A program made the translations under genes and the position numbers. Of a stretch of DNA of 64,000 nucleotides, positions 1-64,000 are shown in pieces. This stretch comes from Nitrospirota bacterium (GTDB taxonomy: Bacteria; Nitrospirota; Thermodesulfovibrionia; Thermodesulfovibrionales; SM23-35). Position 1 is the first letter of the stretch; each line of letters opens with the position of its first letter. The notes below the pieces were generated by a model. That model worked only from the letters and a program-made list of their open reading frames with translations, had not been told where the DNA came from and did not search any database. The DNA lies in NCBI GenBank assembly GCA_014859105.1, contig JACUUX010000003.1, positions 62,001 to 126,000 on the forward strand, written 5' to 3'.

Positions 1-304
1 TAGTGTATTTTACAACAAAATTACCCGAAGTTTGTCGCCGGAAGATGCTTTATGTGCCCAGCCGGACATACATCCTCTCTCCTGAGGCGAATCCGCTAAG
101 GCGGAAGCGACAGAGGCTACTTAGAGTTTGTCCATAAAGTATGCCCTAAATAAGCTGTCATTCCCTGACTTGATCGGGGAATCCAGTGTTTTCAAAAGGT
201 TCTGGATTGTCCGGGCAAGCCGGAATGACAAATACAGAGCTTACTAACCACCTTTGATAACACCACTTGTTTGAGAGACACAACACTAGAAGTTAAAAGA
301 CGTA
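1..304. other. Noncoding left edge
   Basis: No convincing gene is visible here. The stretch around 60-115 has small self-complementary pieces (for example AATCCGC and GCGGA near 88-102). The second half is a copy of a dispersed palindromic repeat listed separately. The region lies downstream of carB, which ends at 305 on the minus strand, and no T-run terminator could be recognised for it. Confidence 0.6.
122..231. repeat. MITE-like palindromic repeat, copy 1
   Basis: It begins with TAGAGTTTGTCCATAAA, matching the left terminal repeat of the better copy at 39700-39860 at nearly every base. An internal palindrome of the GTCATTCCC ... GGAATGAC type follows, with TGATCGGGGAATCCAG and TCTGGATTGTCCGGGCAAG in its arms. 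The right terminal repeat is not visible, so this is probably a truncated copy. Confidence 0.75.
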
Positions 305-3300
305 TTATTTTATATCAGCGTGGTAACTTTGCAGTGATTTAACGTCTCCGTGCCCGCGCCGGAAGGCCTCGATTCCCCGTACAGCAGCGACTGCTGCAGC
401 TGATGTCGTAATATATGTCACCTTGTATTTAATCGCCGCCTTACGGATATAAGAGTCGTCGTACTTACTCAGTTTTCCGCTCGGTGTATTAATCACAAGA
501 TGTATTTCCTTGTTCTTGATTGCATCAACAATGTTCGGTCGGCCTTGGTGGAGTTTATCGATGGGTTCGGCTTTGATACCGTTCTCGGTAAGGAACTGAT
601 ATGTTCCACTTGTTGCCCTTATCGTGAAGCCAAGTTTCTCAAACCGTTTGGCTACGGGAAGCACAGATGGCTTGTCATGGTCTGACACTGTTAATAATAC
701 CGTGCCTTCATTGGGAAGATGAGACCGGGCGGCCTCCATCGCTTTATAGAAAGCCAGGCCGAAGGAATCAGCCATACCGAGTACTTCCCCTGTTGAACGC
801 ATCTCGGGGCCGAGGAGCGGGTCTACCTCCGGGAACATATTAAACGGAAAGACCGCTTCTTTCACGCCAAAATGCGGGATGTGTTTGGACGTGAGACCGA
901 GGTCCGCGATTTTTTTGCCCAGCATTATTTGCGTTGCAAGACGGGCCATGGGGATATTGCAGACCTTTGAGACTATGGGAACGGTTCGGGAGGCCCTCGG
1001 ATTAGCCTCGAGAACGTATACCATATCATGTGCAATTGCGTATTGAATATTCATAAGACCTATGACATTGAGTTCAACCGCTATTTTTTTTGTGTATTCA
1101 TAAATTGTTTCCAGGTGTTTGGCAGGGATGCTTATTGGCGGTATGACACATGCAGAGTCGCCGGAATGGATCCCTGCAAGTTCAATATGTTCCATGACCG
1201 CAGGAACGAGAGCATCGGTCCCGTCAGCAATGGCATCTGCCTCAGCCTCTATGGCGTTCTCAAGAAACTTGTCAACAAGGATTGGCCTATCGGGAGTAAC
1301 CCCAACCGCTGCAGCTATATAGTGTTTCAGCATCTCCTCGTCATGAACAATTTCCATACCCCTGCCTCCCAGTACATAAGATGGCCTGACAATGAGCGGA
1401 TACCCTATTTGTTCAGACAATTCCATGGCTTCGCTGAGTGTGCTTGCCACACCCGCATCAGGCATGGGGATTCCCAGTTTTTTCATCATTTCCCTGAATC
1501 TGTCCCTGTCCTCAGCGAGATCAATCGTTTCAGTTGAAGTCCCGATGATTTTTACGCCTGCTTCAGCAAGTTCCCTGGCAATGTTGAGCGGTGTCTGCCC
1601 CCCGAATTGTACAATAACCCCTTCAGGTTTCTCTTTTTCATATATTGATAGAACGTCCTCTACTGTAATGGGTTCAAAGTACAATTTGTCAGACGTATCG
1701 TAATCGGTTGAGACTGTTTCGGGATTACAGTTAACCATGATAGATTCATACCCCTCATCCCGGAGCGTAAAGGCTGCATGCACGCAGCAGTAATCGAACT
1801 CGATTCCCTGGCCAATCCGGTTCGGACCGCCTCCGATAACCATGATCTTTCTGCGCGTGCTTCTTTCTACTTTGTCAGGCGCGTTATAGGTGGAGAAATA
1901 GTATGCTGCGTTTTCAACTCCGCTCACAGGGACTGGTTCCCACGCCTGAACTATACCTAAAGCTTTACGTCTTTCACGAAATTCTCTTTCAGGAACTCTT
2001 AGAAGTTGAGCGAGATACCGGTCGGCAAAACCGTCCTTTTTGGCACGGATCAGCAAATCATCGGGTAATCTCTGTCCTTTGTACTTAAGGATTGCTTCTT
2101 CCAATTCTACAAGCTCTTTCATCTGAACGATAAACCAGGGTTTGATATGTGTCTTTTCATAGAGCGCATCCACAGAAGCGCCTTTTCTGAGAGCTTCATA
2201 CATGATAAATTGACGTTCACTGGTAGGAATTCCGAGGAGTTTCATTAATTCCTGTAGAGATTTCTGGTTAAAGTCTTTTGCAAAACCGAGTCCGAACCGA
2301 CCGATTTCCAGTGAGCGAATAGATTTTTGGCATGCTTCCTTGTATGTTTTTCCAATGCTCATGACCTCACCGACAGCTCTCATCTGGGTACCCAGTTTGT
2401 CTTCAACCCCTTCGAACTTCTCAAATGCCCACCTGGCAAACTTGACAACCACATAGTCTCCCCATGGAGTATATTTTTCTAATGTGCCTTCCCGCCAGTA
2501 AGGAATTTCATCAAGTGTAAGCCCCCCTGCCAACAGCGATGAGATGAATGCAATGGGGAAGCCCGTGGCTTTGGAAGCAAGGGCCGATGAGCGCGATGTC
2601 CTCGGGTTGATCTCTATCACGACGACACGACCGGTTTTCGGGTCATGGGCAAATTGGATATTCGTGCCCCCGATGACCTCTATAGCCTCTACAATTTTAT
2701 AGGAATATTCCTGTAACCGCTTTTGGAGTTCAGGGCCTATGGTGAGCATGGGCGCAGTACAGTAAGAATCGCCGGTATGGATTCCCATGGCATCAACATT
2801 TTCAATGAAGCAAACGGTGATCATCTGATTTTTCGCATCGCGGACTACTTCAAGTTCCAGTTCTTCCCATCCTAATACAGACTCTTCCACAAGTATCTGG
2901 CCAATTAGGCTGGCAGAAATACCGCGGCCGGCAACTGCTCGCAATTCTTCTCTGTTGTAGACAAGCCCCCCTCCTGTACCTCCGAGCGTGTATGCAGGAC
3001 GAATGACAACCGGATAACCGAGTTGTGAAGCAATCGCCTCAGCCTCTTCAATGCTGAAAGCAGGCTCGCTTTTCGGCATCTCGATACCTAACTGTTCCAT
3101 TGTTTTTTTAAAGGCGATACGGTCTTCACCCCTCTCAATTGCATCTGCTTCCACTCCGATTATTTTGATGCCATATTCTTTAAGAAAACCGCTCCGTGCC
3201 AGTTCAGCAGTGAGATTCAGACCTGTTTGGCCGCCCAGATTTGGGAGAATAGCGTCAGGCTTCTCCTTTTCCATGATTTTTTTCACGGTATCTACGGTAA

Positions 3301-3505
3301 GGGGTTCAATATAGGTTATGTCGGCCATCCCCGGATCTGTCATGATGGTTGCAGGATTGGAATTAACGAGCATAATGTCATATCCCAGACTTCGGAGGGC
3401 CTTGCACGCCTGTGTTCCAGAATAATCGAATTCGCAGGCCTGGCCTATTACAATAGGACCGGAACCGATAATCATCACTTTATTAATATCATCTCGTTTC
3501 GGCAT
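305..3505 (-). CDS. carB: Carbamoyl-phosphate synthase large subunit
   Basis: Makes carbamoyl phosphate from bicarbonate, ATP and ammonia for pyrimidine and arginine synthesis. The 1066 residues match the usual family length of about 1070. The N-terminal half opens with GPIVIGQACEFDYSG, and the same fold recurs near residue 560 (GGGPNRIGQGIEFDYCC), the internal duplication typical of CarB. Two ATP-grasp domains lie at about 130-340 and 680-870, and the C-terminal MGS-type allosteric domain at about 940-1066. The small subunit carA, which supplies ammonia from glutamine, is not next to it: about 0.8 kb upstream is noncoding and then trxB runs the other way. The protein looks intact, so carA is presumably elsewhere in the genome. 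Confidence 0.97.
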   Translation of the reverse strand: MPKRDDINKVMIIGSGPIVIGQACEFDYSGTQACKALRSLGYDIMLVNSNPATIMTDPGMADITYIEPLTVDTVKKIMEKEKPDAILPNLGGQTGLNLTAELARSGFLKEYGIKIIGVEADAIERGEDRIAFKKTMEQLGIEMPKSEPAFSIEEAEAIASQLGYPVVIRPAYTLGGTGGGLVYNREELRAVAGRGISASLIGQILVEESVLGWEELELEVVRDAKNQMITVCFIENVDAMGIHTGDSYCTAPMLTIGPELQKRLQEYSYKIVEAIEVIGGTNIQFAHDPKTGRVVVIEINPRTSRSSALASKATGFPIAFISSLLAGGLTLDEIPYWREGTLEKYTPWGDYVVVKFARWAFEKFEGVEDKLGTQMRAVGEVMSIGKTYKEACQKSIRSLEIGRFGLGFAKDFNQKSLQELMKLLGIPTSERQFIMYEALRKGASVDALYEKTHIKPWFIVQMKELVELEEAILKYKGQRLPDDLLIRAKKDGFADRYLAQLLRVPEREFRERRKALGIVQAWEPVPVSGVENAAYYFSTYNAPDKVERSTRRKIMVIGGGPNRIGQGIEFDYCCVHAAFTLRDEGYESIMVNCNPETVSTDYDTSDKLYFEPITVEDVLSIYEKEKPEGVIVQFGGQTPLNIARELAEAGVKIIGTSTETIDLAEDRDRFREMMKKLGIPMPDAGVASTLSEAMELSEQIGYPLIVRPSYVLGGRGMEIVHDEEMLKHYIAAAVGVTPDRPILVDKFLENAIEAEADAIADGTDALVPAVMEHIELAGIHSGDSACVIPPISIPAKHLETIYEYTKKIAVELNVIGLMNIQYAIAHDMVYVLEANPRASRTVPIVSKVCNIPMARLATQIMLGKKIADLGLTSKHIPHFGVKEAVFPFNMFPEVDPLLGPEMRSTGEVLGMADSFGLAFYKAMEAARSHLPNEGTVLLTVSDHDKPSVLPVAKRFEKLGFTIRATSGTYQFLTENGIKAEPIDKLHQGRPNIVDAIKNKEIHLVINTPSGKLSKYDDSYIRKAAIKYKVTYITTSAAAVAAVRGIEAFRRGHGDVKSLQSYHADIK

Positions 3506-3773
3506 ACATACTCACACTTTATTTACGAAAATATTCAGGGATACTTAAGTATTATTCTAATAATTAAGTAAATACTTATTATCGAAACATGAGTATATCG
3601 GATTGCAAAATCAGAGTCAAGGAATACACCCACTCGTTTATTTTTTCTCAAAATTTTACAAGAACTATGGGAAGATTGGAAATCTGTAGAGATTATTCTA
3701 ATTTTTTTACCGATACAACTTTTTGTGATTTCTATTACATCAATTTTGCTTTTTATTTGGTATTTTTAAAACA

Positions 3774-3905
3774 ATGAAAACTAATATAATTATATTTCTA
3801 TCCTTACTCTTAATTGTGGCATTTGTTATAATCTGTTTATCAACTGATGAAAAGCCAAAGCAATCAAGACCACCCGAAGTTATTAAAGTCTTATTAAAAA
3901 AATAA
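3774..3905 (+). CDS. Possible 43-aa membrane or lipoprotein-like peptide
   Basis: The frame starts MKTNIIIFLSLLLIVAF, a charged N-terminus followed by a hydrophobic stretch of about 17 residues reaching a Cys near residue 21. A polar tail with KPKQSRPPEV follows. It resembles a short membrane anchor or a signal sequence. There is no clear Shine-Dalgarno sequence and the surroundings are AT-rich, so a chance ORF is possible. I recognise no family. A minus-strand ORF over the same bases is less protein-like. Confidence 0.3.
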   Translation: MKTNIIIFLSLLLIVAFVIICLSTDEKPKQSRPPEVIKVLLKK

Positions 3906-4256
3906 AGATATTTAATCTGTTCAAACAATCAAAAGACAACACCGGTTAAAAGACATCGAAGGATTGACTGAATTTACAGCCAATGATTTGGTTCGGACTT
4001 AAATTTCTATCTCCATACATCTCTTTTTAGATTCTCTATGTAACACCTTTTATCTCCTATTTATGACGCCACCGATGGTTAAAGTGTCTATAATAATAGC
4101 AAAAAGAAATTTCGCGGTTTGAAGAGGCAGGAGTTCATCAGGGAATTGACTTAAGCAGGATTTTATTTGAAATATTCAAAAAAATATCAATTATAGGTAA
4201 ACTGAGTATATAATAAAAATCTCTTTATAAAGTGGATTTAAAAATAAATTTATAAT

Positions 4257-4319
4257 TCCCCAATCCCCTTTTCCGTACTCACGCGGATTCGCCGGGCGAA
4301 AGAAAAAGGGGATTGGGGG
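4257..4319. repeat. GC-rich palindromic element upstream of trxB
   Basis: An inverted repeat with arms CCCCAATCCCCTTTT and AAAAGGGGATTGGGG encloses a smaller GCGGATTCGCC hairpin. It belongs to the same general class (C-run/G-run palindrome beginning AATCCCC) as the elements found inside hemC, purL and waaA, but here it is noncoding. It ends about 30 bases before the trxB start. A TTG-started extension of trxB would read into it, which is why the later ATG is preferred. Confidence 0.7.
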
Positions 4320-4348
4320 AGGTTGAATGTTTTTTAACGGAGGGCTGG

Positions 4349-5296
4349 ATGCAAGAACAAAATGATATTTATGATGTCGTCATAATCGGCGGTGGGCCGG
4401 CGGGCCTGACAGCAGGCCAGTATGCATCAAGGGCTAAATTGAAAACTGTTATACTCGACAAATCATCGACTGCCGGTGCGCTTGCGTACTCAAGCAAAAT
4501 TGAAAATTACCCGGGGCTTACTCATCCTGTACCAGGTAAAGAATTGCTGGATATTATGAGAAAACAGGCAGTAAATTTTGGAGCTGAATATGTTGAGACG
4601 CAGGTTGTCGGTGTCAATCTCACAGGGCAAACCAGGGAAGTAATAACCATGGATAGGGCATATAGTAGCAGAACAGTCATTATTGCTACCGGCTCTATGG
4701 GCAGGAAGCAAGGCATAAAGGGTGAAGAAGAGTTTCTGGGAAAAGGGGTGAGTTATTGTGCAATCTGCGATGCGACATTTTACAGGGGATTAAAAGTCTG
4801 TGTTATCGGGAATTCTGAAGAAGCTCTTAAAGAGGCCGGCGTGCTTATAAGATTTGCACACACTGTCTATCTTATCTCTCCTACGTCAAAACTTCATGTA
4901 GAGGATCATCCTGTTTTGAATGAGCCAAATTTAAAGTTACTGTCAGGATATATAGTTACTTCTATTGAAGGCAGTGAGCTGGTCGAAAAAATAAAGATGA
5001 TTGACCCTGACGAAAAAGAGGTTGAGTTAGAGTTAGCCGGTGTTTTTGTATATCTTCATGGGAACAAGCCCATTGTAGATTTTCTTCATGGAGCCCTTGA
5101 GACCGGTGAGAATAGGTGTATAACTGTAAATCGTACAATGGAAACGTCTGTCCCTGGTGTTTTTGCGGCAGGGGATGTTACATGTACAGAGGTAAGGCAG
5201 GTTGTTGTTGCAGCAGCTCATGGATGTATCGCTGCACTTTCAGCTGAAAGATATTTATATAAAAGGAAGAAACTAAAGATGGACTGGGCGAAATAA
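4349..5296 (+). CDS. trxB: Thioredoxin reductase
   Basis: An FAD- and NADPH-dependent flavoenzyme that reduces thioredoxin in the cytoplasm. The 315-residue protein has the N-terminal FAD-binding motif GGGPAGLTAGQYAS, the redox-active disulfide CAIC in YCAICDATF near residue 135, and the C-terminal FAD motif VFAAGDVTC. An upstream TTG frame at 4313 is open, but the ATG at 4349 is chosen because GGAGGG stands 4 bases before it and the extension would come from a repeat element. The NADPH-binding motif reads GNSEEA rather than the textbook GGGDSA, so a ferredoxin-dependent or otherwise altered electron donor is conceivable. It is a single gene, divergent from carB and convergent with the DUF72 gene, whose end lies 1 base away. 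Confidence 0.93.
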   Translation: MQEQNDIYDVVIIGGGPAGLTAGQYASRAKLKTVILDKSSTAGALAYSSKIENYPGLTHPVPGKELLDIMRKQAVNFGAEYVETQVVGVNLTGQTREVITMDRAYSSRTVIIATGSMGRKQGIKGEEEFLGKGVSYCAICDATFYRGLKVCVIGNSEEALKEAGVLIRFAHTVYLISPTSKLHVEDHPVLNEPNLKLLSGYIVTSIEGSELVEKIKMIDPDEKEVELELAGVFVYLHGNKPIVDFLHGALETGENRCITVNRTMETSVPGVFAAGDVTCTEVRQVVVAAAHGCIAALSAERYLYKRKKLKMDWAK

Positions 5297-5297
5297 T

Positions 5298-6032
5298 TTA
5301 TCTTTTTTTATCTAATAAAGCGGTTAGTTCAGCAGCATTTTGGGGTGCATAGCCTGAAGCGTCATTATTAAAATAAATTAAAACATCTTTCTTTTGTCTT
5401 AAATGTGATTTAATAAATTTTGCATCATTTTTTAATGAATCAATAGTGTAACACGTTGCATAGGTTCCGTCTTTCCCGTGCCTTCTGATATATACAAAAT
5501 CAGCAGTTAGAGGTAGTTTGTTGAGGAATTCAGGATAATCTGCCATACAGAGTGCGGCATTTTCTTTTTCAAGCAAATTGATAACCTTTTTATTTATCCA
5601 TGTCTTATTTCTGAATTCAAAGGTATTTCTCATGCGATATGGTTTTAGCGATTCAAGGAAGCTCTTGAAACGTTCCAGATCGAAGTTGAAGTTAGGTGGC
5701 AGTTGCCACAGTATGACACCTAATTTTTCTTTAAGTACCGAAGCCCTTGAAGAAAAAACGTCTATGGGTTCAGAACAGTCCTTGAGCTTTTTAACGTGCG
5801 TGATGAACCTGCTACCCTTAAGAGAAAAAAGGAAACCTTCAGGAGTAAGTGAATACCATTTTATGAACGTTTCCTTTTCCGGAAGGCGATAAAAAGTGAC
5901 ATTCAATTCAACAGTCTGGAAATGCCTGCTGTAATATTCAAGCCAACGATTTTTTGGGAGGTTTTCCGGATAGAAATTACCTCTCCAGTGATCGTAGAGA
6001 AAACCGCTGCACCCTATTCTTAAATCATCCAC
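5298..6032 (-). CDS. DUF72 (YecE-like) protein
   Basis: 244 residues of the DUF72/YecE family, a TIM-barrel-like fold of unknown biochemical role. Visible family signatures are the N-terminal RIGCSGFLYDHWRGNFYPE, the ELNVTFYRLP stretch near residue 43, GVILWQLPPNF near 105, FEFRNKTW near 138, and a C-terminal DVLIYFNNDASGYAP. Length is normal for the family. It lies downstream of relA/spoT on the same strand with about 65 bases between them, so co-transcription is possible. I assign no function beyond the family. Confidence 0.9.
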   Translation of the reverse strand: MDDLRIGCSGFLYDHWRGNFYPENLPKNRWLEYYSRHFQTVELNVTFYRLPEKETFIKWYSLTPEGFLFSLKGSRFITHVKKLKDCSEPIDVFSSRASVLKEKLGVILWQLPPNFNFDLERFKSFLESLKPYRMRNTFEFRNKTWINKKVINLLEKENAALCMADYPEFLNKLPLTADFVYIRRHGKDGTYATCYTIDSLKNDAKFIKSHLRQKKDVLIYFNNDASGYAPQNAAELTALLDKKR

Positions 6033-6097
6033 TCAAATATTATATCACATTTTTAAAACTGGACTTTTATTTAGCTTAAAGGCATCAGAAGGTACCT

Positions 6098-8230
6098 CTA
6101 TCTTGTAACCCTGATGACACCTTCAAGCTGTGCAATCTTCTGAGTTAGCCCTGAAAGCTGATGTTTATCCTTGACCTCGAGTATAAACGTAATATGAGCT
6201 TTTTTGTCATCTGTAGAACTTGCTTCAATATGACTTATATTTATATTGACCGATGATATTACCGCACTGAGGGTTGCAAGTATGCCGGGTCTGTCGATTG
6301 TTTCCATGAATAATTTTACAGGGGATGTCATATCGCCGCCTGTTTTCCATTCAACATCAACAAGCCTTGCATCATCAACAGCAATTCTATCAAGGTTCGG
6401 ACAGTCCTTGCGGTGTATTGTAACCCCCTTCCCTCTCGTTATATAACCTACAAGGCCGTCACCGGGGATGGGATAACAACATTTGGCAGTATGGTATAAA
6501 ACATTGTCTAATCCTTTAATAATTATCCCTCTTTTCGCTTTAGGAGGTTTTACAATTTTTGCTATCGGGATTTCTTCTGCCGGTTTCTCGGGCATCAGCT
6601 TATTTATAATCTGATGGGCTGATAATTTTCCGAAGCCGACAGAGGCATAGAGGTCATCAATGGATTTGATATTAAAAAACTTAAAAACATCTTGCATGGC
6701 TTCTGATTTGAGTACAGACATGCTGAGGTCATGTTTCCTTATCTCTCCCTCAAGCATTTTAATACCAAGTTCCATGCTCTGCTTCCGCTCCTCAGTCTTT
6801 ATCCATTGTTTTATCTTGCTTTTTGCACGCTGTGTAACAACGACTTTCAACCAGTCCCTGCTCGGCCAGTGTGTAAGAGAAGTTATTATCTCGACGGTAT
6901 CACCGTTTTTTAATGTATATTTGAGTGACACTATTCTGTCATTGACTTTTGCTCCAACACACCTGTTGCCAACTTCTGTATGAATGCTGTAAGCGAAATC
7001 AATAGGAGTTGAGCCTATAGGTAATTCCTTGATTTCACCTCTTGGTGTAAAGACATAGATAACTTCAGGGGTGACTTCACCCTTGACAGCTTCAAGAAAG
7101 TCCTTTGCATCAACAAGATCCTTCTGTGCCTGTATCAATTCCCGTAACCATGAAATATACCTGTCACTTCTCTCGTCCACTGCACCTTTTTCTTTATACC
7201 TCCAGTGGGATGCTATACCGTGCTCTGCAACCATATGCATTTCAGACGTCCTTATCTGAAATTCCACCCTTTCTCCTTCTGGTCCTATGACGGTAGTGTG
7301 GAGTGACTGATACATATTTGATTTTGGGACACCTATATAGTCTTTAAATCTTCCAGGAATTGGTGTCCACAGGGAGTGAATTATGCCCAGAATAGCGTAA
7401 CAATTCGCTTTTGTGTCGGTGATTATCCTTAAACCGAGAACATCATGAACCTGCTCAAATGTAATTTCTTGATTTTTCATCTTTTGATAGATTCCATAAT
7501 AATGTTTAATCCTTCCTGATACCGTTCCCGGAATATGCTCTTCTTTCATTTTTTTTTCTATTATTTCGGTAACTTCTTTTAAATACTTTTCCTGTTCTTC
7601 TTTCCTCTTTGCAACTTTTCTGACGAGATCACTATATAGTTCGGGCATGAGGATTTTAAAACCCAGGTCTTCAAGCTCAGCTTTCAACCAGCCAATACCG
7701 AGCCTGTTAGCGAGTGGTGCGTATATCTCGATAGTTTCTGAAGCAATCCTCTGTTTTTTGCTCTCCGGCAAATGTCGCAATGTTTTCATATTGTGAAGTC
7801 TATCAGCAAACTTTATCAGTATCACCCTTATATCTTCTGACATTGCAAGTAGCATTTTCCTGAAGTTCTCTGCCTGTGCGTCCTCTTTTGTTGTAAATTG
7901 CATTTTAGAAAGCTTTGTCAATGCCTCTACAAGAAAAGCTATTTCTTCACCAAAAGAATCTTTTATGTCATTTATTGTTGTGCTTGTATCTTCGATTGTG
8001 TCGTGAAGAAGACCTGCTACAATGGTTGAAACATCCATCTTCATGTCAGCGAGGATCGAAGCAACTGCTAAAGGATGTCCGATATAGGGAGAGCCCTCCA
8101 ATCTTTTCTGCCTGAAGTGAGCCTGGCTTGAAAATTGATAAGCGCGTTTTAATACTTCAACATCTGCATCGGGGCTGTAAGAAAGCACCTTTTCAATGAC
8201 TGTATCAATTTTTATAGATTCTTCTTCCAT
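6098..8230 (-). CDS. relA: Bifunctional (p)ppGpp synthetase/hydrolase RelA/SpoT
   Basis: A stringent-response enzyme that makes and degrades (p)ppGpp. The HD hydrolase domain is at about 40-150 with HDTIEDT at 76-82 intact, so hydrolysis should work. The synthetase domain is at about 235-350. The substrate loop reads RFKD (294-297), the RxKD form seen in bifunctional Rel/SpoT enzymes rather than the ExDD form of synthetase-only RelA. A TGS domain follows (VFTPRGEIKELPIGSTPIDFA region), and an ACT domain closes the protein (about 640-710). The 710 residues are normal for the family. It lies 27 bases downstream of recJ on the same strand and probably shares its transcript. Confidence 0.96.
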   Translation of the reverse strand: MEEESIKIDTVIEKVLSYSPDADVEVLKRAYQFSSQAHFRQKRLEGSPYIGHPLAVASILADMKMDVSTIVAGLLHDTIEDTSTTINDIKDSFGEEIAFLVEALTKLSKMQFTTKEDAQAENFRKMLLAMSEDIRVILIKFADRLHNMKTLRHLPESKKQRIASETIEIYAPLANRLGIGWLKAELEDLGFKILMPELYSDLVRKVAKRKEEQEKYLKEVTEIIEKKMKEEHIPGTVSGRIKHYYGIYQKMKNQEITFEQVHDVLGLRIITDTKANCYAILGIIHSLWTPIPGRFKDYIGVPKSNMYQSLHTTVIGPEGERVEFQIRTSEMHMVAEHGIASHWRYKEKGAVDERSDRYISWLRELIQAQKDLVDAKDFLEAVKGEVTPEVIYVFTPRGEIKELPIGSTPIDFAYSIHTEVGNRCVGAKVNDRIVSLKYTLKNGDTVEIITSLTHWPSRDWLKVVVTQRAKSKIKQWIKTEERKQSMELGIKMLEGEIRKHDLSMSVLKSEAMQDVFKFFNIKSIDDLYASVGFGKLSAHQIINKLMPEKPAEEIPIAKIVKPPKAKRGIIIKGLDNVLYHTAKCCYPIPGDGLVGYITRGKGVTIHRKDCPNLDRIAVDDARLVDVEWKTGGDMTSPVKLFMETIDRPGILATLSAVISSVNINISHIEASSTDDKKAHITFILEVKDKHQLSGLTQKIAQLEGVIRVTR

Positions 8231-8257
8231 AATTTATTATACAACTTTTAACTCTTC

Positions 8258-9994
8258 TTACTGGCTTGGCCTTAATGCTTTCAGATTAAGCTGGAGGGAT
8301 CTGAATCCTTCCCAGTCATTGAAACAAGGGGTAAAAACTGCGTCAACTTTAATTGATGTGCCTATTTTATCAAAATACGAGGCCATGTTAAATCCTATTG
8401 CATCAAAAGATATGTTTTTTTGCCGGAGGTTCATTTTCAGGTGATTGTCTTTTAATATTCTGGGGTACAGGATATCAAGCCCTTTTGCTCCCAGAAGAGG
8501 TTCGGGGTTCCCGGAGCCAAACGGCTCAAGCATTTCGAATTCCCGTATCAGATTAAAATTCAAGTCAGAAAAGTTTATATTAGCATCTATTTCAAGCTGT
8601 GGGATAAAATCTTTCCCCGTTAATGTCTCATTTGCAATCCTGTTGATATGCTCTTCAAAGGATGAAATATTTTTAGAATCTAATTCCAAACCTGCAGCTT
8701 GCCTGTGTCCACCGAAACCTCTGAGTACATTCCTGCATTGTGCAAGTGCCTTATATATGTCGAAGTTTGGTATGCTTCTTGCGGAACCTCTGGCAACATG
8801 TCCATCGACAGATATAATAAAAGCAGGGCGGTAAAAAACCTCTGCAATCCTTGATGCGACTATACCTATAACACCTCTATGCCAGCCTTCAGATGAAAGC
8901 ACAATGACTGAATTCACGCCCTTATTATTAAGTTGATAGAGGGCTTCCTGATAAACCTCTTTCTCTATCTTCTGCCTCTCTGAATTAAGCCCTTCAAGCC
9001 ATGATGCCATCTCTATAGCCTCATCTTCTGAACCAGTAAGCAGGAACTTTACAACCCTGTTAGCGTCTGAGACCCTGCCCGATGCATTGATTCTGGGGAT
9101 TATTGTAAAAAGAAGCAGGCCCGTTTTCAGCCCTTTTCCGTCAGTCCCGGAGACCTTTTTAAGTGCCTGCAAGCCATGACTTGCACCGTTTTCAATAAGC
9201 TTCAGTCCCTCCTTTACAATTAGCCTGTTTTCACCTGTAATCGGCACGACATCAGCTATTGTGCCGAGAGCGGCAAGGTCTAAAAAGTCGTGACTTGTGA
9301 ATCGTGAATCATGAGTTAATAAAGCCTGTGCAAGTTTAAATGCTATCCCGGCACCGGAGAGATTCGAGACCGGAGATTCGAGATTCGAGATTTTGGGGTT
9401 AATAACAGCAACTGCATCCGGAAATAAGAACTCCTGGCTGTTGCCTGCTGCCTGCTGCCTGCTGACCGCTGACTCATGACTTATTAGTGGTTCATGGTGA
9501 TCGGTTATAATGACGTCAATACCTTCTTTTTTACATAGTGATACTGTTTCAAATGAAGTTATACCGCAATCAACAGTTATTATGAGCGTAGCCCCTACCT
9601 GTTTTGCCCTTTTAATAGACGGCTTGTTAAAACCATACCCATGCTCCATCCTGTTTGGTATAAAATAATCACTTTCTATCCCTAGTATTTTTAATGCCTT
9701 AAGTACTATTGCTGTAGATGTAAGCCCGTCAACATCATAATCCCCGTGAACAAGGATGTTTTCCCTTCTCTTAGAAGCTGCAATTATTCTATCGACAGCG
9801 GTTCCCATGCCTTGAATATCAAATGGATCAGACAATTGCAAAATATCGGAATTAAGAAAAGAACTAATGTCTCCGGCTGTTTTTATTCCCCTGTTTACAA
9901 GTATTTGAGCCAAAACAGGAGAAATAGAGGCACTTTTTGAGAGGTATTTCAGATATTCCTGATTTGTCCTGTTAACAAGCCAGTGTCTATGCAT
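8258..9994 (-). CDS. recJ: Single-stranded-DNA-specific exonuclease RecJ
   Basis: A 5'-3' single-strand exonuclease used in recombinational and mismatch repair. The DHH-family metal-site motifs are present: HGDYDVDG (83-90), VDCGI (141-145), DHHEP (165-169) and GFGGHRQAAGLEL further on. It is 578 residues long. Three short inserts lie between conserved blocks, at about 170-188, 201-212 and 226-236. They translate degenerate heptanucleotide tandem repeats (DNA near 9437-9490, 9358-9392 and 9280-9316) and are low-complexity Ser/His/Gln-rich. They sit between the DHH motif and AALGTIADVVPI, likely in surface loops, and the frame is open throughout. It heads a possible recJ-relA-DUF72 transcript. 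Confidence 0.95.
   Translation of the reverse strand: MHRHWLVNRTNQEYLKYLSKSASISPVLAQILVNRGIKTAGDISSFLNSDILQLSDPFDIQGMGTAVDRIIAASKRRENILVHGDYDVDGLTSTAIVLKALKILGIESDYFIPNRMEHGYGFNKPSIKRAKQVGATLIITVDCGITSFETVSLCKKEGIDVIITDHHEPLISHESAVSRQQAAGNSQEFLFPDAVAVINPKISNLESPVSNLSGAGIAFKLAQALLTHDSRFTSHDFLDLAALGTIADVVPITGENRLIVKEGLKLIENGASHGLQALKKVSGTDGKGLKTGLLLFTIIPRINASGRVSDANRVVKFLLTGSEDEAIEMASWLEGLNSERQKIEKEVYQEALYQLNNKGVNSVIVLSSEGWHRGVIGIVASRIAEVFYRPAFIISVDGHVARGSARSIPNFDIYKALAQCRNVLRGFGGHRQAAGLELDSKNISSFEEHINRIANETLTGKDFIPQLEIDANINFSDLNFNLIREFEMLEPFGSGNPEPLLGAKGLDILYPRILKDNHLKMNLRQKNISFDAIGFNMASYFDKIGTSIKVDAVFTPCFNDWEGFRSLQLNLKALRPSQ
9280..9490. repeat. Three heptanucleotide tandem arrays inside recJ
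   Basis: Three blocks show a 7-base period: CGTGACT TGTGAAT CGTGAAT near 9289-9309, GATTCGA GACCGGA GATTCGA near 9361-9381, and GCCTGCT repeated three times then GACCGCT GACTCAT near 9443-9477. All keep the recJ frame open. They resemble the short tandemly repeated repetitive (STRR) heptamers described in cyanobacteria; the resemblance is in form, not proof of kinship. Confidence 0.8.
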
Positions 9995-10002
9995 AAATTA
10001 GT

Positions 10003-10070
10003 CAATCGTCATTAGTCATCAGTCATTATTTTAATGACAAATGACCTGTGACTATTGACTGTACTTATTA
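10003..10070. repeat. Heptanucleotide tandem array between recJ and secF
   Basis: Degenerate repeats with a 7-base period, of the GTCATTA GTCATCA GTCATTA type, then AATGACA AATGACC TGTGACT ATTGACT. It fills nearly the whole gap between the secF stop and recJ start on the minus strand. The two halves are roughly inverted relative to each other (GTCAT against ATGAC), so a hairpin could form in the transcript. Confidence 0.8.
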
Positions 10071-10078
10071 ATTTCTGT

Positions 10079-10990
10079 CTACTTCTTTGCAAATGGCCTT
10101 TTCCCTCCCCATAGCAATATTATCGGACTTGCAACAAATATGGATGAATAAGTGCCAACCAGGATACCGATGATGATAGCGAGGGCAAAATCATGTATGA
10201 CCTCACCTCCAAATAAAAAGAGGGAGAGTGCTGCGAGCAGGGTTGTGGATGTCGTTATTACAGTCCTTGAGAGAACCTCGTTTATGCTCTTGTTCACAAC
10301 AGTCGATACAGGGTCCCTGAGCCTGATTTTAAAATTCTCTCTAATCCTGTCGAAGACGACTACTGTGTCTGTAAGTGAATAACCTGCAATGGCGAGGAGA
10401 GCAGAGATAATGACGAGATTTATCTCACGGTTCATTATATAAAAAAAACCTGTTACTGCAAAGACATCATGCAGTACAGCGATTGTTGCCCCAATGCCGA
10501 ATCTGAATTGGAACCTCCATGCTATATAAATGAGAAGTCCTGATGTAGCAGCCATGATGGCCCATAAGGCATCTCTTCTCAGTCTTTCCCCAACTTTTGG
10601 GCCTACCTCTGTGACAGAGTCAATAACTAGTTTCTGATCAGGAAATTTTTGAGAAAGGGCTGTTACTATTTTTTCTGAGAATCCTCCCAACTCCTCCTCT
10701 ATCTTCTTAACCTTTATCAGCACCTTTTTTTCGACAGGCATGTCCTGGAGTTCGAAATCTCTGACTCCGCCCTGTTCGAGGGCTTTTCTTACTTCGGAAA
10801 GGACAATCGGTTTTTCGAACTTTATCTGTACTGCAGTCCCACCGGTAAAGTCGATGCCTAAGTTTGCGGTTCCCCTTGCAATCTGGACAATCGCAAAGAT
10901 ACCGAGGATAAAAATAAGTCCGGAAAAAACAAAAGCATAGTATTTCTTGCCCATGAAATCTATGTTTGTTTCCCTTAAAATTTCTATCAT
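10079..10990 (-). CDS. secF: Protein translocase subunit SecF
   Basis: Inner-membrane partner of SecD that uses the proton gradient to help pull secreted proteins out of SecYEG. The 303 residues show six likely membrane segments: one near the N-terminus, and five in the C-terminal half separated from it by a periplasmic domain. The family motif [12 protein letters not shown] is near residue 47 and [13 protein letters not shown] near 205. Its start overlaps the secD stop by 4 bases, indicating translational coupling. It belongs to the yajC-secD-secF operon. Confidence 0.96.
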
Positions 10991-12609
10991 ATGCTAAGGG
11001 CCCTCATCTTCATTTTACTTGCCAAAATGTCAAAAACTGTCTTGGTCCCTATCAGTGCGGTAAAAAGGTTAATAGCAACGCCAAGGCTTAATGTTACCGC
11101 AAAGCCTTTTATCGGACCTGTACCGAACTGGAAAAGCACTGCAGCTGTTATTAATGTAGTAACATGGGAATCAAAGATCGTCCAGAAGGCTTTGCTGTAT
11201 CCTGAATCAATAGCAGCAACCGGCGTTTTTCCTCCCCGTAATTCTTCCCTTATCCTTTCGAACATCAGGACATTGGAGTCAACTGCCATACCAATTACAA
11301 GGATAATACCTGCGATACCCGGAAGGGTAAGTGTTGCATTTAATGATGCCATTGCACCGAGGAGTAATAGTACATTCAAAACTAAAGCAAAATTGGCAAT
11401 AACACCCGAAAGCCTGTAATAAAAGAGCATGAATACTACGACAGCTATAGTGCCTATTATACCGGCAATCTTGCCAGCCTCGATAGAATCTCTGCCGAGT
11501 GAAGGGCCTACTGTGACATTCTGCAGCATCTTAAGGGGTGCTGGGAGTGCACCGGCCCTTAATACAATACTGAGGTCCCTTGCCTCTTCCATTGTGAAGT
11601 TCCCGGTTATCTGGGCATCCCCGCCGGCTATCTTCTCCCGTATAACAGGAGCGGAATAAACTGTATTGTCAAGGATTATCGCCAGCCTTTTACCAATATT
11701 GGCTCCTGTAATTTCTTCAAAAATCTTCGCACCTGCGGGATTGAATGTTATAGAGACATAGGGTTCGTTGAATCTTGGATCTATGTTTACTTTTGCATCA
11801 CTTAAAAGGTCCCCTGTGAGGACAGCATGTTCTTTGAGAAGTATTGGTATCTTTATGACCGCACCTGTCTCTCTGTTAATCTTTCTCTCAAAAAGTATCC
11901 CGGTTTCTTCAGGAATTTTTTCAGTAAATTGTTTTAAAAAAGTTTCTTCTTCGCCAGGATATACAAATGAAGGAAACTCTGCTGCAACCAGGGCATCATC
12001 ATCAACAAGCTTGAATTCGAGCTGGGCAGTTTTGCCAATAAGCTCAATAGCACGCTTTGGGTCTTTGACTCCGGGAAGCTGGATGACGACCTCGTTTTCA
12101 GCCTGCCTATGAATGGTGGGTTCGGCAACACCGAATTGATCAATCCTGTTACGAATCGTTTCGACTGCCTGATCAGCAGCGCTGTCCTTTATCCTGCGCA
12201 CCTCTCTATCGGATATCCTGTAAACCAGTCTGGTTGCTGTTTCAACAGGTGTAAGTGTTGGATAGTTGCCCTCAACAATCTTTCTTATCTCGGGACTTGA
12301 TGGGCTTACTATGATATCGAGACCGCTTACTTTAACCTCAGCCGTTACTTTTTTCTTTGCAAACAGATCCCTTAACCCTGATGAATACCTGTCAGTGGTT
12401 ATTTCAACAGCTTTGTCTCCTTCAACCTCGAATACGAGATGCAGACCCCCCTGGAGGTCAAGTCCGAGAACAATGCCCTTACCGGGCATGCTTTTCTTCC
12501 ACCATTCAGGCATGTATTGAAAAGCAGGGGTATTGGGGAGGAAAAATATGATGGCAATAACAAGAGTAAAACAAATGAGTATTGACCTCCAGAGAATTTT
12601 CTTCTTCAC
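10987..12609 (-). CDS. secD: Protein translocase subunit SecD
   Basis: Membrane component of the SecDF translocation motor. It is 540 residues with one N-terminal membrane segment (about 7-27), the [15 protein letters not shown] block near 49-63, a large periplasmic region, and five C-terminal membrane segments. The conserved [20 protein letters not shown] segment is near residue 440. Length is within the family range. It lies between yajC (12 bases upstream) and secF (4-base overlap). Confidence 0.96.
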
Positions 12610-12621
12610 CCGGCCACCTAT

Positions 12622-12963
12622 TTAATCTTCATCTGCAGGCGCCCTGAGTGTTGCAACATATGCCTTACCAATTTTTGCCTTTACATTTTCAGCAATTTTG
12701 ACAGTAATACTGTTTGTACCTACAGCCTCTATAATGCCGTAAATGCCACCTGATGTAATAATCTTATCACCTTTTTTAAGATTTGCTATCATATTTCTGT
12801 GTTCTTTGGCCCTTTTCTGCTGCGGCCTTATAAGCAGGAAATAGAAGATGACGAAAATAAGAATAAGCGGAAGAAGGCTTGTAAAAAGTCCTCCGGCACC
12901 ACCTTGTCCTCCCTCAGGAGCTGGCCCCATTGCATAAGCTATATTTACTAGATCCAAAAACAT
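12622..12963 (-). CDS. yajC: Preprotein translocase subunit YajC
   Basis: A small single-span membrane protein that associates with SecDF and SecYEG. Among 113 residues there is a hydrophobic segment at about 29-48 followed by LLIRPQQKRAKEH, the hallmark of YajC, and then a small beta-rich cytoplasmic domain with GDKIITSGGIYG. The start ATG follows GGAGG by 6 bases (GGAGGTGTAAAATG). First gene of the yajC-secD-secF operon; its promoter should lie in the roughly 215-base gap before the divergent Mur ligase gene. Confidence 0.95.
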   Translation of the reverse strand: MFLDLVNIAYAMGPAPEGGQGGAGGLFTSLLPLILIFVIFYFLLIRPQQKRAKEHRNMIANLKKGDKIITSGGIYGIIEAVGTNSITVKIAENVKAKIGKAYVATLRAPADED

Positions 12964-13178
12964 TTTACACCTCCAAAAATTTTAAATAATAATATACCTG
13001 CTTCAGGCAGTTTTTATCAACCCAACTTATGAAATGTAGCTTGTTCGTATTGCGAAAGTATTTAGCGGTCCATGAAGCCAAGATCGATAAACTAAGATTT
13101 AAGGATTGCTGGTATTTTTAGAAAATTTATGTTATTGAATGATTGGGCTAAGTTACACAGATGCGGTAAAATAAATTC

Positions 13179-14522
13179 ATGGCGAAGATATTTTTCTCGG
13201 GCATCGGCGGTAGCGGGATGTCTGCACTGGCGTGTTTTTCCGTGGACAAAGGTCATATAGTTGTTGGGTCAGACCGGTCATTCGACAGGAATCCTGACCA
13301 GCCAGTCTGTAAGATACTGAAGGCTAAAGGCATAAAGATTGTACCTCAGGATGGCTCAGGGGTTGATGGCTCTTTTGATTTTGCTGTTTTCAGTACTGCT
13401 GTTGAAGATAATCAGTTAGAGGTTATTAAGGCAAAACAGTCAGGGATTCCGGTGAAAACACGGCCAGAATATCTTTGTGAGATAGTGTCAGAGTATAAAA
13501 CAGTTGCTGTTGCAGGGACAAGCGGGAAATCGACTATAGCAGGGATGCTTGCTTTTGTGATGAAGAGACTCGGTCTGCACCCTAATTACACAGGCGGTGG
13601 CAGGGTAAAACAATTCAAGACATCAGAGAATCCTGGAAATTCTCTGGCTGGAAAATCAAACTTCTTGATAGTAGAGGCTTGCGAATCCGATGGTTCAATT
13701 GTTAATTATCAGCCTTCATATTCGATTATCTCCAGTCTGAGTCTCGACCATAATTCTATTGAAAAGACTGCTGAGATGTTTGAAACCTTAAGCACAAATA
13801 CTAAAGAAAGGGTTATTATCAACCATGATGACGAAAATCTAAGCCGTTGTAATTTTAATAAAACAATAGGATTTTCTATTGATACAGACTCTGACTATAG
13901 GGCAGAGGCAGTCGAATATCAGCCATTTGAAACAACTTTTAAACTGCAGGGGATAAACTTCAGACTTTCTCTCCCGGGCAAACATAATCTTTATAATGCC
14001 CTTTCATGTATTGCGATGTTATCAGAATTAGAAATTAAGCTTGAAGATATTGTTGAGGGCCTGGCCGATTTTTCAGGACTTGACCGCAGATTTGATATTT
14101 ATCTCAATAACGGGAAAAAACTTGTAATAGACGATTATGCGCATAATCCGCATAAGATAGAAAATCTTATGGAATCCTTGAAAAAAATATGGGAAAGTAT
14201 CTGTTATATTTTCCAGCCTCATGGATTCGGCCCGACACGCTTGATGAAACAGGGATATATTGAAGTATTTATCCGGCACCTTCGTGCAGAAGACCATCTT
14301 TTTTTGCTCCCGATATATTATGCAGGGGGTACTTCTCTGAAGGATATATCAAGTGAGGACTTATGTCGTGAAATTAAAGCAGCAGGTAAATCTGTCGATG
14401 TTCTATCTGAGAGGTCTTTGCTCTTCGAAAGATTGAACTCATGGAATGCCTATGTGGTTTTCGGAGCACGTGATGAGTCCCTCGCTGATTTTGCAGGGGA
14501 GATTGCCTTTAGGCTGAAATGA
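13179..14522 (+). CDS. Mur ligase family protein (MurC/Mpl-like)
   Basis: An ATP-dependent amino-acid or peptide ligase of the MurC/Mpl type acting on UDP-MurNAc in the cytoplasm. It is 447 residues. The N-terminal UDP-binding motif is GIGGSGMSALA (residues 8-18), the ATP P-loop is GTSGKST (about 113-119), followed by the central VEACESDGS block and the C-terminal domain with DDYAHNPHKI. MurC proper usually sits in the mra/dcw cluster, so this stand-alone copy next to a helicase may be a paralogue that recycles tripeptide (Mpl role) or joins another substrate. The sequence alone cannot decide. It overlaps the helicase start by 4 bases. Confidence 0.8.
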   Translation: MAKIFFSGIGGSGMSALACFSVDKGHIVVGSDRSFDRNPDQPVCKILKAKGIKIVPQDGSGVDGSFDFAVFSTAVEDNQLEVIKAKQSGIPVKTRPEYLCEIVSEYKTVAVAGTSGKSTIAGMLAFVMKRLGLHPNYTGGGRVKQFKTSENPGNSLAGKSNFLIVEACESDGSIVNYQPSYSIISSLSLDHNSIEKTAEMFETLSTNTKERVIINHDDENLSRCNFNKTIGFSIDTDSDYRAEAVEYQPFETTFKLQGINFRLSLPGKHNLYNALSCIAMLSELEIKLEDIVEGLADFSGLDRRFDIYLNNGKKLVIDDYAHNPHKIENLMESLKKIWESICYIFQPHGFGPTRLMKQGYIEVFIRHLRAEDHLFLLPIYYAGGTSLKDISSEDLCREIKAAGKSVDVLSERSLLFERLNSWNAYVVFGARDESLADFAGEIAFRLK

Positions 14523-16516
14523 AAAAATATTATCTCCATAAAGAATTAACGAACTTCAAGATAAACTACGAAAAAGAACTGAATCCCGAGCAGTATGCTG
14601 TTGTAATGCATCCAGCGGGCCCTATGCTTGTACTTGCAGGTGCAGGGACAGGTAAAACAAGAACGGTTACATATAGGGTCGCAAGATTGATAGAGGCGGG
14701 CATCAAACCTGAAAACATATTGTTATTAACTTTTACCAGCAAAGCAGCAAATGAGATGATGCGAAGAGTAGATCTGCTGATAAACAGAAACGTTAAGGGA
14801 CTCTGGGGTGGCACATTCCATCACATAGGAAATATGATTTTAAGACGGCATTGTCTGCTGATCGGATACAGAGAAGGATATTCTATTCTTGACAGGGGGG
14901 ATTCGAAAGACCTGTTTGATATTTGCCTTTCAGAGTTTAAAAACATAGGAAGCTTTTTACCTAAAGGCTCTGTGTTATGTGAAATTTATAGTCTGATGAA
15001 AAACAAGGAAGTAAGTCCAGAAGAAGTCATCAGGCTGAGGTTCCCCCATTTCAATGATTTTTCAGAAGAAATAAAAAAAATACTTGCAATCTATGATAGA
15101 AAGAAACATTCGCTTAACCTGATGGACTTCGATGATCTGCTCGCAAACTGGAAGAAATTACTGCTCACGCATGAGGACATAAGGGGATATTATTCATCAA
15201 GGTTTACGCACATACTTGTAGATGAATATCAGGACACGAACAAGATTCAGGCAGAAATCGTCGATTTGATTTCGTCCACTAACAGGAACCTGATGGCGGT
15301 GGGGGATGATGCACAGTCAATTTATTCCTTCAGGGGTGCAAACTTTGAAAATATACTGAAGTTTCCGGAACGCTACCCTGATGTAACGATCTTTAATTTA
15401 ACCGTCAATTACAGGTCAACACCTGAGATACTTAATCTTGCAAACAACAGCATTATAAATAATATCAAACAATTTCATAAGCAACTTCATTCTATTAAGG
15501 CATCAGGTGCACTTCCCTATCTTATACCGCTTAAGGATGTTTTTCAGCAGTCAGGATTTGTTGCTCAGAAAGTAGTGGATATTTATTCAGAAGGCACACC
15601 TTTAAGTGAGATATCGGTGCTTTATCGTTCACATTATCAGTCGATGGAACTTCAGATGGAACTTCAGCGCAGGGGTATACCCTTTGAAGTGAGGTCGGGA
15701 TTGAAGTTCTTCGAACAGGCACATATCAAAGACGTACTTTCTTTCCTTCGTGTCGTGGTAAATCCTTACGATGAACTCAGCTGGAAAAGGATACTTAAGT
15801 TAATACCCGGTATTGGAAATGTTACTGCTGCAAAACTCTGGGACGCCATGCATAAGTCAGAAAGCCCCCTCGATGCCATTTTTGAAATGGGCAGGCTTGT
15901 GCCCAGGAAAGCAATAGATGGCTTCAATCTTTTTCTTGACCTTATAAAAAGATTAAAAGGTGACCATGACCATATACCCTTACAACCTTCGTCTGCAATA
16001 GAACTAATACTAAGAAATGGTTATGAAGACTATCTTTACAGTTATCACCCAAATGCAGAGGAAAGGATAGAAGACATAGAGCAGATGAAGAGGTTCGCGA
16101 TTAAATACATCTCTCTTGAAAACTTTATCAGTGAATTAAGTCTTCAGAGTGCATCAGGTGGAGAAGTTGAAGAGGCTGATGAGGATAACGAACGTGTCAT
16201 ACTCTCAACTGCGCATCAGGCAAAGGGACTCGAGTGGAATACTGTTTTTCTTATTGGACTCAACGAGGGGAGGTTCCCTTCGAGCAGGTCTTTGAATACC
16301 GAACACGAGGAAGAGGAAAGAAGACTTTTCTATGTTGCTGTAACAAGAGCTAAAGAGGAACTCTATCTCTGTTATCCAGTCATATCTGAGGACTGGCATG
16401 CGCTGGGGTTTTTGAGGCCTTCGAGGTTTATCAGAGAGTTACATGGAGAAGTCTATGAAGAAATAACCGTTGTCGATGGTTCAAAAGAGAATGAGGATAT
16501 AAATGAACTATATTGA
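14519..16516 (+). CDS. UvrD/PcrA-type ATP-dependent DNA helicase
   Basis: Superfamily 1A 3'-5' helicase with all motifs in place over 665 residues: I GAGTGKT (about 41-47), Ia TFTSKAANEM, II VDEYQDTN, III GDDAQSIYSFRGA, IV NYRST, V TAHQAKGLEW (about 561-570) and VI VAVTRAKEELYL. It is somewhat shorter than E. coli UvrD (720), mainly at the C-terminus. It is coupled to the Mur ligase (4-base overlap) and to the membrane protein (14-base overlap). Whether it serves nucleotide excision repair or replication restart cannot be told from sequence. Confidence 0.94.
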   Translation: MKKYYLHKELTNFKINYEKELNPEQYAVVMHPAGPMLVLAGAGTGKTRTVTYRVARLIEAGIKPENILLLTFTSKAANEMMRRVDLLINRNVKGLWGGTFHHIGNMILRRHCLLIGYREGYSILDRGDSKDLFDICLSEFKNIGSFLPKGSVLCEIYSLMKNKEVSPEEVIRLRFPHFNDFSEEIKKILAIYDRKKHSLNLMDFDDLLANWKKLLLTHEDIRGYYSSRFTHILVDEYQDTNKIQAEIVDLISSTNRNLMAVGDDAQSIYSFRGANFENILKFPERYPDVTIFNLTVNYRSTPEILNLANNSIINNIKQFHKQLHSIKASGALPYLIPLKDVFQQSGFVAQKVVDIYSEGTPLSEISVLYRSHYQSMELQMELQRRGIPFEVRSGLKFFEQAHIKDVLSFLRVVVNPYDELSWKRILKLIPGIGNVTAAKLWDAMHKSESPLDAIFEMGRLVPRKAIDGFNLFLDLIKRLKGDHDHIPLQPSSAIELILRNGYEDYLYSYHPNAEERIEDIEQMKRFAIKYISLENFISELSLQSASGGEVEEADEDNERVILSTAHQAKGLEWNTVFLIGLNEGRFPSSRSLNTEHEEEERRLFYVAVTRAKEELYLCYPVISEDWHALGFLRPSRFIRELHGEVYEEITVVDGSKENEDINELY

Positions 16517-17468
16517 GTCGATAAAGGATGGTTTTAAATTAATTAACAAAAACTGGCAGCTCGTGGTGATACAGGTTATTTTAATAATAATAAGCAGTCT
16601 CGGATTTTTCGTCATAGTGGGTATCCCATTTGCAATTGCCTTTATCCTGTTCGGCATTGATCTTACAAAATTCACAGATATAAAGGATATGTTGAGCATC
16701 TTTGAAAATTCGTCCGGACTTATATCAAGGTATTTCGGTCTTTTAATCATAGTTATCGCCAGTTTTCTTTTATATGTTATTGTGATTGGAATTCTCAGCT
16801 TATATATTTTTGCAGGTTCAATCGGAGTAATCGGAAAGTCTCTGAGAGACAGAAATGAAAAATTTACCACACACATATTTTTCGACGAGGCAAAAAGGCT
16901 TTTCCCGCGCTTGTTAGGTTTTACATTTGCAATTGGACTTATAATGATTCTTATAGCATTCTTTCTCGGTATCCTAGGTGGTGGCATAGGAGCTTTAATA
17001 TCATTTGCAAAGAGCAAGGATTCAACACCGGCCCTTTTCGTAATCACATTTTTTTCCCTGATTTTAGCATTAATAGTACTGGTTTTTATCCTTGGAATGC
17101 TTTCAATAACAATCTATGGAGTTGCTTCACTCCTTTTTAAAGGCACGGGCCCTTTGAAATCAATTAAGGAGTCAATACATTATTTAATCAGAAATCCCAA
17201 TGCATTCTGGCTTTATATATTGCTTTTTGGAGGATATTTATTTGTAAGCTTTATTTTGATTCTCCTGAAATATCCGTTCAGTTTTTTACCGATTATAGGA
17301 ACAATCCTTTTCTCCCCTCTTCATCTCATTTCTTATGCTTTTGAAACATATCTCGGCCTTGCATTCATTGCCGCTATACTCACCTATTATTACTCAACAG
17401 AAATTCAGCCTTCATCTGTGGTTGAAGTTTCTACAGTTCAGGATACTCTCAATAAAAGCAGGATGTAA
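16503..17468 (+). CDS. Multi-pass membrane protein, unknown function
   Basis: It has 321 residues with about six hydrophobic segments, at roughly 18-48, 77-108, 138-165, 176-205, 235-258 and 270-298. They are rich in Ile, Leu and Phe, with few charged residues between. I recognise no family motif; overall shape resembles DUF-type membrane proteins with glycerophosphodiester-phosphodiesterase-like membrane domains. The start lies inside the end of the helicase gene, suggesting co-translation, but no functional link to DNA repair is evident. Confidence 0.75.
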   Translation: MNYIESIKDGFKLINKNWQLVVIQVILIIISSLGFFVIVGIPFAIAFILFGIDLTKFTDIKDMLSIFENSSGLISRYFGLLIIVIASFLLYVIVIGILSLYIFAGSIGVIGKSLRDRNEKFTTHIFFDEAKRLFPRLLGFTFAIGLIMILIAFFLGILGGGIGALISFAKSKDSTPALFVITFFSLILALIVLVFILGMLSITIYGVASLLFKGTGPLKSIKESIHYLIRNPNAFWLYILLFGGYLFVSFILILLKYPFSFLPIIGTILFSPLHLISYAFETYLGLAFIAAILTYYYSTEIQPSSVVEVSTVQDTLNKSRM

Positions 17469-17526
17469 ATATTGAATAGCCGGTTTTATTTATTCCCTAA
17501 TTTGATCGATTCTACTGACAAATCAA

Positions 17527-17596
17527 GGACAGCCGGGACGGCTGTCCTACCTGAAAGGTGAGCCTTCAAACCCGCATGACAGGCGTCCCGCCTGTC
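17527..17596. repeat. Pair of short palindromes in a convergent gap
   Basis: Two perfect hairpins, GGACAGCC-GGGAC-GGCTGTCC (17527-17547) and GACAGGC-GTCCC-GCCTGTC (17578-17596), flank CTGAAAGGTGAGCCTTCAA. That spacer resembles the ends of the hairpin in front of the TonB-dependent receptor (43046-43086). The pair lies between two convergent genes and could act as a bidirectional terminator, although no T-run is obvious. Confidence 0.6.
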
Positions 17597-17629
17597 TCAG
17601 CGGCATTATGAGATAATAAATCGCCCAAT

Positions 17630-18412
17630 CTAGGTATTCAACAGTCTCAATGCTTTTTTGTGAAGGTTCTTGTTCCCTGAAGCTAGCAATGACGTAGATT
17701 TTTTGAGACTGACCTCTGTTGCATCAATCCCTTTGCCTTTAATGTCGGTAATAACCCCTCCGGCCTCCCTGACGATAAGGCAGCCTGCTGCAAAATCAAA
17801 ACTCCTTGAAGGTGAAGGTGTAACAAATACACTGATAGCTCCGTGTGCAAGGTATGCGAGGTCGAGGGCGGTTGCACCAAGGCACCTGGTTTTTCTGGAT
17901 TTTGCAAGGAGAGGACTGATGCGCAGGATATCTTTATGAGGAGTCTGTGCTTCATATGCAACAAGATAAAATTCTTCGTCTCCCTGTGTGTTTATCTTTT
18001 TACCTTTCAAAAAAGCACCATTGCCTTTTTCAGCCCAGAATTCATCCCCGTTAATAAGATTCACAATATATGCGAGTTCAATATTACCAATTGTATCCCC
18101 ATCAATAACAGCTATGGATGTACAATAAAACGGGATTCCAGCTATTGCATTCCTGCTTCCATCAATAGGGTCTATCAATACCTTTTTGCCCCCACCTCTG
18201 ATATCTTTAACACCAATCTCTTCTGATACAACCGTAAAGGCTTCTCCTGACTTTTCAAGATGAGAAACAATGGTATCTTCTGCTATTCTATCTATCTGGT
18301 ATGTTTTATCACCTGATGCCCCGATACCGAGAGGAATTTTTTTTGTCATTTTAATTGAGGGAATTTTTTTTAAAAGACTCTGACCTATAGACCTTAAAAT
18401 TTCAATATTCAT
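17630..18412 (-). CDS. Inositol monophosphatase/fructose-1,6-bisphosphatase-like phosphatase
   Basis: A Mg2+-dependent sugar-phosphate phosphatase of the IMPase superfamily, 260 residues. Metal-binding motifs are visible: the EE pair in VVSEEIG (about 63-64), DPIDGSRN (about 81-88) and SFDFAAGCLIVREAGG (about 202-217). SFDF replaces the usual WD-A arrangement, as in archaeal-type bifunctional IMPase/FBPase enzymes. The substrate is therefore uncertain (inositol-1-phosphate, fructose bisphosphate or 3'-phosphoadenosine phosphate). Bases just upstream of the start match part of a repeat also seen near 39919. Confidence 0.85.
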   Translation of the reverse strand: MNIEILRSIGQSLLKKIPSIKMTKKIPLGIGASGDKTYQIDRIAEDTIVSHLEKSGEAFTVVSEEIGVKDIRGGGKKVLIDPIDGSRNAIAGIPFYCTSIAVIDGDTIGNIELAYIVNLINGDEFWAEKGNGAFLKGKKINTQGDEEFYLVAYEAQTPHKDILRISPLLAKSRKTRCLGATALDLAYLAHGAISVFVTPSPSRSFDFAAGCLIVREAGGVITDIKGKGIDATEVSLKKSTSLLASGNKNLHKKALRLLNT

Positions 18413-18732
18413 AGCGAACCCTGTTTCAATGGCTGGTACGTTAAGCCGTCATTCCCGCTTGCCCTGTTAGAAATAAACTTTCTAACAGGGCTTGTCGGGA
18501 ATCCTTCTGTTAGCGAAGAAAGATTCTGGACAAGCCAGAATGATAGAATAAATCTTAAACAACTTTTAAAATCTTTGAAGATTAATGGCATAATAGGAAT
18601 ATTTTAACCTAATATGGAATTTAATTTATAGATTTATTCGATTGGAAGGTGATGACTGAATCTTATATTGAAATTTAGGATGCTTGGTATTAGAATGTAA
18701 CAGTTAATTTAAAAATTTAAAGAGCTTAATAT
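18413..18732. repeat. Intergenic region with MITE-like palindrome, copy 2
   Basis: Bases 18448-18545 form a GTCATTCCCG ... TCTGGACAAGCCAGAATGA unit, with an inner perfect hairpin CCTGTTAGAAA/TTTCTAACAGG at about 18463-18489. Upstream, TAGCGAACCCTGTTTCAAT (18412-18430) recurs at 39920-39939 with one base different. The rest (18550-18732) is AT-rich and shows no gene. It is a divergent gap, so promoters for both neighbours should be here. Confidence 0.65.
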
Positions 18733-19086
18733 ATGAAATGTCCTGACTGTGGTAAAGAATTGAATAAAAACTATGAATGTAAAAATTGTGGGAAAAAGAT
18801 AGAACCACATCAGCCTGACATTGAAGTTGAATACAAGGAATTCAAACTTTCTGAATTTTTGGAAATACGCAGGAAAAAAAACAAATCTCATCCGGAAGAC
18901 TACAGCACATCAACAATAAAGAACATTCACATACCAAAAACTGCCATTGATGGAGCGACACCCACGGTTAGACAGGACAAAGCATGGACTGCAATAAAAA
19001 AGAAGAGCGTTATCGTGTTTTTAGCAGTCCTGGCAGGCTTTGCTGCAATTGCAGGAGCCTTTTTACTTATACGTTTTCTCTTTTAA
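18733..19086 (+). CDS. Zinc-ribbon membrane-anchored small protein
   Basis: 117 residues, beginning MKCPDCGKEL followed by YECKNCGKK: two CxxC pairs about 12 residues apart form a zinc ribbon. A polar, Lys-rich middle and a single C-terminal hydrophobic segment (about 91-115) follow. This topology is a cytoplasmic zinc finger tethered to the membrane by its C-terminus. The function is unknown. It lies upstream of the haem cluster but is separated by about 180 bases that include a small CTGAATTTACTTCAG palindrome (19144-19167), so it may be a separate unit. Confidence 0.75.
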   Translation: MKCPDCGKELNKNYECKNCGKKIEPHQPDIEVEYKEFKLSEFLEIRRKKNKSHPEDYSTSTIKNIHIPKTAIDGATPTVRQDKAWTAIKKKSVIVFLAVLAGFAAIAGAFLLIRFLF

Positions 19087-19267
19087 TTTTGACAATCCCC
19101 TTGCAGTTCGCAAGCTGTCCGAGAATCCCGAAAACATATTTATTTGTCACTCTGAATTTACTTCAGAATCCCTGCTTGCTGCAGGTTTAATTGAGTTTTC
19201 GAAGATAAATGGTGTAATATTTCTATATAAAACGAATATTTCGTGATCTTTCTGGGATTAATTTTAA

Positions 19268-19438
19268 ATGCAAAATAAGATAGAAGAAGAGATTAAAAAA
19301 AGAGCTGTGAACGGCAGGTTATCATGTCCTGTTGCAAGAAAAATTGCAGAAGAACTGTCCGTTCCGTATGAAGAAGTCGGCAGGGCTGCTAATGAGCTTA
19401 AGATAAAGATTGCGGATTGTGAGCTTGGTTGTTTCTGA
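19268..19438 (+). CDS. Conserved-looking 56-aa protein with CELGCF C-terminus
   Basis: A 56-residue ORF starting MQNKIEEEIKKRAVNGRLSC. It has a predicted helix-turn-helix-like body (VARKIAEELSVPYEEVGRAANEL) and ends KIADCELGCF with paired cysteines. Its stop overlaps the next start as TGATG, a coupling signal supporting real translation. I recall similar short proteins with a C-terminal C-x-LG-C-F in Deltaproteobacteria, but cannot name a characterised member. The terminal cysteines could bind metal or haem; that is conjecture from its place before ccsA and hemA. Confidence 0.65.
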   Translation: MQNKIEEEIKKRAVNGRLSCPVARKIAEELSVPYEEVGRAANELKIKIADCELGCF

Positions 19439-20253
19439 TGGGGGTAATATTATTTGAACTTGCCCTGACTTCTTATTTTGCAGCAACGATTGTCAGCATT
19501 ACAGAGCTTTTTAAAAGCTCAAAAATCACCTCAAAAATTACAATAATCTTTGCAGGGATTGGTTTTATCATTCATACAGCAAGTATTGTATATCGTTATT
19601 TAGCTGCCGGTCACATCCCTGTAACAAATCCACATGAAGCAACATCATTTTTTTCATGGTGTATTGTCTTAATATTTTTCATATTAGAATTCAGATATAA
19701 AATCAGCCTTTTGCCTTCTTTCATCATGCCTATTGTATTTGTTCTTATGCTCTCGTCATCAATGCTTCCAAGAGAGATAAAACCTTTGAGTCCTGTACTG
19801 CAGAGTTACTGGCTGGGTATCCATGCAGTTTTTGCATTTCTCGGTAATGCTGCTTTTGCGATGGCATTCGGGATAGGTCTCATGTATCTCGTTCAGGAAC
19901 ACTATGTCAAATCTAAACGCCTGGGGGGATTATTTGAAAGATTAGCCAGTCTTCAGACCCTTGATGAAATAAATTACAAGTTGATAACTTTTGGGTTCCC
20001 TTTACTTACCCTTGCAATAATTACAGGTGCCTTATGGGCGGAAAGTGCGTGGGGTAGTTATTGGAACTGGGACCCAAGAGAAGTCTGGTCACTCATTACA
20101 TGGTTTATCTATGCAATTGTACTTCATGCCAGGCTCGTTGCAGGCTGGAGGGGAAGAAGGGCTGCTATATTATCTATAATAGGTTTTTTGACAATTTTAA
20201 TCGCTTTTTTTGGCATTAAACTGCTGGAAAAAGGTCTTCACGTTTTTCCATGA
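19438..20253 (+). CDS. ccsA: CcsA/HemX-like cytochrome c assembly membrane protein
   Basis: 271 residues with about eight hydrophobic segments and the tryptophan-rich haem-handling loop WGSYWNWDPREVWSL near residues 200-214, the signature of the CcmC/CcsA/ResC family. The longest frame begins at a TTG (19429), but the ATG at 19438 fused to the previous stop (TGATG) is preferred. It overlaps hemA by 4 bases. Next to hemA, the homologous HemX of Bacillus affects the level of glutamyl-tRNA reductase, so it may act on haem delivery, cytochrome c maturation, or HemA control. No ResB/Ccs1 partner is in this window. Confidence 0.88.
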   Translation: MGVILFELALTSYFAATIVSITELFKSSKITSKITIIFAGIGFIIHTASIVYRYLAAGHIPVTNPHEATSFFSWCIVLIFFILEFRYKISLLPSFIMPIVFVLMLSSSMLPREIKPLSPVLQSYWLGIHAVFAFLGNAAFAMAFGIGLMYLVQEHYVKSKRLGGLFERLASLQTLDEINYKLITFGFPLLTLAIITGALWAESAWGSYWNWDPREVWSLITWFIYAIVLHARLVAGWRGRRAAILSIIGFLTILIAFFGIKLLEKGLHVFP

Positions 20254-21527
20254 AGGTATTTGTAATAGGGCTTAACCATAAGACTGCTGACGTTGATGTA
20301 AGGGAGAAATTTGCATTTAATGGTCCGAAACTTGAAGAGGGCCTCGCAGCATTTAAAGAAATCCCTGAGGTGCAGGAAGCGGTCATCTTATCTACCTGTA
20401 ACAGGGTTGAGCTGTATGCCAACGTCAGAGACGTAGATAAAGCAGCAGAATCTATAAAGGCATTCCTTTCAGCATTCCACAATATAGATAGAAGATCACT
20501 TGATAATGCCCTTTATATTTATGACGATATAAATGCAGTAAGGCATGTCTTCAGGGTGGCATCCAGCCTTGACTCTATGATTATTGGCGAGCCGCAGATT
20601 CTTGGACAATTAAAAGATGCTTTTGAACTCGCCCTTGAAAAAAAGGCAACAGGCTTTCTCCTCAATAAGTTGCTGAAAAAAGCGATTTCTGTTGCAAAGA
20701 GAATCCGGACAGAAACAAAAATAGCTGAAAATGCCGTATCTATAAGTTTCGCAGCAGTCGAACTCGCTAAAAAGATATTTACTGACCTCTCGAAGAGGAC
20801 GTTCATGCTTTTAGGTGCGGGGGAGATGGCCGAACTTGCAGCAAAACATTTGATAAGTAATGGCGTTAAAGAAGTTATGGTGTCAAACAGGACATATGAA
20901 CGTGCAAGTGAACTTGCGAAGGAGTTTGGCGGAAGACCTGTAAGGTTCGAAGAGTTTATTCAAGAAATGATAAGGACTGACATCCTCATATGCTCAACAG
21001 GAGCCCCCACTTATGTATTGACAAAAAACGAGATGCAGAAGGTAATGAAAGATAGAAAGCAAAAGCAGGTTTTTATTATTGACATCTCTGTCCCCAGAAA
21101 TATCGAACCCGGGATCAATGATCTGGATAACGTCTATCTCTATAACATTGATGATCTGCAGGGTGTTGTTGATGCAAACCTTTTTGAGAGGCAGAAAGAG
21201 GCAGAAAATGCAGAAAAGATCATAGAAGAAGAGATATCAGCATTTCTCAGATGGCAGGCCTCATTAGACTCCGTACCTACCATAAAAGCATTAAGGGAAA
21301 AGGCAGAAGAAATTAAGAAAGAGGAAATCGAGAAGCTTCTGAACAGGATTTCAGGTATCGGAGAAAAAGACAAAGAGGCGATCGAATATATGGCTACTGC
21401 CATAGTAAATAAACTCATTCATCCTCCTACCGTAGCATTAAAGGACGGCTCTGAAGACAAGGACTCCATGGTTGCAATAATAAGAAAACTCTACGGAATT
21501 GACAGTGAAAAAATTGAAGAAAAATAG
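20250..21527 (+). CDS. hemA: Glutamyl-tRNA reductase
   Basis: It reduces glutamyl-tRNA to glutamate-1-semialdehyde, the first committed step of the C5 route to haem. The 425 residues are normal. GLNHKTADVDVREKFAF opens the catalytic domain and STCNRVELYA (about 48-57) holds the active-site cysteine. The NADPH-binding motif is LLGAGEMAELAAKHL (about 187-201), and a helical dimerisation tail closes the protein. Its start is coupled to ccsA (ATGA overlap) and its end overlaps hemC, making a ccsA-hemA-hemC operon. Confidence 0.96.
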   Translation: MKVFVIGLNHKTADVDVREKFAFNGPKLEEGLAAFKEIPEVQEAVILSTCNRVELYANVRDVDKAAESIKAFLSAFHNIDRRSLDNALYIYDDINAVRHVFRVASSLDSMIIGEPQILGQLKDAFELALEKKATGFLLNKLLKKAISVAKRIRTETKIAENAVSISFAAVELAKKIFTDLSKRTFMLLGAGEMAELAAKHLISNGVKEVMVSNRTYERASELAKEFGGRPVRFEEFIQEMIRTDILICSTGAPTYVLTKNEMQKVMKDRKQKQVFIIDISVPRNIEPGINDLDNVYLYNIDDLQGVVDANLFERQKEAENAEKIIEEEISAFLRWQASLDSVPTIKALREKAEEIKKEEIEKLLNRISGIGEKDKEAIEYMATAIVNKLIHPPTVALKDGSEDKDSMVAIIRKLYGIDSEKIEEK

Positions 21528-22620
21528 AATATTTATTGGTACTCGTGGCAGCAAACTCGCTCTCTGGCAGGCGGAATGGGTCAAGGCCGAACTGGAAATA
21601 CTTTATCCTGAATTTGAGATTGAACTTGTGAAAATAAAAACTACGGGCGATAAAATTCTGGATGTTCCCCTTGCAGCGGCTGGAGGCAAGGGCCTTTTTG
21701 TTAAGGAAATAGAAGAGTCGCTTCTAAGACATAATATAGATATAGCTGTTCACAGTATGAAGGATGTGCCAACAGAATTCCCTGACGGCCTTCACCTTGC
21801 AGCGGTATGCAAGAGAGAGGACCCCAGAGATGCATTAATCTTAAGTAAGAGGTCAAATCCCCCCACCCCCCTGATTCCCCCCTTGACAAGGGGGGAATCA
21901 GGGGGGGGCAAAAAGGTGGGCGAGGGGGGATTTGGAACTCATCGTTCTTTACTATTTACTTTGCCACATGGTGCGAGGATAGGCACAAGCAGTCTGAGAC
22001 GTTCATGCCAGTTGCTTAATATTAGACCTGATTTAAAGATCAAAAACCTTAGAGGAAACCTTGACACAAGACTCAGAAAACTTGACGAAGGTCAGTTTGA
22101 CGCAATAATACTGGCTGCTGCAGGCGTAAAAAGGCTCGGACTGGAAAACAGGATAACAGAACTGTTCCCCTTCGAGGTGAGCCTCCCGGCTATAGGGCAG
22201 GGAGCAATAGGTGTTGAGTGCAGGATTGATTACGAGTTTGTCAATAAGCTTATCGCACCGCTGAATCACCCCGAGACTTTTAAATGTGTAAAGGCAGAAA
22301 GGGCTTTCTTGAAGAGATTAGAAGGTGGTTGTCAGGTTCCAATTGCAGCATATGCAAGAATCATCGGGAAAGAGTCAAGAGTCAATAGTCATTCGTCATT
22401 GTTAAAGTCCGGTGACCAATGTCCAGTGACCAATGACCGCTCTGTGCTTATCATGGACGGACTTGTGGGAAGTCTGAATGGTGAAAAGATTATAAGAAGT
22501 CATATAGAGGGTAATCCGGAACAGGCAGAATTCCTTGGGATTAAAATGGCAGAAGATATACTCTCAAGAGGTGCAAAGGAAATACTGGACGAGGTATATA
22601 AAAGATCCCTGCCGCGTTAA
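21499..22620 (+). CDS. hemC: Porphobilinogen deaminase with repeat-derived inserts
   Basis: It polymerises four porphobilinogen units into hydroxymethylbilane. Motifs present: IGTRGSKLALWQ near the start, DIAVHSMKDVPTE (81-93), GTSSLRRSCQL (162-172), and the dipyrromethane-cofactor cysteine in EGGCQVPIAAYA (Cys about 278). At 373 residues it is about 60 longer than E. coli HemC (313). The excess is explained by two inserts: about 118-148, from a C/G-rich palindrome (Pro- then Gly-rich), and about 291-314, from heptanucleotide repeats. Neither breaks the frame. The start is uncertain: TTG 21499, GTG 21505 or TTG 21514, all within the hemA 3' end. Confidence 0.94.
   Translation: MTVKKLKKNRIFIGTRGSKLALWQAEWVKAELEILYPEFEIELVKIKTTGDKILDVPLAAAGGKGLFVKEIEESLLRHNIDIAVHSMKDVPTEFPDGLHLAAVCKREDPRDALILSKRSNPPTPLIPPLTRGESGGGKKVGEGGFGTHRSLLFTLPHGARIGTSSLRRSCQLLNIRPDLKIKNLRGNLDTRLRKLDEGQFDAIILAAAGVKRLGLENRITELFPFEVSLPAIGQGAIGVECRIDYEFVNKLIAPLNHPETFKCVKAERAFLKRLEGGCQVPIAAYARIIGKESRVNSHSSLLKSGDQCPVTNDRSVLIMDGLVGSLNGEKIIRSHIEGNPEQAEFLGIKMAEDILSRGAKEILDEVYKRSLPR
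21856..21932. repeat. In-frame GC-rich palindromic element in hemC
   Basis: A nested inverted repeat. The outer arms are AATCCCCCCACC and GGTGGGCGAGGGGGGATT; the inner arms are CTGATTCCCCCC and GGGGGGAATCAG around TTGACAA. It is read as Asn-Pro-Pro-Thr-Pro then Gly/Lys-rich residues between the conserved ALILSKR and PHGARIGTSSLRR blocks of HemC, so it has inserted into a loop without stopping translation. Confidence 0.9.
22366..22440. repeat. Heptanucleotide tandem array in hemC
   Basis: A 7-base period of the GAGTCAA GAGTCAA TAGTCAT TCGTCAT kind, then GGTGACC AATGTCC AGTGACC AATGACC. It translates as a polar Ser/Asn/Asp stretch (about residues 291-314) just after the cofactor-binding region of HemC. 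Confidence 0.85.
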
Positions 22621-22636
22621 TGAAGGAGTTAGGAAG

Positions 22637-23290
22637 TTAGCCTAATCTTTCTTTTCTCTCCAGTTCTTCGAGTTGTTCTCTTCTTTCCTGACAGTCAATG
22701 CAGTATATAGCAAATGGAAGGACTTTAAGTCTTTCTTCATTTATCTCCTCTCCACAGTCCTCGCATATCCCGTAGGTGCCCTCATTGAGTTTCCTCAGGG
22801 CTTCGTCTATCTTCTGAAGATTTTCCCGATGTGTACTTAACTGTTTTAAGCTTATATCTTCAGAAAGATCAACAACCGACCAGTCTCCATCGTCAAGAGC
22901 TGTGTCAACAAGCTGTTTTTTCTCACCTTTTATGTATTTGGATATCTCCTCTTTTGCTTCTTTAAGGATCTCTTCCCTCTTCTTAATTAGCGCCTTTCTT
23001 AAAGTTGCCTTCCTTTCGTCTTCTGCTTTTTTAGCCGGCAATTTGCTGGCAGTTAAAGGCCCAGTTACAGGTTTAATAGTTGTCTTCTTTTTAAAAGGTT
23101 TTTCCGGCTTGGTGGTCTTCTTGACCGCGGGCTTTTTGGAAACAGTTTTTTTAGTTGTTATCTTCTTCTTTTTTTTGCCAGTCTTCGATTCTGTTCTGAG
23201 AGCAACTTTCTTTGCTTCTGGCTTTGCTTTTGGAGATATTTTTTTATGTTTCTTTTCTGTTTTTCTCTTTTTAATTTTTTTAGCCGGCAT
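22637..23290 (-). CDS. DksA/TraR-type zinc-finger protein with long basic N-terminus
   Basis: Likely a regulator binding RNA polymerase in its secondary channel, as DksA does with ppGpp, or a general-stress relative. The C-terminal half (about 115-217) has a coiled-coil region and a four-cysteine finger: GICEDCGEEI, then YCIDCQERRE. The first about 95 residues are extremely Lys-rich with Thr, Pro and Ala (PAKKIKKRKTEKK-like), probably disordered and nucleic-acid binding. E. coli DksA is 151 residues; the basic tail makes this 217. It is the last gene after frr, with its ATG fused to the stop of a possible tiny ORF (TAATG). Confidence 0.85.
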   Translation of the reverse strand: MPAKKIKKRKTEKKHKKISPKAKPEAKKVALRTESKTGKKKKKITTKKTVSKKPAVKKTTKPEKPFKKKTTIKPVTGPLTASKLPAKKAEDERKATLRKALIKKREEILKEAKEEISKYIKGEKKQLVDTALDDGDWSVVDLSEDISLKQLSTHRENLQKIDEALRKLNEGTYGICEDCGEEINEERLKVLPFAIYCIDCQERREQLEELERKERLG

Positions 23291-23445
23291 TACTTACCTT
23301 CTTTTATTTGAGTTTCCTCTGATTTTTCTTCCTCCCTGAATATCTCTATAATGCTTCTGACCTTTATCCCTGCAGCCTGCGGCGCCTTCTGCATATCTGT
23401 CAATTTCGCATCTGTTACTTTCAGGATGAAATTACTGTTTGTTAT
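23290..23445 (-). CDS. Possible 51-aa ORF coupled to the DksA-type gene
   Basis: Between frr and the DksA-type gene one frame is open and protein-like, including the segments ILKVTDAKLTDMQKAP and GIKVRSIIEIFREEE. Its TAA shares its last base with the next ATG (TAATG), which suggests translational coupling. No ATG, GTG or TTG lies near its upstream end. The only well-placed codon is an ATA six bases after GGAGG, inside the end of frr. A rare AUA start, an internal TTG start, or no translation at all are the options. I recognise no family. Confidence 0.35.
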   Translation of the reverse strand: MTNSNFILKVTDAKLTDMQKAPQAAGIKVRSIIEIFREEEKSEETQIKEGK

Positions 23446-23446
23446 C

Positions 23447-24719
<1,273 letters not shown>

Positions 24720-25325
24720 TTATCCTGTGACTATTTCTCCAAGCTGGAATCTGGCGAATCTCCTTATAACGATATTCTCACCCAATTTTGCTATCTTCTC
24801 GGTAACAATACCTTTGATACTTTTTTTCTGTTCAGGGTCTTTTATAAATATCTGATCCAGAAGACAGGTATCCGTGAAAAATTTTTCGAGTTTTCCTTCA
24901 ATAATCTTTTCAACAACATGCGGAGGTTTGTCAGCAACCTGTGCCCTGTATATCTCCTTTTCCCGTTCTATTATTTCTTGAGGAACGTCTTCTCTTGTCA
25001 GATATTGTGGATTAGAAGCTGCTATTTGCATGGCGATGTCTTTTGCAAGCTCCTTAAAATCTTCAGTCCTTGCAACAAAGTCGGTCTCGCAGTTAACCTC
25101 AACTAACGTTCCTAATTTACCCATGTGTATATAAGACTCTATCAAGCCTTCTGAGGCTTTCCGGCCTGATTTCTTTAAAGCACTCGCAAGGCCTTTCTGC
25201 CTGAGTATGTCTAAAGCCTTTTCTAAATCTCCATTACTTTCAGTAAGTGCCCTCTTGCATTCCATCATCCCTGCGCCTGTTTTTTCTCTTAGGTCTTTAA
25301 TCATATCTATAGTTATACTTGTCAT
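24720..25325 (-). CDS. tsf: Elongation factor Ts, short form
   Basis: The nucleotide-exchange factor for EF-Tu. It starts with the family signature [20 protein letters not shown], and the EF-Tu-contacting [10 protein letters not shown] follows near residue 80. At 201 residues it is the short form (E. coli has 283), lacking the second core subdomain as in several thermophiles and cyanobacteria. The start overlaps the rpsB stop by 4 bases. Confidence 0.96.
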
Positions 25326-26083
25326 TCTGACACCTCTGCTTCTTCCTGCTGGATTTTCTCTTCAACACTCAATTTTTCTTCCTCTTCTGCTATGCTCTTT
25401 GACAGGGCCTCCTTGCCTTCTATTACCGCATCTGCTATCCTGGAGGTGATCAATTTTATAGCTCTTATGGCATCATCATTGCCGGGAATGACATAATCAA
25501 TCTCATCGGGGTCACAGTTTGTATCAACTATTGCGACTATGGGAATAGAAAGCTTCTTTGCCTCGGCCACAGCAATTCTCTCCTTTTTCGGGTCTACTAT
25601 AAAAAGAGCCCCCGGAAGGCCGGGCATTTCTTTAATGCCTGAAAGGTATTTATCAAGCTTGCCCCCTTCTTTCTCTATTGCAGCTGCTTCTTTTTTTGTA
25701 AGGAGATCGAGCGTTCCATCCTCTTTCATTGTCTCAATCTTTTTTAACTTCTCGATGCTTTTCTTTATAGTTGAAAAATTAGTGAGCATTCCACCGAGCC
25801 AGCGGTGATTTACGTAGTATGCGCCAGCCCTTGTCGATTCTTCCTGTATGGCGTCCTGTGACTGTTTTTTTGTCCCTACAAAGAGTGTCGGAGCACCCGT
25901 CATAGCAACATTTTTTATGAAATTATAAGCATCCTCAAGCCCCTTTACTGTTTTCTGGAGGTCGATTATATAGATACCGTTCCTTTCTCCAAAGATATAC
26001 TTCTTCATCTTGGGATGCCATCTTTTCACCTGATGACCAAAATGTACACCAGCCTCAAGCAGTTCTTTCATTGCAGCTATCAT
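25322..26083 (-). CDS. rpsB: 30S ribosomal protein S2
   Basis: Small-subunit ribosomal protein, 253 residues with the start chosen here. [20 protein letters not shown] opens the family, and the [10 protein letters not shown] and DTNCDP blocks are present. A longer frame begins at 26152, but the ATG at 26083 is preferred: GGAGGAG stands upstream and relatives start just before MKELL. The tail after residue about 225 is acidic (many Glu). First gene of the operon; the promoter should lie in the 26084-26272 divergent gap shared with purB. Confidence 0.96.
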
Positions 26084-26272
26084 GTTCTTTTTTCTCCTCC
26101 TGTATTTTCCTCTGTTTACTCGTGATATCACCATATTGGCGCACAGAGGCAAAATGATGTATTTCTGAAAGAAAAAAGCTATCTTTCAGGAAGAAAAGAT
26201 TAACATAAAAATATCTTTTTTTGCAAGGGGATAGGGTGGTAGAATATAACAAAATTTTTTGAAAGGAGAAAT

Positions 26273-27568
26273 ATGATACCACGTTATACACGCCCTGAAA
26301 TGGGAAAGTTGTGGAATCTTGAGAATAAATATCAGAAATGGCTCGATGTCGAGATCGCGGTCTGTGAGGCATGGGCGGAACTCGGGGAAATACCCGTAGA
26401 TGTACTGAAGGTCATAAAGAAAAAGGCGGATTTTGACATAAAGGAGATCGCCAAGATAGAAAAGGTTGTAAAACACGACGTAATCGCATTTCTTACATCA
26501 GTAGCTCATCATATAGGGTCTGAGTCAAGATTTATACACAAAGGACTGACGTCATCAGACATTCTCGATACAGCGTTAGCCCTACAGTTGAAAGAAGCTG
26601 CTGACCTTATTATCAAAGATATTAAAGGACTTATGGATGTTATAAAAGCACAGGCCTATAAATACAAAGATACCCCCATGATCGGTAGAAGTCATGGTGT
26701 TCACGCCGAACCAACAACGTTCGGTCTCAAATGCGCACTCTGGCATGAAGATATGAGAAGGAACTTATTTAGGATGAGACATGCTAAGGATATTATAAGC
26801 ATCGGGAAGCTTTCAGGTGCTGTTGGCACATTTTCGAACATCCCGCCAGATATTGAAGAGAGAGTATGCAAGAAGCTCGGCCTTAAACCTGAGCCTGTTG
26901 CCACACAGGTAGTCCAGCGGGACAGACATGCTGAATATCTTACAACGCTTGCACTAATAGCAGCTTCCATTGACAAAATAGCAATTGAAATAAGACATCT
27001 TCAAAGGACAGAAGTCATGGAGGTGGAAGAACCTTTTGTAGCAGGGCAGAGGGGATCATCCGCAATGCCTCACAAACGGAATCCAGTGGGTTGTGAAAAT
27101 CTCTCCGGGCTTGCAAGACTCGTTAGGACAAATGCACTTGCATCAATTGAAAATATTGCCTTATGGCACGAAAGAGACATTTCACACTCTTCTGTTGAAC
27201 GGGTGATCATCCCAGACAGTACAATACTCGTTGATTATATGCTCAACAGGCTTAAAGGAATTTTAGATGGGCTGCACGTATACCCGAAGAAGATGAAAGA
27301 AAATATGGCGAAAAGTTATGGTCTCTATAATTCTCAGAGGGTAATGCTTGCACTTATAGACAAAGGCCTCAGCCGTGATGCTGCCTACGATATCGTGCAG
27401 AGAAACGCAATGGCAAGCTGGAAAAAGGGAATTGCGTTCAAGAGATTGCTTTTGAAGGATAAAGAAGTTAAGGAATACCTCACATCAAAAGAGATCACGG
27501 ACATCTTCGACCTCGAATATTATCTCAAGAATGTAGATTACATATTCACCAGAATTTTTGGGAAATAA
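26273..27568 (+). CDS. purB: Adenylosuccinate lyase
   Basis: Splits fumarate from SAICAR and from adenylosuccinate in purine synthesis. It is 431 residues, the usual length for the bacterial short form. It has the N-terminal RYTRPEMGKLW segment, TSSDILDTA, GRSHGVHAEPT (catalytic His) and the signature GSSAMPHKRNPV near residue 265. GGAGA precedes the ATG. It reads toward purL, 55 bases away, so both purine genes may share a transcript. Confidence 0.96.
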   Translation: MIPRYTRPEMGKLWNLENKYQKWLDVEIAVCEAWAELGEIPVDVLKVIKKKADFDIKEIAKIEKVVKHDVIAFLTSVAHHIGSESRFIHKGLTSSDILDTALALQLKEAADLIIKDIKGLMDVIKAQAYKYKDTPMIGRSHGVHAEPTTFGLKCALWHEDMRRNLFRMRHAKDIISIGKLSGAVGTFSNIPPDIEERVCKKLGLKPEPVATQVVQRDRHAEYLTTLALIAASIDKIAIEIRHLQRTEVMEVEEPFVAGQRGSSAMPHKRNPVGCENLSGLARLVRTNALASIENIALWHERDISHSSVERVIIPDSTILVDYMLNRLKGILDGLHVYPKKMKENMAKSYGLYNSQRVMLALIDKGLSRDAAYDIVQRNAMASWKKGIAFKRLLLKDKEVKEYLTSKEITDIFDLEYYLKNVDYIFTRIFGK

Positions 27569-27623
27569 TCAGCTTTGTATTGAGACTTTTTTGATTCTCC
27601 ATTTCTGCTAAAATAAATATTCA

Positions 27624-30600
27624 ATGAGTCTATTGCATTTTTATCGAAAACCAGCCCTTACGCAGCCAAAGACAAACGGACTGTTATCGATTGCGAAACA
27701 GAAAATATCGCCTGATATTCTCGAGATAGAAACAGAATACTGTTTTAATGTTGAGACTTCACATCCACTTACAGGGGAGGAGTTGAATATCCTCCGATGG
27801 CTTCTGGCAGAAACCTTTGAGCCGGAGAATTTTGGCGATAGAAGTTTTCTAACGCATAATTCAGAATACATCCCCCCCTCCCCCTCGAGGGGGGAGGGTG
27901 AGGGAGGGGGTGAAGGTCTTTTTACCCGTCACTCGTCACCTGTCACTCGTTACCGTCTTCTTGAGGTTGGCCCCCGCATGAACTTCACAACAGCATGGTC
28001 TACAAATGCGGTGTCAGTATGTCATGCTTGCGGAATTAAAAAGATTACACGGATTGAGCGGTCGAGGAGATATAAATTAGTCATAAGTCATCAGTCACCC
28101 CTCCTCAATCCCCCCCTTAATAAGGGGGGGAAAGGGGGGGGTAAGTTATCATCCCTTCAACCTTCAACCTTCAACCTTCAACCTTTTTTGGACTTGATTC
28201 ACGACCGAATGACTGAATGCCAATATCCAGAACCTCTTTCGACCTTCGAAACAGGTATAAACCCAGAGCCGGTTTGCATTGTTCCATTAATTGAGGAAGG
28301 GAAAAATACTCTCAGAAAGATAAACACCGAAATGGGACTCGGGCTCGATGAATGGGACATAGATTATTATTACAACCTGTTTGTTAATGAAATGCATCGA
28401 AATCCCACGAATGCAGAATATTTTGACCTCGGTCAGTCAAACAGCGAGCATTCAAGACACTGGTTCTTCAAGGGAAGATTGATAATTGACGTAGAGGAAA
28501 TGCCCCAGACGCTCATGGAAATAATTAAGTATCCATTAAAGACTAATCCTAATAACAGCGTCATCGCTTTTAAAGACAACTCAAGTGCGATACGCGGATA
28601 TAAAATATTTACAATCATTCCGGAAAAATCCGGAAAACCATCACGATTTAAAAAAGAAATATTGGATTACTACATAATCTTCACAGCCGAAACACATAAT
28701 TTTCCTACCGGTGTAGCACCTTTCCCCGGAGCAGAAACAGGCACAGGGGGAAGGATAAGAGATATTCATGCAACCGGAAGGGGTAGCCTGGTGATAGCGG
28801 GTACTGCAGCCTATTGCGTCGGCAATCTTCATATACCCGGCTATTACCTGCCCTGGGAGGATCTGTCTTTCGAATACCCCAAAAACCTTGCAACCCCCTT
28901 ACAGATAGAGATAGAAGCAAGCAATGGTGCATCAGATTATGGGAATAAATTTGGCGAGCCTGTAATACAGGGTTTTACAAGGTCTTTCGGGATGAGACTC
29001 CCAGATGGCGAAAGGAGGGAATGGGTAAAACCCATAATGTTTACCGGCGGTGTCGGCCAGATAGATGACAGACATATTGAAAAGGGAGAGCCTCAAAAAG
29101 GGATGTTCGTTGTTAAGATCGGTGGTCCTGCTTACAGAATCGGAATGGGCGGCGGTGCTGCATCGAGCTTGATACTGGGAGAAAACATAGAAGAGCTTGA
29201 CTTCAATGCTGTACAGCGTGGTGACGCAGAGATGGAGCAGAAGGTTAACAGGGTCATAAGGGCTTGTGTAGAAATGGGAGATGATAATCCTATCGTAAGC
29301 ATCCATGACCAGGGGGCGGGAGGTAACTGTAATGTAGTTAAAGAGATAATTTATCCTGCTGGAGCAAAGATCGAGATAAGAAATATCCAGCTCGGTGACA
29401 ATACCCTTTCGGTACTCGAGATATGGGGCGCTGAATATCAGGAACAGGACGCTTTACTCATAAAACCTGAAAGAGAGGAAGAATTCCTATCTGTCTGTAA
29501 GAGGGAGAAAGTTCCCTGCGCGGTAATTGGTGAAATTACTGGAGACGGATATATAGTTCTTCACGATGAAACAGATGGTAGCACGCCTGTGAATCTCGAT
29601 CTTTCAAAAGTTCTTGGTGATATGCCGCAGAAGATCTTTATGTCCGAAAGAATAAAACCAAAACTCGAAGCTTTAAAATTACCAGAAGATTTAACATTTA
29701 AAGAAGCCCTTAATCGTGTACTTCGCCTCATTTCAGTTGGTTCAAAAAGATTTCTGACCAATAAAGTCGATAGGTCGGTTACAGGTCTTGTTGCTCAACA
29801 ACAGTGTACCGGCCCTCTTCAATTGACTCTATCGAATGTTGCCGTAATTAGTCAGAGTCATTTTAGTTTGACAGGTGCAGCTATTTCCATTGGTGAACAA
29901 CCAATAAAAGGTTTGATAAGCCCCGGGGCGATGGCAAGAATGAGTGTAGGAGAATCGCTCACGAATATAGTATGGGCGAAGGTAAGTTCATTGGAAGACA
30001 TTAAATGTTCAGGGAACTGGATGTGGGCTGTCAAGCTTGCAGGTGAAGGCGCCAGATTGTATGATGCTGCAATAGCATTGAGAGATATCCTTGTTAAATT
30101 CGGAATGGCCATTGACGGGGGTAAGGATAGTCTATCGATGGCTGCAAAGATTGTTGATCCATCAGGCAGGACAGAGATAGTTAAATCACCAGGCACTCTT
30201 GTTATCTCTGCATACGTAACATGTCCTGATATTGCAAAGGTTATAACACCCGATTTAAAAAGACCTGGTGAGAGCAGATTGCTTTATATTGATCTCGGAA
30301 AAGGTAAATACAGGATGGGAGGAACTGCATTAGCACATGTTTACGGTCAACTCGGTAATGAAGCACCCGACCTCGATGACCAAGACCTTTTCAAGCACGT
30401 ATTTAATGCTATACAGGAAATTATTTCAGAGGATTTAATCCTGTCGGGCCATGACAGAAGTGACGGAGGATTGATAACAACCCTGCTCGAAATGGCATTT
30501 GGAGGTAATTGCGGAATTAAAATTAACATAGAAGTTAAGAAGATAAGAAGCTCGGAAGATAAGAAATCTAAACTTCATAACCTCTCAACTTCTCAACTTC

Positions 30601-31772
30601 TGTCTATATTATTCTCTGAAGAATTAGGACTGGTAACCGAATATCTTGCTGAAAAAGAAGAACAGATAATATCCAAACTGCAAAAATACAATATCCCTTA
30701 CCAAATCATTGGCAGTACTACTAAAGAACAGACAATCAAAATAAGTATAAATAATGAATTGATTATGAAAGAAGATATGAGAGTTCTCAGGGCTATATGG
30801 GAAGATACGAGCTATCACTTAGACATGCTCCAGGCAAATCCGGAATGTGTTGATGAAGAAAGAGCCGTAAATTTTGACAGGAAGGGACCTCAATATGTAC
30901 TGACATTTTCCCCTAAAAATCCCCCCACCCCCCCTTTACTAAAGGGGGGCAAGGGGGGATTAACGGATGTTAAGCCGAAAATAGCCATTATCCGTGAAGA
31001 AGGAAGCAATGGCGACCGCGAAATGACATCCGCCTTTTATCAGGCAGGGTTTGAAGTCTGGGATGTAATGATGACAGACATGCTTGAAGAAAGAATAAAC
31101 CTCGATGATTTCAGGGGTATCGCCTTTGTAGGAGGATTCAGTTATGCAGACGTCCTCGATTCTGCAAAAGGCTGGGCCGGAGTGATAAGGTTCAATAAAA
31201 AACTTTACGAACAATTCCAGAGTTTTTATGAAAGGCCTGATACTTTCAGTCTTGGTGTATGTAACGGCTGTCAGCTAATGGCGCTCCTTGGATGGGTGCC
31301 GTGGAGTGGAATCCCGGACAGATTTCAGCCGAGGTTCATACAGAACATATCCGGCAGGTTTGAATCACGTTTTTCAACAGTAAAAATATTACCTGGTCCT
31401 GCCATCATGCTGAAGGGCATGGGAGGCTCTACTTTAGGAGTATGGGTAGCACATGGTGAAGGAAGGCTTAATTTCCCTGACAGTAAAATACAGGAAGAAG
31501 TGTTAAGAAAAAATCTTGCTCCTCTGAGGTTTGTTGATGATAATGGAGAATTTACTGAAAAATATCCCTTCAATCCCAACGGCTCTCCTTCAGGCATTAC
31601 AGCACTCAGTTCGCCGGATGGCAGACATCTCGCCATGATGCCGCATCCCGAAAGAACATTCCTGAAATGGCAATGGGCCTATATTCCGGGGGAATGGAAA
31701 AAAACCCTCGAAGCCTCCCCGTGGTTCAAGATGTTCCAGAATGCAAGGGAGTGGTGTAAATCAACACTCTAA
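27624..31772 (+). CDS. purL: Phosphoribosylformylglycinamidine synthase, single-chain, with repeat-derived inserts
   Basis: Fourth step of purine synthesis, FGAR to FGAM. It is one polypeptide of 1382 residues with the synthetase core (for example ETHNFPTGVAPFPGAETGTGG and GGDAQITG-like PurL blocks from about 350) fused to a C-terminal glutamine amidotransferase from about 1118 (GVCNGCQLM nucleophile Cys, about 1212). It corresponds to the large PurL of Gammaproteobacteria (about 1295 residues), not the small PurL plus PurQ/PurS complex. Four inserts account for most of the extra length: about 79-111, 152-188, 982-993 and 1097-1113. They derive from GC-rich palindromes and heptanucleotide arrays. 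The last falls exactly in the linker before the amidotransferase domain. The frame is open throughout. Confidence 0.95.
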   Translation: MSLLHFYRKPALTQPKTNGLLSIAKQKISPDILEIETEYCFNVETSHPLTGEELNILRWLLAETFEPENFGDRSFLTHNSEYIPPSPSRGEGEGGGEGLFTRHSSPVTRYRLLEVGPRMNFTTAWSTNAVSVCHACGIKKITRIERSRRYKLVISHQSPLLNPPLNKGGKGGGKLSSLQPSTFNLQPFLDLIHDRMTECQYPEPLSTFETGINPEPVCIVPLIEEGKNTLRKINTEMGLGLDEWDIDYYYNLFVNEMHRNPTNAEYFDLGQSNSEHSRHWFFKGRLIIDVEEMPQTLMEIIKYPLKTNPNNSVIAFKDNSSAIRGYKIFTIIPEKSGKPSRFKKEILDYYIIFTAETHNFPTGVAPFPGAETGTGGRIRDIHATGRGSLVIAGTAAYCVGNLHIPGYYLPWEDLSFEYPKNLATPLQIEIEASNGASDYGNKFGEPVIQGFTRSFGMRLPDGERREWVKPIMFTGGVGQIDDRHIEKGEPQKGMFVVKIGGPAYRIGMGGGAASSLILGENIEELDFNAVQRGDAEMEQKVNRVIRACVEMGDDNPIVSIHDQGAGGNCNVVKEIIYPAGAKIEIRNIQLGDNTLSVLEIWGAEYQEQDALLIKPEREEEFLSVCKREKVPCAVIGEITGDGYIVLHDETDGSTPVNLDLSKVLGDMPQKIFMSERIKPKLEALKLPEDLTFKEALNRVLRLISVGSKRFLTNKVDRSVTGLVAQQQCTGPLQLTLSNVAVISQSHFSLTGAAISIGEQPIKGLISPGAMARMSVGESLTNIVWAKVSSLEDIKCSGNWMWAVKLAGEGARLYDAAIALRDILVKFGMAIDGGKDSLSMAAKIVDPSGRTEIVKSPGTLVISAYVTCPDIAKVITPDLKRPGESRLLYIDLGKGKYRMGGTALAHVYGQLGNEAPDLDDQDLFKHVFNAIQEIISEDLILSGHDRSDGGLITTLLEMAFGGNCGIKINIEVKKIRSSEDKKSKLHNLSTSQLLSILFSEELGLVTEYLAEKEEQIISKLQKYNIPYQIIGSTTKEQTIKISINNELIMKEDMRVLRAIWEDTSYHLDMLQANPECVDEERAVNFDRKGPQYVLTFSPKNPPTPPLLKGGKGGLTDVKPKIAIIREEGSNGDREMTSAFYQAGFEVWDVMMTDMLEERINLDDFRGIAFVGGFSYADVLDSAKGWAGVIRFNKKLYEQFQSFYERPDTFSLGVCNGCQLMALLGWVPWSGIPDRFQPRFIQNISGRFESRFSTVKILPGPAIMLKGMGGSTLGVWVAHGEGRLNFPDSKIQEEVLRKNLAPLRFVDDNGEFTEKYPFNPNGSPSGITALSSPDGRHLAMMPHPERTFLKWQWAYIPGEWKKTLEASPWFKMFQNAREWCKSTL
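27865..27957. repeat. Palindrome plus heptamer insert 1 in purL
   Basis: CCCCCCCTCCCCCTC-GAG-GGGGGAGGG-type inverted repeat at 27870-27913, followed by GTCACTC GTCACCT GTCACTC GTTACC (27928-27955), a 7-base period array. The product is a Pro/Ser then Gly/Glu-rich loop followed by Ser/His/Arg residues near position 79-111 of PurL. Confidence 0.85.
28078..28187. repeat. Composite repeat insert 2 in purL
   Basis: Three blocks in a row: a short GTCATAA GTCATCA GTCACCC heptamer run (28080-28100), an inverted repeat AATCCCCCCCTTA ... TAAGGGGGGG (28107-28140), and four near-exact CTTCAAC heptamers (28155-28182). The frame stays open, giving residues about 152-188 (Ser/His, Pro/Leu/Asn, Gly/Lys, then Ser/Gln/Pro). 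Confidence 0.9.
30569..30603. repeat. Short tandem repeat insert 3 in purL
   Basis: AACTTCATAACCTCTCAACT and a second CTCAACTT unit give a 7-8 base period. It is read as a Leu/Ser/Thr-rich piece (LSTSQLLS) between conserved PurL segments near residue 985. Confidence 0.6.
30915..30961. repeat. GC-rich palindrome insert 4 in purL
   Basis: Arms AATCCCCCCACCCCCC and GGGGGGCAAGGGGGGATT around TTTACTAAA. It is read NPPTPPLLKGGKGGL at the linker between the synthetase and glutamine amidotransferase domains. Nearly the same peptide (NPPVPPLAKGGEGGF) appears in WaaA from the copy at 53348-53393. Confidence 0.92.
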
Positions 31773-31813
31773 ATTTTTAAATAACCCTGTCTGCCCGCCC
31801 CTTTTCTTCTTTT

Positions 31814-32716
31814 TTATTCTGTCCTGTATAATTTTTCTCTCAATAAATTTATCAGGAATCTCGCTGATAAAAGAAGACGGCGATTGAATATGTCTCTGTC
31901 CATATAAAAACCTGTTGACCGATAATTGTCCTTCAGGGTAATTCTCTGTGCATTCTTAAAATCTTTCTCAAAGTTCAGGAAGTTTGTGATATCGGCTCCT
32001 CTGAAAGCATAAATTGACTGGTCTGAATCACCGATTACACAGAGATTAGCCATTTCATGTGCAAGAAGTTTCATCAATTTATACTGTGCCGGGTTTATGT
32101 CCTGATATTCGTCTACCATGACGTATTCGAACATATTTTTATATTTTTCCGGGACTTCATTATTCCTGAATATATCTATTGGTTTGAGTATGAGGTCATC
32201 AAAATCAATGGCATTGTTTTTTATCATTGCTGATTGATATTTTTTATAAATCTCCTTTACTCCATCATCTGCTTCTTTTATTAAATTCTTTATCTTTGAT
32301 ATTTTTTCAACTAATTGCTGGACTTTAAAATCTGAATTCTTAAAGAGTTTTTTTAAAAGACTCGCCTGTTCATCTCTGTCATAGATTACGAAGCTGCTTG
32401 AATATATGTCTTGAATAATCCTCAGGCCAAGATAATGGAACGTACCGATAAAAACTTTTCTGGCTTTATTTCCTAATAACGCCTCCGTTCGCTCCCGCAT
32501 TTCCTGCGCTGCTCGATTTGTAAAAGTGACTGCTAAAATATTTTCAGGCCTGACACCTTTATGAATTAAGTAAGCGATTCTCCGTGTTAATGTTAAAGTC
32601 TTCCCCGTACCCGGTCCTGCAATAATCATCACAGACCCTTCAGTCATCATTACTGCTTTCTTTTGAGATTCATTTAAGCCATGAAGAATCATCTCAAAAG
32701 AGCGTTGCCTGGCCAT
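31814..32716 (-). pseudogene. UvrD/Rep-type helicase, C-terminal half missing
   Basis: 300 residues carry motifs I (AGPGTGKT), Ia (TFTNRAAQEM), II (VDEYQDIN), III (GDSDQSIYAFRGA) and IV (NYRST, about residue 265). Instead of the usual 300 or more further residues with motifs V and VI, about 30 unrelated residues follow before the stop, and purL's 3' end lies 41 bases beyond. Without motifs V and VI it should not be a working helicase. It overlaps the EndoQ-like gene by 23 bases, so the two were surely one operon, and in relatives I recall the two activities being adjacent or fused. It may be a decayed gene, or a retained N-terminal ATPase/DNA-binding piece. Confidence 0.7.
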
Positions 32717-33965
32717 TGATCTCTTTCCTCTCGACAGGCTCGAAAATTCTTATCTTTCCATATTCTCCATCATAACCGGGTGCAATAAAAACATTACCGG
32801 CACGCATACGGGAGATGGCTTCTTTGATGAGGGGAGAACTTGCCTTTTCTATCTCTTCAAGAGATACATCCACGAGGATTTTAAATTCACTGCCAAGTTT
32901 CTGAACCAGATTATTATATGAGCTTCCCACTGTTTTGCTGTTTACACCTACTTTTAATGCTTCTGCAAGGATTTCTGGCAACGGGATTATGGAATAAAAA
33001 GATGGTGCACCCGCGGGTTTAAAGCCATTCTCTCTGTCGGCAAGTTTTTCAACCCTGTGCATTACACCTACGGTAACTCTCTTGCCACATACAGGACATA
33101 GATAGTTATGTTTAATTGTTTCTTTTGGGGAGAGGCTGACTCGGCAAAATCTGTGCCCGTCATAATGATATTTCCCTTCTTCAGGGAAAAATTCTATTGT
33201 TCCAAGAAAACCTTTTTTCGTTTTAATGGCAGATGTTATGGAATTGTAAGTTAGATCGGTATCTAATATGTTTGCTTCCCTCCCTATCTTTGATGGTGAA
33301 TGTGCATCGGAATTGGATATAAGTGTAATCCTGTCAAGAGATGAAAGTCTCCAGTTCATTGCCGGGTCTGAAGATAGACCTGTTTCTATAGCATAAATAT
33401 GCGGGGTCAAATCCTCAAAACATTCTTCAAGTGAATCAAAGCCTGATTCTGCTCCGAAAACAGAAAAATGCGGTGTCCATGCATGTGCAGGTACAAGCAG
33501 GGAATTATGTGATAAATCATTTACAATTTTCAAAAGTTCCTTTGCATCGATTCCCAGTATAGGCCTACCGTCAGCATTGAGATTGCCTATCTTTGAAAGG
33601 GTAATATTTAACCTTGCGGCGTCATCAAAATCAGGAACGAAAACAATAGAATGTATTTTACGGGTCTTCCCGTTTTTGCTATATATGCAACTTATTTCAG
33701 CAGAAAGGAGGAAAAACACTTCAGTCCTACACGATTCAGGAATATCATTGCTTTTAAAATTGCCTTTCAGCCTGAAAAGTCCATTTACTGATGGTTCAAG
33801 TTTTTCCTGCAGTTCTTTGAACCATTTTGGATGTGTAAAGTCGCCTGTTCCTATTACTGCAATACCTTTTAACTGCGCCCATCTCCAGATACTTTCAGGA
33901 GACATGTCTTTACTTGTTGCCCTGGAATACTTTGAATGAATATGGAGGTCAGCAATAAAACGCAT
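32694..33965 (-). CDS. Endonuclease Q (EndoQ)-like PHP-domain protein
   Basis: 423 residues of the family once called TIGR00375. Archaeal and some bacterial members, named EndoQ, nick DNA 5' of deaminated bases (uracil, hypoxanthine, xanthine). The PHP metal motif is ADLHIHSKYS near the start, with GTGDFTHP (about 48-55), SAEISC, VPAHAWTP and SNSDAHSP supplying further His/Asp ligands. A zinc-type CPVCGK follows near 284. It ends NGQATLF, which fits the Q-x-x-L-F bacterial sliding-clamp motif, just as archaeal EndoQ ends in a PCNA-binding motif. An earlier start at 33998 is open; the ATG at 33965 (MRFIADLH) fits the family better. Confidence 0.87.
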   Translation of the reverse strand: MRFIADLHIHSKYSRATSKDMSPESIWRWAQLKGIAVIGTGDFTHPKWFKELQEKLEPSVNGLFRLKGNFKSNDIPESCRTEVFFLLSAEISCIYSKNGKTRKIHSIVFVPDFDDAARLNITLSKIGNLNADGRPILGIDAKELLKIVNDLSHNSLLVPAHAWTPHFSVFGAESGFDSLEECFEDLTPHIYAIETGLSSDPAMNWRLSSLDRITLISNSDAHSPSKIGREANILDTDLTYNSITSAIKTKKGFLGTIEFFPEEGKYHYDGHRFCRVSLSPKETIKHNYLCPVCGKRVTVGVMHRVEKLADRENGFKPAGAPSFYSIIPLPEILAEALKVGVNSKTVGSSYNNLVQKLGSEFKILVDVSLEEIEKASSPLIKEAISRMRAGNVFIAPGYDGEYGKIRIFEPVERKEINGQATLF

Positions 33966-34032
33966 ACTGATTATCATACCACGAGATGGATGCTCCATAT
34001 CTAACCCAAAAATATTTAATAAACATGTTCAA

Positions 34033-34830
34033 CTAATTATCTGTAAATATGTCCCTTAATTTCTCATACTTCAGGCCGAACTTCTCCTTGAGAACCCTGT
34101 CAAAGCGTCTCACAATTTTCATAATGTATATATCATGTTTGATATAATCTTCAGCGAGAGTCACAAAGCCTCTGTTCATGCTCCACGCACCTTCTACCCT
34201 GTTGAATTTGAAAATATTTCCTGCCAGGACCTTCCGGGAATCTGTAACAATCACAATCCCTCTGCCCACTTTTTCCTGATAAATTGAATGTTCGACAGGA
34301 TGGGGATACATCTGGCCTATCTTTATACCCGGTTGCCCAAAATGTACAATCGCTACCCTGACCTTTCGCCCTAATGCATCACGAAGTTTCTCCTCGATTT
34401 TTTCAAATTCCTCTTTCCAGATAGAAAGAAGTATTGTTCTTGATGCCTCCCCAATCATCCGTCTGATTCTATCCATTAAATACTCATATTCATAAATGGT
34501 ACATATATGTGAGAAATCTTTCATTCCCCTAACATTCGAAATTTCGGTCCTCAGTGAATCAATAATGCTATCTGTAATGCTCTTTTGTTTGTTAAGAAAT
34601 TCATCCGGTGCCAGGGGCACATAGTGTTTCTTCTTTCCATCATCGATAATAGAGATAATTCCCTTTTCGATAAGCTTTTTCAAGACCTCATATACCTTTG
34701 AAGTAGGAATTCCTGAATCTTTTCCTATCTCATACGCAGTAGATGGATTTTCCCTGAGCAATGAAAGATACGCCTTTGCTTCGTATTCTGAAAGGCCGAG
34801 TTGCATAAGTTCAGATATAATTTTTTCCAT
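34033..34830 (-). CDS. TrmB-family transcriptional regulator
   Basis: A winged-helix repressor or activator of the TrmB type, 265 residues. The DNA-binding domain is N-terminal: LMQLGLSEYEAKAYLSLL, then TAYEIGKDSGIPTSKVYEVL as helix-turn-helix and LIEKGII leading to the wing. The C-terminal part has the phospholipase D-like effector fold (WKEEFEKIEEKLRDAL, GIVIVTDSRKVLAG), typically sugar-sensing. A 28-bp inverted repeat covers its own start, suggesting autoregulation. It is about 65 bases upstream of the EndoQ-like gene on the same strand and may control or be transcribed with it. Confidence 0.88.
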   Translation of the reverse strand: MEKIISELMQLGLSEYEAKAYLSLLRENPSTAYEIGKDSGIPTSKVYEVLKKLIEKGIISIIDDGKKKHYVPLAPDEFLNKQKSITDSIIDSLRTEISNVRGMKDFSHICTIYEYEYLMDRIRRMIGEASRTILLSIWKEEFEKIEEKLRDALGRKVRVAIVHFGQPGIKIGQMYPHPVEHSIYQEKVGRGIVIVTDSRKVLAGNIFKFNRVEGAWSMNRGFVTLAEDYIKHDIYIMKIVRRFDRVLKEKFGLKYEKLRDIFTDN

Positions 34831-34856
34831 TATTATCTACTATAGTAGTTAATAAT
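34829..34856. promoter_or_regulatory. 28-bp inverted repeat at the trmB-type gene start (putative operator)
   Basis: Left arm ATTATTATCTACTA and right arm TAGTAGTTAATAAT match at 13 of 14 positions, with a perfect core CTACTATAGTAG. It overlaps the start codon (34828-34830) and extends upstream. The position fits repression by the regulator's own product, or a hairpin over the ribosome site. Confidence 0.7.
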
Positions 34857-35061
34857 ATTTCGCTAGAAGTAACCTGTCAAGGGAAAAATTAAAAAAGAAC
34901 AATTTTGTCAGATAAATTAGGGATTGTATAAAATTATTCTTATTTTTAGTATTTTCAGATATTTCATGTATAATCTTAATTAATGATAATCCGGATTAAA
35001 CTTTTTTTAAAACTTTTAACTAACATTAATAAGGTCTTCAAGAAAAATAAGTGAGGGAGAG

Positions 35062-35454
35062 ATGGAGATAAAAAATTTAAAAGCAACTGACATTATGAAA
35101 AGAAATGTTACTTCTGCAAAGAAAAATGACCCCGCAAAAGATATTGCCATGCAGTTGGTGTCGGGTCTTTTCAGCGGAATGCCAATTACAGATGATAAAG
35201 GAAGGGTCATCGGTGTCGTCACCGAACATGACCTTTTAAATCAAGTTCGGGAGGAAAAAGACCTTTTAAAACTTACAGCAGAAGATGTAATGCAAAAGAA
35301 TCCGATTACTGTTGATGTTAACACACCACTGATTCATGTTTTAGATATTATGCTTGAGAATGGCATACTTAGAATACCTGTAACGGATGGGCTACATCTT
35401 GTGGGGATTATTTCAAGATCCGATATCCTGAAAACTATCTTAAGTTCTAACTAA
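35062..35454 (+). CDS. CBS-domain pair protein
   Basis: 130 residues made of two CBS motifs and little else: KATDIMKRNVTSAKKNDP ... GMPITDDKGRVIGVVTEHDLL (about 6-58) and TAEDVMQKNPITVDVNTP ... RIPVTDGLHLVGIISRSDIL (about 70-125). Such stand-alone modules bind adenine nucleotides and regulate partner proteins; the partner is unknown here. A GGGAGAG sequence precedes the ATG. The gene is convergent with zapA. Confidence 0.92.
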   Translation: MEIKNLKATDIMKRNVTSAKKNDPAKDIAMQLVSGLFSGMPITDDKGRVIGVVTEHDLLNQVREEKDLLKLTAEDVMQKNPITVDVNTPLIHVLDIMLENGILRIPVTDGLHLVGIISRSDILKTILSSN

Positions 35455-35495
35455 CCCGGATTATTTCTGCTTTATTTAGCCTGATGGCGCAGGCT

Positions 35496-35762
35496 TCATT
35501 CGAATAAGGCTGACAGCCTGTTTGTCTTCTCCTCAATATGTTTTGCCAGTTCTTCCTGCTCATTCCTGAGTCTGAACAATTCATCTGCGATATCGAATGC
35601 AGCGAGGATAGACGCCTTGACAGGCGTTATATTAGGTGAGATGTTATAGACTTCCTTTAATTTTTTATCTACATAAGAAGCAAGTTCCATGATATATTCT
35701 TCGGGTGCATCGCCTTTTATTGTATATTTCTGGCCTAAAATATAGACTTCAATGCTTCCCAT
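35496..35762 (-). CDS. zapA: Cell division protein ZapA
   Basis: Promotes FtsZ bundling at the division site. It is 88 residues. The N-terminal VYILGQKYTIKGDAPEEY strand-helix head and the LASYVDKKLKEV segment are family-typical, and a C-terminal coiled coil (about 55-88) with RLRNEQEELAKHIEE mediates tetramer formation. It sits directly after a coiled-coil gene (6 bases apart) and is convergent with the CBS gene. Confidence 0.9.
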   Translation of the reverse strand: MGSIEVYILGQKYTIKGDAPEEYIMELASYVDKKLKEVYNISPNITPVKASILAAFDIADELFRLRNEQEELAKHIEEKTNRLSALFE

Positions 35763-35768
35763 GCCTTT

Positions 35769-36071
35769 TTAATCTAATTCGAGTCTTTCAATTTCATTGA
35801 GGAGCGATTCGAGCTGACTTTTTATAAGATTCTTTTCTGTTCTCAACTGTTCAATCTCCTCATTTTTTTCGTTCAGCAGCTCTTCGAGATCCCTTAGCCT
35901 CCTCTCGGTAACTGCCTTTTCTTCCTTAAGGGTCTTGACCTTCTCGATTGCAGTTGCAATTTTATCTTCAAGACTTTTAAGTTTTTCCAATGGCATGACC
36001 TCCTTTTTTAAATCTTTTTGTCCATCCATAAGTTGATCATCATCATTAAAGAGGGTCTTCTGCGAAACCAT
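35769..36071 (-). CDS. Coiled-coil protein upstream of zapA (ZapB-like)
   Basis: 100 residues, almost all coiled coil from about 28 to 98 (heptads such as LEKLKSLEDKIATAIEKV). Short coiled-coil proteins commonly precede zapA and resemble the division factor ZapB in form; no sequence motif proves that role. The start is uncertain. The ATG at 36071 lacks a ribosome site, while one at 35996 (MPLEKL) has AGGAGGT ending only 1 base before it, closer than normal spacing. Confidence 0.65.
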   Translation of the reverse strand: MVSQKTLFNDDDQLMDGQKDLKKEVMPLEKLKSLEDKIATAIEKVKTLKEEKAVTERRLRDLEELLNEKNEEIEQLRTEKNLIKSQLESLLNEIERLELD

Positions 36072-36105
36072 CGTTCATAAAATAACAGAATATCTGATTT
36101 AAAGT

Positions 36106-38040
36106 CTACAATTTTTCAAGGGGGATTTCTATCAGGCCGTCTCCTGTTGCGGAAAGACGTTTATATTCAAAAAAAGTGGTTATGACCCTTTTTACATATT
36201 TCCTGGTTTCGTTATAAGGTATGTCTTCAATAAATTCGTCTACGGATTTATAATTTCCACTTTTCAGCCACCTTCTCACTGTCTCTTCGCCGGCATTATA
36301 TGCAGCAATAGCATAAGTATAAGAACCAAATTCCGTAACCAGATTACTCAGGTAATAGATACCAACATAAAGATTATTTTTAATATCAAGTATGTCATTT
36401 GAATTATTTATTCCCAGTTTTAATTTGCGATCAATACGGTGTGCTGTAACGGGCATAAGCTGCATGAGACCGAGAGCCCCGGCAATAGACCTGGCACCGG
36501 GATCAAACCTGCTCTCTTCCCTTATAATGGAAATAACCAGAAACGGATCAACACCGTATTTTCCTGCAATATTTACAATGTTATCCTTATATGCTAACGG
36601 GTATAAAAATTGGTGTAATCCTTCAATATGCATAGCTCTTGAAGCCAACCTGACGGAATGTTTATATTCCCTCAGTTCTTTAAACTTCGAGCAGATATAG
36701 TAAATATCTTCTATTGAATTAGTATGTTTAGAAACATAAATGAGCTCTGATATAGCCTCATTTGAGAAACCAAGATCAAGAAGGACCTCTACCCTGTCTA
36801 TTTTTCGGGGTGTAATCTGAATAACTTTAACAGGCATAATGTTCTTGAAAAGATCGGGTATTGCGCCTGTATCAGATTGTTCAATGGATGATTTAGCCCT
36901 TGCATACGACATAATACTGTAAAAATTGACCTCTTTTTCTAAAATTGCAGGATATATTTTTTTTATATCATCTCCGTTTTCTCCAAGACTACGGATACTC
37001 CAGTATAAGTATTTGGTATCGTTGTAATTATTATATAAATCTGTGAAAATCTCGGATGCCTTTTTGTAGTCCCCTGTAAGAAAATATGTCCACCCCATGC
37101 CCCAGAGTGCATCTTCTTTTTCTGCAGGATATTTCTCCATCACTTTCTGATAAATATCTATGCTATCCTTGATATTACCCTCTCTTCTTTTATCGGCTGC
37201 AATCGCCACAAGTATAGAACTTACTCTTCTGTCTCCCATATTAAAGAGTTCATGAAGTACCGAATTTACTGATTCTTTCTTACCCGCACGATAGAGTGAC
37301 CTTATCTCCCAGTATCTTTCCTGAGCTTCTTTATATACCTCTGCAGCCTCCATATATCTCTTTTGTCTGAAAAGGGCAAGTCCGAGGTGTTTCAAAATTT
37401 CCTTTTTCAAACGTCCGTCATCCTCTCCTATTGCATGCCTTAAAAGGGCCTCTGCACCTTTATAATCCATCTTATTTATGAGGTTAGAGGATCTTCTAAC
37501 CATGTCTTCCACACTTATGTCAGAACAAACCAACTCGCTGTAAGCAACATCTGAGAAGAGACCTGCCTCTATATAAATATCCTTAAAGATTACCATGGCA
37601 TTATCTGTTTTACCTTTTTGTTTAAGCCATTTGGCATATATGTATTTAATTTCTGTATCTTTTGGATAATCATTCAAATACGATTTGAATAATTGTTCGA
37701 TATCCTCTTCCGAAACCTTCACAGCTTCTTCGATCTCTATAGAGCGAGCCTTTCTCAAAAGTGGTGATTGAGGGTAATTATTGAGAAGAGTACGAATTGT
37801 CCCGATGGATTCTTTATGATTACCGGTCTCGTGATATGCATATGAAAGCCATAATAAGGCATAGTCGCCAAGGACAGGAAATTCTTTTTCTGCCCTGGAT
37901 AAACTGGCTATTGCATCTTCGTATTTTCCGTTATCAAGTTGATTTTTACCTTTTTTAAGGAAAGCCCTTCCGTCTGACTCTTGCGCACAAACAGGGGAGC
38001 AGAGAGAAATGAAAATAAGTAGGCATAAAACCCGCTTCAT
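36106..38040 (-). CDS. Soluble lytic murein transglycosylase with TPR-like repeats
   Basis: An exported peptidoglycan-cleaving enzyme like Slt70. Of 644 residues, the first about 19 are a signal peptide ending near CAQ. A long helical region with TPR-type repeats follows (GKYEDAIASLSRAEKEFP and similar). The SLT domain is C-terminal from about 496: SIIREESRF holds the catalytic Glu, followed by GALGLMQLMP and AIAAYNAGEE. It lies downstream of exbD with about 45 bases between and may be co-transcribed with the Tol/Ton-type genes. Confidence 0.93.
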   Translation of the reverse strand: MKRVLCLLIFISLCSPVCAQESDGRAFLKKGKNQLDNGKYEDAIASLSRAEKEFPVLGDYALLWLSYAYHETGNHKESIGTIRTLLNNYPQSPLLRKARSIEIEEAVKVSEEDIEQLFKSYLNDYPKDTEIKYIYAKWLKQKGKTDNAMVIFKDIYIEAGLFSDVAYSELVCSDISVEDMVRRSSNLINKMDYKGAEALLRHAIGEDDGRLKKEILKHLGLALFRQKRYMEAAEVYKEAQERYWEIRSLYRAGKKESVNSVLHELFNMGDRRVSSILVAIAADKRREGNIKDSIDIYQKVMEKYPAEKEDALWGMGWTYFLTGDYKKASEIFTDLYNNYNDTKYLYWSIRSLGENGDDIKKIYPAILEKEVNFYSIMSYARAKSSIEQSDTGAIPDLFKNIMPVKVIQITPRKIDRVEVLLDLGFSNEAISELIYVSKHTNSIEDIYYICSKFKELREYKHSVRLASRAMHIEGLHQFLYPLAYKDNIVNIAGKYGVDPFLVISIIREESRFDPGARSIAGALGLMQLMPVTAHRIDRKLKLGINNSNDILDIKNNLYVGIYYLSNLVTEFGSYTYAIAAYNAGEETVRRWLKSGNYKSVDEFIEDIPYNETRKYVKRVITTFFEYKRLSATGDGLIEIPLEKL

Positions 38041-38085
38041 AAAAATATAATAGCCAAAATAATTTTTTTCAGCAACATACTAATT

Positions 38086-38484
38086 CTATTTTCTCTCTGT
38101 CATGATACTGAAATTTTTAACTCCTGAAAGCCTCACTTCATCGATTACACTTATCAAAAGGCCAACATTTACATCCTGGTCTGCTTTTATTCGTAAAAAT
38201 TCATTTTTTGTATTGACAAAATTCTCTTTTATCATTACCCTGAGGTTTTTCAGATCCACCCTTCTGTCCATGAAATAAATCTCGCCTTTTTTTGTTATAA
38301 GCACTGTTTTGACAGATTCTTTCATTGCTTCCGCAGTCTGTGATTCAGGAAGTTTGATCCTGATTGCTGGCTCCTGTATTAAATGAGAGGTAAGCATGAA
38401 AAAGAGAAGAAGAAGAAATACTACATCCACTAACGGAGCAATGTTAAGATGGGTATGGTCATGTCTTCTTCTCTCAAAGTCCAT
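38086..38484 (-). CDS. exbD: ExbD/TolR-family protein
   Basis: Component of the proton-driven motor that energises TonB (or TolA). The 132 residues include one N-terminal membrane segment at about 14-34 with the conserved proton-path Asp in IAPLVDVVFLLLLFFML, and a periplasmic domain ending in VRLSGVKNFSIMTER. It overlaps the exbB stop by 11 bases. The adjoining TonB favours the ExbD name over TolR. Confidence 0.92.
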   Translation of the reverse strand: MDFERRRHDHTHLNIAPLVDVVFLLLLFFMLTSHLIQEPAIRIKLPESQTAEAMKESVKTVLITKKGEIYFMDRRVDLKNLRVMIKENFVNTKNEFLRIKADQDVNVGLLISVIDEVRLSGVKNFSIMTERK

Positions 38485-39016
38485 TCTTTCTCCTCATAAA
38501 GAGACCTGTGGTTATTTCTCTCAGGATAAAGGCTATATCATCTGCCTGTTTCTCGAGGTAATGATGTCCTATGTGAATGGGGATTGCAACGAGCAAACCT
38601 GCTGCTGTGGTTATAAGCGCTTCCCAGATGCCACCTGCGAGCATTGAGGGGTTTACGCTTGTGCTGTTTGAAATAACCATAAAAGCCTTTATCATACCTG
38701 TAACTGTTCCTGTCAGGCCAAGGAGAGGAGCTATAGTTGCAATAAGTCCAAGCCAGCTCAATCCCTTCTCGATTCCTCTTATCTGTTTTGTCCCTATTAC
38801 AGACAGTTCCTGTTCATTGCATCCATTTTCTACTCCTTCTATTAAAGGTTCTAAAATGGCAGGTTTTTCTTTCAGGACTTCTGTTAGATGCCTTCCGACA
38901 CTTTTTAATATCTTTTTATACTGAATAAACTTGTTGATTAAAATTGTAAGCCCTATAAGAGAACAAAGCAGAATAGGATACATTAATAAACCGCCTTTTA
39001 AGAAAAAATCAAACAT
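38474..39016 (-). CDS. exbB: ExbB/TolQ/MotA-family proton channel protein
   Basis: Inner-membrane motor subunit of the TonB system. It has 180 residues with three membrane segments (about 8-27, 92-115 and 130-153) and the family block LIATIAPLLGLTGTVTGMI, then GGIWEALITTAAGLLVAIP containing the conserved Thr-Ala-Ala-Gly. Length is at the short end of the family. It is 1 base from tonB and coupled to exbD. Confidence 0.93.
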   Translation of the reverse strand: MFDFFLKGGLLMYPILLCSLIGLTILINKFIQYKKILKSVGRHLTEVLKEKPAILEPLIEGVENGCNEQELSVIGTKQIRGIEKGLSWLGLIATIAPLLGLTGTVTGMIKAFMVISNSTSVNPSMLAGGIWEALITTAAGLLVAIPIHIGHHYLEKQADDIAFILREITTGLFMRRKNGL

Positions 39017-39017
39017 G

Positions 39018-39686
39018 TTACCTCCGTAGTGTGAATCTTACCGGCAAAAGCGCACGTGATGCCACCGGATTACCGTTCTTTTTTGCAGGCCGAAAGGTCG
39101 ATTTTTTCACTGCTGCTATGGCAGCCTCGGTAAATCCGTAGCCTGCTCTCTCCACTACCTCAACGTCCAATAAGTCTCCTTTTTTATCGATTGTGAGCCG
39201 CAGGACAACCCTGCCCTCCTTCCCGATTCTCCGAGCAAATATCGGATATGCTGGCATTTCCCTGTGTAAAAAAGAAGGGGCTATTACAGATCCAAATTCT
39301 GTATCAATAGGTTCTGAAGAATCAGGTACAGTCGCTGTTTGGATAGTCGAAGTTGTCCTTGTTTCAAGAGGCCGGGAGATTTCTGATCCGGTTTGCAAAG
39401 TTTCTGCCCTTAACCTTTCAACAGGTTCAGCGATATCATCCTCCTGAACCGGGGTTTCTTCAGGCTGTTTAACTTCCTCTATTATCTTGGGTTTAGGATC
39501 TGCTTTTTTAACATCACATGGAATATGTGTAATCTTTTCCACAGGTCTAATACTTTTATGTGCGTCTTCGAGTATGAAGAATAATTCAATATCATTAACC
39601 TTTTCCTGTACGGCAACCGAAACCGGAATCGTAAAAAATAGTGCGTGTATAAGTATCGAAATTACAAATCCGTATTTACTGTTCAT
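39018..39686 (-). CDS. tonB: TonB energy transducer
   Basis: Spans the periplasm and pulls on outer-membrane receptors. The 222 residues contain an N-terminal anchor (about 7-25), a Glu/Pro/Lys-rich periplasmic linker (about 45-130), and the C-terminal TonB domain (about 140-222): MPAYPIFARRIGKEGRV, the VEVVERAGYG segment and FRPAKKNGNPV. It starts after a repeat that separates it from the receptor cluster, so it may have its own promoter, though it reads in the same direction. Confidence 0.93.
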   Translation of the reverse strand: MNSKYGFVISILIHALFFTIPVSVAVQEKVNDIELFFILEDAHKSIRPVEKITHIPCDVKKADPKPKIIEEVKQPEETPVQEDDIAEPVERLRAETLQTGSEISRPLETRTTSTIQTATVPDSSEPIDTEFGSVIAPSFLHREMPAYPIFARRIGKEGRVVLRLTIDKKGDLLDVEVVERAGYGFTEAAIAAVKKSTFRPAKKNGNPVASRALLPVRFTLRR

Positions 39687-39699
39687 AACCTTAACTATT

Positions 39700-39860
39700 T
39701 AGAGTCTGTCTATAAAGTATGATTTACGTAATCTGTCATTCCCGGATCCCCGATCGCTGTCGAGGGCATGCTTGATCGGGGAATCCGGTATTTTCAATAT
39801 GTTCTGGATTGTCCGGTCAAGCCGGACAAAGACAAAATGAAAATTTATGGACAGACACTA
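39700..39860. mobile_element. 161-bp MITE with terminal inverted repeats, copy 3
   Basis: Left end TAGAGTCTGTCTATAAA (39700-39716) and right end TTTATGGACAGACACTA (39844-39860) are inverted repeats with 15 of 17 bases paired. Inside is a palindrome with GTCATTCCCGGATCC, CTTGATCGGGGAATCCGG and TCTGGATTGTCCGGTCAAG. No target-site duplication is certain. No coding capacity is seen, so movement would need a transposase from elsewhere. It is the most complete of several copies. Confidence 0.8.
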
Positions 39861-39982
39861 TTTAAAATTATAAACCACAAAAAAAGAAATCACAAAACAG
39901 CACCTTCAATATTTTTATGCATAGCGAACTCTGTTTCAATAGTCGTCATTATCGGTCTTGAGTGAATGGAATTCCTGGAGTG

Positions 39983-40432
39983 TCATGGCGCGCTCTTCCT
40001 TGATTTCAACAATGCCCATATGCCGAAAACCGCCAGGATAAAACTGATTCCTATGAAACCCGTTATGTACCTTGCTACAAGAGGCTTTTTAAAAGATTCC
40101 ATGAAGAGATCTTCATCTACCGTCACTTCAATCTGTGCGCTATGTAACCCATGTTCGGACTCCCCCTGAACCTCTACTATCCATTTTCCCTGCCTGTCCG
40201 GTAAAAATGATACGAATCCATTTCTGTCGGTACGCCCTTTCTGATGGGGTATTGTGTCTCCCGGTCCAAATATCTCATAAGAAGAGTAGCTCGCCGGGTC
40301 ATCTTCGGCATAGAACACCCGCACACTAATGCCTTTGTTTTCTATGTGATAATGGACGGTGTGGGGGATAGCCATGCTGCTTACTCCGGCTATTCCCAAA
40401 ATAATCACTATTATTGAAAGGAAATGCTTCAT
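39983..40432 (-). CDS. NikL-like membrane-anchored protein
   Basis: 149 residues: an N-terminal hydrophobic segment or signal (about 4-22), an extracytoplasmic beta-type domain with GRTDRNGFVSFLPDRQGKWIVEVQGE, and a C-terminal membrane segment (about 122-142) with a basic tail. This build and the neighbouring DUF4198 protein match NikL of nickel uptake systems that pair NikK/NikL with NikMQO transporters. No NikMQO gene is in the window. It overlaps the DUF4198 gene by 4 bases. Confidence 0.65.
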   Translation of the reverse strand: MKHFLSIIVIILGIAGVSSMAIPHTVHYHIENKGISVRVFYAEDDPASYSSYEIFGPGDTIPHQKGRTDRNGFVSFLPDRQGKWIVEVQGESEHGLHSAQIEVTVDEDLFMESFKKPLVARYITGFIGISFILAVFGIWALLKSRKSAP

Positions 40433-41136
40433 TTCAAATCTATCGTAAGAACTGTTGTATAAGATAAGAAGTCAGCATCAGGATTATCTTTTGCCGCAAT
40501 CCTGTATTTAGCGATAATGATCTGTTTCTCTCCTTTTGAAATCCGAATGTGAGCTATACCGTCTTCGTCCGTCTTTGTAATTTCCTTATGTGCACCCTGT
40601 TCAAGAGAAATACCTCCTAACGGTTTCCCTTCAAAGAGAACTTTTACCGCCAAAAGTTCATCAGCTTTCAGAGCAAAAGGGGTTTTTAAAGGAACAATCT
40701 CAAACCTCAGCCCCGCGGGTTTTGTTACAGCATCACTCTGAGCAAAGAGCGACTTTACAAATTGCACAGAATAAAAGGAATCTATTACATAGAGACCTGA
40801 TTTTTGGGCTTCTCTCTTGGCAAGTCTCTTTTTTCCGTCTGGCGTGCTCACAAGATACCCGCCTTCAAAAGAAAGCGTTATCATCGAGATATCTGCCTTT
40901 GAAGATAAATAAACTTTATCCTTTTCGTCTTTCCTCTCCAAGGTTACTTTCTTCCCTTTGATGTCGAATGCCTGTGTTTCTTTGATTCTATTGGGTTCAT
41001 ACGGGTCTATCTTTGGAGGATGCCCCCATGCAACCATAAACCTGTCTCCTTCTTTTTCTATCCAGAGATGATGTGCTGATGCTGTCTGTGCCAACAAAAA
41101 GATACTGATTACCAAAAAGAAAACAATCTTTTTCAT
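40429..41136 (-). CDS. DUF4198 (NikK-like) periplasmic protein
   Basis: 235 residues with a signal peptide (first about 21, ending ASA before HHLWIEKEGDR). The His-His after the cleavage site is a plausible metal-binding end, as in nickel-system proteins. VAWGHPPKIDPYEP and the C-terminal carboxypeptidase-regulatory-like domain (LFEGKPLGGI, TKTDEDGIAHIRI) are DUF4198 features. It lies 11 bases after the TonB-dependent receptor. Likely a periplasmic handler of the receptor's substrate, perhaps nickel or cobalt. Confidence 0.78.
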   Translation of the reverse strand: MKKIVFFLVISIFLLAQTASAHHLWIEKEGDRFMVAWGHPPKIDPYEPNRIKETQAFDIKGKKVTLERKDEKDKVYLSSKADISMITLSFEGGYLVSTPDGKKRLAKREAQKSGLYVIDSFYSVQFVKSLFAQSDAVTKPAGLRFEIVPLKTPFALKADELLAVKVLFEGKPLGGISLEQGAHKEITKTDEDGIAHIRISKGEKQIIIAKYRIAAKDNPDADFLSYTTVLTIDLK

Positions 41137-41147
41137 GTTATCCCCTT

Positions 41148-42968
41148 CTAAATGTTAATAGTTATTTTCCCAAAAACAACTGTCCCTAGCCAATCTTTGT
41201 CCGGCTCTCCATAATCGGATTTGAAAATGTTGTCTATATCAAGCGATGCCTTGATATTCTTTGTTATGTCCTTGATGACCTTCAAGTTTGAAATGGAATA
41301 GCTCTCTGTTTCTTTTGTATTTAACTCATCCGTATATGCTTCAGAAATAAAATTTGTCGTCCAGTGAAAGGACATCTTCCATGGCTTTAGATCATAGTTC
41401 AGGTTAAAACTTGCAGTATGATGGGGGTTATATGGAAGATCTTTCTTAGTTTCTCTGTTTTCAGAATCGAGATATGTATAACCGACATTTAATGTGAGTG
41501 AATCCAGCAACCCCGCCACAACATTGATTTCAACACCATGGGTAACGGCTTTTTGTATATTTTCCCATGTCCTTACGGGAACGCCATCAATTGTATCGGC
41601 GGTATCTACACGGACAACGATATCTTTTACATCGTTCCTGAATGCACTCAGACTCGCTGATATTTTGTCTGAAAACAGATGCTCGAGAGCCAAAGAATAT
41701 CCCCATGAAATCTCGGGGTCGAGGTCTGGATTTGGCTCGTTCCACCATTGACCATGCTTAAAAAATACATAGAGCTGCCTGATGTTTGGAGATTTAAAAG
41801 CCCTGCCTGCAGAAGCCCTTAACCGTGTCTTATCAGTAATCTCCCATAAAAGGCTCGCTTTTGGATTGAATTCAGTGCCATAACTTGAATGCTTATCAAG
41901 TCGCCCGCCGAGGACAATACTGATTGGTTTAAAGAACATCTCATCCTGTAAATAAAAACTTGTAACATCATCTTTTTCATCCGCAAAGCTTGCATCTATA
42001 ACTCTGTGAAGGTATTCAAATCCCATTGTTGCAAGATGAATTTTCCCCAGGGATTTTGTATATTGTGATTCCAATTGTGTATAGATAATGTCTCCGAAGC
42101 GTCGGGTATAGTCAGGCGAGAAAGAGTCAAGATTATATTTCAACCAGTAACCTTTTATTTTCAGTACCGACCCATCAGAAAGAGAGGTTTCAAAAGAGGG
42201 GCTGATCCTTAATTTTTCTTCAGTCATGAACTCCCATTTCAAATCATTATGGTTTATGCCAAATTTTATTATTGTTCCGGGAGAGAATTTATAAGCAAAG
42301 TTTGAAAGTATATATTCACCTTTAAAATCGTCTTCCCCTGCCCCGTATCTGCTTCTTTTAGCAGTCTCTCTTTGAGCGATTATAAAAAACCCGAATTTTT
42401 TAATCCATTGTCCATAACTTATATTTGCAAGAGAAGTATCATAGGACCCGCTTCCGAGTGATGCTGTAAAGGTACGTTTATCCGGTACGGGTTTTGTTAT
42501 AATATTTACCACTCCTGCCACGGCATCACTGCCATATAAGACAGAGGCAGGGCCTTTTACGATTTCTATCTTCTCTATCATCTCAAGAGGAACCTGATTG
42601 AGGCTTATGCCATATTCTCCCATTCCTCCACCCAACACCCTTTCGCCGTTAATGAGAACAAGCCCGTAACCTTTATCAAAATCAAACCCTCTTAATCTTG
42701 AAAGATATGCTGATGAGCCAGGTACATTTTCACCTCTTATATGGAATCCGGGGATTTCCTTTAAAAGCTCTGATATATTCTTCGCATTTGATTTTTCTAT
42801 GTCCTCTTTTGTTATGAGCACAGTCTCAACAGGCACATCTTCAAGCCTATGGGGTGTTTTCGTGGCAGTAACAACTATCTCCTCAAATTTCGAAATATCC
42901 TTTTCTTCTGCATATGCAGGTGCGATGAAAACAAATATCAAGAATAGCGATAAGATTCTTATGAACAT
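41148..42968 (-). CDS. TonB-dependent outer-membrane receptor
   Basis: Imports a scarce nutrient through the outer membrane using TonB. It is 606 residues with a signal peptide to about residue 20 (FIAPAYA), a TonB box region EEIVVTATKTP (about 29-39), a plug domain (VETVLITKEDIEKSNAKNIS to about 155, with IEIVKGPASVLYGSDAVAGVVNI) and a beta-barrel to the end. Substrate cannot be read directly. The two NikK/NikL-like genes behind it point to a metal or metallophore. CGGGAGGCAATAAATG gives a good ribosome site. A structured leader precedes it. Confidence 0.93.
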   Translation of the reverse strand: MFIRILSLFLIFVFIAPAYAEEKDISKFEEIVVTATKTPHRLEDVPVETVLITKEDIEKSNAKNISELLKEIPGFHIRGENVPGSSAYLSRLRGFDFDKGYGLVLINGERVLGGGMGEYGISLNQVPLEMIEKIEIVKGPASVLYGSDAVAGVVNIITKPVPDKRTFTASLGSGSYDTSLANISYGQWIKKFGFFIIAQRETAKRSRYGAGEDDFKGEYILSNFAYKFSPGTIIKFGINHNDLKWEFMTEEKLRISPSFETSLSDGSVLKIKGYWLKYNLDSFSPDYTRRFGDIIYTQLESQYTKSLGKIHLATMGFEYLHRVIDASFADEKDDVTSFYLQDEMFFKPISIVLGGRLDKHSSYGTEFNPKASLLWEITDKTRLRASAGRAFKSPNIRQLYVFFKHGQWWNEPNPDLDPEISWGYSLALEHLFSDKISASLSAFRNDVKDIVVRVDTADTIDGVPVRTWENIQKAVTHGVEINVVAGLLDSLTLNVGYTYLDSENRETKKDLPYNPHHTASFNLNYDLKPWKMSFHWTTNFISEAYTDELNTKETESYSISNLKVIKDITKNIKASLDIDNIFKSDYGEPDKDWLGTVVFGKITINI

Positions 42969-43045
42969 TTATTGCCTCCCGAGTCTTTCTAATTGCATCT
43001 TCCCTTTCTGGTAAAATTAAAAGGGGCGTTGGTTTATTCCGCAGC

Positions 43046-43086
43046 AGCCCTGAAAGGTCACCTTCAGGTGATAGTCCTTCAAGGCT
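43046..43086 (-). repeat. Branched hairpin in the TonB-receptor leader
   Basis: On the minus strand AGCCTTGAAGG pairs with CCTTTCAGGGCT around an inner CACC-TGAA-GGTG hairpin. The inner CACC...GGTG is echoed in the terminator hairpin just upstream, and the flanks resemble the spacer at 17548-17568, so it may be a dispersed repeat and not a gene-specific riboswitch. Confidence 0.55.
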
Positions 43087-43115
43087 TTTCCTTCTGAGAA
43101 GTTTTAAATATTAAG

Positions 43116-43168
43116 AAAATAAAAAGCCGTGAATCCTCCACCTTCATGGTGCCGGGCCTTCACGGCTT
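43116..43168 (-). terminator. Intrinsic terminator inside the TonB-receptor leader
   Basis: The minus-strand stem AAGCCGTGAA/TTCACGGCTT (43168 to 43124) encloses a smaller CACC-ATGAA-GGTG hairpin and is followed directly by TTTTTATTTTC. It is about 150 bases before the receptor start and about 55 after a promoter-like sequence. It would abort transcription unless the leader folds otherwise. Confidence 0.7.
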
Positions 43169-43228
43169 GTTATATTTAAAAATTTATTAAAAGTGTAAAT
43201 CCTTAACTTCGAGTCAAGGATATTTTAT

Positions 43229-43258
43229 AAAATAGAAAATTTCCTCATTATTTGTCAA
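43229..43258 (-). promoter_or_regulatory. Probable sigma-70-type promoter for the receptor operon
   Basis: TTGACA (43258-43253) is followed after 18 bases by TATTTT (43234-43229) on the minus strand. The predicted transcript would begin with the hairpin ATCCTTGACT/AGTTAAGGAT (43221-43199), then meet the terminator at 43168-43116. The conserved-hypothetical gene starts in the opposite direction about 60 bases away. Confidence 0.5.
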
Positions 43259-43321
43259 GCAAATTGATGAAAAACCCCTGTAACAATAGATATTTTATAG
43301 TTGCTGTGCTATATTTTTCTT

Positions 43322-45166
43322 ATGATCCATGATCTCAGGCTTCATGGAAGCATTGGCCCTGCAGAGTATTTCGCCTTTGTTGGCGGCGCCAGTTCTTACA
43401 ACACGTATTTCTATGAAGAAAGGCCATCAAGCATCCGGTTCTTTTCGAGAGGAAACGAATTCACAATTACTGATGAAGGTGTTTATTACAAAGGCACAGG
43501 AGGAAGCTTCTGTGAATACATGTTCGGTGTCGACAAACCTCTTAAGGATCTTACAAAAAGGAAGGTGGCAAACAGGCTTATTATGTTCGGAGCCTTTTTT
43601 GGTGAAAATGAACAGGTCATTTTCACCAATAATACAGAAGGTAAAGAGTCCTTTTACCGCCTTTTTCTTCATGGACATGCTGTCAAGAATTATTATTTCT
43701 TCGTTTCTTCAGATTTTAAAGTAGATTACAAGAACAGGCAGAAACAGATCCTCTGTGCTGTGGGAAAATTTTTAAAGAGGACAGATTTCATAACCGGGGA
43801 TCTGGATACAGAACTCCTCGAGGGATTTATATCCGAGCTCAAAGACCAAAATTCTACAGTCTTTATATTCAAACTTATCCATAAGGGTAATCAGGAATTC
43901 TACAGGGTATTTAAAGATTTCTATTTTAAGGAAAGATCACTCTCGGCCACTGAAGAACTCTATCTGGAGGACATTTCTTCAAGATATGATATAGACCGTT
44001 ATCAGCGGGAAAGAATAAAGATAGATATAATGTACAAGCATCCAGATAATAAAAGGGTTGTCGATGAATACAGAGACATTCTTCTTAATGCGATTTCAGC
44101 TGATACTTTTCAGTATTCTGAGTTCGCAAGACTTAAAAGACTGCGCACAATGGGAATAAGAAACAATATACCCAGTGTTCTCTTTGACACACTCGATGAC
44201 CTGCTCCTCAGGGGTAAAAAGATGCAGGAGATAGAAGAACACGAATATCTCAGGGAGACACGGTCAATACTCCAGAGTCTCTTCTTCAAGGATTCGTCCC
44301 TCAAACAACACATAATAGATGAAGATATAGTGAGATTGATAAAAGCCAAACAGCTAGCATTTTTACGGGGGGATAAAAGTTTTGAGCAGATTTTACTTGA
44401 TACTGTGAGGGCATGTGATGAGATTTCACGCGAAAACAATGATTACAAACTTCTCGAAGAGCTTACATCCATAGTTACATATTTTGACAGGTACGACAAT
44501 GTCTATAACTTACTCAGCCAGACAGCCTTTATGAAAAATATTGTTTTCACAGAAGACTCCCTTAGAAGTCTGATGGGAAATAAAAAGGAATTTGACAGAT
44601 TAGACAACAGACTTTTTGATGATATATTCATAAAAGAACTTCTTGACAACAGATACATTACATGGTATGGAAGAAAAAAGATCAGCGAAATAGCAAGAGG
44701 GATCAAGAAGATTTCTGCTGGAGACGCATCATTGAAAGATGTTGTGGGAGAATTAAAGACGATTGATGATGAGGAGCGGCTCTATCATCAGGTACATACT
44801 GCCCTCAAAGAAAGAATGCGGAGCTTTTTCCCCGGAGTTGATTCTAAAAAAGCAAGGGATAAAATAAGAGAAGATATTTCAGAGGAACTTTCTGAAAAAG
44901 GCGTTTCTGAAGAAATACCTGAAAGGTTATTTGATAAGGTATTCCTTGACCTGAAAAAGGAGTCGTTTTATCTGAATCATCTTCTACCACTCATAATACA
45001 GAACAACGATATTACATTGAGGGAAGACTTTATTAAAAATAGTGGCCTTGACAGATTTTATATCGAGACACTTGAAAAAGAATATTTTGAAAAAAGGGAG
45101 ATTGATCAGACGCTGCTTGAATCACTTCTTGATGGAGGCGGCGAGCGGATTCGAACCGCTGCATAA
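43322..45166 (+). CDS. Conserved hypothetical protein (probably TIGR04442 family)
   Basis: 614 residues from the ATG at 43322 (MIHDLRLHGSI); the longer frame from 43301 adds 7 residues without support. The N-terminal third has conserved-looking FFSRGNEFTIT, GGSFCEYMFGVDKPL and KRKVANRLIMFGAFF. A long charged helical region follows. I associate this pattern with TIGR04442, known in Geobacter and Nitrospirota and without assigned function; that memory is not checked. The last about 10 residues (GGGERIRTAA) are encoded by the complement of the tRNA-Cys gene, so the stop lies within it. No signal peptide or membrane segment is seen. Confidence 0.8.
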   Translation: MIHDLRLHGSIGPAEYFAFVGGASSYNTYFYEERPSSIRFFSRGNEFTITDEGVYYKGTGGSFCEYMFGVDKPLKDLTKRKVANRLIMFGAFFGENEQVIFTNNTEGKESFYRLFLHGHAVKNYYFFVSSDFKVDYKNRQKQILCAVGKFLKRTDFITGDLDTELLEGFISELKDQNSTVFIFKLIHKGNQEFYRVFKDFYFKERSLSATEELYLEDISSRYDIDRYQRERIKIDIMYKHPDNKRVVDEYRDILLNAISADTFQYSEFARLKRLRTMGIRNNIPSVLFDTLDDLLLRGKKMQEIEEHEYLRETRSILQSLFFKDSSLKQHIIDEDIVRLIKAKQLAFLRGDKSFEQILLDTVRACDEISRENNDYKLLEELTSIVTYFDRYDNVYNLLSQTAFMKNIVFTEDSLRSLMGNKKEFDRLDNRLFDDIFIKELLDNRYITWYGRKKISEIARGIKKISAGDASLKDVVGELKTIDDEERLYHQVHTALKERMRSFFPGVDSKKARDKIREDISEELSEKGVSEEIPERLFDKVFLDLKKESFYLNHLLPLIIQNNDITLREDFIKNSGLDRFYIETLEKEYFEKREIDQTLLESLLDGGGERIRTAA

Positions 45167-45208
45167 AGGTTTTGCAGACCTCTCCCTTAGCCACTTGGGT
45201 ACGCCGCC
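45133..45208 (-). tRNA. tRNA-Cys (GCA)
   Basis: On the minus strand: acceptor GGCGGCG/CGCCGCC, D-arm CCCAAGTGGCTAAGGG, anticodon stem GAGGT/ACCTT with loop CTGCAAA (anticodon GCA), and T-arm AGCGG-TTCGAAT-CCGCT. The discriminator U is followed by an encoded CCA. Its 3' third is overlapped in antisense by the end of the upstream protein-coding gene. Confidence 0.96.
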
Positions 45209-45309
45209 ATTTTGGCAATGAGCTATGAGCAAAGAGCAAGAGTCCAGAGTAATTAAAGGGAATTTGGCTTATAACTCTTCGCTACAAACTCTATGCTAAA
45301 TGCTAATTA

Positions 45310-45385
45310 TGGAGCGGGAAACGGGGATCGAACCCGCGACCCCAACCTTGGCAAGGTTGTGCTCTACCAGCTGAGCTATTCCCGC
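45310..45385 (-). tRNA. tRNA-Gly (GCC)
   Basis: On the minus strand: acceptor GCGGGAA/TTCCCGC, D-arm AGCTCAGCTGGTAGAGC, anticodon stem CAACC/GGTTG with loop TTGCCAA (anticodon GCC), and T-arm CGGGTTCGATCCCCG. Discriminator U and CCA are encoded. It lies about 100 bases from tRNA-Cys in the same orientation. Between them are loose heptamers (GAGCTAT GAGCAAA GAGCAAG). Confidence 0.97.
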
Positions 45386-45471
45386 ACACTCTTAACTTAC
45401 AATCGGATAATAAGCTATAATGAACGGTATTACTTAAAAAATACTAATAAGAAAGGGTAGACTTTGTCAAT

Positions 45472-46992
45472 ATGCTGTATCCTGATCTGGAAACGTTTAA
45501 GTCTCTTTCTTCAGCCGGGAACCTCATTCCTGTGTACAGGGAAATACTTGCTGACACAGAAACCCCCGTATCAGCAACCCTGAAACTCGGCGGCTCACCT
45601 TCTTTTCTCCTTGAAAGTATGATCGGGGGCGAAAAATGGGCGAGGTATTCTTTTCTTGGCTCAAGACCTTCCAGGGTCATAAGAAGCTGGGGGAAGGAGA
45701 TAGAGGTAAAAGACAATGAATCAGGTACTCAAATACTCGAAACCGAAAATCCTTTTGAAATTATAAAGAAAGAGATTAAAGCTTACAGTCCGGTTGAAGT
45801 TGCAGGGTTACCAAGGTTTTTTGGCGGGCTTGTAGGTTATATAGGTTATGATATGGTCAGATTTTTTGAAAATATTCCCGACGAGAAAAGACCCGGGCTT
45901 GGACTTCCGGACATCTTTCTTATGGTTACTGATACAGTGGTTATATTCGACAATTTCAAAGGGAAGATTAAAGTTGTATCGAATGCGCATATTAATAACA
46001 AATCTCCTGAAGATGCATACAAAGAGGCGGAGGAGAAGATAGAGAATATTGTTGGGAAACTGCAAAAGTCAAAACCCGGTAGACGCTCCAGGAAAAGCAA
46101 AAAATCAGAAACCAGCTTACCCACCCATCCCCCTTTTATTCATCCTGCCATTGCTGGTTATGTATCATCTTATGCTTCAAGAGAGGCGTTTGAGAATGCA
46201 GTTCTTCAAGCTAAAGAGTACATTTTGTCCGGTGATATCGTTCAGGTTGTACTCTCCCAGAGATTTGAGAATAAGTCTGATATTGATCCATTCAACATAT
46301 ACAGGGCACTGCGTGTTATTAATCCTTCACCGTATATGTATTACATTGATACAGGTGATGCACAACTTGTCGGCTCTTCACCAGAGATACTGGTAAGGCT
46401 TGAAGGCAGAAAAATAATCCTGAGACCTATAGCAGGTACACGCAGAAGAGGTGATACAGAAGAAGAGGACAAAGCCCTCGAAACAGAACTCAAGAATGAC
46501 CCTAAAGAGATAGCAGAACATATAATGCTCGTTGACCTTGGAAGAAACGATGTCGGAAGGGTTGCAGAAACAGGCTCGGCAAAGGTTACAGAATTGATGA
46601 GCATTGAAAGATATAGCCATGTGATGCATCTTGTTTCGAATGTAGAAGGTATCCTTAAAAAAGGTTTTGATGCCTTCAATGTTCTGGAAGCATGTTTTCC
46701 TGCAGGCACAGTAACCGGAGCACCTAAAATAAGGGCAATGGAGATAATAGAGGAACTAGAACCAATGAGGAGAGGACCTTATGCAGGTGCTGTTGGATAT
46801 ATTAGTTATTCAGGTAATATGGATACATGCATAACTATAAGGACACTTATAATAAAAGGAAAGAAGATCTATGTTCAGGCAGGAGCAGGCATAGTTGCTG
46901 ACTCGGTACCCGAAAAAGAGTATGAGGAAACGATTAATAAGGCAATCGGGATGATGAAGGCAGTTGATATGGCAAAAAGGGAATTGAGTTAA
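45472..46992 (+). CDS. trpE: Anthranilate synthase component I
   Basis: Converts chorismate plus ammonia to anthranilate, first step of tryptophan synthesis. It is 506 residues. The N-terminal region has SFLLESMIGGEKWARYSFLG, the segment around the tryptophan-feedback site (LLES). The catalytic core contains VLSQRF, PSPYMYYID, IAGTRRRGDTEEED, LVDLGRNDVGRV and PAGTVTGAPKIRAMEII. It is followed by trpG after 14 bases. A short Lys/Arg-rich linker (PGRRSRKSKK, about 204-213) separates the domains. Confidence 0.96.
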   Translation: MLYPDLETFKSLSSAGNLIPVYREILADTETPVSATLKLGGSPSFLLESMIGGEKWARYSFLGSRPSRVIRSWGKEIEVKDNESGTQILETENPFEIIKKEIKAYSPVEVAGLPRFFGGLVGYIGYDMVRFFENIPDEKRPGLGLPDIFLMVTDTVVIFDNFKGKIKVVSNAHINNKSPEDAYKEAEEKIENIVGKLQKSKPGRRSRKSKKSETSLPTHPPFIHPAIAGYVSSYASREAFENAVLQAKEYILSGDIVQVVLSQRFENKSDIDPFNIYRALRVINPSPYMYYIDTGDAQLVGSSPEILVRLEGRKIILRPIAGTRRRGDTEEEDKALETELKNDPKEIAEHIMLVDLGRNDVGRVAETGSAKVTELMSIERYSHVMHLVSNVEGILKKGFDAFNVLEACFPAGTVTGAPKIRAMEIIEELEPMRRGPYAGAVGYISYSGNMDTCITIRTLIIKGKKIYVQAGAGIVADSVPEKEYEETINKAIGMMKAVDMAKRELS

Positions 46993-47006
46993 AGGTGAAT
47001 GATTAA

Positions 47007-47591
47007 ATGCTATTAATGATTGACAATTACGATTCTTTCACTTATAACCTCGTCCAATATCTCGGTGAGCTTGGTGAAGATATAAAGGTTTTCAGAAATA
47101 ATAAGATTACAATCCCCGGTATAGAATATCTAAAACCTGAAAGGATTGTAATCTCACCCGGGCCCTGCACTCCAAGAGAAGCCGGTATTTCTATTAAAGT
47201 GATAAAACATTTTGCAGGAAAAATCCCGATTCTTGGAGTATGCCTTGGTCATCAATCCATAGGCGCTGCCTTCGGAGGAGATATAATCAGGGCACCGAGG
47301 CTTATGCACGGCAAGACATCAATGATACATCATGATGGGAAAACAATATTCCAGGGGCTCCCAAATCCATTTGAGGCTACCAGATATCATTCTCTTGTCA
47401 TAAAGAAGGAAACCCTTCCAGGCTGTCTTGAGATAACGGCATGGACGGATATGGACGAGATAATGGGTGTAAGGCACAAAGACTTTGTAGTTGAAGGTGT
47501 ACAATTCCATCCTGAATCAATACTTACAGAGGTGGGAAAGGATTTATTATCCAATTTTTTAAAATTGAGATGCCCGATACTGGATGCCTGA
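47007..47591 (+). CDS. trpG: Anthranilate synthase component II (glutamine amidotransferase)
   Basis: Supplies ammonia to TrpE from glutamine. The 194 residues include the early [20 protein letters not shown], nucleophile motif [10 protein letters not shown] (about 75-84), and the C-terminal [13 protein letters not shown] with catalytic His and Glu. The final residues (PILDA) and the bases beyond derive from a heptanucleotide array (GATACTG GATGCCT GATGCAG), so the original stop may have been replaced by repeat sequence. Confidence 0.95.
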
Positions 47592-47608
47592 TGCAGGATG
47601 TTGGCTAT
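47570..47608. repeat. Heptanucleotide array at the trpG stop
   Basis: GATACTG GATGCCT GATGCAG GATGTTG, 7-base period, spanning the trpG stop codon (47589-47591). It defines the last few residues of TrpG. Confidence 0.75.
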
Positions 47609-47918
47609 AGATATAAGAAATTCAAAATTATTTTATTAATCATCAAGGACCTTAAAAAACATTTAAGATCTTTTATTCTGTCCTTGCCCGACTTGATCGG
47701 GCAATCCAGCGAAAGGTTCTGGATTATCCGGTCAAGCCGGATAATGACTACAATTGAACAAAGTTGACTATGTATTAAAGGTTCGCAGGGAAAAGCCGTT
47801 AGTGTCACCCTGAATTTATTTCAGGGTCTTGTAAGTTAGAGATGCTGAAACGAGTCTTCGACGTGAGCTCAGCGGAACGTTCAGCATTACAAAAGAAAAT
47901 ATTTTAGAAATAAAAACT
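47609..47918. repeat. trpG-trpD gap filled with palindromic repeats (MITE-like copy 4)
   Basis: Bases 47678-47748 are a TGCCCGACTTGATCGGGCAAT ... GGATTATCCGGTCAAGCCGGATAATGA palindromic unit like copies 1 and 3. A second type follows at 47797-47890: GTCACCCTGAAT ... CAGGGTCTTG with a GATGCTGAA ... TTCAGCAT pair. No gene is seen. The repeats interrupt an otherwise compact trp operon, so trpD may depend on read-through or its own promoter. Confidence 0.75.
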
Positions 47919-48929
47919 ATGATTAAAGAAGCGATAAACATGCTTGTAAATAATATCAGTCTCTCAGAGCTTGAGATGGCTGAATGTATGAAAGAGATAA
48001 TGGAAGGCAGGGCAACGGAAGCCCAGATGGGTGGATTTCTCACTGCACTCAGGGTAAAAGGTGAGACAGTGGATGAAATAACAGGTGCAGCAAAGATTAT
48101 GAGGGAAAAGGCAACCACTATAAAAGCTCCTGAAGGGGTTCTTGATACATGCGGTACGGGTGGTGATATGTCACATACCTTCAATATATCAACAACAACT
48201 GCGATCGTAGTGGCTGCAGCCGGAGTCCCTGTGGCAAAACATGGCAACCGTTCTGTTTCGAGTCAGTCAGGGAGTGCGGATGTACTGGAGGCACTGGGAG
48301 TAAAAATAGATATGTCTCCAGAGAAAGTAGAAAAGTGTCTCTCCGAAACAGGATTCGGCTTCCTTTTTGCACCAATATTTCACCCTGCTATGAAATTTGC
48401 TGTTGGACCACGCAGGGAGATAGGAATAAGAACCATATTTAACATACTCGGACCTATAACAAATCCTGCTGGAGCAAGGAGACAAATCCTCGGTGTTTTT
48501 GCAGACAAACTTACCGAAATACTTGCTATGGTTCTTGGAAATCTCGGTGCAATAGAAGCAATGGTTGTGCATGGAGAAGACGGACTGGACGAGATCAGTA
48601 TCTCCAGCAGGACAAAAGTGGCAAGACTTAAAAACGCTAAAGTAGAAAGCTTTTTAATACAACCGGAAGATTTCGGAATATGGAGAAATGAAATTGAACA
48701 AATTCGAGGTGGTGATAAAGAAAAGAATGCTGCTATTACTCTGTCAATCCTGAAGGGAGAAAAAGGACCAAAAAGAGATATCATTCTTATGAATTCGGCT
48801 GTTGCTCTCATCGTCGCGGGAAAGGCAGAGGATTTTAAGGTAGCATTTGGTATGGCGGAAGATTCCATAGATTCCGGGAGGGCATTTAAAAAACTTGAAG
48901 AGGTAAAGAGAGTTAGCAATATTCTATGA
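47919..48929 (+). CDS. trpD: Anthranilate phosphoribosyltransferase
   Basis: Joins anthranilate to phosphoribosyl pyrophosphate. It is 336 residues. The PRPP-binding DTCGTGGDMSHTFNISTTTA (about 74-93) and the KHGNRSVSSQSGSADVLEALG block (about 107-127) are diagnostic; MVHGEDGLDEIS is the C-terminal landmark. Downstream 9 bases away lies the oxidoreductase gene, so trp and lipid A genes may share a transcript. Confidence 0.96.
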   Translation: MIKEAINMLVNNISLSELEMAECMKEIMEGRATEAQMGGFLTALRVKGETVDEITGAAKIMREKATTIKAPEGVLDTCGTGGDMSHTFNISTTTAIVVAAAGVPVAKHGNRSVSSQSGSADVLEALGVKIDMSPEKVEKCLSETGFGFLFAPIFHPAMKFAVGPRREIGIRTIFNILGPITNPAGARRQILGVFADKLTEILAMVLGNLGAIEAMVVHGEDGLDEISISSRTKVARLKNAKVESFLIQPEDFGIWRNEIEQIRGGDKEKNAAITLSILKGEKGPKRDIILMNSAVALIVAGKAEDFKVAFGMAEDSIDSGRAFKKLEEVKRVSNIL

Positions 48930-48938
48930 GGAGGATAT

Positions 48939-49856
48939 TTGGCTGTTAAAGTAGGAGTTATAGGAGTTGGATATTTAGGCCAGCACCATGCAAGAATTTT
49001 TTCTGAACTCCGGGAAGCAGAGCTTGTTGCTGTTGTTGATATTGATAAAATTAGGGCTGATACATTTGCTGAAAAATATTGTTGTGAATCTTATACTGAC
49101 TTCAAAGACATCCTCCATAAAGTCGATGCCCTCAGTATTGTAACACCAACGCCTTCTCACTTCGATATAGCCTTTGATTGCTTAAGAGCTGGCAAAGACC
49201 TCTTAATAGAAAAGCCTATAACAGTAAGCATTGATGAAGCTGACGAGCTCATCAGAGGGTTAAAAGACACGGACTGTATTATCCAGGTAGGCCATCTTGA
49301 AAGATATAACCCTGCTATACTTGCTGTTTCAGATATGATAAATGAACCGGTATTTATAGAGTCGGAGAGATTTTCACCATTCCTCGGCAGGGGAACGGAT
49401 GTTGATGTGACCCTCGATCTTATGATTCATGATATAGACATCATACTTAGTCTCATTTCTTCACCTATCAAAGAGATCAAAGCAGTTGGTTCTAAAGTTC
49501 TCACTGACAAGATTGATGTTGCAAAGGCATGGCTTGAGTTCGAAAACGGATGTACTGCACTTGCCACCGTAAGCCGCCTCTCCCCTGTAAAACAGAGAAA
49601 ATTAAAGATATTCCAGAAAGACGCCTATATCTCAATTGATTATCAAACCTCGGAAATAAAGCGATACTTCAGGAACGAGAGTGGCATTGCATCTGAAATC
49701 AAAATACCTGAACATAAAGAGCCTTTAAAAGAAGAACTCAGGGATTTTATTCGTTGCGTAAAGGAAAGGAAAAGACCAATAGTCTCTGCTATTGAAGGAA
49801 GAGATGCCCTTAAAGTGGTTCTGGAGATAAGTAATATTATTAAAAACGGACTGTAG
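48939..49856 (+). CDS. Gfo/Idh/MocA oxidoreductase, likely GnnA-type (UDP-GlcNAc 3-dehydrogenase)
   Basis: NAD(P)-dependent sugar dehydrogenase of 305 residues. Rossmann motif GVIGVGYLGQHHARIF is at the N-terminus, and EKPITVSIDEA (about 89-99) carries the catalytic-region Lys-Pro. The C-terminal half holds substrate residues such as GHLERYNPA. The start is a TTG 6 bases after GGAGG. Directly before an aminotransferase and lpxB it matches gnnA-gnnB, which together turn UDP-GlcNAc into a 3-amino sugar for lipid A with four amide-linked chains. The pathway role is inferred from context. Confidence 0.82.
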   Translation: MAVKVGVIGVGYLGQHHARIFSELREAELVAVVDIDKIRADTFAEKYCCESYTDFKDILHKVDALSIVTPTPSHFDIAFDCLRAGKDLLIEKPITVSIDEADELIRGLKDTDCIIQVGHLERYNPAILAVSDMINEPVFIESERFSPFLGRGTDVDVTLDLMIHDIDIILSLISSPIKEIKAVGSKVLTDKIDVAKAWLEFENGCTALATVSRLSPVKQRKLKIFQKDAYISIDYQTSEIKRYFRNESGIASEIKIPEHKEPLKEELRDFIRCVKERKRPIVSAIEGRDALKVVLEISNIIKNGL

Positions 49857-49962
49857 AAACTTACTGTATAAATATCAAATATTGTTCTGTAAAAAATAAA
49901 TACATAACGAGACCCTGAATCAAGTTCAGGGTGACAGTGAATAGAGTCAAGGAGACAATCGA

Positions 49963-51054
49963 ATGATTCCGATGGTCGATTTAAAGAGAGAGTTTCAGAA
50001 GATCAAAGAAGACATATTCGAAGTTCTCAGGGAAATACTCGAAAGCAGTCAGTACATACTCGGAGACAGAGTCTCTGAGGTAGAAAAAAAAATTGCAGAA
50101 TATCATGATGTCAAGGATGGTATAGGAGTTGCGTCAGGTACTGATGCACTACATTTATCAATTGATGCCTTAGGAATCGGACAGGGTGACGAGGTTATCA
50201 CAACACCCTTTACCTTCTTTGCAACAGTCGAGGCAATATTATATACAGGTGCCACACCCGTCTTTGTAGACATCGAACCCGACACATTAAACATAGATGT
50301 CAGTAAGATCGAGGAAAATATAACAGAAAGGACAAAGGCAATTCTTCCTGTTCATCTATTCGGGCATCCATCTGATATGGCAGAAATATCAAAGATAGCA
50401 AAGAATCACAGACTAAAAATAATAGAAGATTGTGCCCAGTCCTTTGGTGCTGAAATAAACGGCAAAAAGGTTGGATGTTTCGGGGATGCGGGGTGCTTCA
50501 GTTTTTACCCGAGTAAAAACCTCGGAGCATATGGAGACGGAGGCATGATAATCCTTAACAATATGCGGTTAGCCGGCATCATAAGGCAATTGAGAAACCA
50601 TGGCTCAAAGGGATCGTACATCCATAAGAGAGTCGGGTTTAACAGCAGGCTTGATGAGATACAGGCTGGTGTTCTTCTTATTAAATTGAAATATATTGAT
50701 GAATATAACACTAAGAGGAGAAGAAACGCAGCAATTTACACAACCCTTCTTTCAAACAATATAAAGTGTCCTGTAGAAAAAAACGTTTCATATCATGTCT
50801 ACCACCAGTATACGATCATGAGTAAGAAAAGAGACCGGATACAACATAAGCTCAGGGAAAATGGCATTTCATCAGTCATATACTATCCCGTCCCGCTTCA
50901 TCTCCAGGAAGCACTTAGATTTTTAGGCTATCGAAAAGGAGATTTCCCCACCGCTGAGAAAGCATCAAGGGAAGTCCTCTCGCTACCGATGTATCCTGAC
51001 CTCGAAGAGTCAAAAATAATAAAGATAGCAAATATAGTTATGAAATCCCTTTGA
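49963..51054 (+). CDS. DegT/DnrJ/EryC1 aminotransferase, likely GnnB-type
   Basis: A PLP-dependent sugar aminotransferase of 363 residues. It opens MIPMVDLKREF, has the ASGTDALHLSIDALGIG cofactor-phosphate segment, EDCAQSFGA for the PLP ring and FSFYPSKNLGAYGDGG with the Schiff-base lysine (about 184). Between a Gfo/Idh oxidoreductase and lpxB it probably aminates the 3-keto sugar to make UDP-GlcNAc3N. Other nucleotide-sugar roles are possible in this broad family. It overlaps the longest lpxB frame by 4 bases. A small palindrome (ACCCTGAATCAAGTTCAGGGT) precedes it. Confidence 0.85.
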   Translation: MIPMVDLKREFQKIKEDIFEVLREILESSQYILGDRVSEVEKKIAEYHDVKDGIGVASGTDALHLSIDALGIGQGDEVITTPFTFFATVEAILYTGATPVFVDIEPDTLNIDVSKIEENITERTKAILPVHLFGHPSDMAEISKIAKNHRLKIIEDCAQSFGAEINGKKVGCFGDAGCFSFYPSKNLGAYGDGGMIILNNMRLAGIIRQLRNHGSKGSYIHKRVGFNSRLDEIQAGVLLIKLKYIDEYNTKRRRNAAIYTTLLSNNIKCPVEKNVSYHVYHQYTIMSKKRDRIQHKLRENGISSVIYYPVPLHLQEALRFLGYRKGDFPTAEKASREVLSLPMYPDLEESKIIKIANIVMKSL

Positions 51055-51089
51055 CTCGAATAATGCATTTTGGAGCTAAACTATACCTA

Positions 51090-52304
51090 ATGAATACTGT
51101 TATGATAATTTCCGGCGAAAGCTCGGGTGAATTATACGGCTCACTCCTTGCTAAAGCACTAAAAAACAAATGGCCTGATATGCATATCATCGGGGTTGGT
51201 GGCGAAAGGATGCGCGAAGCAGGAGTTGAGCTTGTATCAAGCATATCAGATGCTTTCGGTTTAATTGAAGCAATCTCGGCATACAGTAAAATTAAAGCTG
51301 CCTTCAAAAAAACGGCCGAAGCTCTTAAAAAGTTCAAGCCCGATGTCCTCGTCCTTATAGATTATCCTGATTTCAATATTAAATTAGCAAAGGTAGCTAA
51401 ATCTTATGGTGTAAAGATTTTGTACTATGTCAGTCCGCAGGTATGGGCATGGCGTAAAGGAAGGGTAAAGAAGATTGCAAATATAGTGGATAGAATGGCT
51501 GTTCTTTTTCCATTTGAAGAGAAGATTTACAGGGAAGCGGGTATTAAGTGTGAATTTGTAGGGCATCCGATTGTTGAGGAGATTGAATCTGTGATACAGT
51601 CATCAGTCATCGGTCATCAGTCATTAGTGAAAAACAGCTACCAACGTCCAATAATCAATGACCCGAAAGACTTTGAACTTCGAACTTACTTCAAATCTGC
51701 CCTCGGTCTTGATCCAAAAAAACCCGTTCTTTCACTTCTCCCTGGAAGCAGGCCTCATGAATTAAAAAGACTGTTACCACTAATGATAGATGTTGTCAGG
51801 CAATTCAGAAATGAGTTCGCTGATTATCAATTCTGTATACCACTCGCCCCGAACACCGAAGAAGAAAGATATAGTCTTTATCTTGAGTCACTCCGAGAGG
51901 AAGGAGTTAACATTAAAAAGGGCGAATCTGTCAGGGTACTCGCTGCTTCTGATATGGCAGTAGTTGCATCAGGCACGGCAACTCTCCAGACAGCTTTTCT
52001 TGAAGTTCCAATGATTGTTCTGTATAAACTTTCGCCTTTTACATTCTTTTTAGGAAAACTCATTGTGGATATAAAACATATATCACTTGTCAATATTCTT
52101 GCAGGCAGGGAAGTCGTCCAGGAACTTCTTCAGAAAAAAGCTAATCCGGACGACATAATAAAAGAGCTTAAAAAGATAATACTCGATAAAAAATACAGAG
52201 AAGAGATGCTTCAAGCTTACCGAGCAATAAAGGAACCATTTTTTGAAAAAAGGGCATCTGAAAGAGTTGCAGAGATGGTAATCGAGATGGCTGGGCAAAT
52301 ATAA
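51090..52304 (+). CDS. lpxB: Lipid-A-disaccharide synthase
   Basis: Joins UDP-2,3-diacylglucosamine to lipid X, forming the lipid A disaccharide at the inner face of the membrane. The start at 51090 (MNTVMIISGESSGELYG) agrees with relatives; the frame is open back to 51051. 404 residues. Landmarks: GVGGERMREAG, VLIDYPDFNIKLAK, YYVSPQVWAWRKGR, LLPGSRPHEL and VASGTATLQTAFL. A roughly 33-residue insert (about 169-201) before the GLDPKKPVLSLLPGS block comes from heptanucleotide repeats (GTCATCA-type, then CTTTGAA CTTCGAA). Confidence 0.95.
   Translation: MNTVMIISGESSGELYGSLLAKALKNKWPDMHIIGVGGERMREAGVELVSSISDAFGLIEAISAYSKIKAAFKKTAEALKKFKPDVLVLIDYPDFNIKLAKVAKSYGVKILYYVSPQVWAWRKGRVKKIANIVDRMAVLFPFEEKIYREAGIKCEFVGHPIVEEIESVIQSSVIGHQSLVKNSYQRPIINDPKDFELRTYFKSALGLDPKKPVLSLLPGSRPHELKRLLPLMIDVVRQFRNEFADYQFCIPLAPNTEEERYSLYLESLREEGVNIKKGESVRVLAASDMAVVASGTATLQTAFLEVPMIVLYKLSPFTFFLGKLIVDIKHISLVNILAGREVVQELLQKKANPDDIIKELKKIILDKKYREEMLQAYRAIKEPFFEKRASERVAEMVIEMAGQI
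51594..51692. repeat. Heptanucleotide array in lpxB
   Basis: GTCATCA GTCATCG GTCATCA GTCATTA, then TACCAAC GTCCAAT AATCAAT, then CTTTGAA CTTCGAA CTTACTT: three sub-arrays with a common 7-base period. They lie at the hinge between the two GT-B lobes, a loop in the fold. Confidence 0.88.
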
Positions 52305-52385
52305 GTTTGTCATTCCGCACTTGATGCGGAATCAAGGATGTATCACTATTTTCTGGATTCCTGCTTTCGCAGGAATGACAGGAAA
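52305..52385. repeat. Palindromic repeat after lpxB (MITE-like copy 5)
   Basis: TTGTCATTCCGCACTTGATG and CGGAATCAAGG, then TTCTGGATTCCTGCTTTCGC and AGGAATGACAGG. The ends GTCATTCC/GGAATGAC pair over the whole unit and two smaller hairpins lie inside. It lies between lpxB and waaA, which are 165 bases apart. Confidence 0.8.
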
Positions 52386-52469
52386 TCAAACTTATTGTCT
52401 TTTTGGTATTTTCAGGTCAATACCAATAAATGAGCAGAACCTTGATGAATTTTTAGAAAAGTTATAGAA

Positions 52470-53774
52470 ATGTATTTACTTTATAGTCTCATATATATAA
52501 TTGCTCTGACCTTCTTATTCCCTTTTGAATATTTCAAAAGGGAAAAAGATCTCAGAAAAAGATGGCTTAGAGAAAAGTTTGGATTCTTTACTTCATTATT
52601 CATCCTTCATCCCCCGTCGTTCATCTGGATTCACGCAGTATCTGTGGGAGAGGTAATTGCTGCTACGCCGTTGCTTAAAAGCCTGAGGAAAAGATATCCA
52701 TCAAAAGAAATTATCCTGTCAACAATCACTGATACCGGCCAGAAGGTAGCAAAAGAAAGAGCACCCGGGGGGACAGTGGTCGTTTATTTGCCTTTTGATA
52801 TTGCTTTTATTTTTAAATCATTGTTAAAAAAAATAAAACCAGAGATCTTAATTGTAATCGAGACAGAATTATGGCCAAATCTGCTAAGGGTCTTTAAGGA
52901 AAACAATGTTCCGGTTATTCTCCTCAATGGCAGAATCTCTGAAAAATCATTTAAAGGATATCGCAGGATTTCATTCTTTATGAGACGGGTGCTTTCGTAT
53001 GTTGATTTCTTCGGAATGCAGAATGAAGTATATGCTGATAGGATAAAAAGCCTCGTTGCTAACAATAGCAGCAGGATTGCAAATTTAGGAAATTTTAAAT
53101 TCGACACGACACCCTCATCACATATCCCTGACTGGGCAGGTGAGATAAAACACCCTGTGATCATAGCGGGCAGTACTCACGAGGGAGAGGAGGAGTTCAT
53201 ATCATCTGTTTATCTCGAACTTAAAAAGGATTTTCCTGATCTAAATCTCATCATTGCTCCACGGCATCCAGAAAGGTTTAAGTTAGTTGGAGATATGCTC
53301 AAATCAAAAGGAATCTCATTTATTAAGCGTTCAGAGTTCAGAACTTCTAATCCCCCCGTCCCCCCTTTAGCAAAGGGGGGTGAGGGGGGATTTTCCGAAC
53401 TCCAAACTTTTGCTGGCACTATTATCCTTCTTGACACAGTAGGAGAACTATCGGCTGTCTATGGTGTATCCGATATCACAATCATCGGCAAGAGTTTCAA
53501 AGGCTACGGAGGACAGAATCCATTTGAACCCGCTTTCTGGGGTAAGCCCATATTATGTGGCCCGCATATGGAGAATTTCCCTGTTATCCAGGATTTCTAC
53601 AAAGCAGGGGCCGCCACTGAAGTAAAAGAAGAGGAGCTTTATTTAAAATTGAGGGAACTGCTTACAATGCCTGAAAAAGCAAAGGATATTGGTTTAAAAG
53701 CACAGGAACTTTACAGAAAAAATTCAGGCGCTGTCGAGGAGGCAATGAAGGTTATTGAAAGGTATATTTCTTAA
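52470..53774 (+). CDS. waaA: 3-deoxy-D-manno-octulosonic acid (Kdo) transferase
   Basis: Adds Kdo to lipid A at the inner membrane. It is 434 residues, with an N-terminal membrane anchor (about 4-22). Family blocks: WIHAVSVGEVIAATPLL, LSTITDTGQKVA, ETELWPNLLR, LLNGRISEKSFKGY, GSTHEGEEE, APRHPERF and the C-terminal GQNPFEPAFWGKPILCGPHM. A roughly 28-residue insert (about 286-314) with a Pro- and Gly-rich centre comes from a GC palindrome flanked by heptamers (DNA 53328-53410). Last gene of the lipid A group. Confidence 0.95.
   Translation: MYLLYSLIYIIALTFLFPFEYFKREKDLRKRWLREKFGFFTSLFILHPPSFIWIHAVSVGEVIAATPLLKSLRKRYPSKEIILSTITDTGQKVAKERAPGGTVVVYLPFDIAFIFKSLLKKIKPEILIVIETELWPNLLRVFKENNVPVILLNGRISEKSFKGYRRISFFMRRVLSYVDFFGMQNEVYADRIKSLVANNSSRIANLGNFKFDTTPSSHIPDWAGEIKHPVIIAGSTHEGEEEFISSVYLELKKDFPDLNLIIAPRHPERFKLVGDMLKSKGISFIKRSEFRTSNPPVPPLAKGGEGGFSELQTFAGTIILLDTVGELSAVYGVSDITIIGKSFKGYGGQNPFEPAFWGKPILCGPHMENFPVIQDFYKAGAATEVKEEELYLKLRELLTMPEKAKDIGLKAQELYRKNSGAVEEAMKVIERYIS
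53328..53412. repeat. Palindrome flanked by heptamers in waaA
   Basis: CGTTCAG AGTTCAG AACTTCT leads into AATCCCCCCGTCCCCCC-TTTAGCAAA-GGGGGG...GGGGGGATT (53349-53392), then TTCCGAA CTCCAAA CTTTTGC. Both repeat classes are thus nested at one site, as also in purL. The frame reads straight through (RTSNPPVPPLAKGGEGGFSE). Confidence 0.9.
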
Positions 53775-53993
53775 CCCGAAAACTGCAGAGGGAATAGGCT
53801 TGTTTGTTTTTAAATATTTATTTGAGAAGACGAAAAGCGAAAATTCAAAAGTAAAGATGCAACCCCTTTTACTCTTTCTTTCAACGAAAGTCGCTGTGCT
53901 TAATTTATTACTCTTCATATAGTTTACAATTGCAAATCTTAGTGATCTTATCGAATAATGTTGTGTGAAAACATCTCTTTTTAGCAATTTAAT

Positions 53994-54584
53994 ATGATGA
54001 AAGTAAACATAGAAGAAAAGAAACAGAAACTCTATGCTATATACGATCAATATGAGAAAGATGTGGTTGAATTCAAAAAGGCTTCAGCCTGTGTGATAGG
54101 TTGTGCTGACTGCTGTATAGATGTCGGGAAAATCGACATTACCACACTTGAAGGCATTATCATACGTGATAAGATAGTAAAGTTTGAAGAACCACTCAGG
54201 TCAGAAATAAAGGAAAGGTTAGAGAAAAACAGGGTTGAAATTGAACAAAAAAAGCTGGTCCGCTGTGCTTTTCTCAAAGAAGACAAATCCTGCCTGATAT
54301 ATCATATCCGTCCTTTCAGTTGTCGCCAGCTTTATTCAGTTAAAAAATGCAACGGCGCAGCTCCAACCATACACCGCCAGGCAATAGAACTTGCCAGGCA
54401 GACAGTGAGAGAGATTCAGAGACTTGATTCAAATGGATATTCCGGACATATCAGCTATATACTTTACCTGCTGGACAACAGAAACTTCAGAAGGTCCTAT
54501 CTCCGTGGAAATTTCGAACCGGAAAAAATAGCATTATTCGGGCGAAGTCATAAGATAATGATCAATCGCTTCAGTTCACCGTAA
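53994..54584 (+). CDS. YkgJ-type cysteine-cluster protein
   Basis: 196 residues with the cysteine-cluster signature of the YkgJ (CxxCxxCC-like) family: CVIGCADCC near residue 33-41, CAFLKEDKSC (about 91-100) and FSCRQLY (about 109). These likely bind zinc or an iron-sulfur cluster; the molecular function of the family is not established. The N-terminal and C-terminal parts are helical and charged. No clear operon partner: waaA ends 220 bases upstream. Confidence 0.8.
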   Translation: MMKVNIEEKKQKLYAIYDQYEKDVVEFKKASACVIGCADCCIDVGKIDITTLEGIIIRDKIVKFEEPLRSEIKERLEKNRVEIEQKKLVRCAFLKEDKSCLIYHIRPFSCRQLYSVKKCNGAAPTIHRQAIELARQTVREIQRLDSNGYSGHISYILYLLDNRNFRRSYLRGNFEPEKIALFGRSHKIMINRFSSP

Positions 54585-55194
54585 AATTTGTCTTTAGTTC
54601 TTGTGATGATTAACAGTGCCATCAAATCCAGGTCTTAAAAATTCCTTGCTCTTTCTTAAATCTTTTTGTAACGTCCCTACGGAGGAGGGGTGTAGGGATT
54701 TTAAGAAGTTTTCGGGAAATATCAGAGCCTGCTCTTTTAAAGGGAATGGGCTTTTTTATTTTATAGTATAAATACACGAACTCAGGGGGAAAGAAAATAT
54801 GTCAATACGCAAGTCTGTCCCTGACCTAACAGTTTTACTTTCTCACAGTTATGCGCAAAAGTATCACTTCCTGATATCTGTTCAATTCCCATTCAAGCAA
54901 ATAGAGCAAGATAGGACATGGGCATTTCTTTCGATTTGAATGACACGGTTGTCAAAATCGGCACAGCGCTCAATACGAGGAGAAATACGCGTTTCTTGGA
55001 GAAATGTTGTGATACGGCCAAAGTCTGACCGCAGAACGTTTGTGTCACCTACAGAGAGAGAGGATGCCCACATATCAAAATTTAATGATTTCTGTTCGAA
55101 AGAGTGTATAACGGTTCGGGGCTAAAAGAAGTTGCCGAAGACAATTTGGGGAAATCTTTGATTTCCCCTTTATCCGCTGTTATACGCCGTTGCC
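54585..55194. other. 610-bp stretch without a confirmed gene
   Basis: It contains copy 1 of a 73-bp terminator-like repeat (54685-54757). Around 54880-55125 both strands are open for about 60 codons. The minus-strand reading (LRSDFGRITTFLQETR and IERCADFDNRVIQIE) looks more protein-like and could be a fragment of an older gene, but I cannot name it. No start signal was found for either. Confidence 0.45.
54685..54757 (+). repeat. 73-bp terminator-like repeat, copy 1
   Basis: It matches 58540-58612 at 69 of 73 bases. It contains TTTTCGGGAAATATCAG and ends in AGCCTGCTCTT...GGGCTTTTTT, a hairpin plus T-run on the plus strand. It lies 100 bases after the YkgJ-type gene, where it could terminate transcription. 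Confidence 0.75.
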
Positions 55195-55461
55195 CTAATA
55201 AGATTTTTGTTCTTGTAATTTTTCCTGTATCCAGAGATTTATAAGGGTATCAGCGGAGATGCCTCTCTCTCGTGCAATGGCCTGAATTCGTTCAGATAAT
55301 GTCTTATCCAAGGCATAATAGGTTAATTCAGATTCAATATCTACTTCAAACTTTGCCTCTTTCGTTTTATCCCAAAAATCTGACAGATTATGTGTGTCCC
55401 AGAAATCACCGATTTCCTTATAAGACCTTGCCTTGGACAACGAACTCCTACCTTTGTTCAT
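55195..55461 (-). CDS. CopG/BrnA-type antitoxin
   Basis: 88 residues from the ATG at 55461, chosen because AAAGGAG stands 5 bases before it (the longer frame to 55479 adds 6 residues). The N-terminal part has FWDTHNLSDFWDKT, common in antitoxins paired with BrnT-like toxins, and the C-terminal SERIQAIARERGISADTLINLWI is a CopG/ribbon-helix-helix-like DNA-binding segment. The start lies 14 bases inside the toxin gene. It probably neutralises the toxin and represses the shared promoter. Confidence 0.82.
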   Translation of the reverse strand: MNKGRSSLSKARSYKEIGDFWDTHNLSDFWDKTKEAKFEVDIESELTYYALDKTLSERIQAIARERGISADTLINLWIQEKLQEQKSY

Positions 55462-55732
55462 ATTTTCTCCTTTCAGCATGTGTCATATCTCTTGCCGATA
55501 AAATAAGGGCGCTACCATCCTTTTTATACACAAAAAAGACAATAAGATATCGCCCGCTATTAGTTTGCCCCATTGCAGCATAAACATTTTCTCCTTCACG
55601 ATGTCCTTTTTCAACAAATCTAAAATAAGGTTTTCTATCCAAGACTTCCTTGACTTCATTTTGTGAGACATTATGTTTTTGTATAAGTTTTTCAATAATT
55701 TCATCAAGCCAGATTATCCTCTTAATTTTCAA
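55448..55732 (-). CDS. BrnT-family toxin
   Basis: 94 residues. Features of the BrnT fold, an RNase-type type II toxin: start IKRIIWLDEIIEKL, middle EVLDRKPYFRFV and GQTNSGRYLIVFFVY, and the C-terminal ILSARDMTHAERRKYEQ, a strong family tail. It is first in the operon with its antitoxin second, the usual BrnT/BrnA order. Confidence 0.86.
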   Translation of the reverse strand: MKIKRIIWLDEIIEKLIQKHNVSQNEVKEVLDRKPYFRFVEKGHREGENVYAAMGQTNSGRYLIVFFVYKKDGSALILSARDMTHAERRKYEQR

Positions 55733-56430
55733 TTACCCATGCCTCTTTCATATTCTATCAAATGAAATAACTTTTTGAGTAAGGGCAATGGCATATAACG
55801 TGTTAACAATAGCACCGAGTGCTTATATACTCCCATTTTGGGGGTTATAGTTGCACCTGTCGCTGATATCCTACCTGTAGATTTCCTGTTCTAATCTACA
55901 TCATTTTTACTTTTTTATAAAGTGTGAAGTACAGGAAGAACGTGACGGAGGTCAGTACCTCTCTCCTTTCATTGTTTAAACCATAATTTTTTTATCATGA
56001 ACAAACTTATAGAGATTTCGGATAGGGAATTTCTTGCTGGCATCCAAGAGGTTACTATTAGTCAAGCCGGGGAGAGGTAATCCAGAAAAACCTGGATGCC
56101 TGCTAATCCAGAAGGCTTTCGGGACGGGCATGACGAACAGGAAATGTTTATGAACGAAAAGGGGCTATGGCTTTTTCAGGACATAATCGTGTGGGCCGAT
56201 ACGACGGAGAAGGTAATGGTCAGAATGTATTTCAAAGGTAAACCGATAAAACATATCTATGCTTGCCTCCCAGGCATTGTTTTTTAAGTCAATTTATCTA
56301 AACACTCTTTTTTCCGATGGACAGGCCCATTAAATTGAAGGAGGATGCGGGCAAGTGATAATAAGGTGATACAATGGGATTTTGCTTGACAGGAAGGATT
56401 TCTTCCGGATACTGTTAACGGGTTTTAAAA
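55733..56430. other. Gene-poor region with short ORFs
   Basis: About 0.7 kb between the toxin and the nucleotidyltransferase. Two short plus-strand frames occur: 55997-56080 (27 codons, MNKLIEISDREFLAGIQEV) and 56096-56287 (63 codons, with GLWLFQDIIVWADTTEKV). They are 15 bases apart and could be broken parts of one former gene. Neither has a clear ribosome site and no family is recognised. Confidence 0.4.
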
Positions 56431-56931
56431 TTGATTATATTGAGTACAAAGACCATGAAAAAGCCGCTAAGTATTTCGAGATGTCAGCTCGGTTTAAGCA
56501 AGAGTTTTATTTCCAAGTATTTCCGGATTCTTCTTAAGAAACAGATACTAAAAAAGGAGAAAGGCAAATTAGTTGTAGCTGATAACGCGTCTGTTAAAGC
56601 AGTCAAGATACTGCTTAACGTGAGAAGAATAGATACGCGAATATTCGGTAAATATCCCTTTGTTACCGCGGTCGGGTTGTACGGAAGTTGTGCCAGAGAC
56701 GAAAACACAGAGGATTCGGATGTGGATTTATGGGTGAGGGTCAAGGATGTTGAAGAATCAAAAATTGCCTCTTTGACATCTGAAGTAAATAAAAAAATAA
56801 AGAATACAAAACTGTTTTTTTTGAATGACAAAAAAATAGAGAAACTCAGAAAAGAAGACACAATGTTTTATCACTCACTATCTTTCGGGTCAATAATTTT
56901 ATACGGAGATAAGGATGCAGTTTCGGTTTAA
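56431..56931 (+). CDS. HTH-nucleotidyltransferase (MNT-type) protein
   Basis: 166 residues. An N-terminal winged-helix segment (LGLSKSFISKYFRILLKKQIL) precedes a minimal nucleotidyltransferase domain with GLYGSCARDENTEDSDVDLWV, the GS-x-AR-...-SD-x-D-L metal motif. Such proteins are usually antitoxins of HEPN/MNT systems, adding AMP to a HEPN toxin. The frame begins at a TTG with no ribosome site, so the true start may be lost. The next frame (from 56915, MQFRFKNCIGKGL) looks like the first residues of a HEPN partner but then loses similarity. Confidence 0.7.
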   Translation: MIILSTKTMKKPLSISRCQLGLSKSFISKYFRILLKKQILKKEKGKLVVADNASVKAVKILLNVRRIDTRIFGKYPFVTAVGLYGSCARDENTEDSDVDLWVRVKDVEESKIASLTSEVNKKIKNTKLFFLNDKKIEKLRKEDTMFYHSLSFGSIILYGDKDAVSV

Positions 56932-57118
56932 GAACTGCATAGGGAAAGGACTATGTTTGCAGCTCACCTATCTTTTCTTCCTCAAGATGGCTGATGAACG
57001 GTTGAAGCCTCCATACAATCAAAAAAGTCAGATCCCTTCAGGCTTTGACTGGAAAAGTCTTGTAAACGAAGAGAGATATGACCCTTTATTTCAAACCCTT
57101 TTTTACTGGGTGAGGTGA
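56915..57118 (+). pseudogene. Possible HEPN partner remnant
   Basis: A 67-codon frame overlapping the end of the MNT gene (17 bases). Only the first about 13 residues (MQFRFKNCIGKGL) resemble the starts of HEPN proteins that follow MNT genes. The rest has no recognisable HEPN helices or R-x4-6-H site, and it overlaps an opposite-strand fragment (MCEFC protein). Probably a truncated gene. Confidence 0.25.
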
Positions 57119-57254
57119 AAAGAGATATGAAAGAGCTTAGAAATGCCTTCAGTTTTTCCTCAGAGCTTACCTGATGGAATATCTCTTCAGTATAGTTTCT
57201 GATGTTTTCATGCCATTTTTGCCCTTCTCCATGCTTTGTGCAAAACTCACACAT
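56982..57254 (-). pseudogene. Truncated MCEFC-type cysteine protein
   Basis: It starts MCEFCTKHGEGQKWHENIRN, very like the N-terminus of small proteins I recall from Deltaproteobacteria beginning MCEYC-x-HGEGKKWY and followed by ferredoxin-like domains. After about 45 residues the sequence turns Ser/Phe-rich and ends at codon 90 where it meets the MNT/HEPN fragment. It starts 2 bases after the dnaJ-like stop, so it was the second gene of that transcript. The 3' part is likely lost by recombination. Confidence 0.4.
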
Positions 57255-57256
57255 GT

Positions 57257-58126
57257 TTAAATATTAAATACTTTTTTAATAAAATCAACAATCATCTGTG
57301 GTAGCGAATGTTTTATTTTAACCTCCAGGTAGAGGTCACCAGGCTCTCCCCCATATTTTCCATTACCACCCTGGCCTTTCAGCCTTATCTTCTGACCATT
57401 CTTGATCCTCTCTGGAATCCTTATCAGTATATCTTTTGATCTTCCCCATCTCTTTCCTGCAGGATATTCTATTTTTCTACCAATATCTTCCGGACTGATA
57501 GAGATTGTATCACGCAAATCTTTTCCTCTCTCAGGAATTTCCAGCTCTTCTAAAAGTCTCTTCTGGAAATGGCCAAAAAGCTTAGTCAATATTTTTAAAG
57601 GTAAAGGCACCCGATGGCCTGGCTGGTATATAGTCTCCTTTCTGGACTGCCAGTCTTTCTGAAAAGCCCTGTCCATAGGATCAAATCCAAAGTTAAAGAA
57701 TACTCCCCTAGCAGAAAAACCCGGCCTTCTGAATCCAAAAGTCCGGTACCGGGGGCCATAGAAATCGGTCTGGCTGAAAAACTCTCCCGGTTTTCGAAAA
57801 CCAGAGAACATCCTGGCAAACTCTTCAAATATCTGATTAATATCAGAGCCCCTGAATATATCCTCCTCTGAATAGGTCTTTCTGAAATGAGTATAGGCAT
57901 TTGAGCCATGGCTTTGCCTTAAAGTGTCAAATTCTTTTCTTTTCACGGGATCGCTCAATGTAGCATAGGCCTCGTTGATCTGTTTCATCCTTTGTGTGGC
58001 TTCCGGGTCACCACCAGTTCTGTCAGGGTGGTATCTAAAGGCCAATTTTCTATATACCCTCTTTATCTCCTCCGGGCTGGCCTCTTCATTTACGCCTAAT
58101 ATCCTGTAATAATCAATTTGATTCAT
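57257..58126 (-). CDS. DnaJ-family co-chaperone (CbpA-like)
   Basis: 289 residues. The J domain is at about 4-68, with HPD in RYHPDRTGGDPEA activating the DnaK ATPase. A Gly/Phe-rich linker follows (about 100-150: RTFGFRRPGFSARGVFF). One C-terminal substrate-binding domain is at about 205-280 (ERIKNGQKIRLKGQGG, GEPGDLYLEVKIK). There is no zinc-finger region, so it is CbpA-like, and shorter than usual with a single C-terminal domain. Confidence 0.88.
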   Translation of the reverse strand: MNQIDYYRILGVNEEASPEEIKRVYRKLAFRYHPDRTGGDPEATQRMKQINEAYATLSDPVKRKEFDTLRQSHGSNAYTHFRKTYSEEDIFRGSDINQIFEEFARMFSGFRKPGEFFSQTDFYGPRYRTFGFRRPGFSARGVFFNFGFDPMDRAFQKDWQSRKETIYQPGHRVPLPLKILTKLFGHFQKRLLEELEIPERGKDLRDTISISPEDIGRKIEYPAGKRWGRSKDILIRIPERIKNGQKIRLKGQGGNGKYGGEPGDLYLEVKIKHSLPQMIVDFIKKVFNI

Positions 58127-58246
58127 GTTAATACCCTATCTTAATAAATTCTCTTTTAAGGATGCTACTGATAAGATGGGCCATAGGTGGTTTTGAGTAT
58201 GGATAAGAGTAGCAGATTCCATATTTTCTGGAAACTCACCTCAGGG

Positions 58247-58434
58247 GCCTGGCTGTTGATAAAGCTGTTAAGACCTTTGGAAAGATAGATATTCTCATAA
58301 ATAACGCTGGTGTCGCGGTCTGGAAACCGTTAAAAAATCAAAATCTTGCTGATATTGAAGATCAGATCAGGACAAACCTTGAAGGGCTTATCAAGATGAC
58401 CTGGACATATCTTCCCCATATAAGTGATATTAAT
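58247..58434 (+). pseudogene. Short-chain dehydrogenase/reductase fragment
   Basis: About 60 codons read like the middle of an SDR enzyme: AVKTFGKIDILINNAGVAVW with the NNAG motif, then a helix ending IRTNLEGLIKMTW. The N-terminal TGxxxGxG cofactor site, the catalytic Tyr-x-x-x-Lys and the C-terminus are absent, and no start is present. It is a gene remnant, so an intact SDR gene once lay here or was brought in partially. Confidence 0.75.
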
Positions 58435-58539
58435 GTCTGGGACTATTATATCATTTGGATATGCTTCTCCCCGAAAGCTGACTTCTGATGTGTTACAAAG
58501 CCCCTGTATTTTGAGCTATATTTTGCCATCATCCCGGGG

Positions 58540-58612
58540 GAGGGGTGTGGGGATTTTAAGAAGTTTTCGGGAAATATCAGAGCCTGCTCTTCTAAAGAGA
58601 ACGGGCTTTTTT
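58540..58612 (+). repeat. 73-bp terminator-like repeat, copy 2
   Basis: It differs from the copy at 54685-54757 at four positions. Three of them lie in the terminal hairpin (CTCTTCTAAAGAGAACGGG against CTCTTTTAAAGGGAATGGG), two in one arm. Oriented the same way, it lies after the SDR fragment. Confidence 0.75.
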
Positions 58613-58634
58613 CTTTTTTGTTACTGACTGATTA

Positions 58635-59027
58635 TTAAGACTCAAGGTATTCTTTAAGACTTATGATCCTCACATTTTTATACACCCCCAGTTTTAGCAT
58701 ATCTTTGTCGTCAGTAACAATAACATCAGCATGACCACTCAGGGCACATTCGAGTATCCTGTTATCAGACTCATCTCTTAATATTCCTATCCTTTTCATT
58801 GGGGTAATAAGTTCTCCGAGCTCTGATAGCGTAACAGCAACATGGCTGAGAGCTTCACGGTCACGGCTGAATTTTGATGAAAGCACAGATAACACTTCAT
58901 TGATAATTTCCTTTGAGATAAGGAGAATGTCATCTCCTTCGATAATCTTTGAGATAGCTTTTTTAGCCTGACTTCGGGGAATAACAAGTGCAGATATAAA
59001 AATATTTGTGTCAAATACGACCCTCAT
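58635..59027 (-). CDS. PIN-domain toxin
   Basis: 130 residues; a PIN-fold RNase of the putative-toxin PIN family. Catalytic acids: FDTNIFISAL (Asp 5), KEIINEVLSVL (Glu about 43), ESDNRILECAL (Asp about 88) and VTDDKDML (Asp about 106-107). Starts within the last 4 bases of its antitoxin gene (ATGA overlap). The likely action is RNA cleavage when antitoxin is lost. Confidence 0.9.
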   Translation of the reverse strand: MRVVFDTNIFISALVIPRSQAKKAISKIIEGDDILLISKEIINEVLSVLSSKFSRDREALSHVAVTLSELGELITPMKRIGILRDESDNRILECALSGHADVIVTDDKDMLKLGVYKNVRIISLKEYLES

Positions 59028-59260
59028 TTTTTGAGATAGCTCTCAAGGTCTTTTTCCGTAAGAATGCCTTTTTCTTTTGCCTTTCGGCTCCAATATTCTT
59101 CTATTTGGTAAAATTCCTTTTTGAGCCTCTCTTTTCTGGCAAGGCGAAGCGCATCCTGAATAACAGCACTCAGGGTTTTGCCTTCTTCTCGGGCTTTTTC
59201 CTCCGCCTCTTTGGCAAGCTCGGGAGGAAGAGAAATTGTCTTCTTTACAGCGGTTGCCAC
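59024..59260 (-). CDS. Ribbon-helix-helix antitoxin for the PIN toxin
   Basis: 78 residues. The frame extends upstream to 59353, but a GTG at 59260 preceded by GGAGGTGATATA gives a start just before TAVKKTISLPPELAKEAEEKAREEG, the ribbon strand and helix of an RHH DNA-binding domain. The C-terminal part (FYQIEEYWSRKAKEKG) is the likely toxin-wrapping helix. It probably represses its own promoter as a toxin-antitoxin complex. Confidence 0.85.
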   Translation of the reverse strand: MATAVKKTISLPPELAKEAEEKAREEGKTLSAVIQDALRLARKERLKKEFYQIEEYWSRKAKEKGILTEKDLESYLKK

Positions 59261-59488
59261 TATATCACCTCCTTTCCGGTATGAATAAATACTACCATAA
59301 TATTCTTGAAATATTCCACATTTCAGCTCATAGCTAATAAGCTCAAGAATCAAGACTTGACCCTACTTACCATGGAGAGACAGTTTCATTCTCGAACTTT
59401 AAGACTGACCCGGCTCACAGATACTTGACCTGAAAAGATAAAATGGTGATAATTCACAATATCATCTCATCGTGAGGGAAAGATTCCT

Positions 59489-59986
59489 ATGGCGGATGAA
59501 CATTCGTTCGATATTGTCAGCAGAGTCGATATACAGGAAGTATCCAATGCTGTGCAGCAGGCTGCGAAAGAAATAAGTCAGCGGTTTGACTTCAGGGGAA
59601 GCAAGAGCAGCATTGATCTTGATAAAGACAAGGCGGAGCTCACGCTCATCTCGGACGATAATTACAAACTGAACAGTCTGACGGATATCCTCAAGGGTAA
59701 GCTCGTGAAGAGAAATGTCTCTTTGAAATCTTTAAACTTCGGGAAGATCGAAAAAGCGGCAGGTGATACAGTAAGGCAGGTTGTAGGTCTCCAACAGGGT
59801 ATACCTGCTGAAAAGGCCAGGGATATTGTGAAGCTTATCAAGGATATGAAACTTAAGGTCCAGTCTGAAATTCAGAAAGACCAGGTGCGTGTCAGGGCGA
59901 AGAAGATAGACGATCTCCAGTCAGTCATAAATATGCTGAAGGAAAAAGATTTCGATTTTCATATCGAATTTGTTAATTACAGATGA
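59489..59986 (+). CDS. yajQ: YajQ-family nucleotide-binding protein
   Basis: 165 residues, the usual length. SFDIVSRVDIQEVSNAVQQA opens the family, RFDFRGSKSSIDLD follows, and VRVRAKKIDDLQSVI lies near the C-terminus. Some members bind cyclic-di-GMP and affect gene expression; others bind RNA. Function here is not known beyond family. ATG with GAGGGA about 10 bases upstream. Confidence 0.93.
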   Translation: MADEHSFDIVSRVDIQEVSNAVQQAAKEISQRFDFRGSKSSIDLDKDKAELTLISDDNYKLNSLTDILKGKLVKRNVSLKSLNFGKIEKAAGDTVRQVVGLQQGIPAEKARDIVKLIKDMKLKVQSEIQKDQVRVRAKKIDDLQSVINMLKEKDFDFHIEFVNYR

Positions 59987-60120
59987 GAGACCCTATCGTG
60001 GCCGTTCCTGCCGACCAGCCCATGCGCTAACCGACGTTAGCAGTAAAACCGACATGGAAAATATGGGACGTGGAGCCTGTCTAATTTTGTTTATGTTAGA
60101 CCTTATCCCACTGAGGCTTC

Positions 60121-60462
60121 TCAGCCGCCGGAGCGTTTTGCTGTGTAGCCCATCTTCCCCAACTCTGCCATGAGTGCGTCTCGGTGGTCGCCCTGGATTT
60201 CGAGAGAAGTATCCTTAACAGTGCCACCCGTACCGAGCTTTGTCTTCAATAGCTTGAGGATCGCCTCCTTTTCCTTCTGCCGCATCTGGAGGCCGTCTAT
60301 GACCGTGACAGACTTCCCGCCCCTGCCTTTCCGTTCAAGCCGGACAGTCACCTTCTGCTGCATAGGATGCACGCTTGCCTGAAGATCATTTTCAACAGGC
60401 TTTTTCTTCAGTTGGATCACTCTGTCTGTGGAGTAGACTAATTTCGATTTTTCGTCGGGCAT
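60121..60462 (-). CDS. yciH: Sui1/eIF1-like translation factor (YciH type)
   Basis: 113 residues. The Sui1 domain covers about 35-108: VTVRLERKGRGGKSVTVIDGL, LKTKLGTGGTVKD and IQGDHRDALMAELGKMGYTAK. Bacterial YciH influences start-codon and initiator-tRNA checking on the 30S subunit. Convergent with yajQ, 134 bases from it. Confidence 0.92.
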   Translation of the reverse strand: MPDEKSKLVYSTDRVIQLKKKPVENDLQASVHPMQQKVTVRLERKGRGGKSVTVIDGLQMRQKEKEAILKLLKTKLGTGGTVKDTSLEIQGDHRDALMAELGKMGYTAKRSGG

Positions 60463-60859
60463 GGATCAATTTTAGCACGAGTGTTGCGCAGTGTGAATAT
60501 TTAAGTTATCTTGCAGAAACTTAGTTCGTTCTTTTAAATTGATAATTGGGATGCGGAATTATTTGCCACAATACAGAAGTAATCAGTTAGCTTTACTCGA
60601 CATTCCCATTTTTGATAAGCTATACAGGTTGCGAAGACGAAAACCCATCTCAGGCATTCATTTCAATAAGCCGTATACCTGCTCCGGTTTTGAAAGAATT
60701 ATTTTTATGCCTTCAACGGGCAGACCATATCATAAAAGATCAAAGACGTGAAACCAGCCCTGAAGGCCATGACAAAACGTGATAAGGATAAGGACGATAA
60801 TAAAACGAAGCGGTTCGTAAATAACCCCTTTTACGAGGCCTTTAGAAAAAAGTGATCTG
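60463..60859. other. Region upstream of the RNase H-like gene
   Basis: About 0.4 kb. A plus-strand frame at 60539-60751 (70 codons, Arg/Tyr-rich) has no clear start signal. A second, 60769-60855, encodes 28 residues (MTKRDKDKDDNKTKRFVNNP then FYEAFRKK). It resembles the unstructured N-terminus of Smr-type proteins and stops 4 bases before the RNase H-like gene, so it may be a remnant. Neither is called as a gene. Confidence 0.4.
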
Positions 60860-61402
60860 GTGAACAGTATTGCTCTTTTCACTGATGTGAGCCTGAATCC
60901 CAGGCTCAAGCTCGGCGTGGGCGCCTACCTTGTTGTTCCCGCTTCATTTCTGGAGGTGTCACCCCACAGCGTTGAAAGCTCCGAATTAGCCAAACGGTTA
61001 GTGGTACGAAGATTTGAAGGCACTTCTTCGACAACACTTGAAGTCCAAACAGTTTTGTGGGCACTTGAAGATTATCGAAATACATTAAAGGTTTCCGGAT
61101 TAAGGCAACTGCATGTATATTCTGATTCCCAGTGCATTGCGGGTCTCCTGAGAAGAAGACCTGAATTAGAGGTTAATGGCTTCCATGGTAAGAAGACAAA
61201 TCGACTGTTAAAAAACGCCTTCCTTTATCGCAAATATTACAAACTCTACGACGAACTACGGTTTGAGGTCATAAAAGTGGCAGGGCACACTCGCTCTTGC
61301 TCCCGCGACACCGTTCACCGTATTTTCTCATTGGTAGACAAGCAAGTACGGAAAGCATTAAATTTTTGGATGGATGAGTCCTTCGGGGGTAATATATGGT
61401 GA
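60860..61402 (+). CDS. RNase H-fold protein
   Basis: 180 residues from a GTG start. The order of acidic residues matches RNase HI: ALFTDVSLNP (Asp 8), TTLEVQTVLWALEDY (Glu about 61), LHVYSDSQCIAGLL (Asp about 88) and a C-terminal HRIFSLVDKQVRKAL (Asp about 158). A His is present in VAGHTRS as in the catalytic handle. Inserts between strands and the low similarity suggest a divergent RNase H of unknown target, not rnhA itself. No ribosome site is obvious. Confidence 0.7.
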   Translation: MNSIALFTDVSLNPRLKLGVGAYLVVPASFLEVSPHSVESSELAKRLVVRRFEGTSSTTLEVQTVLWALEDYRNTLKVSGLRQLHVYSDSQCIAGLLRRRPELEVNGFHGKKTNRLLKNAFLYRKYYKLYDELRFEVIKVAGHTRSCSRDTVHRIFSLVDKQVRKALNFWMDESFGGNIW

Positions 61403-61554
61403 GACAACTGTTTTATTAAGTAAAGGCCTTGTCATAGTTCCTTAACCAGAACTGTTTTTACAAAAGGAATATCGTATCAACGACCTGACCCCCTTGATCG
61501 ACTCCTTAAAGGTGAGTATTAACAAAATGAAAATCTGTTTATCAATCTCAAAAT

Positions 61555-61588
61555 AGAGAAGTTTCCCCAAATGAGGGGAAACTTCTCT
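61555..61588 (-). terminator. Intrinsic terminator of the cold-shock gene
   Basis: A perfect 14-bp stem AGAGAAGTTTCCCC/GGGGAAACTTCTCT with a 6-base loop, 6 bases after the csp stop on the minus strand, followed by ATTTTGAG. The T-run is short but the stem is very stable. Confidence 0.8.
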
Positions 61589-61594
61589 CGTCAA

Positions 61595-61795
61595 TTAAAG
61601 CCTAACTACATTAATTGCCTTGAGACCTTTGGGGCCTGTTTCAGTATCAAAACTGACTGCGTCACCCTCAATTAGGGTCTTAAATCCGCTGCCCTGTATT
61701 GAAGAATGATGGACGAAAACATCGCTATTGTCTTCACTTGTGATAAAGCCAAAACCCTTGGATTCGTTAAACCACTTTACTGTTCCATTCGCCAT
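61595..61795 (-). CDS. Cold-shock protein (CspA family)
   Basis: A 66-residue RNA chaperone with both nucleic-acid motifs: [10 protein letters not shown] (RNP1-like, about 13-22) and VFVHHSSI (RNP2-like, about 26-33). It starts [22 protein letters not shown] lies 8 bases before the ATG. A strong terminator hairpin stands about 55-80 bases upstream, leaving little room for a separate promoter. Confidence 0.96.
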
Positions 61796-62151
61796 CTCTT
61801 TTACCTCCTTACATATAAATTAAAATTTCAGAATGACCACAATAAAAAAGGCCACAAAGCTAAAAGTCTTTGTGGCCCTATAAATACAAAAACTCTGAAA
61901 CTTCACATGTACGGTGACACATATCAGAACAGAAGTCAACAACTATAAACACAACCTATAAATCTGACGGATTTTGAACTGCTTTTTGAGAATTGAGGAA
62001 TAAGTACGCAGCCTCAACCTTAACCTCAGCCTGTTGTTTTTGTTTGCAAAGATTGAGGGGAATTCTTAAAAGAAATCATTGGAAAGGGGATTATGGCAAG
62101 AAACAAGACCTGACCCTACGCCGCTACGCCCATGAGTAGGGGTCAGGGATC
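61796..62151. other. Region between recQ and the cold-shock gene
   Basis: On the minus strand it is the csp leader and the recQ trailer. It includes the hairpin at 61841-61877 and a recQ-proximal inverted repeat, CCTGACCCTAC (62109-62119) against GTAGGGGTCAGG (62136-62147). A TTGACT sequence at about 61939-61934 could be a -35 box of a promoter reading toward csp, but its -10 is not obvious. No gene is seen. Confidence 0.5.
61841..61877 (-). terminator. Terminator-like hairpin in front of the cold-shock gene
   Basis: Perfect 10-bp stem GGCCACAAAG/CTTTGTGGCC with an 8-base loop followed by TTTTTTATT, on the minus strand (61877 down to 61841). It stops 45 bases before the csp start. It either ends transcripts from the recQ side or acts as an attenuator in a csp leader. 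Confidence 0.8.
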
Positions 62152-64000
62152 TTATGCCTGATGATTACGGTGCAAATGTGCCCTTACAAGTCGGGCCTCT
62201 TCATAGCTTACCGTGCCATTGAAATGTTCTACGACAGGATTAAGGTTCCATCCCTCGATGGACAGGAAAAATTTCTCGATCTCCTGCCGCTTTTCAGGAT
62301 CTACAAGACGGTCCATATCAATATCACGACCGTCCAGGATCAAACGTTCCATATGGGATGCTATGGTGGAGGGCGCGAGACTACGCAGTTTGGCGATGTC
62401 TTCAAGAGACATCCCTCCCTTGAAAAACTCATAGGTCTCTTCGACTGTTTCACCCTTTTTCTTCTTTTGTGCAAGAACCGGACGGCCGGGATCCCCTGAT
62501 TCCCCTTCCGGAATCGATATCCTGTTTTCATTAAGATAGAGTTTTATCTCCCGGATGAAATCTTCACCATACCGTTCAAGCTTGGCGTCACCAACGCCGC
62601 TGATCTTTCTCATACCGGATAATGTCGAAGGAAAGCGCCTGCACATCTCATGCAGGGTCCTGTCTGACAATATGATATAGGGATAGGCTTTCTGCCCTTC
62701 CGCAATCCTTTTTCTAACATTACGAAGCCTCTCGAAAAGTGTCCTGTCATATTCCTCAAATTCATCTGTTTTCCTTGGGGTCTTCGCCTTTACCCCCTCT
62801 TTCCTCAACGCCATGATCCTTTCCCCGCCGAACAGAATATCAGAACCCTTTTGTGTAATCTTCAGCACAGGATAAGGATCACCTTCCTGCATTACCGCCT
62901 TCTGTGCAATTAGTTCATCAACAACAGACCGCCAGTATTTTTTATCCCTTCCTTTGCCCGTGCCGTAAGTCTTGATCTCGTTATGTCCAAGCTCGCGGAT
63001 TCGCTTTGTATCCGCACCGGTCACGATATCAATAATATAGCCTGTCCCGAAGCGCTGCCCCGTTCTTGATATGGCCGACATTATTATCTGCGCGTCGGTG
63101 GTGATGTCGATCTGTTCGACTGATCCGGAACAGATATCGCAGGCGCCGCAATTATCACGGGGGTAGTTCTCTCCGAAAAATGCGAGGAGTTGTCTTCTTC
63201 TGCATACGTTGTGCGACGCGAAGCCCACGGTCTGATTCAGCTTCTGGATCGCAATGAAACGTTCTTTGTCGTCCGTTATCTCGTTGATGAAATAACGGAT
63301 CTTGGGGATATCGCCCCTTCCGAAAAAGAGGAGGCAGTGTGCTGGCTCTCCGTCACGGCCGGCTCGCCCTGTCTCCTGGTAATAGGCTTCGATATTCTTC
63401 GGGAGGTCGGCATGGATAACAAATCGCAAATTTGATTTATCGATGCCCATACCGAAAGCGATGGTTGCCACTATCACCTGCGCTTCATCCCTGTTGAACG
63501 CCTCCTGGTTTTTGTTCCGTTCATCAGCGGATAAGCCGGCATGATAGGGTAGAGCGGCGATTCCCTTTGATTTCAGGAAATCGGCTGTCTCCATTACCGA
63601 ATCGCGGGTTGTCCGGTAGATAATCCCTGATTCGCCCGGACGATCCCTGAGAAACTCAAGTATTTGCGATTCTACCCTCGATTTTGTCTTAACCTCATAG
63701 AAGAGGTTTGGACGGTTAAAAGATGCGCGTACTATATGCGGTTTTCTGAGGCCGATCTTATTAATAATATCCTCCTGAACCCTTTGGGTCGCGGTGGCTG
63801 TAAAGGCCGCAACCGGCACATCGGGAAACATCTCCGGAATAAGAGAAAGACCGAGATAATCCGGACGGAAATCATGTCCCCATTCAGAGATGCAATGGGC
63901 CTCGTCTATGGCAAAGAGTGAGATGGCAGCAGTCTTCAGCCTTTCGAGGAAATGCGGCATCGCAAATCTCTCGGGGGCAATATAGAGCAGCCTTATCTTG
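62152..64000 (-). CDS. recQ: ATP-dependent DNA helicase RecQ (5' end beyond window)
   Basis: 3'-5' helicase for recombination and fork repair. The reading frame stays open to the window edge (IRLLYIAPERFA precedes the first internal Met at 63960), so the N-terminus with motif I is missing here. Visible: DEAHCISEWGHDFRPDY (motif II), FTATAT, GIIYRTTRDS, VATIAFGMGIDKSNLRFVIH and QETGRAGRDGEPA. Then come a zinc site (CRRRQLLAFFGENYPRDNC, CDIC), the RQC winged helix, and an HRDC domain (RISEGQKAYPYI-like, near residue 410). A C-terminal helix-turn-helix-like extension (TVEETYEFFKGGMSLEDIAK onward) resembles the tail of RecQ1-type proteins. Confidence 0.95.
   Translation of the reverse strand, partial: KIRLLYIAPERFAMPHFLERLKTAAISLFAIDEAHCISEWGHDFRPDYLGLSLIPEMFPDVPVAAFTATATQRVQEDIINKIGLRKPHIVRASFNRPNLFYEVKTKSRVESQILEFLRDRPGESGIIYRTTRDSVMETADFLKSKGIAALPYHAGLSADERNKNQEAFNRDEAQVIVATIAFGMGIDKSNLRFVIHADLPKNIEAYYQETGRAGRDGEPAHCLLFFGRGDIPKIRYFINEITDDKERFIAIQKLNQTVGFASHNVCRRRQLLAFFGENYPRDNCGACDICSGSVEQIDITTDAQIIMSAISRTGQRFGTGYIIDIVTGADTKRIRELGHNEIKTYGTGKGRDKKYWRSVVDELIAQKAVMQEGDPYPVLKITQKGSDILFGGERIMALRKEGVKAKTPRKTDEFEEYDRTLFERLRNVRKRIAEGQKAYPYIILSDRTLHEMCRRFPSTLSGMRKISGVGDAKLERYGEDFIREIKLYLNENRISIPEGESGDPGRPVLAQKKKKGETVEETYEFFKGGMSLEDIAKLRSLAPSTIASHMERLILDGRDIDMDRLVDPEKRQEIEKFFLSIEGWNLNPVVEHFNGTVSYEEARLVRAHLHRNHQA

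Follow-up and report, generated by a model that had tools for sequence, protein, structure and literature searches.

The 64,000-nucleotide stretch of a Nitrospirota genome analysed here (the window) carries GC-rich palindromes inside the open reading frames of three enzymes, HemC, PurL and WaaA. Are such inserts old parts of these proteins, or copies of a DNA element that their hosts tolerate? It is very probable that they are tiny non-autonomous mobile DNA hairpins that have spread through Nitrospirota genomes, into genes and between them.

Palindromes within hemC, purL and waaA

The five in-gene stretches listed in a preliminary description were found where it placed them. The reading frames run open through all five, and Pfam matches confirm the identities of the three hosts (Table 1). 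Its statement that all five are palindromic copies stands for hemC, the third purL loop (30918) and waaA, which fold strongly, but the two N-terminal purL stretches are weaker hairpins. The hemC composite reaches −37.2 kcal/mol (z −7.1), and none of 200 shuffles folds as well as the purL loop 3 or waaA copy. By comparison, 10 of 200 shuffles are as good as the loop 2 stretch (28098–28146, z −2.05), and 28 of 200 are as good as the loop 1 stretch (27868–27912, z −1.1), whose hairpin is not clearly above shuffles. A noncoding hairpin at 4257–4319 had been called a relative of the in-gene copies; it is a true hairpin, but it is another sequence and thus a relative by type only.

Table 1. Host genes, palindromes and adjoining repeats in the window
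Feature	Position	Strand	Details
Different C/G hairpin just 5′ of the first ATG (4349) of ORF 4313–5296	4257..4319	+	z −4.5
hemC (porphobilinogen deaminase) host ORF	21499..22620	+	PF01379 E 9.9e-83, PF03900 E 3.6e-19
Composite palindrome in hemC	21855..21933	+	family-A outer arms AAATCCCCCC/GGGGGGATTT enclosing a second hairpin
Inner hairpin of the hemC composite, family-B type	21866..21906	+	CCCCCCTGATTCCCCCCTTGACAAGGGGGGAATCAGGGGGG
Second HemC loop, tandem-type repeat (AGTCAAGAGTCAATAGTCATTC...)	22373..22440	+	C/G palindrome peptide in this loop in L033 and L040
purL (FGAM synthase) host ORF, three C/G inserts	27624..31772	+	five Pfam families; solved relatives 9n9w, 1t3t
C/G insert, purL loop 1	27870..27912	+	plain C/G runs; not in sister genus G070
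C/G palindrome, purL loop 2	28098..28143	+	plain C/G runs; palindrome not in G070
Tandem CTTCAAC repeat adjoining the loop 2 palindrome	28146..28186	+	partly common to G070
44-nt family-A palindrome, purL loop 3	30918..30961	+	peptide NPPTPPLLKGGKGG; z −4.3
waaA (Kdo transferase) host ORF	52470..53774	+	PF04413 E 3.3e-59
44-nt family-A palindrome in waaA	53349..53392	+	peptide NPPVPPLAKGGEGG; z −5.5

The unit is about 44-47 bp long and consists of an outer stem, a small internal loop, an inner stem and a 3-nt loop. The purL loop 3 and waaA copies, described earlier as near-identical, are indeed one 44-nt family A element, with a 9-bp outer stem (AATCCCCCC/GGGGGGATT), a 2×3 internal loop, a 9-bp inner stem (CCCCCCTTT/AAAGGGGGG) and a 3-nt loop. 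Related units are found nested in one another or merged. It is quite improbable that such C/G hairpins arise locally at each site by slippage or template switching, with no moving element. The arms are homopolymers whose run lengths differ by one or two among copies, as slippage would predict, but the outer ends AAT...ATT, the stem lengths and the inner TTTANTAAA recur across many sites and many genera.

Copies across the genome

The multi-copy spread proposed earlier is supported by the whole-genome count: in this 3.16 Mb genome the palindrome core occurs 77 times, against once for the reversed control. Family C, a longer element built around the core, makes up 22 of the 77 copies (two of them at contig ends), and none of the 22 has a coding-like frame. 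Families A and B account for the remaining 55, and 38 of these lie in frame within 34 long ORFs. A Pfam family could be assigned to 32 of these hosts, which include hemC, purL, waaA, mutL, carB, topA, aroC and dapF. Nearly all in-frame copies encode a peptide close to PPxPPLxKGGxGG; because the arms are C and G runs, several frames in both orientations give similar peptides. A copy was scored as genic only if its frame was open, and a recheck of the other 17 for interrupted genes revealed one, carA.

The in-gene share (38/55) is below the coding fraction of the window (83.5%, P = 0.009; for family A by itself, 22/30, P = 0.14), so there is no sign that genes are targeted. Intergenic copies consist of the same DNA. 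The arms are better kept in genes, with 4 of 246 arm letters changed versus 9 of 84 elsewhere, and in-gene arms are nearly unmutated even at third codon positions (2/82 changed). On one reading, the gene interior would be the element's normal home, conserved enzymes would offer loops at which several unrelated palindrome families dock repeatedly, and the stop in carA would be read through or skipped. We regard this combination as improbable; if true, it would make the element a kind of mobile DNA that has adapted to residence in essential genes.

It had also been suggested that the reading frame is selected because the element offers a stop-free reading in each orientation. A frame is open on both strands in 52 of the 55 A/B copies, but the mean number of open frames (3.24 for in-gene copies and 2.82 outside) resembles what random 47-mers drawn from the window give (3.05), and a special stop-free reading favouring the element was rejected. 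There is a mere hint of a frame-correcting element length: the distance from first C to last G is 38 nt in 13 of 18 in-gene versus 1 of 6 other full-length family A copies (P = 0.05; a tally made by hand, with the carA copy among the six), and a wider sample, from which 16 unclear rows were left out, gives no significant difference (P = 0.07).

The carA insert is a perfect copy that brings one in-frame TAA between two intact gene halves. An error in the consensus, a null allele of recent origin or a split gene may each account for it. In Magnusiomyces mitochondria the ribosome skips or reads through the byp elements, and carA would fit a similar fate for the hairpins here, which would then not be translated as such. 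We consider this very unlikely, given that the 38 in-gene copies are in frame and stop-free (which is also the rule by which they were sorted, although the 17 others gave only carA) and that the two stops among 63 PurL loci (G107 and G092) are both outside the three loops. The PurL frame is also broken in G083, G053 and G101, in G053 by a run of N at loop 3.

Absence of the inserts from orthologues

Orthologues were compared for hemC, purL and two genes of another genome (G087). Among 28 aligned HemC relatives, picked out of 80 loci, L035 carries a copy of its own in the corresponding loop, and two (L033 and L040) have the C/G palindrome peptide at the second loop, which holds the tandem-type repeat in the HemC of the window; the other 25 show no insert. 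In 21 non-Nitrospirota HemC loci (139 kb), two C/G hairpins were found, neither with the TT...AA core.

For PurL, 90 of 117 matched genomes were sampled and three ORFs (G107, G092 and G053) dropped. Among the 87 ORFs, core palindromes occur at the three loops in G000, G025, G012, G045, G071, G037 and G065, whereas the palindromes of G115, G067, G078 and G063 are degraded or interrupted; loops were called by regular expressions, which returned no loop in many rows. In the sister genus G070, loop 2 holds a CAACCTT repeat without the palindrome, and a possible remnant at loop 3 suggests that the loop 3 insertion may predate the genus. Eight of 12 PurL insertion events fall within the three loops, a tally in which loops were picked post hoc, same-genus copies merged and short G041, G097 and G083 matches dropped by eye. 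Inverted repeats in general in PurL (36 found versus 16.6 expected from codon shuffles) are too noisy to use alone.

Among congeners of G087, four do not have the insert found in one of its genes, and another G087 site has a different palindrome in G059 and G065 and a 10-nt stub in G017. In the HemC and PurL alignments, relatives either have no insert, have one of their own or fill the same loop with another repeat, which supports the view that the inserts are DNA elements and not ancestral protein features. The near-identical peptide across unrelated proteins is what an old protein feature, with the palindrome as a by-product of CCC/GGG codons, would have in its favour. Against it stand the 25 HemC relatives without an insert, the loops that differ by species, the other repeats in the same loops and the same DNA between genes, and there is hardly any chance that it is correct.

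Mobility is also suggested by distribution. The number of cores ranges from 0 to 181 over 120 genomes of the class, and from 2 to 181 inside one genus. In loci of other genomes, collected for various reasons, the in-gene share is lower than in this genome: an ORF runs open through 33 of 84 distinct cores, 48 lie outside ORFs and three are unclear. Two stretches turned up in viral contigs. In 30 rnpB loci (matches from only 29 of the 120 genomes) no copy with the TT...AA core was found, and other C/G hairpins there resemble native stems.

A copy marks the end of some contigs (L149, L192 and several of G087), and loop 3 of the G053 purL is a run of N, as might be expected if a repeat-rich MAG had been wrongly assembled or binned. 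Since copies with open frames are also found in the interior of long contigs, and other published assemblies have copies too, such an origin is highly implausible.

Insertion into loops and possible movement

The earlier proposal of tolerance in loops agrees with structural comparison. HemC residues 116-151 lie opposite residues 111-115 of E. coli 1ah5, WaaA residues 276-309 lie opposite residues 244-253 of 2xci, and the insert faces a gap or shorter loop in solved relatives of all six proteins compared (HemC, PurL at loop 2, WaaA, AroC, DapF and TopA). In the predicted HemC model, residues 122-147 have pLDDT below 50 and form no secondary structure, and the rest folds. The model and the alignments support tolerance of the insert in loops of the host proteins.

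If the hairpins of about 44-47 bp move within Nitrospirota genomes and land both in and between genes, then genic copies would persist mainly when the frame is kept, no stop is added and a loop is hit, and the surface loop would carry a flexible Pro-Pro/Gly-Gly stretch. Movement, and selection filtering both frame and place of insertion, are what we infer from these patterns, and the peptide probably has no function of its own. No target-site duplication or clean boundary could be made out in the DNA pairs compared (g47 sites included), whose divergence of about 12-33% is too high for this purpose; at one intergenic site relatives differ by a block of 133 bp rather than by the element alone.

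Movement in trans by a RAYT (Y1 tyrosine transposase) acting on single-stranded hairpins, as for REP/REPIN-type palindromes, would fit the form and size of the hairpins, and the number of Y1_Tnp (PF01797) genes correlates with palindrome count across the 120 genomes (Spearman 0.46, kinship ignored). However, no core lies within the 90.8 kb surrounding 30 Y1 genes. Only about 0.6 would be expected there by density (2.6 Mb per genome assumed), so that this shows no flanking association rather than avoidance. At least 10 copies occur without a Y1 match in G115 (57), G044 (23), G041 (17), G031 (13) and G119 (12), some of them incomplete genomes, and GTAG- or CGTC-like letters lie close to the outer ends in only six of 55 copies. 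No transposase could be tied to the element in the surroundings of the 30 Y1 genes, and RAYT, correlated but unlinked, was set aside as the mover; we consider it unlikely.

The insertions offer many natural examples of how selfish DNA extends essential proteins and of where enzymes tolerate additions, the same loops of PurL and HemC being filled by different repeat families in different lineages. They also raise the question of how an element without room for any gene is moved. PPxPPLxKGGxGG stretches in Nitrospirota proteins should be treated with caution, as they may be DNA inserts and not domains.

Comparison with known systems

Rickettsia, Wolbachia and certain species rich in REPs are described as carrying palindromes within protein genes, and no report of this kind in Nitrospirota was found among titles and abstracts of the open-access literature. 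GTAG-/CGTC-tagged REPs are likewise short palindromes and, by the account available, several species carry some of them within genes such as uvrA and uvrB, the GTAG type being transposase-associated (PMC3733652). REPs are mostly intergenic, whereas 38 of 55 copies here are in genes, and the rarity of the tag (6/55) together with the absence of linked RAYT (0 cores, 30 Y1 loci) sets these copies apart from tagged REPs in two defining features. ERIC/RU and Correia/NEMIS are small non-autonomous repeats reported with open frames fused to genes (PMC2229807, PMC2759123), but they are mostly longer than 100 bp, with target duplications and other sequences and hosts. The comparison with the literature also drew on PMC12306157 and PMC5896051.

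Yeast mitochondrial GC clusters such as GC42 are described as GC-rich palindromes of 42-48 nt whose units merge and shuffle and whose copy number differs between close relatives, one lying within var/rps3 (PMC4478555). The Nitrospirota palindromes share the size, GC-rich palindromic form, merging units, variable copy number and presence in a protein gene, and they would work in a similar way, but the yeast clusters are in an organelle and mostly intergenic.

Rickettsia palindromic elements (RPE) are alike in behaviour. As the reviews present them, they are palindromic, of several families, inserted in frame in conserved enzyme genes and also intergenic (Ogata et al. 2000, via PMC2229807, PMC10969869 and PMC3733652); they measure 105-146 or about 150 bp, with short families RPE-4 and RPE-6 tagged CGTC, their target duplication is marked as unknown, and tmRNA and RNase P RNA hold copies as well (same sources). 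The Nitrospirota palindromes are set apart by host and, for the most part, by the reported sizes, being 44-47 bp, C/G-armed and untagged, and their core was not found in the 30 rnpB loci, whereas RPE are known from RNase P RNA. Like RPE, they form several families, enter enzymes in frame and appear to be tolerated by the protein. The likeness noted in the preliminary description, with another host and probably another sequence, is borne out as behaviour: a dispersed palindrome (77 cores versus one in the control) in many copies, inserted in frame in conserved genes and absent in orthologues of hemC, purL and the two G087 genes. An element of probably different sequence, present in frame 38 times in a single genome of a distant phylum, behaves as RPE do.

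Palindromic elements in the source genome

The genome (3.16 Mb, 148 contigs; the window is positions 62001-126000 of contig C60) carries one 44-nt element in both purL and waaA, laid out as AATCCCCCC, 2 nt, CCCCCCTTT, a 3-nt loop, AAAGGGGGG, 3 nt and GGGGGGATT. We refer to this type as family A. In family B the core measures 7 nt and the spacers are longer, and family C is a longer element (about 95 bp by eye) with a similar heart and ends resembling TGTCATTCCCG. In hemC a B-type hairpin is enclosed by A-type arms, so the units nest; hairpins are also strung together at locus L166 and in some copies of genome G087.

Repeats and inserts in the window
Position	Location	Feature
117-231		Separate dispersed repeat with inverted halves (CTTGATCGGGGAATCC...GTTCTGGATTGTCCGG)
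10000-10028		Stretch related to the tandem-type repeat AGTCATCAGTCATT...
21855-21933	hemC	A-type arms, B-type hairpin
22373-22440	hemC, second loop	Tandem-type repeat AGTCATCAGTCATT...
27870-27912	purL, loop 1	Insert with a different core
28098-28143	purL, loop 2	Insert
30918-30961	purL, loop 3	44-nt element
39695-39833		Same dispersed repeat as 117-231
47678-47748		Same dispersed repeat as 117-231
51598-51630	ORF 51051-52304	Tandem-type repeat AGTCATCAGTCATT...
53349-53392	waaA	44-nt element
54680-54762		83-nt repeat, 93% identical to next
58535-58617		83-nt repeat

A whole-genome search with the core pattern CCCCCTTN{1,7}AAGGGGG found 77 sites (47 short and 30 long), compared with one for the reversed pattern, and the flanking DNA of all 77 was examined. 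None of the 22 family C copies, three of them assigned by eye and two at contig ends, lies in a coding-like frame. For 38 of the remaining 55 copies, a long ORF whose codon use is coding-like runs through the element uninterrupted (P = 7×10−9 against family C), which bears out genome-wide the in-frame palindromes first described in hemC, purL and waaA. The purL loop 1 insert is excluded from the 38. These copies are distributed over 34 ORFs, 32 of which have a Pfam family, from which gene names were taken; no family was assigned to L143:1891-2430 and L161:1369-2448. The hosts include mutL, carB, topA, dnaX, aroC and dapF (two inserts each in the last two), queC, truB, mnmA, hypF, a fabF-like synthase, a P-type ATPase, Cas6, Cas_NE0113 and others. 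In at least 14 of the 38 cases a single Pfam match extends across the copy (tables read by eye). Nearly all encode a peptide close to PPxPPLxKGGxGG, only partially so at L171, L153 and L162:1622, and the element occurs in all three phases (15, 14 and 9 copies); the peptide is near-constant because C and G runs encode Pro and Gly in any frame.

Arm conservation and the carA copy

The outer arms were left free by the search pattern. In family A copies within genes, 4 of their 246 C/G letters depart from the consensus (2 of 82 at third positions), against 9 of 84 in the other copies (P = 0.0009); arms more than three letters off were excluded from both groups, and the carA copy was placed with the others. 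The paucity of arm changes means that in-gene copies are either young or held at the DNA level.

The carA gene (L148:4527-5750, minus strand, contig C30 of the same genome) adjoins carB, which also carries an in-frame copy. Its perfectly symmetric family A palindrome keeps the frame and introduces a single in-frame TAA. Apart from this stop, both parts of the gene are intact (CPSase small chain, E = 1.8e-53; GATase, E = 2e-55). The insertion site corresponds to E. coli residues 188-192, immediately before the glutaminase domain. This copy is one of the 17 not assigned to genes above; including it, 39 of the 55 copies are in genes.

Comparison with orthologues and other genomes

The inserts had been proposed to be DNA elements and not an ancestral protein feature, and alignment of HemC and PurL with relatives supports this: they are absent from most HemC relatives and from many PurL loops, and other orthologues carry copies of their own. 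Among named genomes, the best HemC relatives come from Nitrospirota MAGs, with at most 68% identity. At the insert position, between DPRDA and LPxGAxxGTSSLRR, most of 28 relatives selected from 80 have a shorter, unrelated stretch. NSPLPPFTKGGRRG stands at the same site in L035, and such peptides occupy the second HemC loop in L033 and L040. Across 87 PurL ORFs from the class, the three loops (before EVGPRMNF, DRMTEC and VAIIREEGSN) are in many cases short and in others occupied by C/G palindromes; at an additional site near residues 931-938, palindromes were found in G037, G029 and G109. PurL of the sister genus (G070) is 79% identical and has neither the insert of loop 1 nor that of loop 2; it retains a tandem repeat in loop 2 and has a possible remnant in loop 3. 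Other dispersed repeats, some palindromic, occupy the same loops elsewhere: VIARSKATKQS is encoded by the same repeat in two genomes of different families (G046 and G071), AIHESP is found in two genomes of one genus (G008 and G087), and EPALSLSKG in G021. One G087 gene has an insert that its congeners G059, G017, G065 and G033 lack, and at a second site in this genus the contents differ among congeners.

Core counts range from 0 to 181 over 120 genomes of the class and from 2 to 181 within one genus. At least one core was found in 83 of the 120; since controls give 0-4, small counts carry little weight. Across the phylum, 78 of 198 genomes have at least one core; some other classes reach high counts, and family f28 has 0-1. 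Control matches are also numerous in some of these genomes (26 in G134, 21 in G139, 14 in G178). Loci collected from other genomes for differing purposes, many of them G087 loci, contain 84 distinct cores: 33 are open through ORFs (at least 70 codons on either side), 48 are not and 3 are unclear. The high in-gene share is therefore a feature of the source genome, not yet of the palindrome family.

Structural context of the inserts

Tolerance in loops had also been suggested, and when the inserts of HemC, WaaA, AroC, DapF and TopA were mapped on known structures, fewer residues were found opposite each. Five residues of E. coli HemC lie opposite 36 in the source genome, and 10 residues of 2xci lie opposite 34 in WaaA. 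The net gain in AroC, DapF and TopA over solved relatives is 6 to 18 residues, which may mean that some of the native loop was replaced. In an AlphaFold model of HemC (33 sequences; mean pLDDT 81.7; 236 of 373 residues at or above 90), residues 122-147 and the second loop (294-311) have pLDDT below 50 and no secondary structure; the native stretch 51-66 also has low pLDDT.

Proposed spread and relation to known palindromes

Hairpin DNA elements would spread, and those surviving in genes would be filtered by frame and place. We infer that the elements move. Y1 transposases (Y1_Tnp, PF01797) are widespread (86 of 120 genomes), but no physical link with the palindrome was found at loci around 30 Y1 genes. 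A 65-nt palindrome beginning AGGGGTCAGGTCTC lies within the RNase P RNA gene of another genome (rnpB of G111, L380); its motif occurs near one of the 30 Y1 genes (L219) and at none of 60 PurL loci.

No report of such palindromes in Nitrospirota was found among the open-access titles and abstracts searched. Palindromes within protein genes are reported from Rickettsia and some REP-rich species (PMC2229807, PMC10969869, PMC3733652). The palindrome described here resembles these in lying within genes, and it is a new family of this kind, in a different phylum and with many copies in genes.

Follow-up and report, generated by a model that had tools for sequence, protein, structure and literature searches.

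Results

An EndoQ gene beside half a helicase

In the 64,000-nucleotide stretch of a Nitrospirota draft genome analysed here (referred to as the window), a gene for an EndoQ-like nuclease overlaps a UvrD-type gene that holds only half of a helicase, which raises the question of whether the second gene is a reduced but working partner of the first or the remains of a complete one. In our judgement it is highly probable that the locus is a partly degraded repair unit, composed of EndoQ and a dedicated UvrD-family helicase which each end in a QxxLF motif, and that the helicase has been broken by a deletion.

The EndoQ-family PHP endonuclease (TIGR00375) is encoded on the reverse strand, where its longest open reading frame spans 32694-33998; the start at the ATG at 33965, as chosen in the initial annotation, is borne out by homology. 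Its assignment is based on profile and PfuEndoQ matches and on catalytic residues. The protein was found to be similar over its full length to PfuEndoQ (5zb8; E = 2e-54, residues 16-427) and to match TIGR00375 at positions 2-374 (E = 5.9e-53), with a score of 180.6 bits that lies under the curated cut-off of 326.6 bits; as no match in 246 Nitrospirota genomes passed this cut-off, the low score reflects the calibration of the model for the whole phylum. In the alignment, the residues matching Pfu E76, H84 and H139 (catalytic zinc) and G169 and S171 (base pocket), as named in PMC8307549, are all identical in the window protein, as is that matching D193, a residue identified through the aligned SNSDAH motif. 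The zinc finger consists of three cysteines and one histidine (H282 at the position of Pfu C249), and this arrangement is plausibly a zinc site. EndoQ is predicted to be active in this genome, where it is intact and probably works either alone or with PcrA. A genome search identified a UDG and an EndoV in addition, so that EndoQ is not the sole enzyme for deaminated bases there.

The family had been described in the initial annotation as rare in bacteria, which fails for Nitrospirota, since 106 of the 246 genomes match TIGR00375 (all below the curated cut-off). At one further locus (L035, G051:C27) the EndoQ frame is interrupted by a stop, indicating either a pseudogene or an assembly error.

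The C-terminal motif of EndoQ is conserved

The last five residues of the window EndoQ are QATLF (32697-32711, reverse strand), as had been noticed from the sequence, and they form a clamp-binding-type motif according to column conservation among relatives. The pattern Q..[LIM][FLWY] was present within the last 12 residues of 69 of 85 EndoQ relatives, compared with 0.8% in shuffled tails; these relatives were non-redundant, standalone and had a closed C-terminus, and, being kin by descent, they do not represent 85 independent trials. Relatives without the motif mostly had an early end or an altered tail. The column pattern is stronger evidence than the motif count: in 62 tails of equal length the Q, L and F positions are near-invariant (entropies of 0.24, 0.44 and 0.81 bits, respectively), while both x positions are free (3.4 and 3.1 bits).

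Shiraishi et al. (2016) reported that archaeal EndoQ binds PCNA through its motif, and also stated that the EndoQ homologues of bacteria have C-terminal motifs fitting the beta-clamp consensus (PMC4858679). The earlier reading of QATLF as a clamp motif therefore gains support from its conservation in orthologues, but the idea is not new, having been published for bacterial EndoQ in 2016. It is well supported that the QxxLF tail of the window EndoQ is a conserved beta-clamp-binding-type motif, and the protein presumably binds the clamp. The window genome was found to contain two DnaN clamps (G000:C42:160001-160360 and G000:C80:8631-8984); one of these two dnaN-type genes may sit on a contaminant contig.

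The half helicase is derived from a full-length gene by deletion

The EndoQ frame overlaps a truncated UvrD-type helicase frame of 300 amino acids (31814-32716, reverse strand) by 23 nucleotides (32694-32716, reverse strand), and the ORF coordinates agree with the overlap initially annotated. The 300-residue ORF gives a complete match to PF00580 (UvrD N-terminal domain; positions 1-271, E = 1.2e-76) and no match to PF13361 (UvrD_C), in line with the earlier observation of motifs I-IV without V and VI.

What had been missed is a UvrD C-terminal tail right downstream in another frame. Translation of all frames placed the true helicase tail, NRFLYGQRHIQSPSSFISEIP...QTGLF, directly downstream of the fragment, and the remnant NRFLYGQRHIQSPSSFISEIPDKFIERKIIQDRIKKKKRGGQTGLF (31779-31916, reverse strand) corresponds to the segment after motif VI in relatives (e.g. 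NRFLYGQRLRQMPSPFLREIPEGLIQERVIPDRMIRQKKDNQIGLF in L041), with 23-29 identities over 46-47 aligned positions in comparisons with the tails of five relatives. As the 45-residue tail alone had no match in Pfam, its identity rests on alignment to these relatives. Judged by the relatives' ends, its out-of-frame QTGLF (31779-31793, reverse strand) is a remnant of the helicase's own clamp-like motif; the stop does not follow it directly but comes after a further KNLEC.

DNA comparison with L041, L153 and L120 located the deletion junction. The window reads ...AATTATCGGTCAACAGGTTTTTATATGGACAG... at this point; on the side of motif IV (NYRST-G) the sequence is TCAACAGG in L041 and L153 and TCAACCGG in L120, and on the NRFLYG side, after motif VI, it is GGAACAGGTTTTT in all three. 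The hexamer AACAGG is found at both ends of the missing segment in L041 and L153, and at the NRFLYG end in L120; as it is common to both ends in relatives, the join was placed at 31911-31916 (AACAGG, reverse strand). The nearest relatives have 301-350 codons from NYRS to RFLYG, and about 0.89-1.04 kb, including motifs V and VI, is therefore missing in the window; the missing length is 1 modulo 3, which results in a frameshift. The last ~27 amino acids of the 300-residue ORF are out-of-frame sequence past the deletion. On these sequence grounds, the window helicase is what an internal deletion with a frameshift has left of a full-length helicase, and hence a broken gene. Recombination of the two copies of a 6-bp microhomology most probably removed ~0.9-1.05 kb with motifs V and VI from the partner gene and shifted its frame, and the 300-residue product should be devoid of helicase activity. 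A simple frameshift or sequencing error hiding a full helicase, which the initial annotation had allowed for, was rejected, as none of the three frames between the fragment and purL contains motif V or VI.

The join may instead be an artefact of the assembly or the library that brought together separate stretches of an intact helicase gene, and the draft state of the assembly (148 contigs) and the still recognisable tail in another frame would fit such an event. It is nevertheless unlikely: the join involves only 6 bp of microhomology, much shorter than the k-mers used by assemblers; within 31700-32050 there is no direct repeat of at least 10 bp that might invite k-mer assembly collapse; the missing half was not found on any other contig of the assembly, a full-length relative matching this genome (G000) only over residues 4-266; and another decayed copy occurs in the related genome G009.

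The neighbouring purL gene (27624-31772, forward strand) contains seemingly in-frame palindromic inserts at 28106-28150 and 30917-30962, with the peptides NPPLNKGGKGGG and NPPTPPLLKGGKGGL from cccccc...gggggg. Ends similar to AAATCCCCCC are commoner in the window than in shuffles (13 vs 5.7), and similar peptides occur inside the helicases of relatives (NPPQPSFAKGGN in L076 and NPLSSHFSKGGKGEF in L153).

Pairing, fusion and loss in relatives

The association of EndoQ with a helicase, first suggested by the window alone, is real and widespread, the two being neighbouring or fused in relatives from several bacterial phyla. A full-length helicase adjoins EndoQ in the Thermodesulfovibrio-type loci L077, L079, L080 and L082, with overlaps or tight spacing comparable to those of the window, and in other Nitrospirota (L048, L050 and L076), while it lies farther away in L041 (836 nt) and L042 (1.6 kb). 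In Desulfobacterales, Calditrichota and others, EndoQ and helicase form a single protein of ~1100-1200 amino acids (loci L088, L093, L095, L102, L103, L105, L109, L112, L114 and L117), as in L103, where UvrD N- and C-terminal domains lie behind the EndoQ part. Both motifs are kept in the ten fusions analysed, that of the EndoQ end now being internal (e.g. GQKSLF) and the other standing at the helicase end. EndoQ was found without a nearby helicase at many Nitrospirota loci, and the pair is thus not obligatory. In G009, in which EndoQ is intact, the central part of an EndoQ-type helicase persists as a decayed piece containing a stop codon (L152, G009:C143:6500-10500; 1402-1929, reverse strand), a second instance in which the helicase has been lost.

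A tree of 57 helicases was divided by a branch with support of 100/97 into an EndoQ-associated set and a set of PcrA- and other UvrD-type proteins. The former comprised all 24 rows near or fused to EndoQ ('near' including L041 and L042 at the distances given above and L090 at 2.7 kb), seven motif-bearing proteins from relatives and the window fragment; the latter comprised 25 proteins from the same or related genomes. As placed by sequence, the helicases that adjoin EndoQ or are fused to it group in a single clade, separate from PcrA and the other sampled UvrD-type proteins, 'clade' being conditional on the midpoint root that was used. The window fragment pairs with the full-length G019 helicase (support 100/76) inside a clade of four (100/99). 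The helicases of the EndoQ-associated set terminate in tails of the Q..LF type, such as QIGLF, QMGLF and QLGLF, with weaker versions in L116 (QLTIW, divergent), L115 (a non-terminal variant), L090 and L104 (QLSLL) and Thermodesulfovibrio (QKGLF-like); no such ends were present among the 25 PcrA- and other UvrD-type proteins of the tree.

Some EndoQ-type helicases (in L041, L042, L050, L121, L122, L077, L079, L080 and L082) are only ~530-560 amino acids long. Compared with relatives of 600-700 amino acids, they are shorter by ~70-120 residues in the stretch from motif IV to the tail, and what they lack may belong to domain 2B.

The ancestral EndoQ-UvrD pair might also be read as a defence against uracil- or hypoxanthine-rich phage DNA, laid out like Gabija. 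An antiviral role has been proposed for Bacillus EndoQ (PMC8307549), and the helicases gave hits to GajB and to further UvrD models of defence systems; a match to GajB is, however, expected of any UvrD protein, and housekeeping repair better explains the clamp motifs and the wide distribution across the phylum. No PADLOC model matches EndoQ, which was rejected as a defence gene on this ground, and a defensive origin of the pair is considered very improbable.

It is also very improbable that the 300-residue fragment still functions as a reduced helicase, for instance as a partner that binds DNA or regulates EndoQ. Its frame is open with motifs I-IV intact and 65% identity to a relative (so that continued selection is possible), and, as its start overlaps EndoQ, its translation may persist. 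Against this, the terminal ~27 residues are accidental out-of-frame sequence, motifs V and VI have been lost and no comparable half form was seen among the relatives surveyed. For this last reason, the idea that a half helicase has been conserved in reduced form was rejected. The survey of relatives, which the initial annotation had proposed, returned a full-length copy, a decayed piece or none; the usual state is either a complete helicase or no helicase at all, and the window looks like loss in progress. Of the helicase 'lost or reduced' in the initial annotation, loss fits the deletion scar and a functional reduced partner is unsupported.

Discussion

The identity of EndoQ and its catalytic residues, the conservation of the motifs, the pairing and fusion, the helicase clade and the deletion scar are read directly from the sequences, and the function of the EndoQ-helicase unit is likely to be clamp-tethered repair of deaminated bases. 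The EndoQ enzymes of archaea and Bacillus incise the DNA on the 5' side of the lesion, so that the nick exposes a 3'-OH and the downstream strand carries the lesion at its 5' end, and UvrD-type SF1A helicases move 3'->5'. The order of action would presumably be EndoQ and then the helicase. EndoQ would dock on the clamp and nick 5' of dU, dI or an AP site, leaving a 3'-OH at the clamp; the helicase would dock on the same clamp and move 3'->5' along the template strand. As this is the direction of synthesis, the helicase would peel off the lesion-bearing strand ahead of the clamp-bound polymerase, displacing it in front of repair synthesis. The presence of both proteins on one clamp would couple nicking and unwinding.

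In a broader reading, the EndoQ-UvrD unit with its two clamp motifs represents, across phyla, a glycosylase-independent, clamp-tethered nick-and-unwind pathway of which the window lineage has lost the helicase half; we regard the chances for and against this as evenly balanced. A partner helicase that is conserved, clamp-tagged and fused in several lineages names the likely next step in the processing of EndoQ nicks in bacteria. The fusion offers a single protein in which the pathway can be tested, and the window indicates that a lineage can dispense with the helicase and still retain EndoQ. The clamp motif of EndoQ itself had already been proposed; the present analysis adds a dedicated EndoQ-UvrD unit with a clamp tag on each partner, together with its fused forms. 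In the portion of the literature covered by a limited search, no description was found of a partner helicase or fused forms for bacterial EndoQ, of a PHP/EndoQ-UvrD pair or of a UvrD clamp motif.

Comparison with known systems

The window EndoQ resembles archaeal EndoQ (PfuEndoQ and TkoEndoQ) in full-length homology, catalytic residues and a clamp-type motif at the extreme C-terminus. The archaeal PIP boxes are QRSITEFL/QRTLLQYI (PMC4858679), whereas the window protein has a short bacterial QxxLF-type motif, and a zinc-finger cysteine (Pfu C249) is replaced by histidine. The EndoQ proteins of Bacillus pumilus and B. subtilis belong to the same family; a C-terminal beta-clamp consensus was noted for bacterial EndoQ in 2016 (PMC4858679), and activity of the B. 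pumilus enzyme has been reported, as cited in PMC6202378.

With UvrD, PcrA and Rep (SF1A) the window ORF shares the complete 1A/1B part with motifs I-IV, and its full-length relatives possess UvrD_C. EndoQ-type helicases differ from these proteins in forming a separate clade, in their terminal QxxLF, in the absence of the PcrA C-terminal extension and, in several cases, in their short length (~530-560 amino acids), while the window copy is without motifs V and VI. Gabija (GajA-GajB) has the same layout, with a UvrD-type helicase gene behind that of a nuclease, but the nuclease of the window locus is EndoQ (PHP), which matches no PADLOC model and is not of the GajA type.
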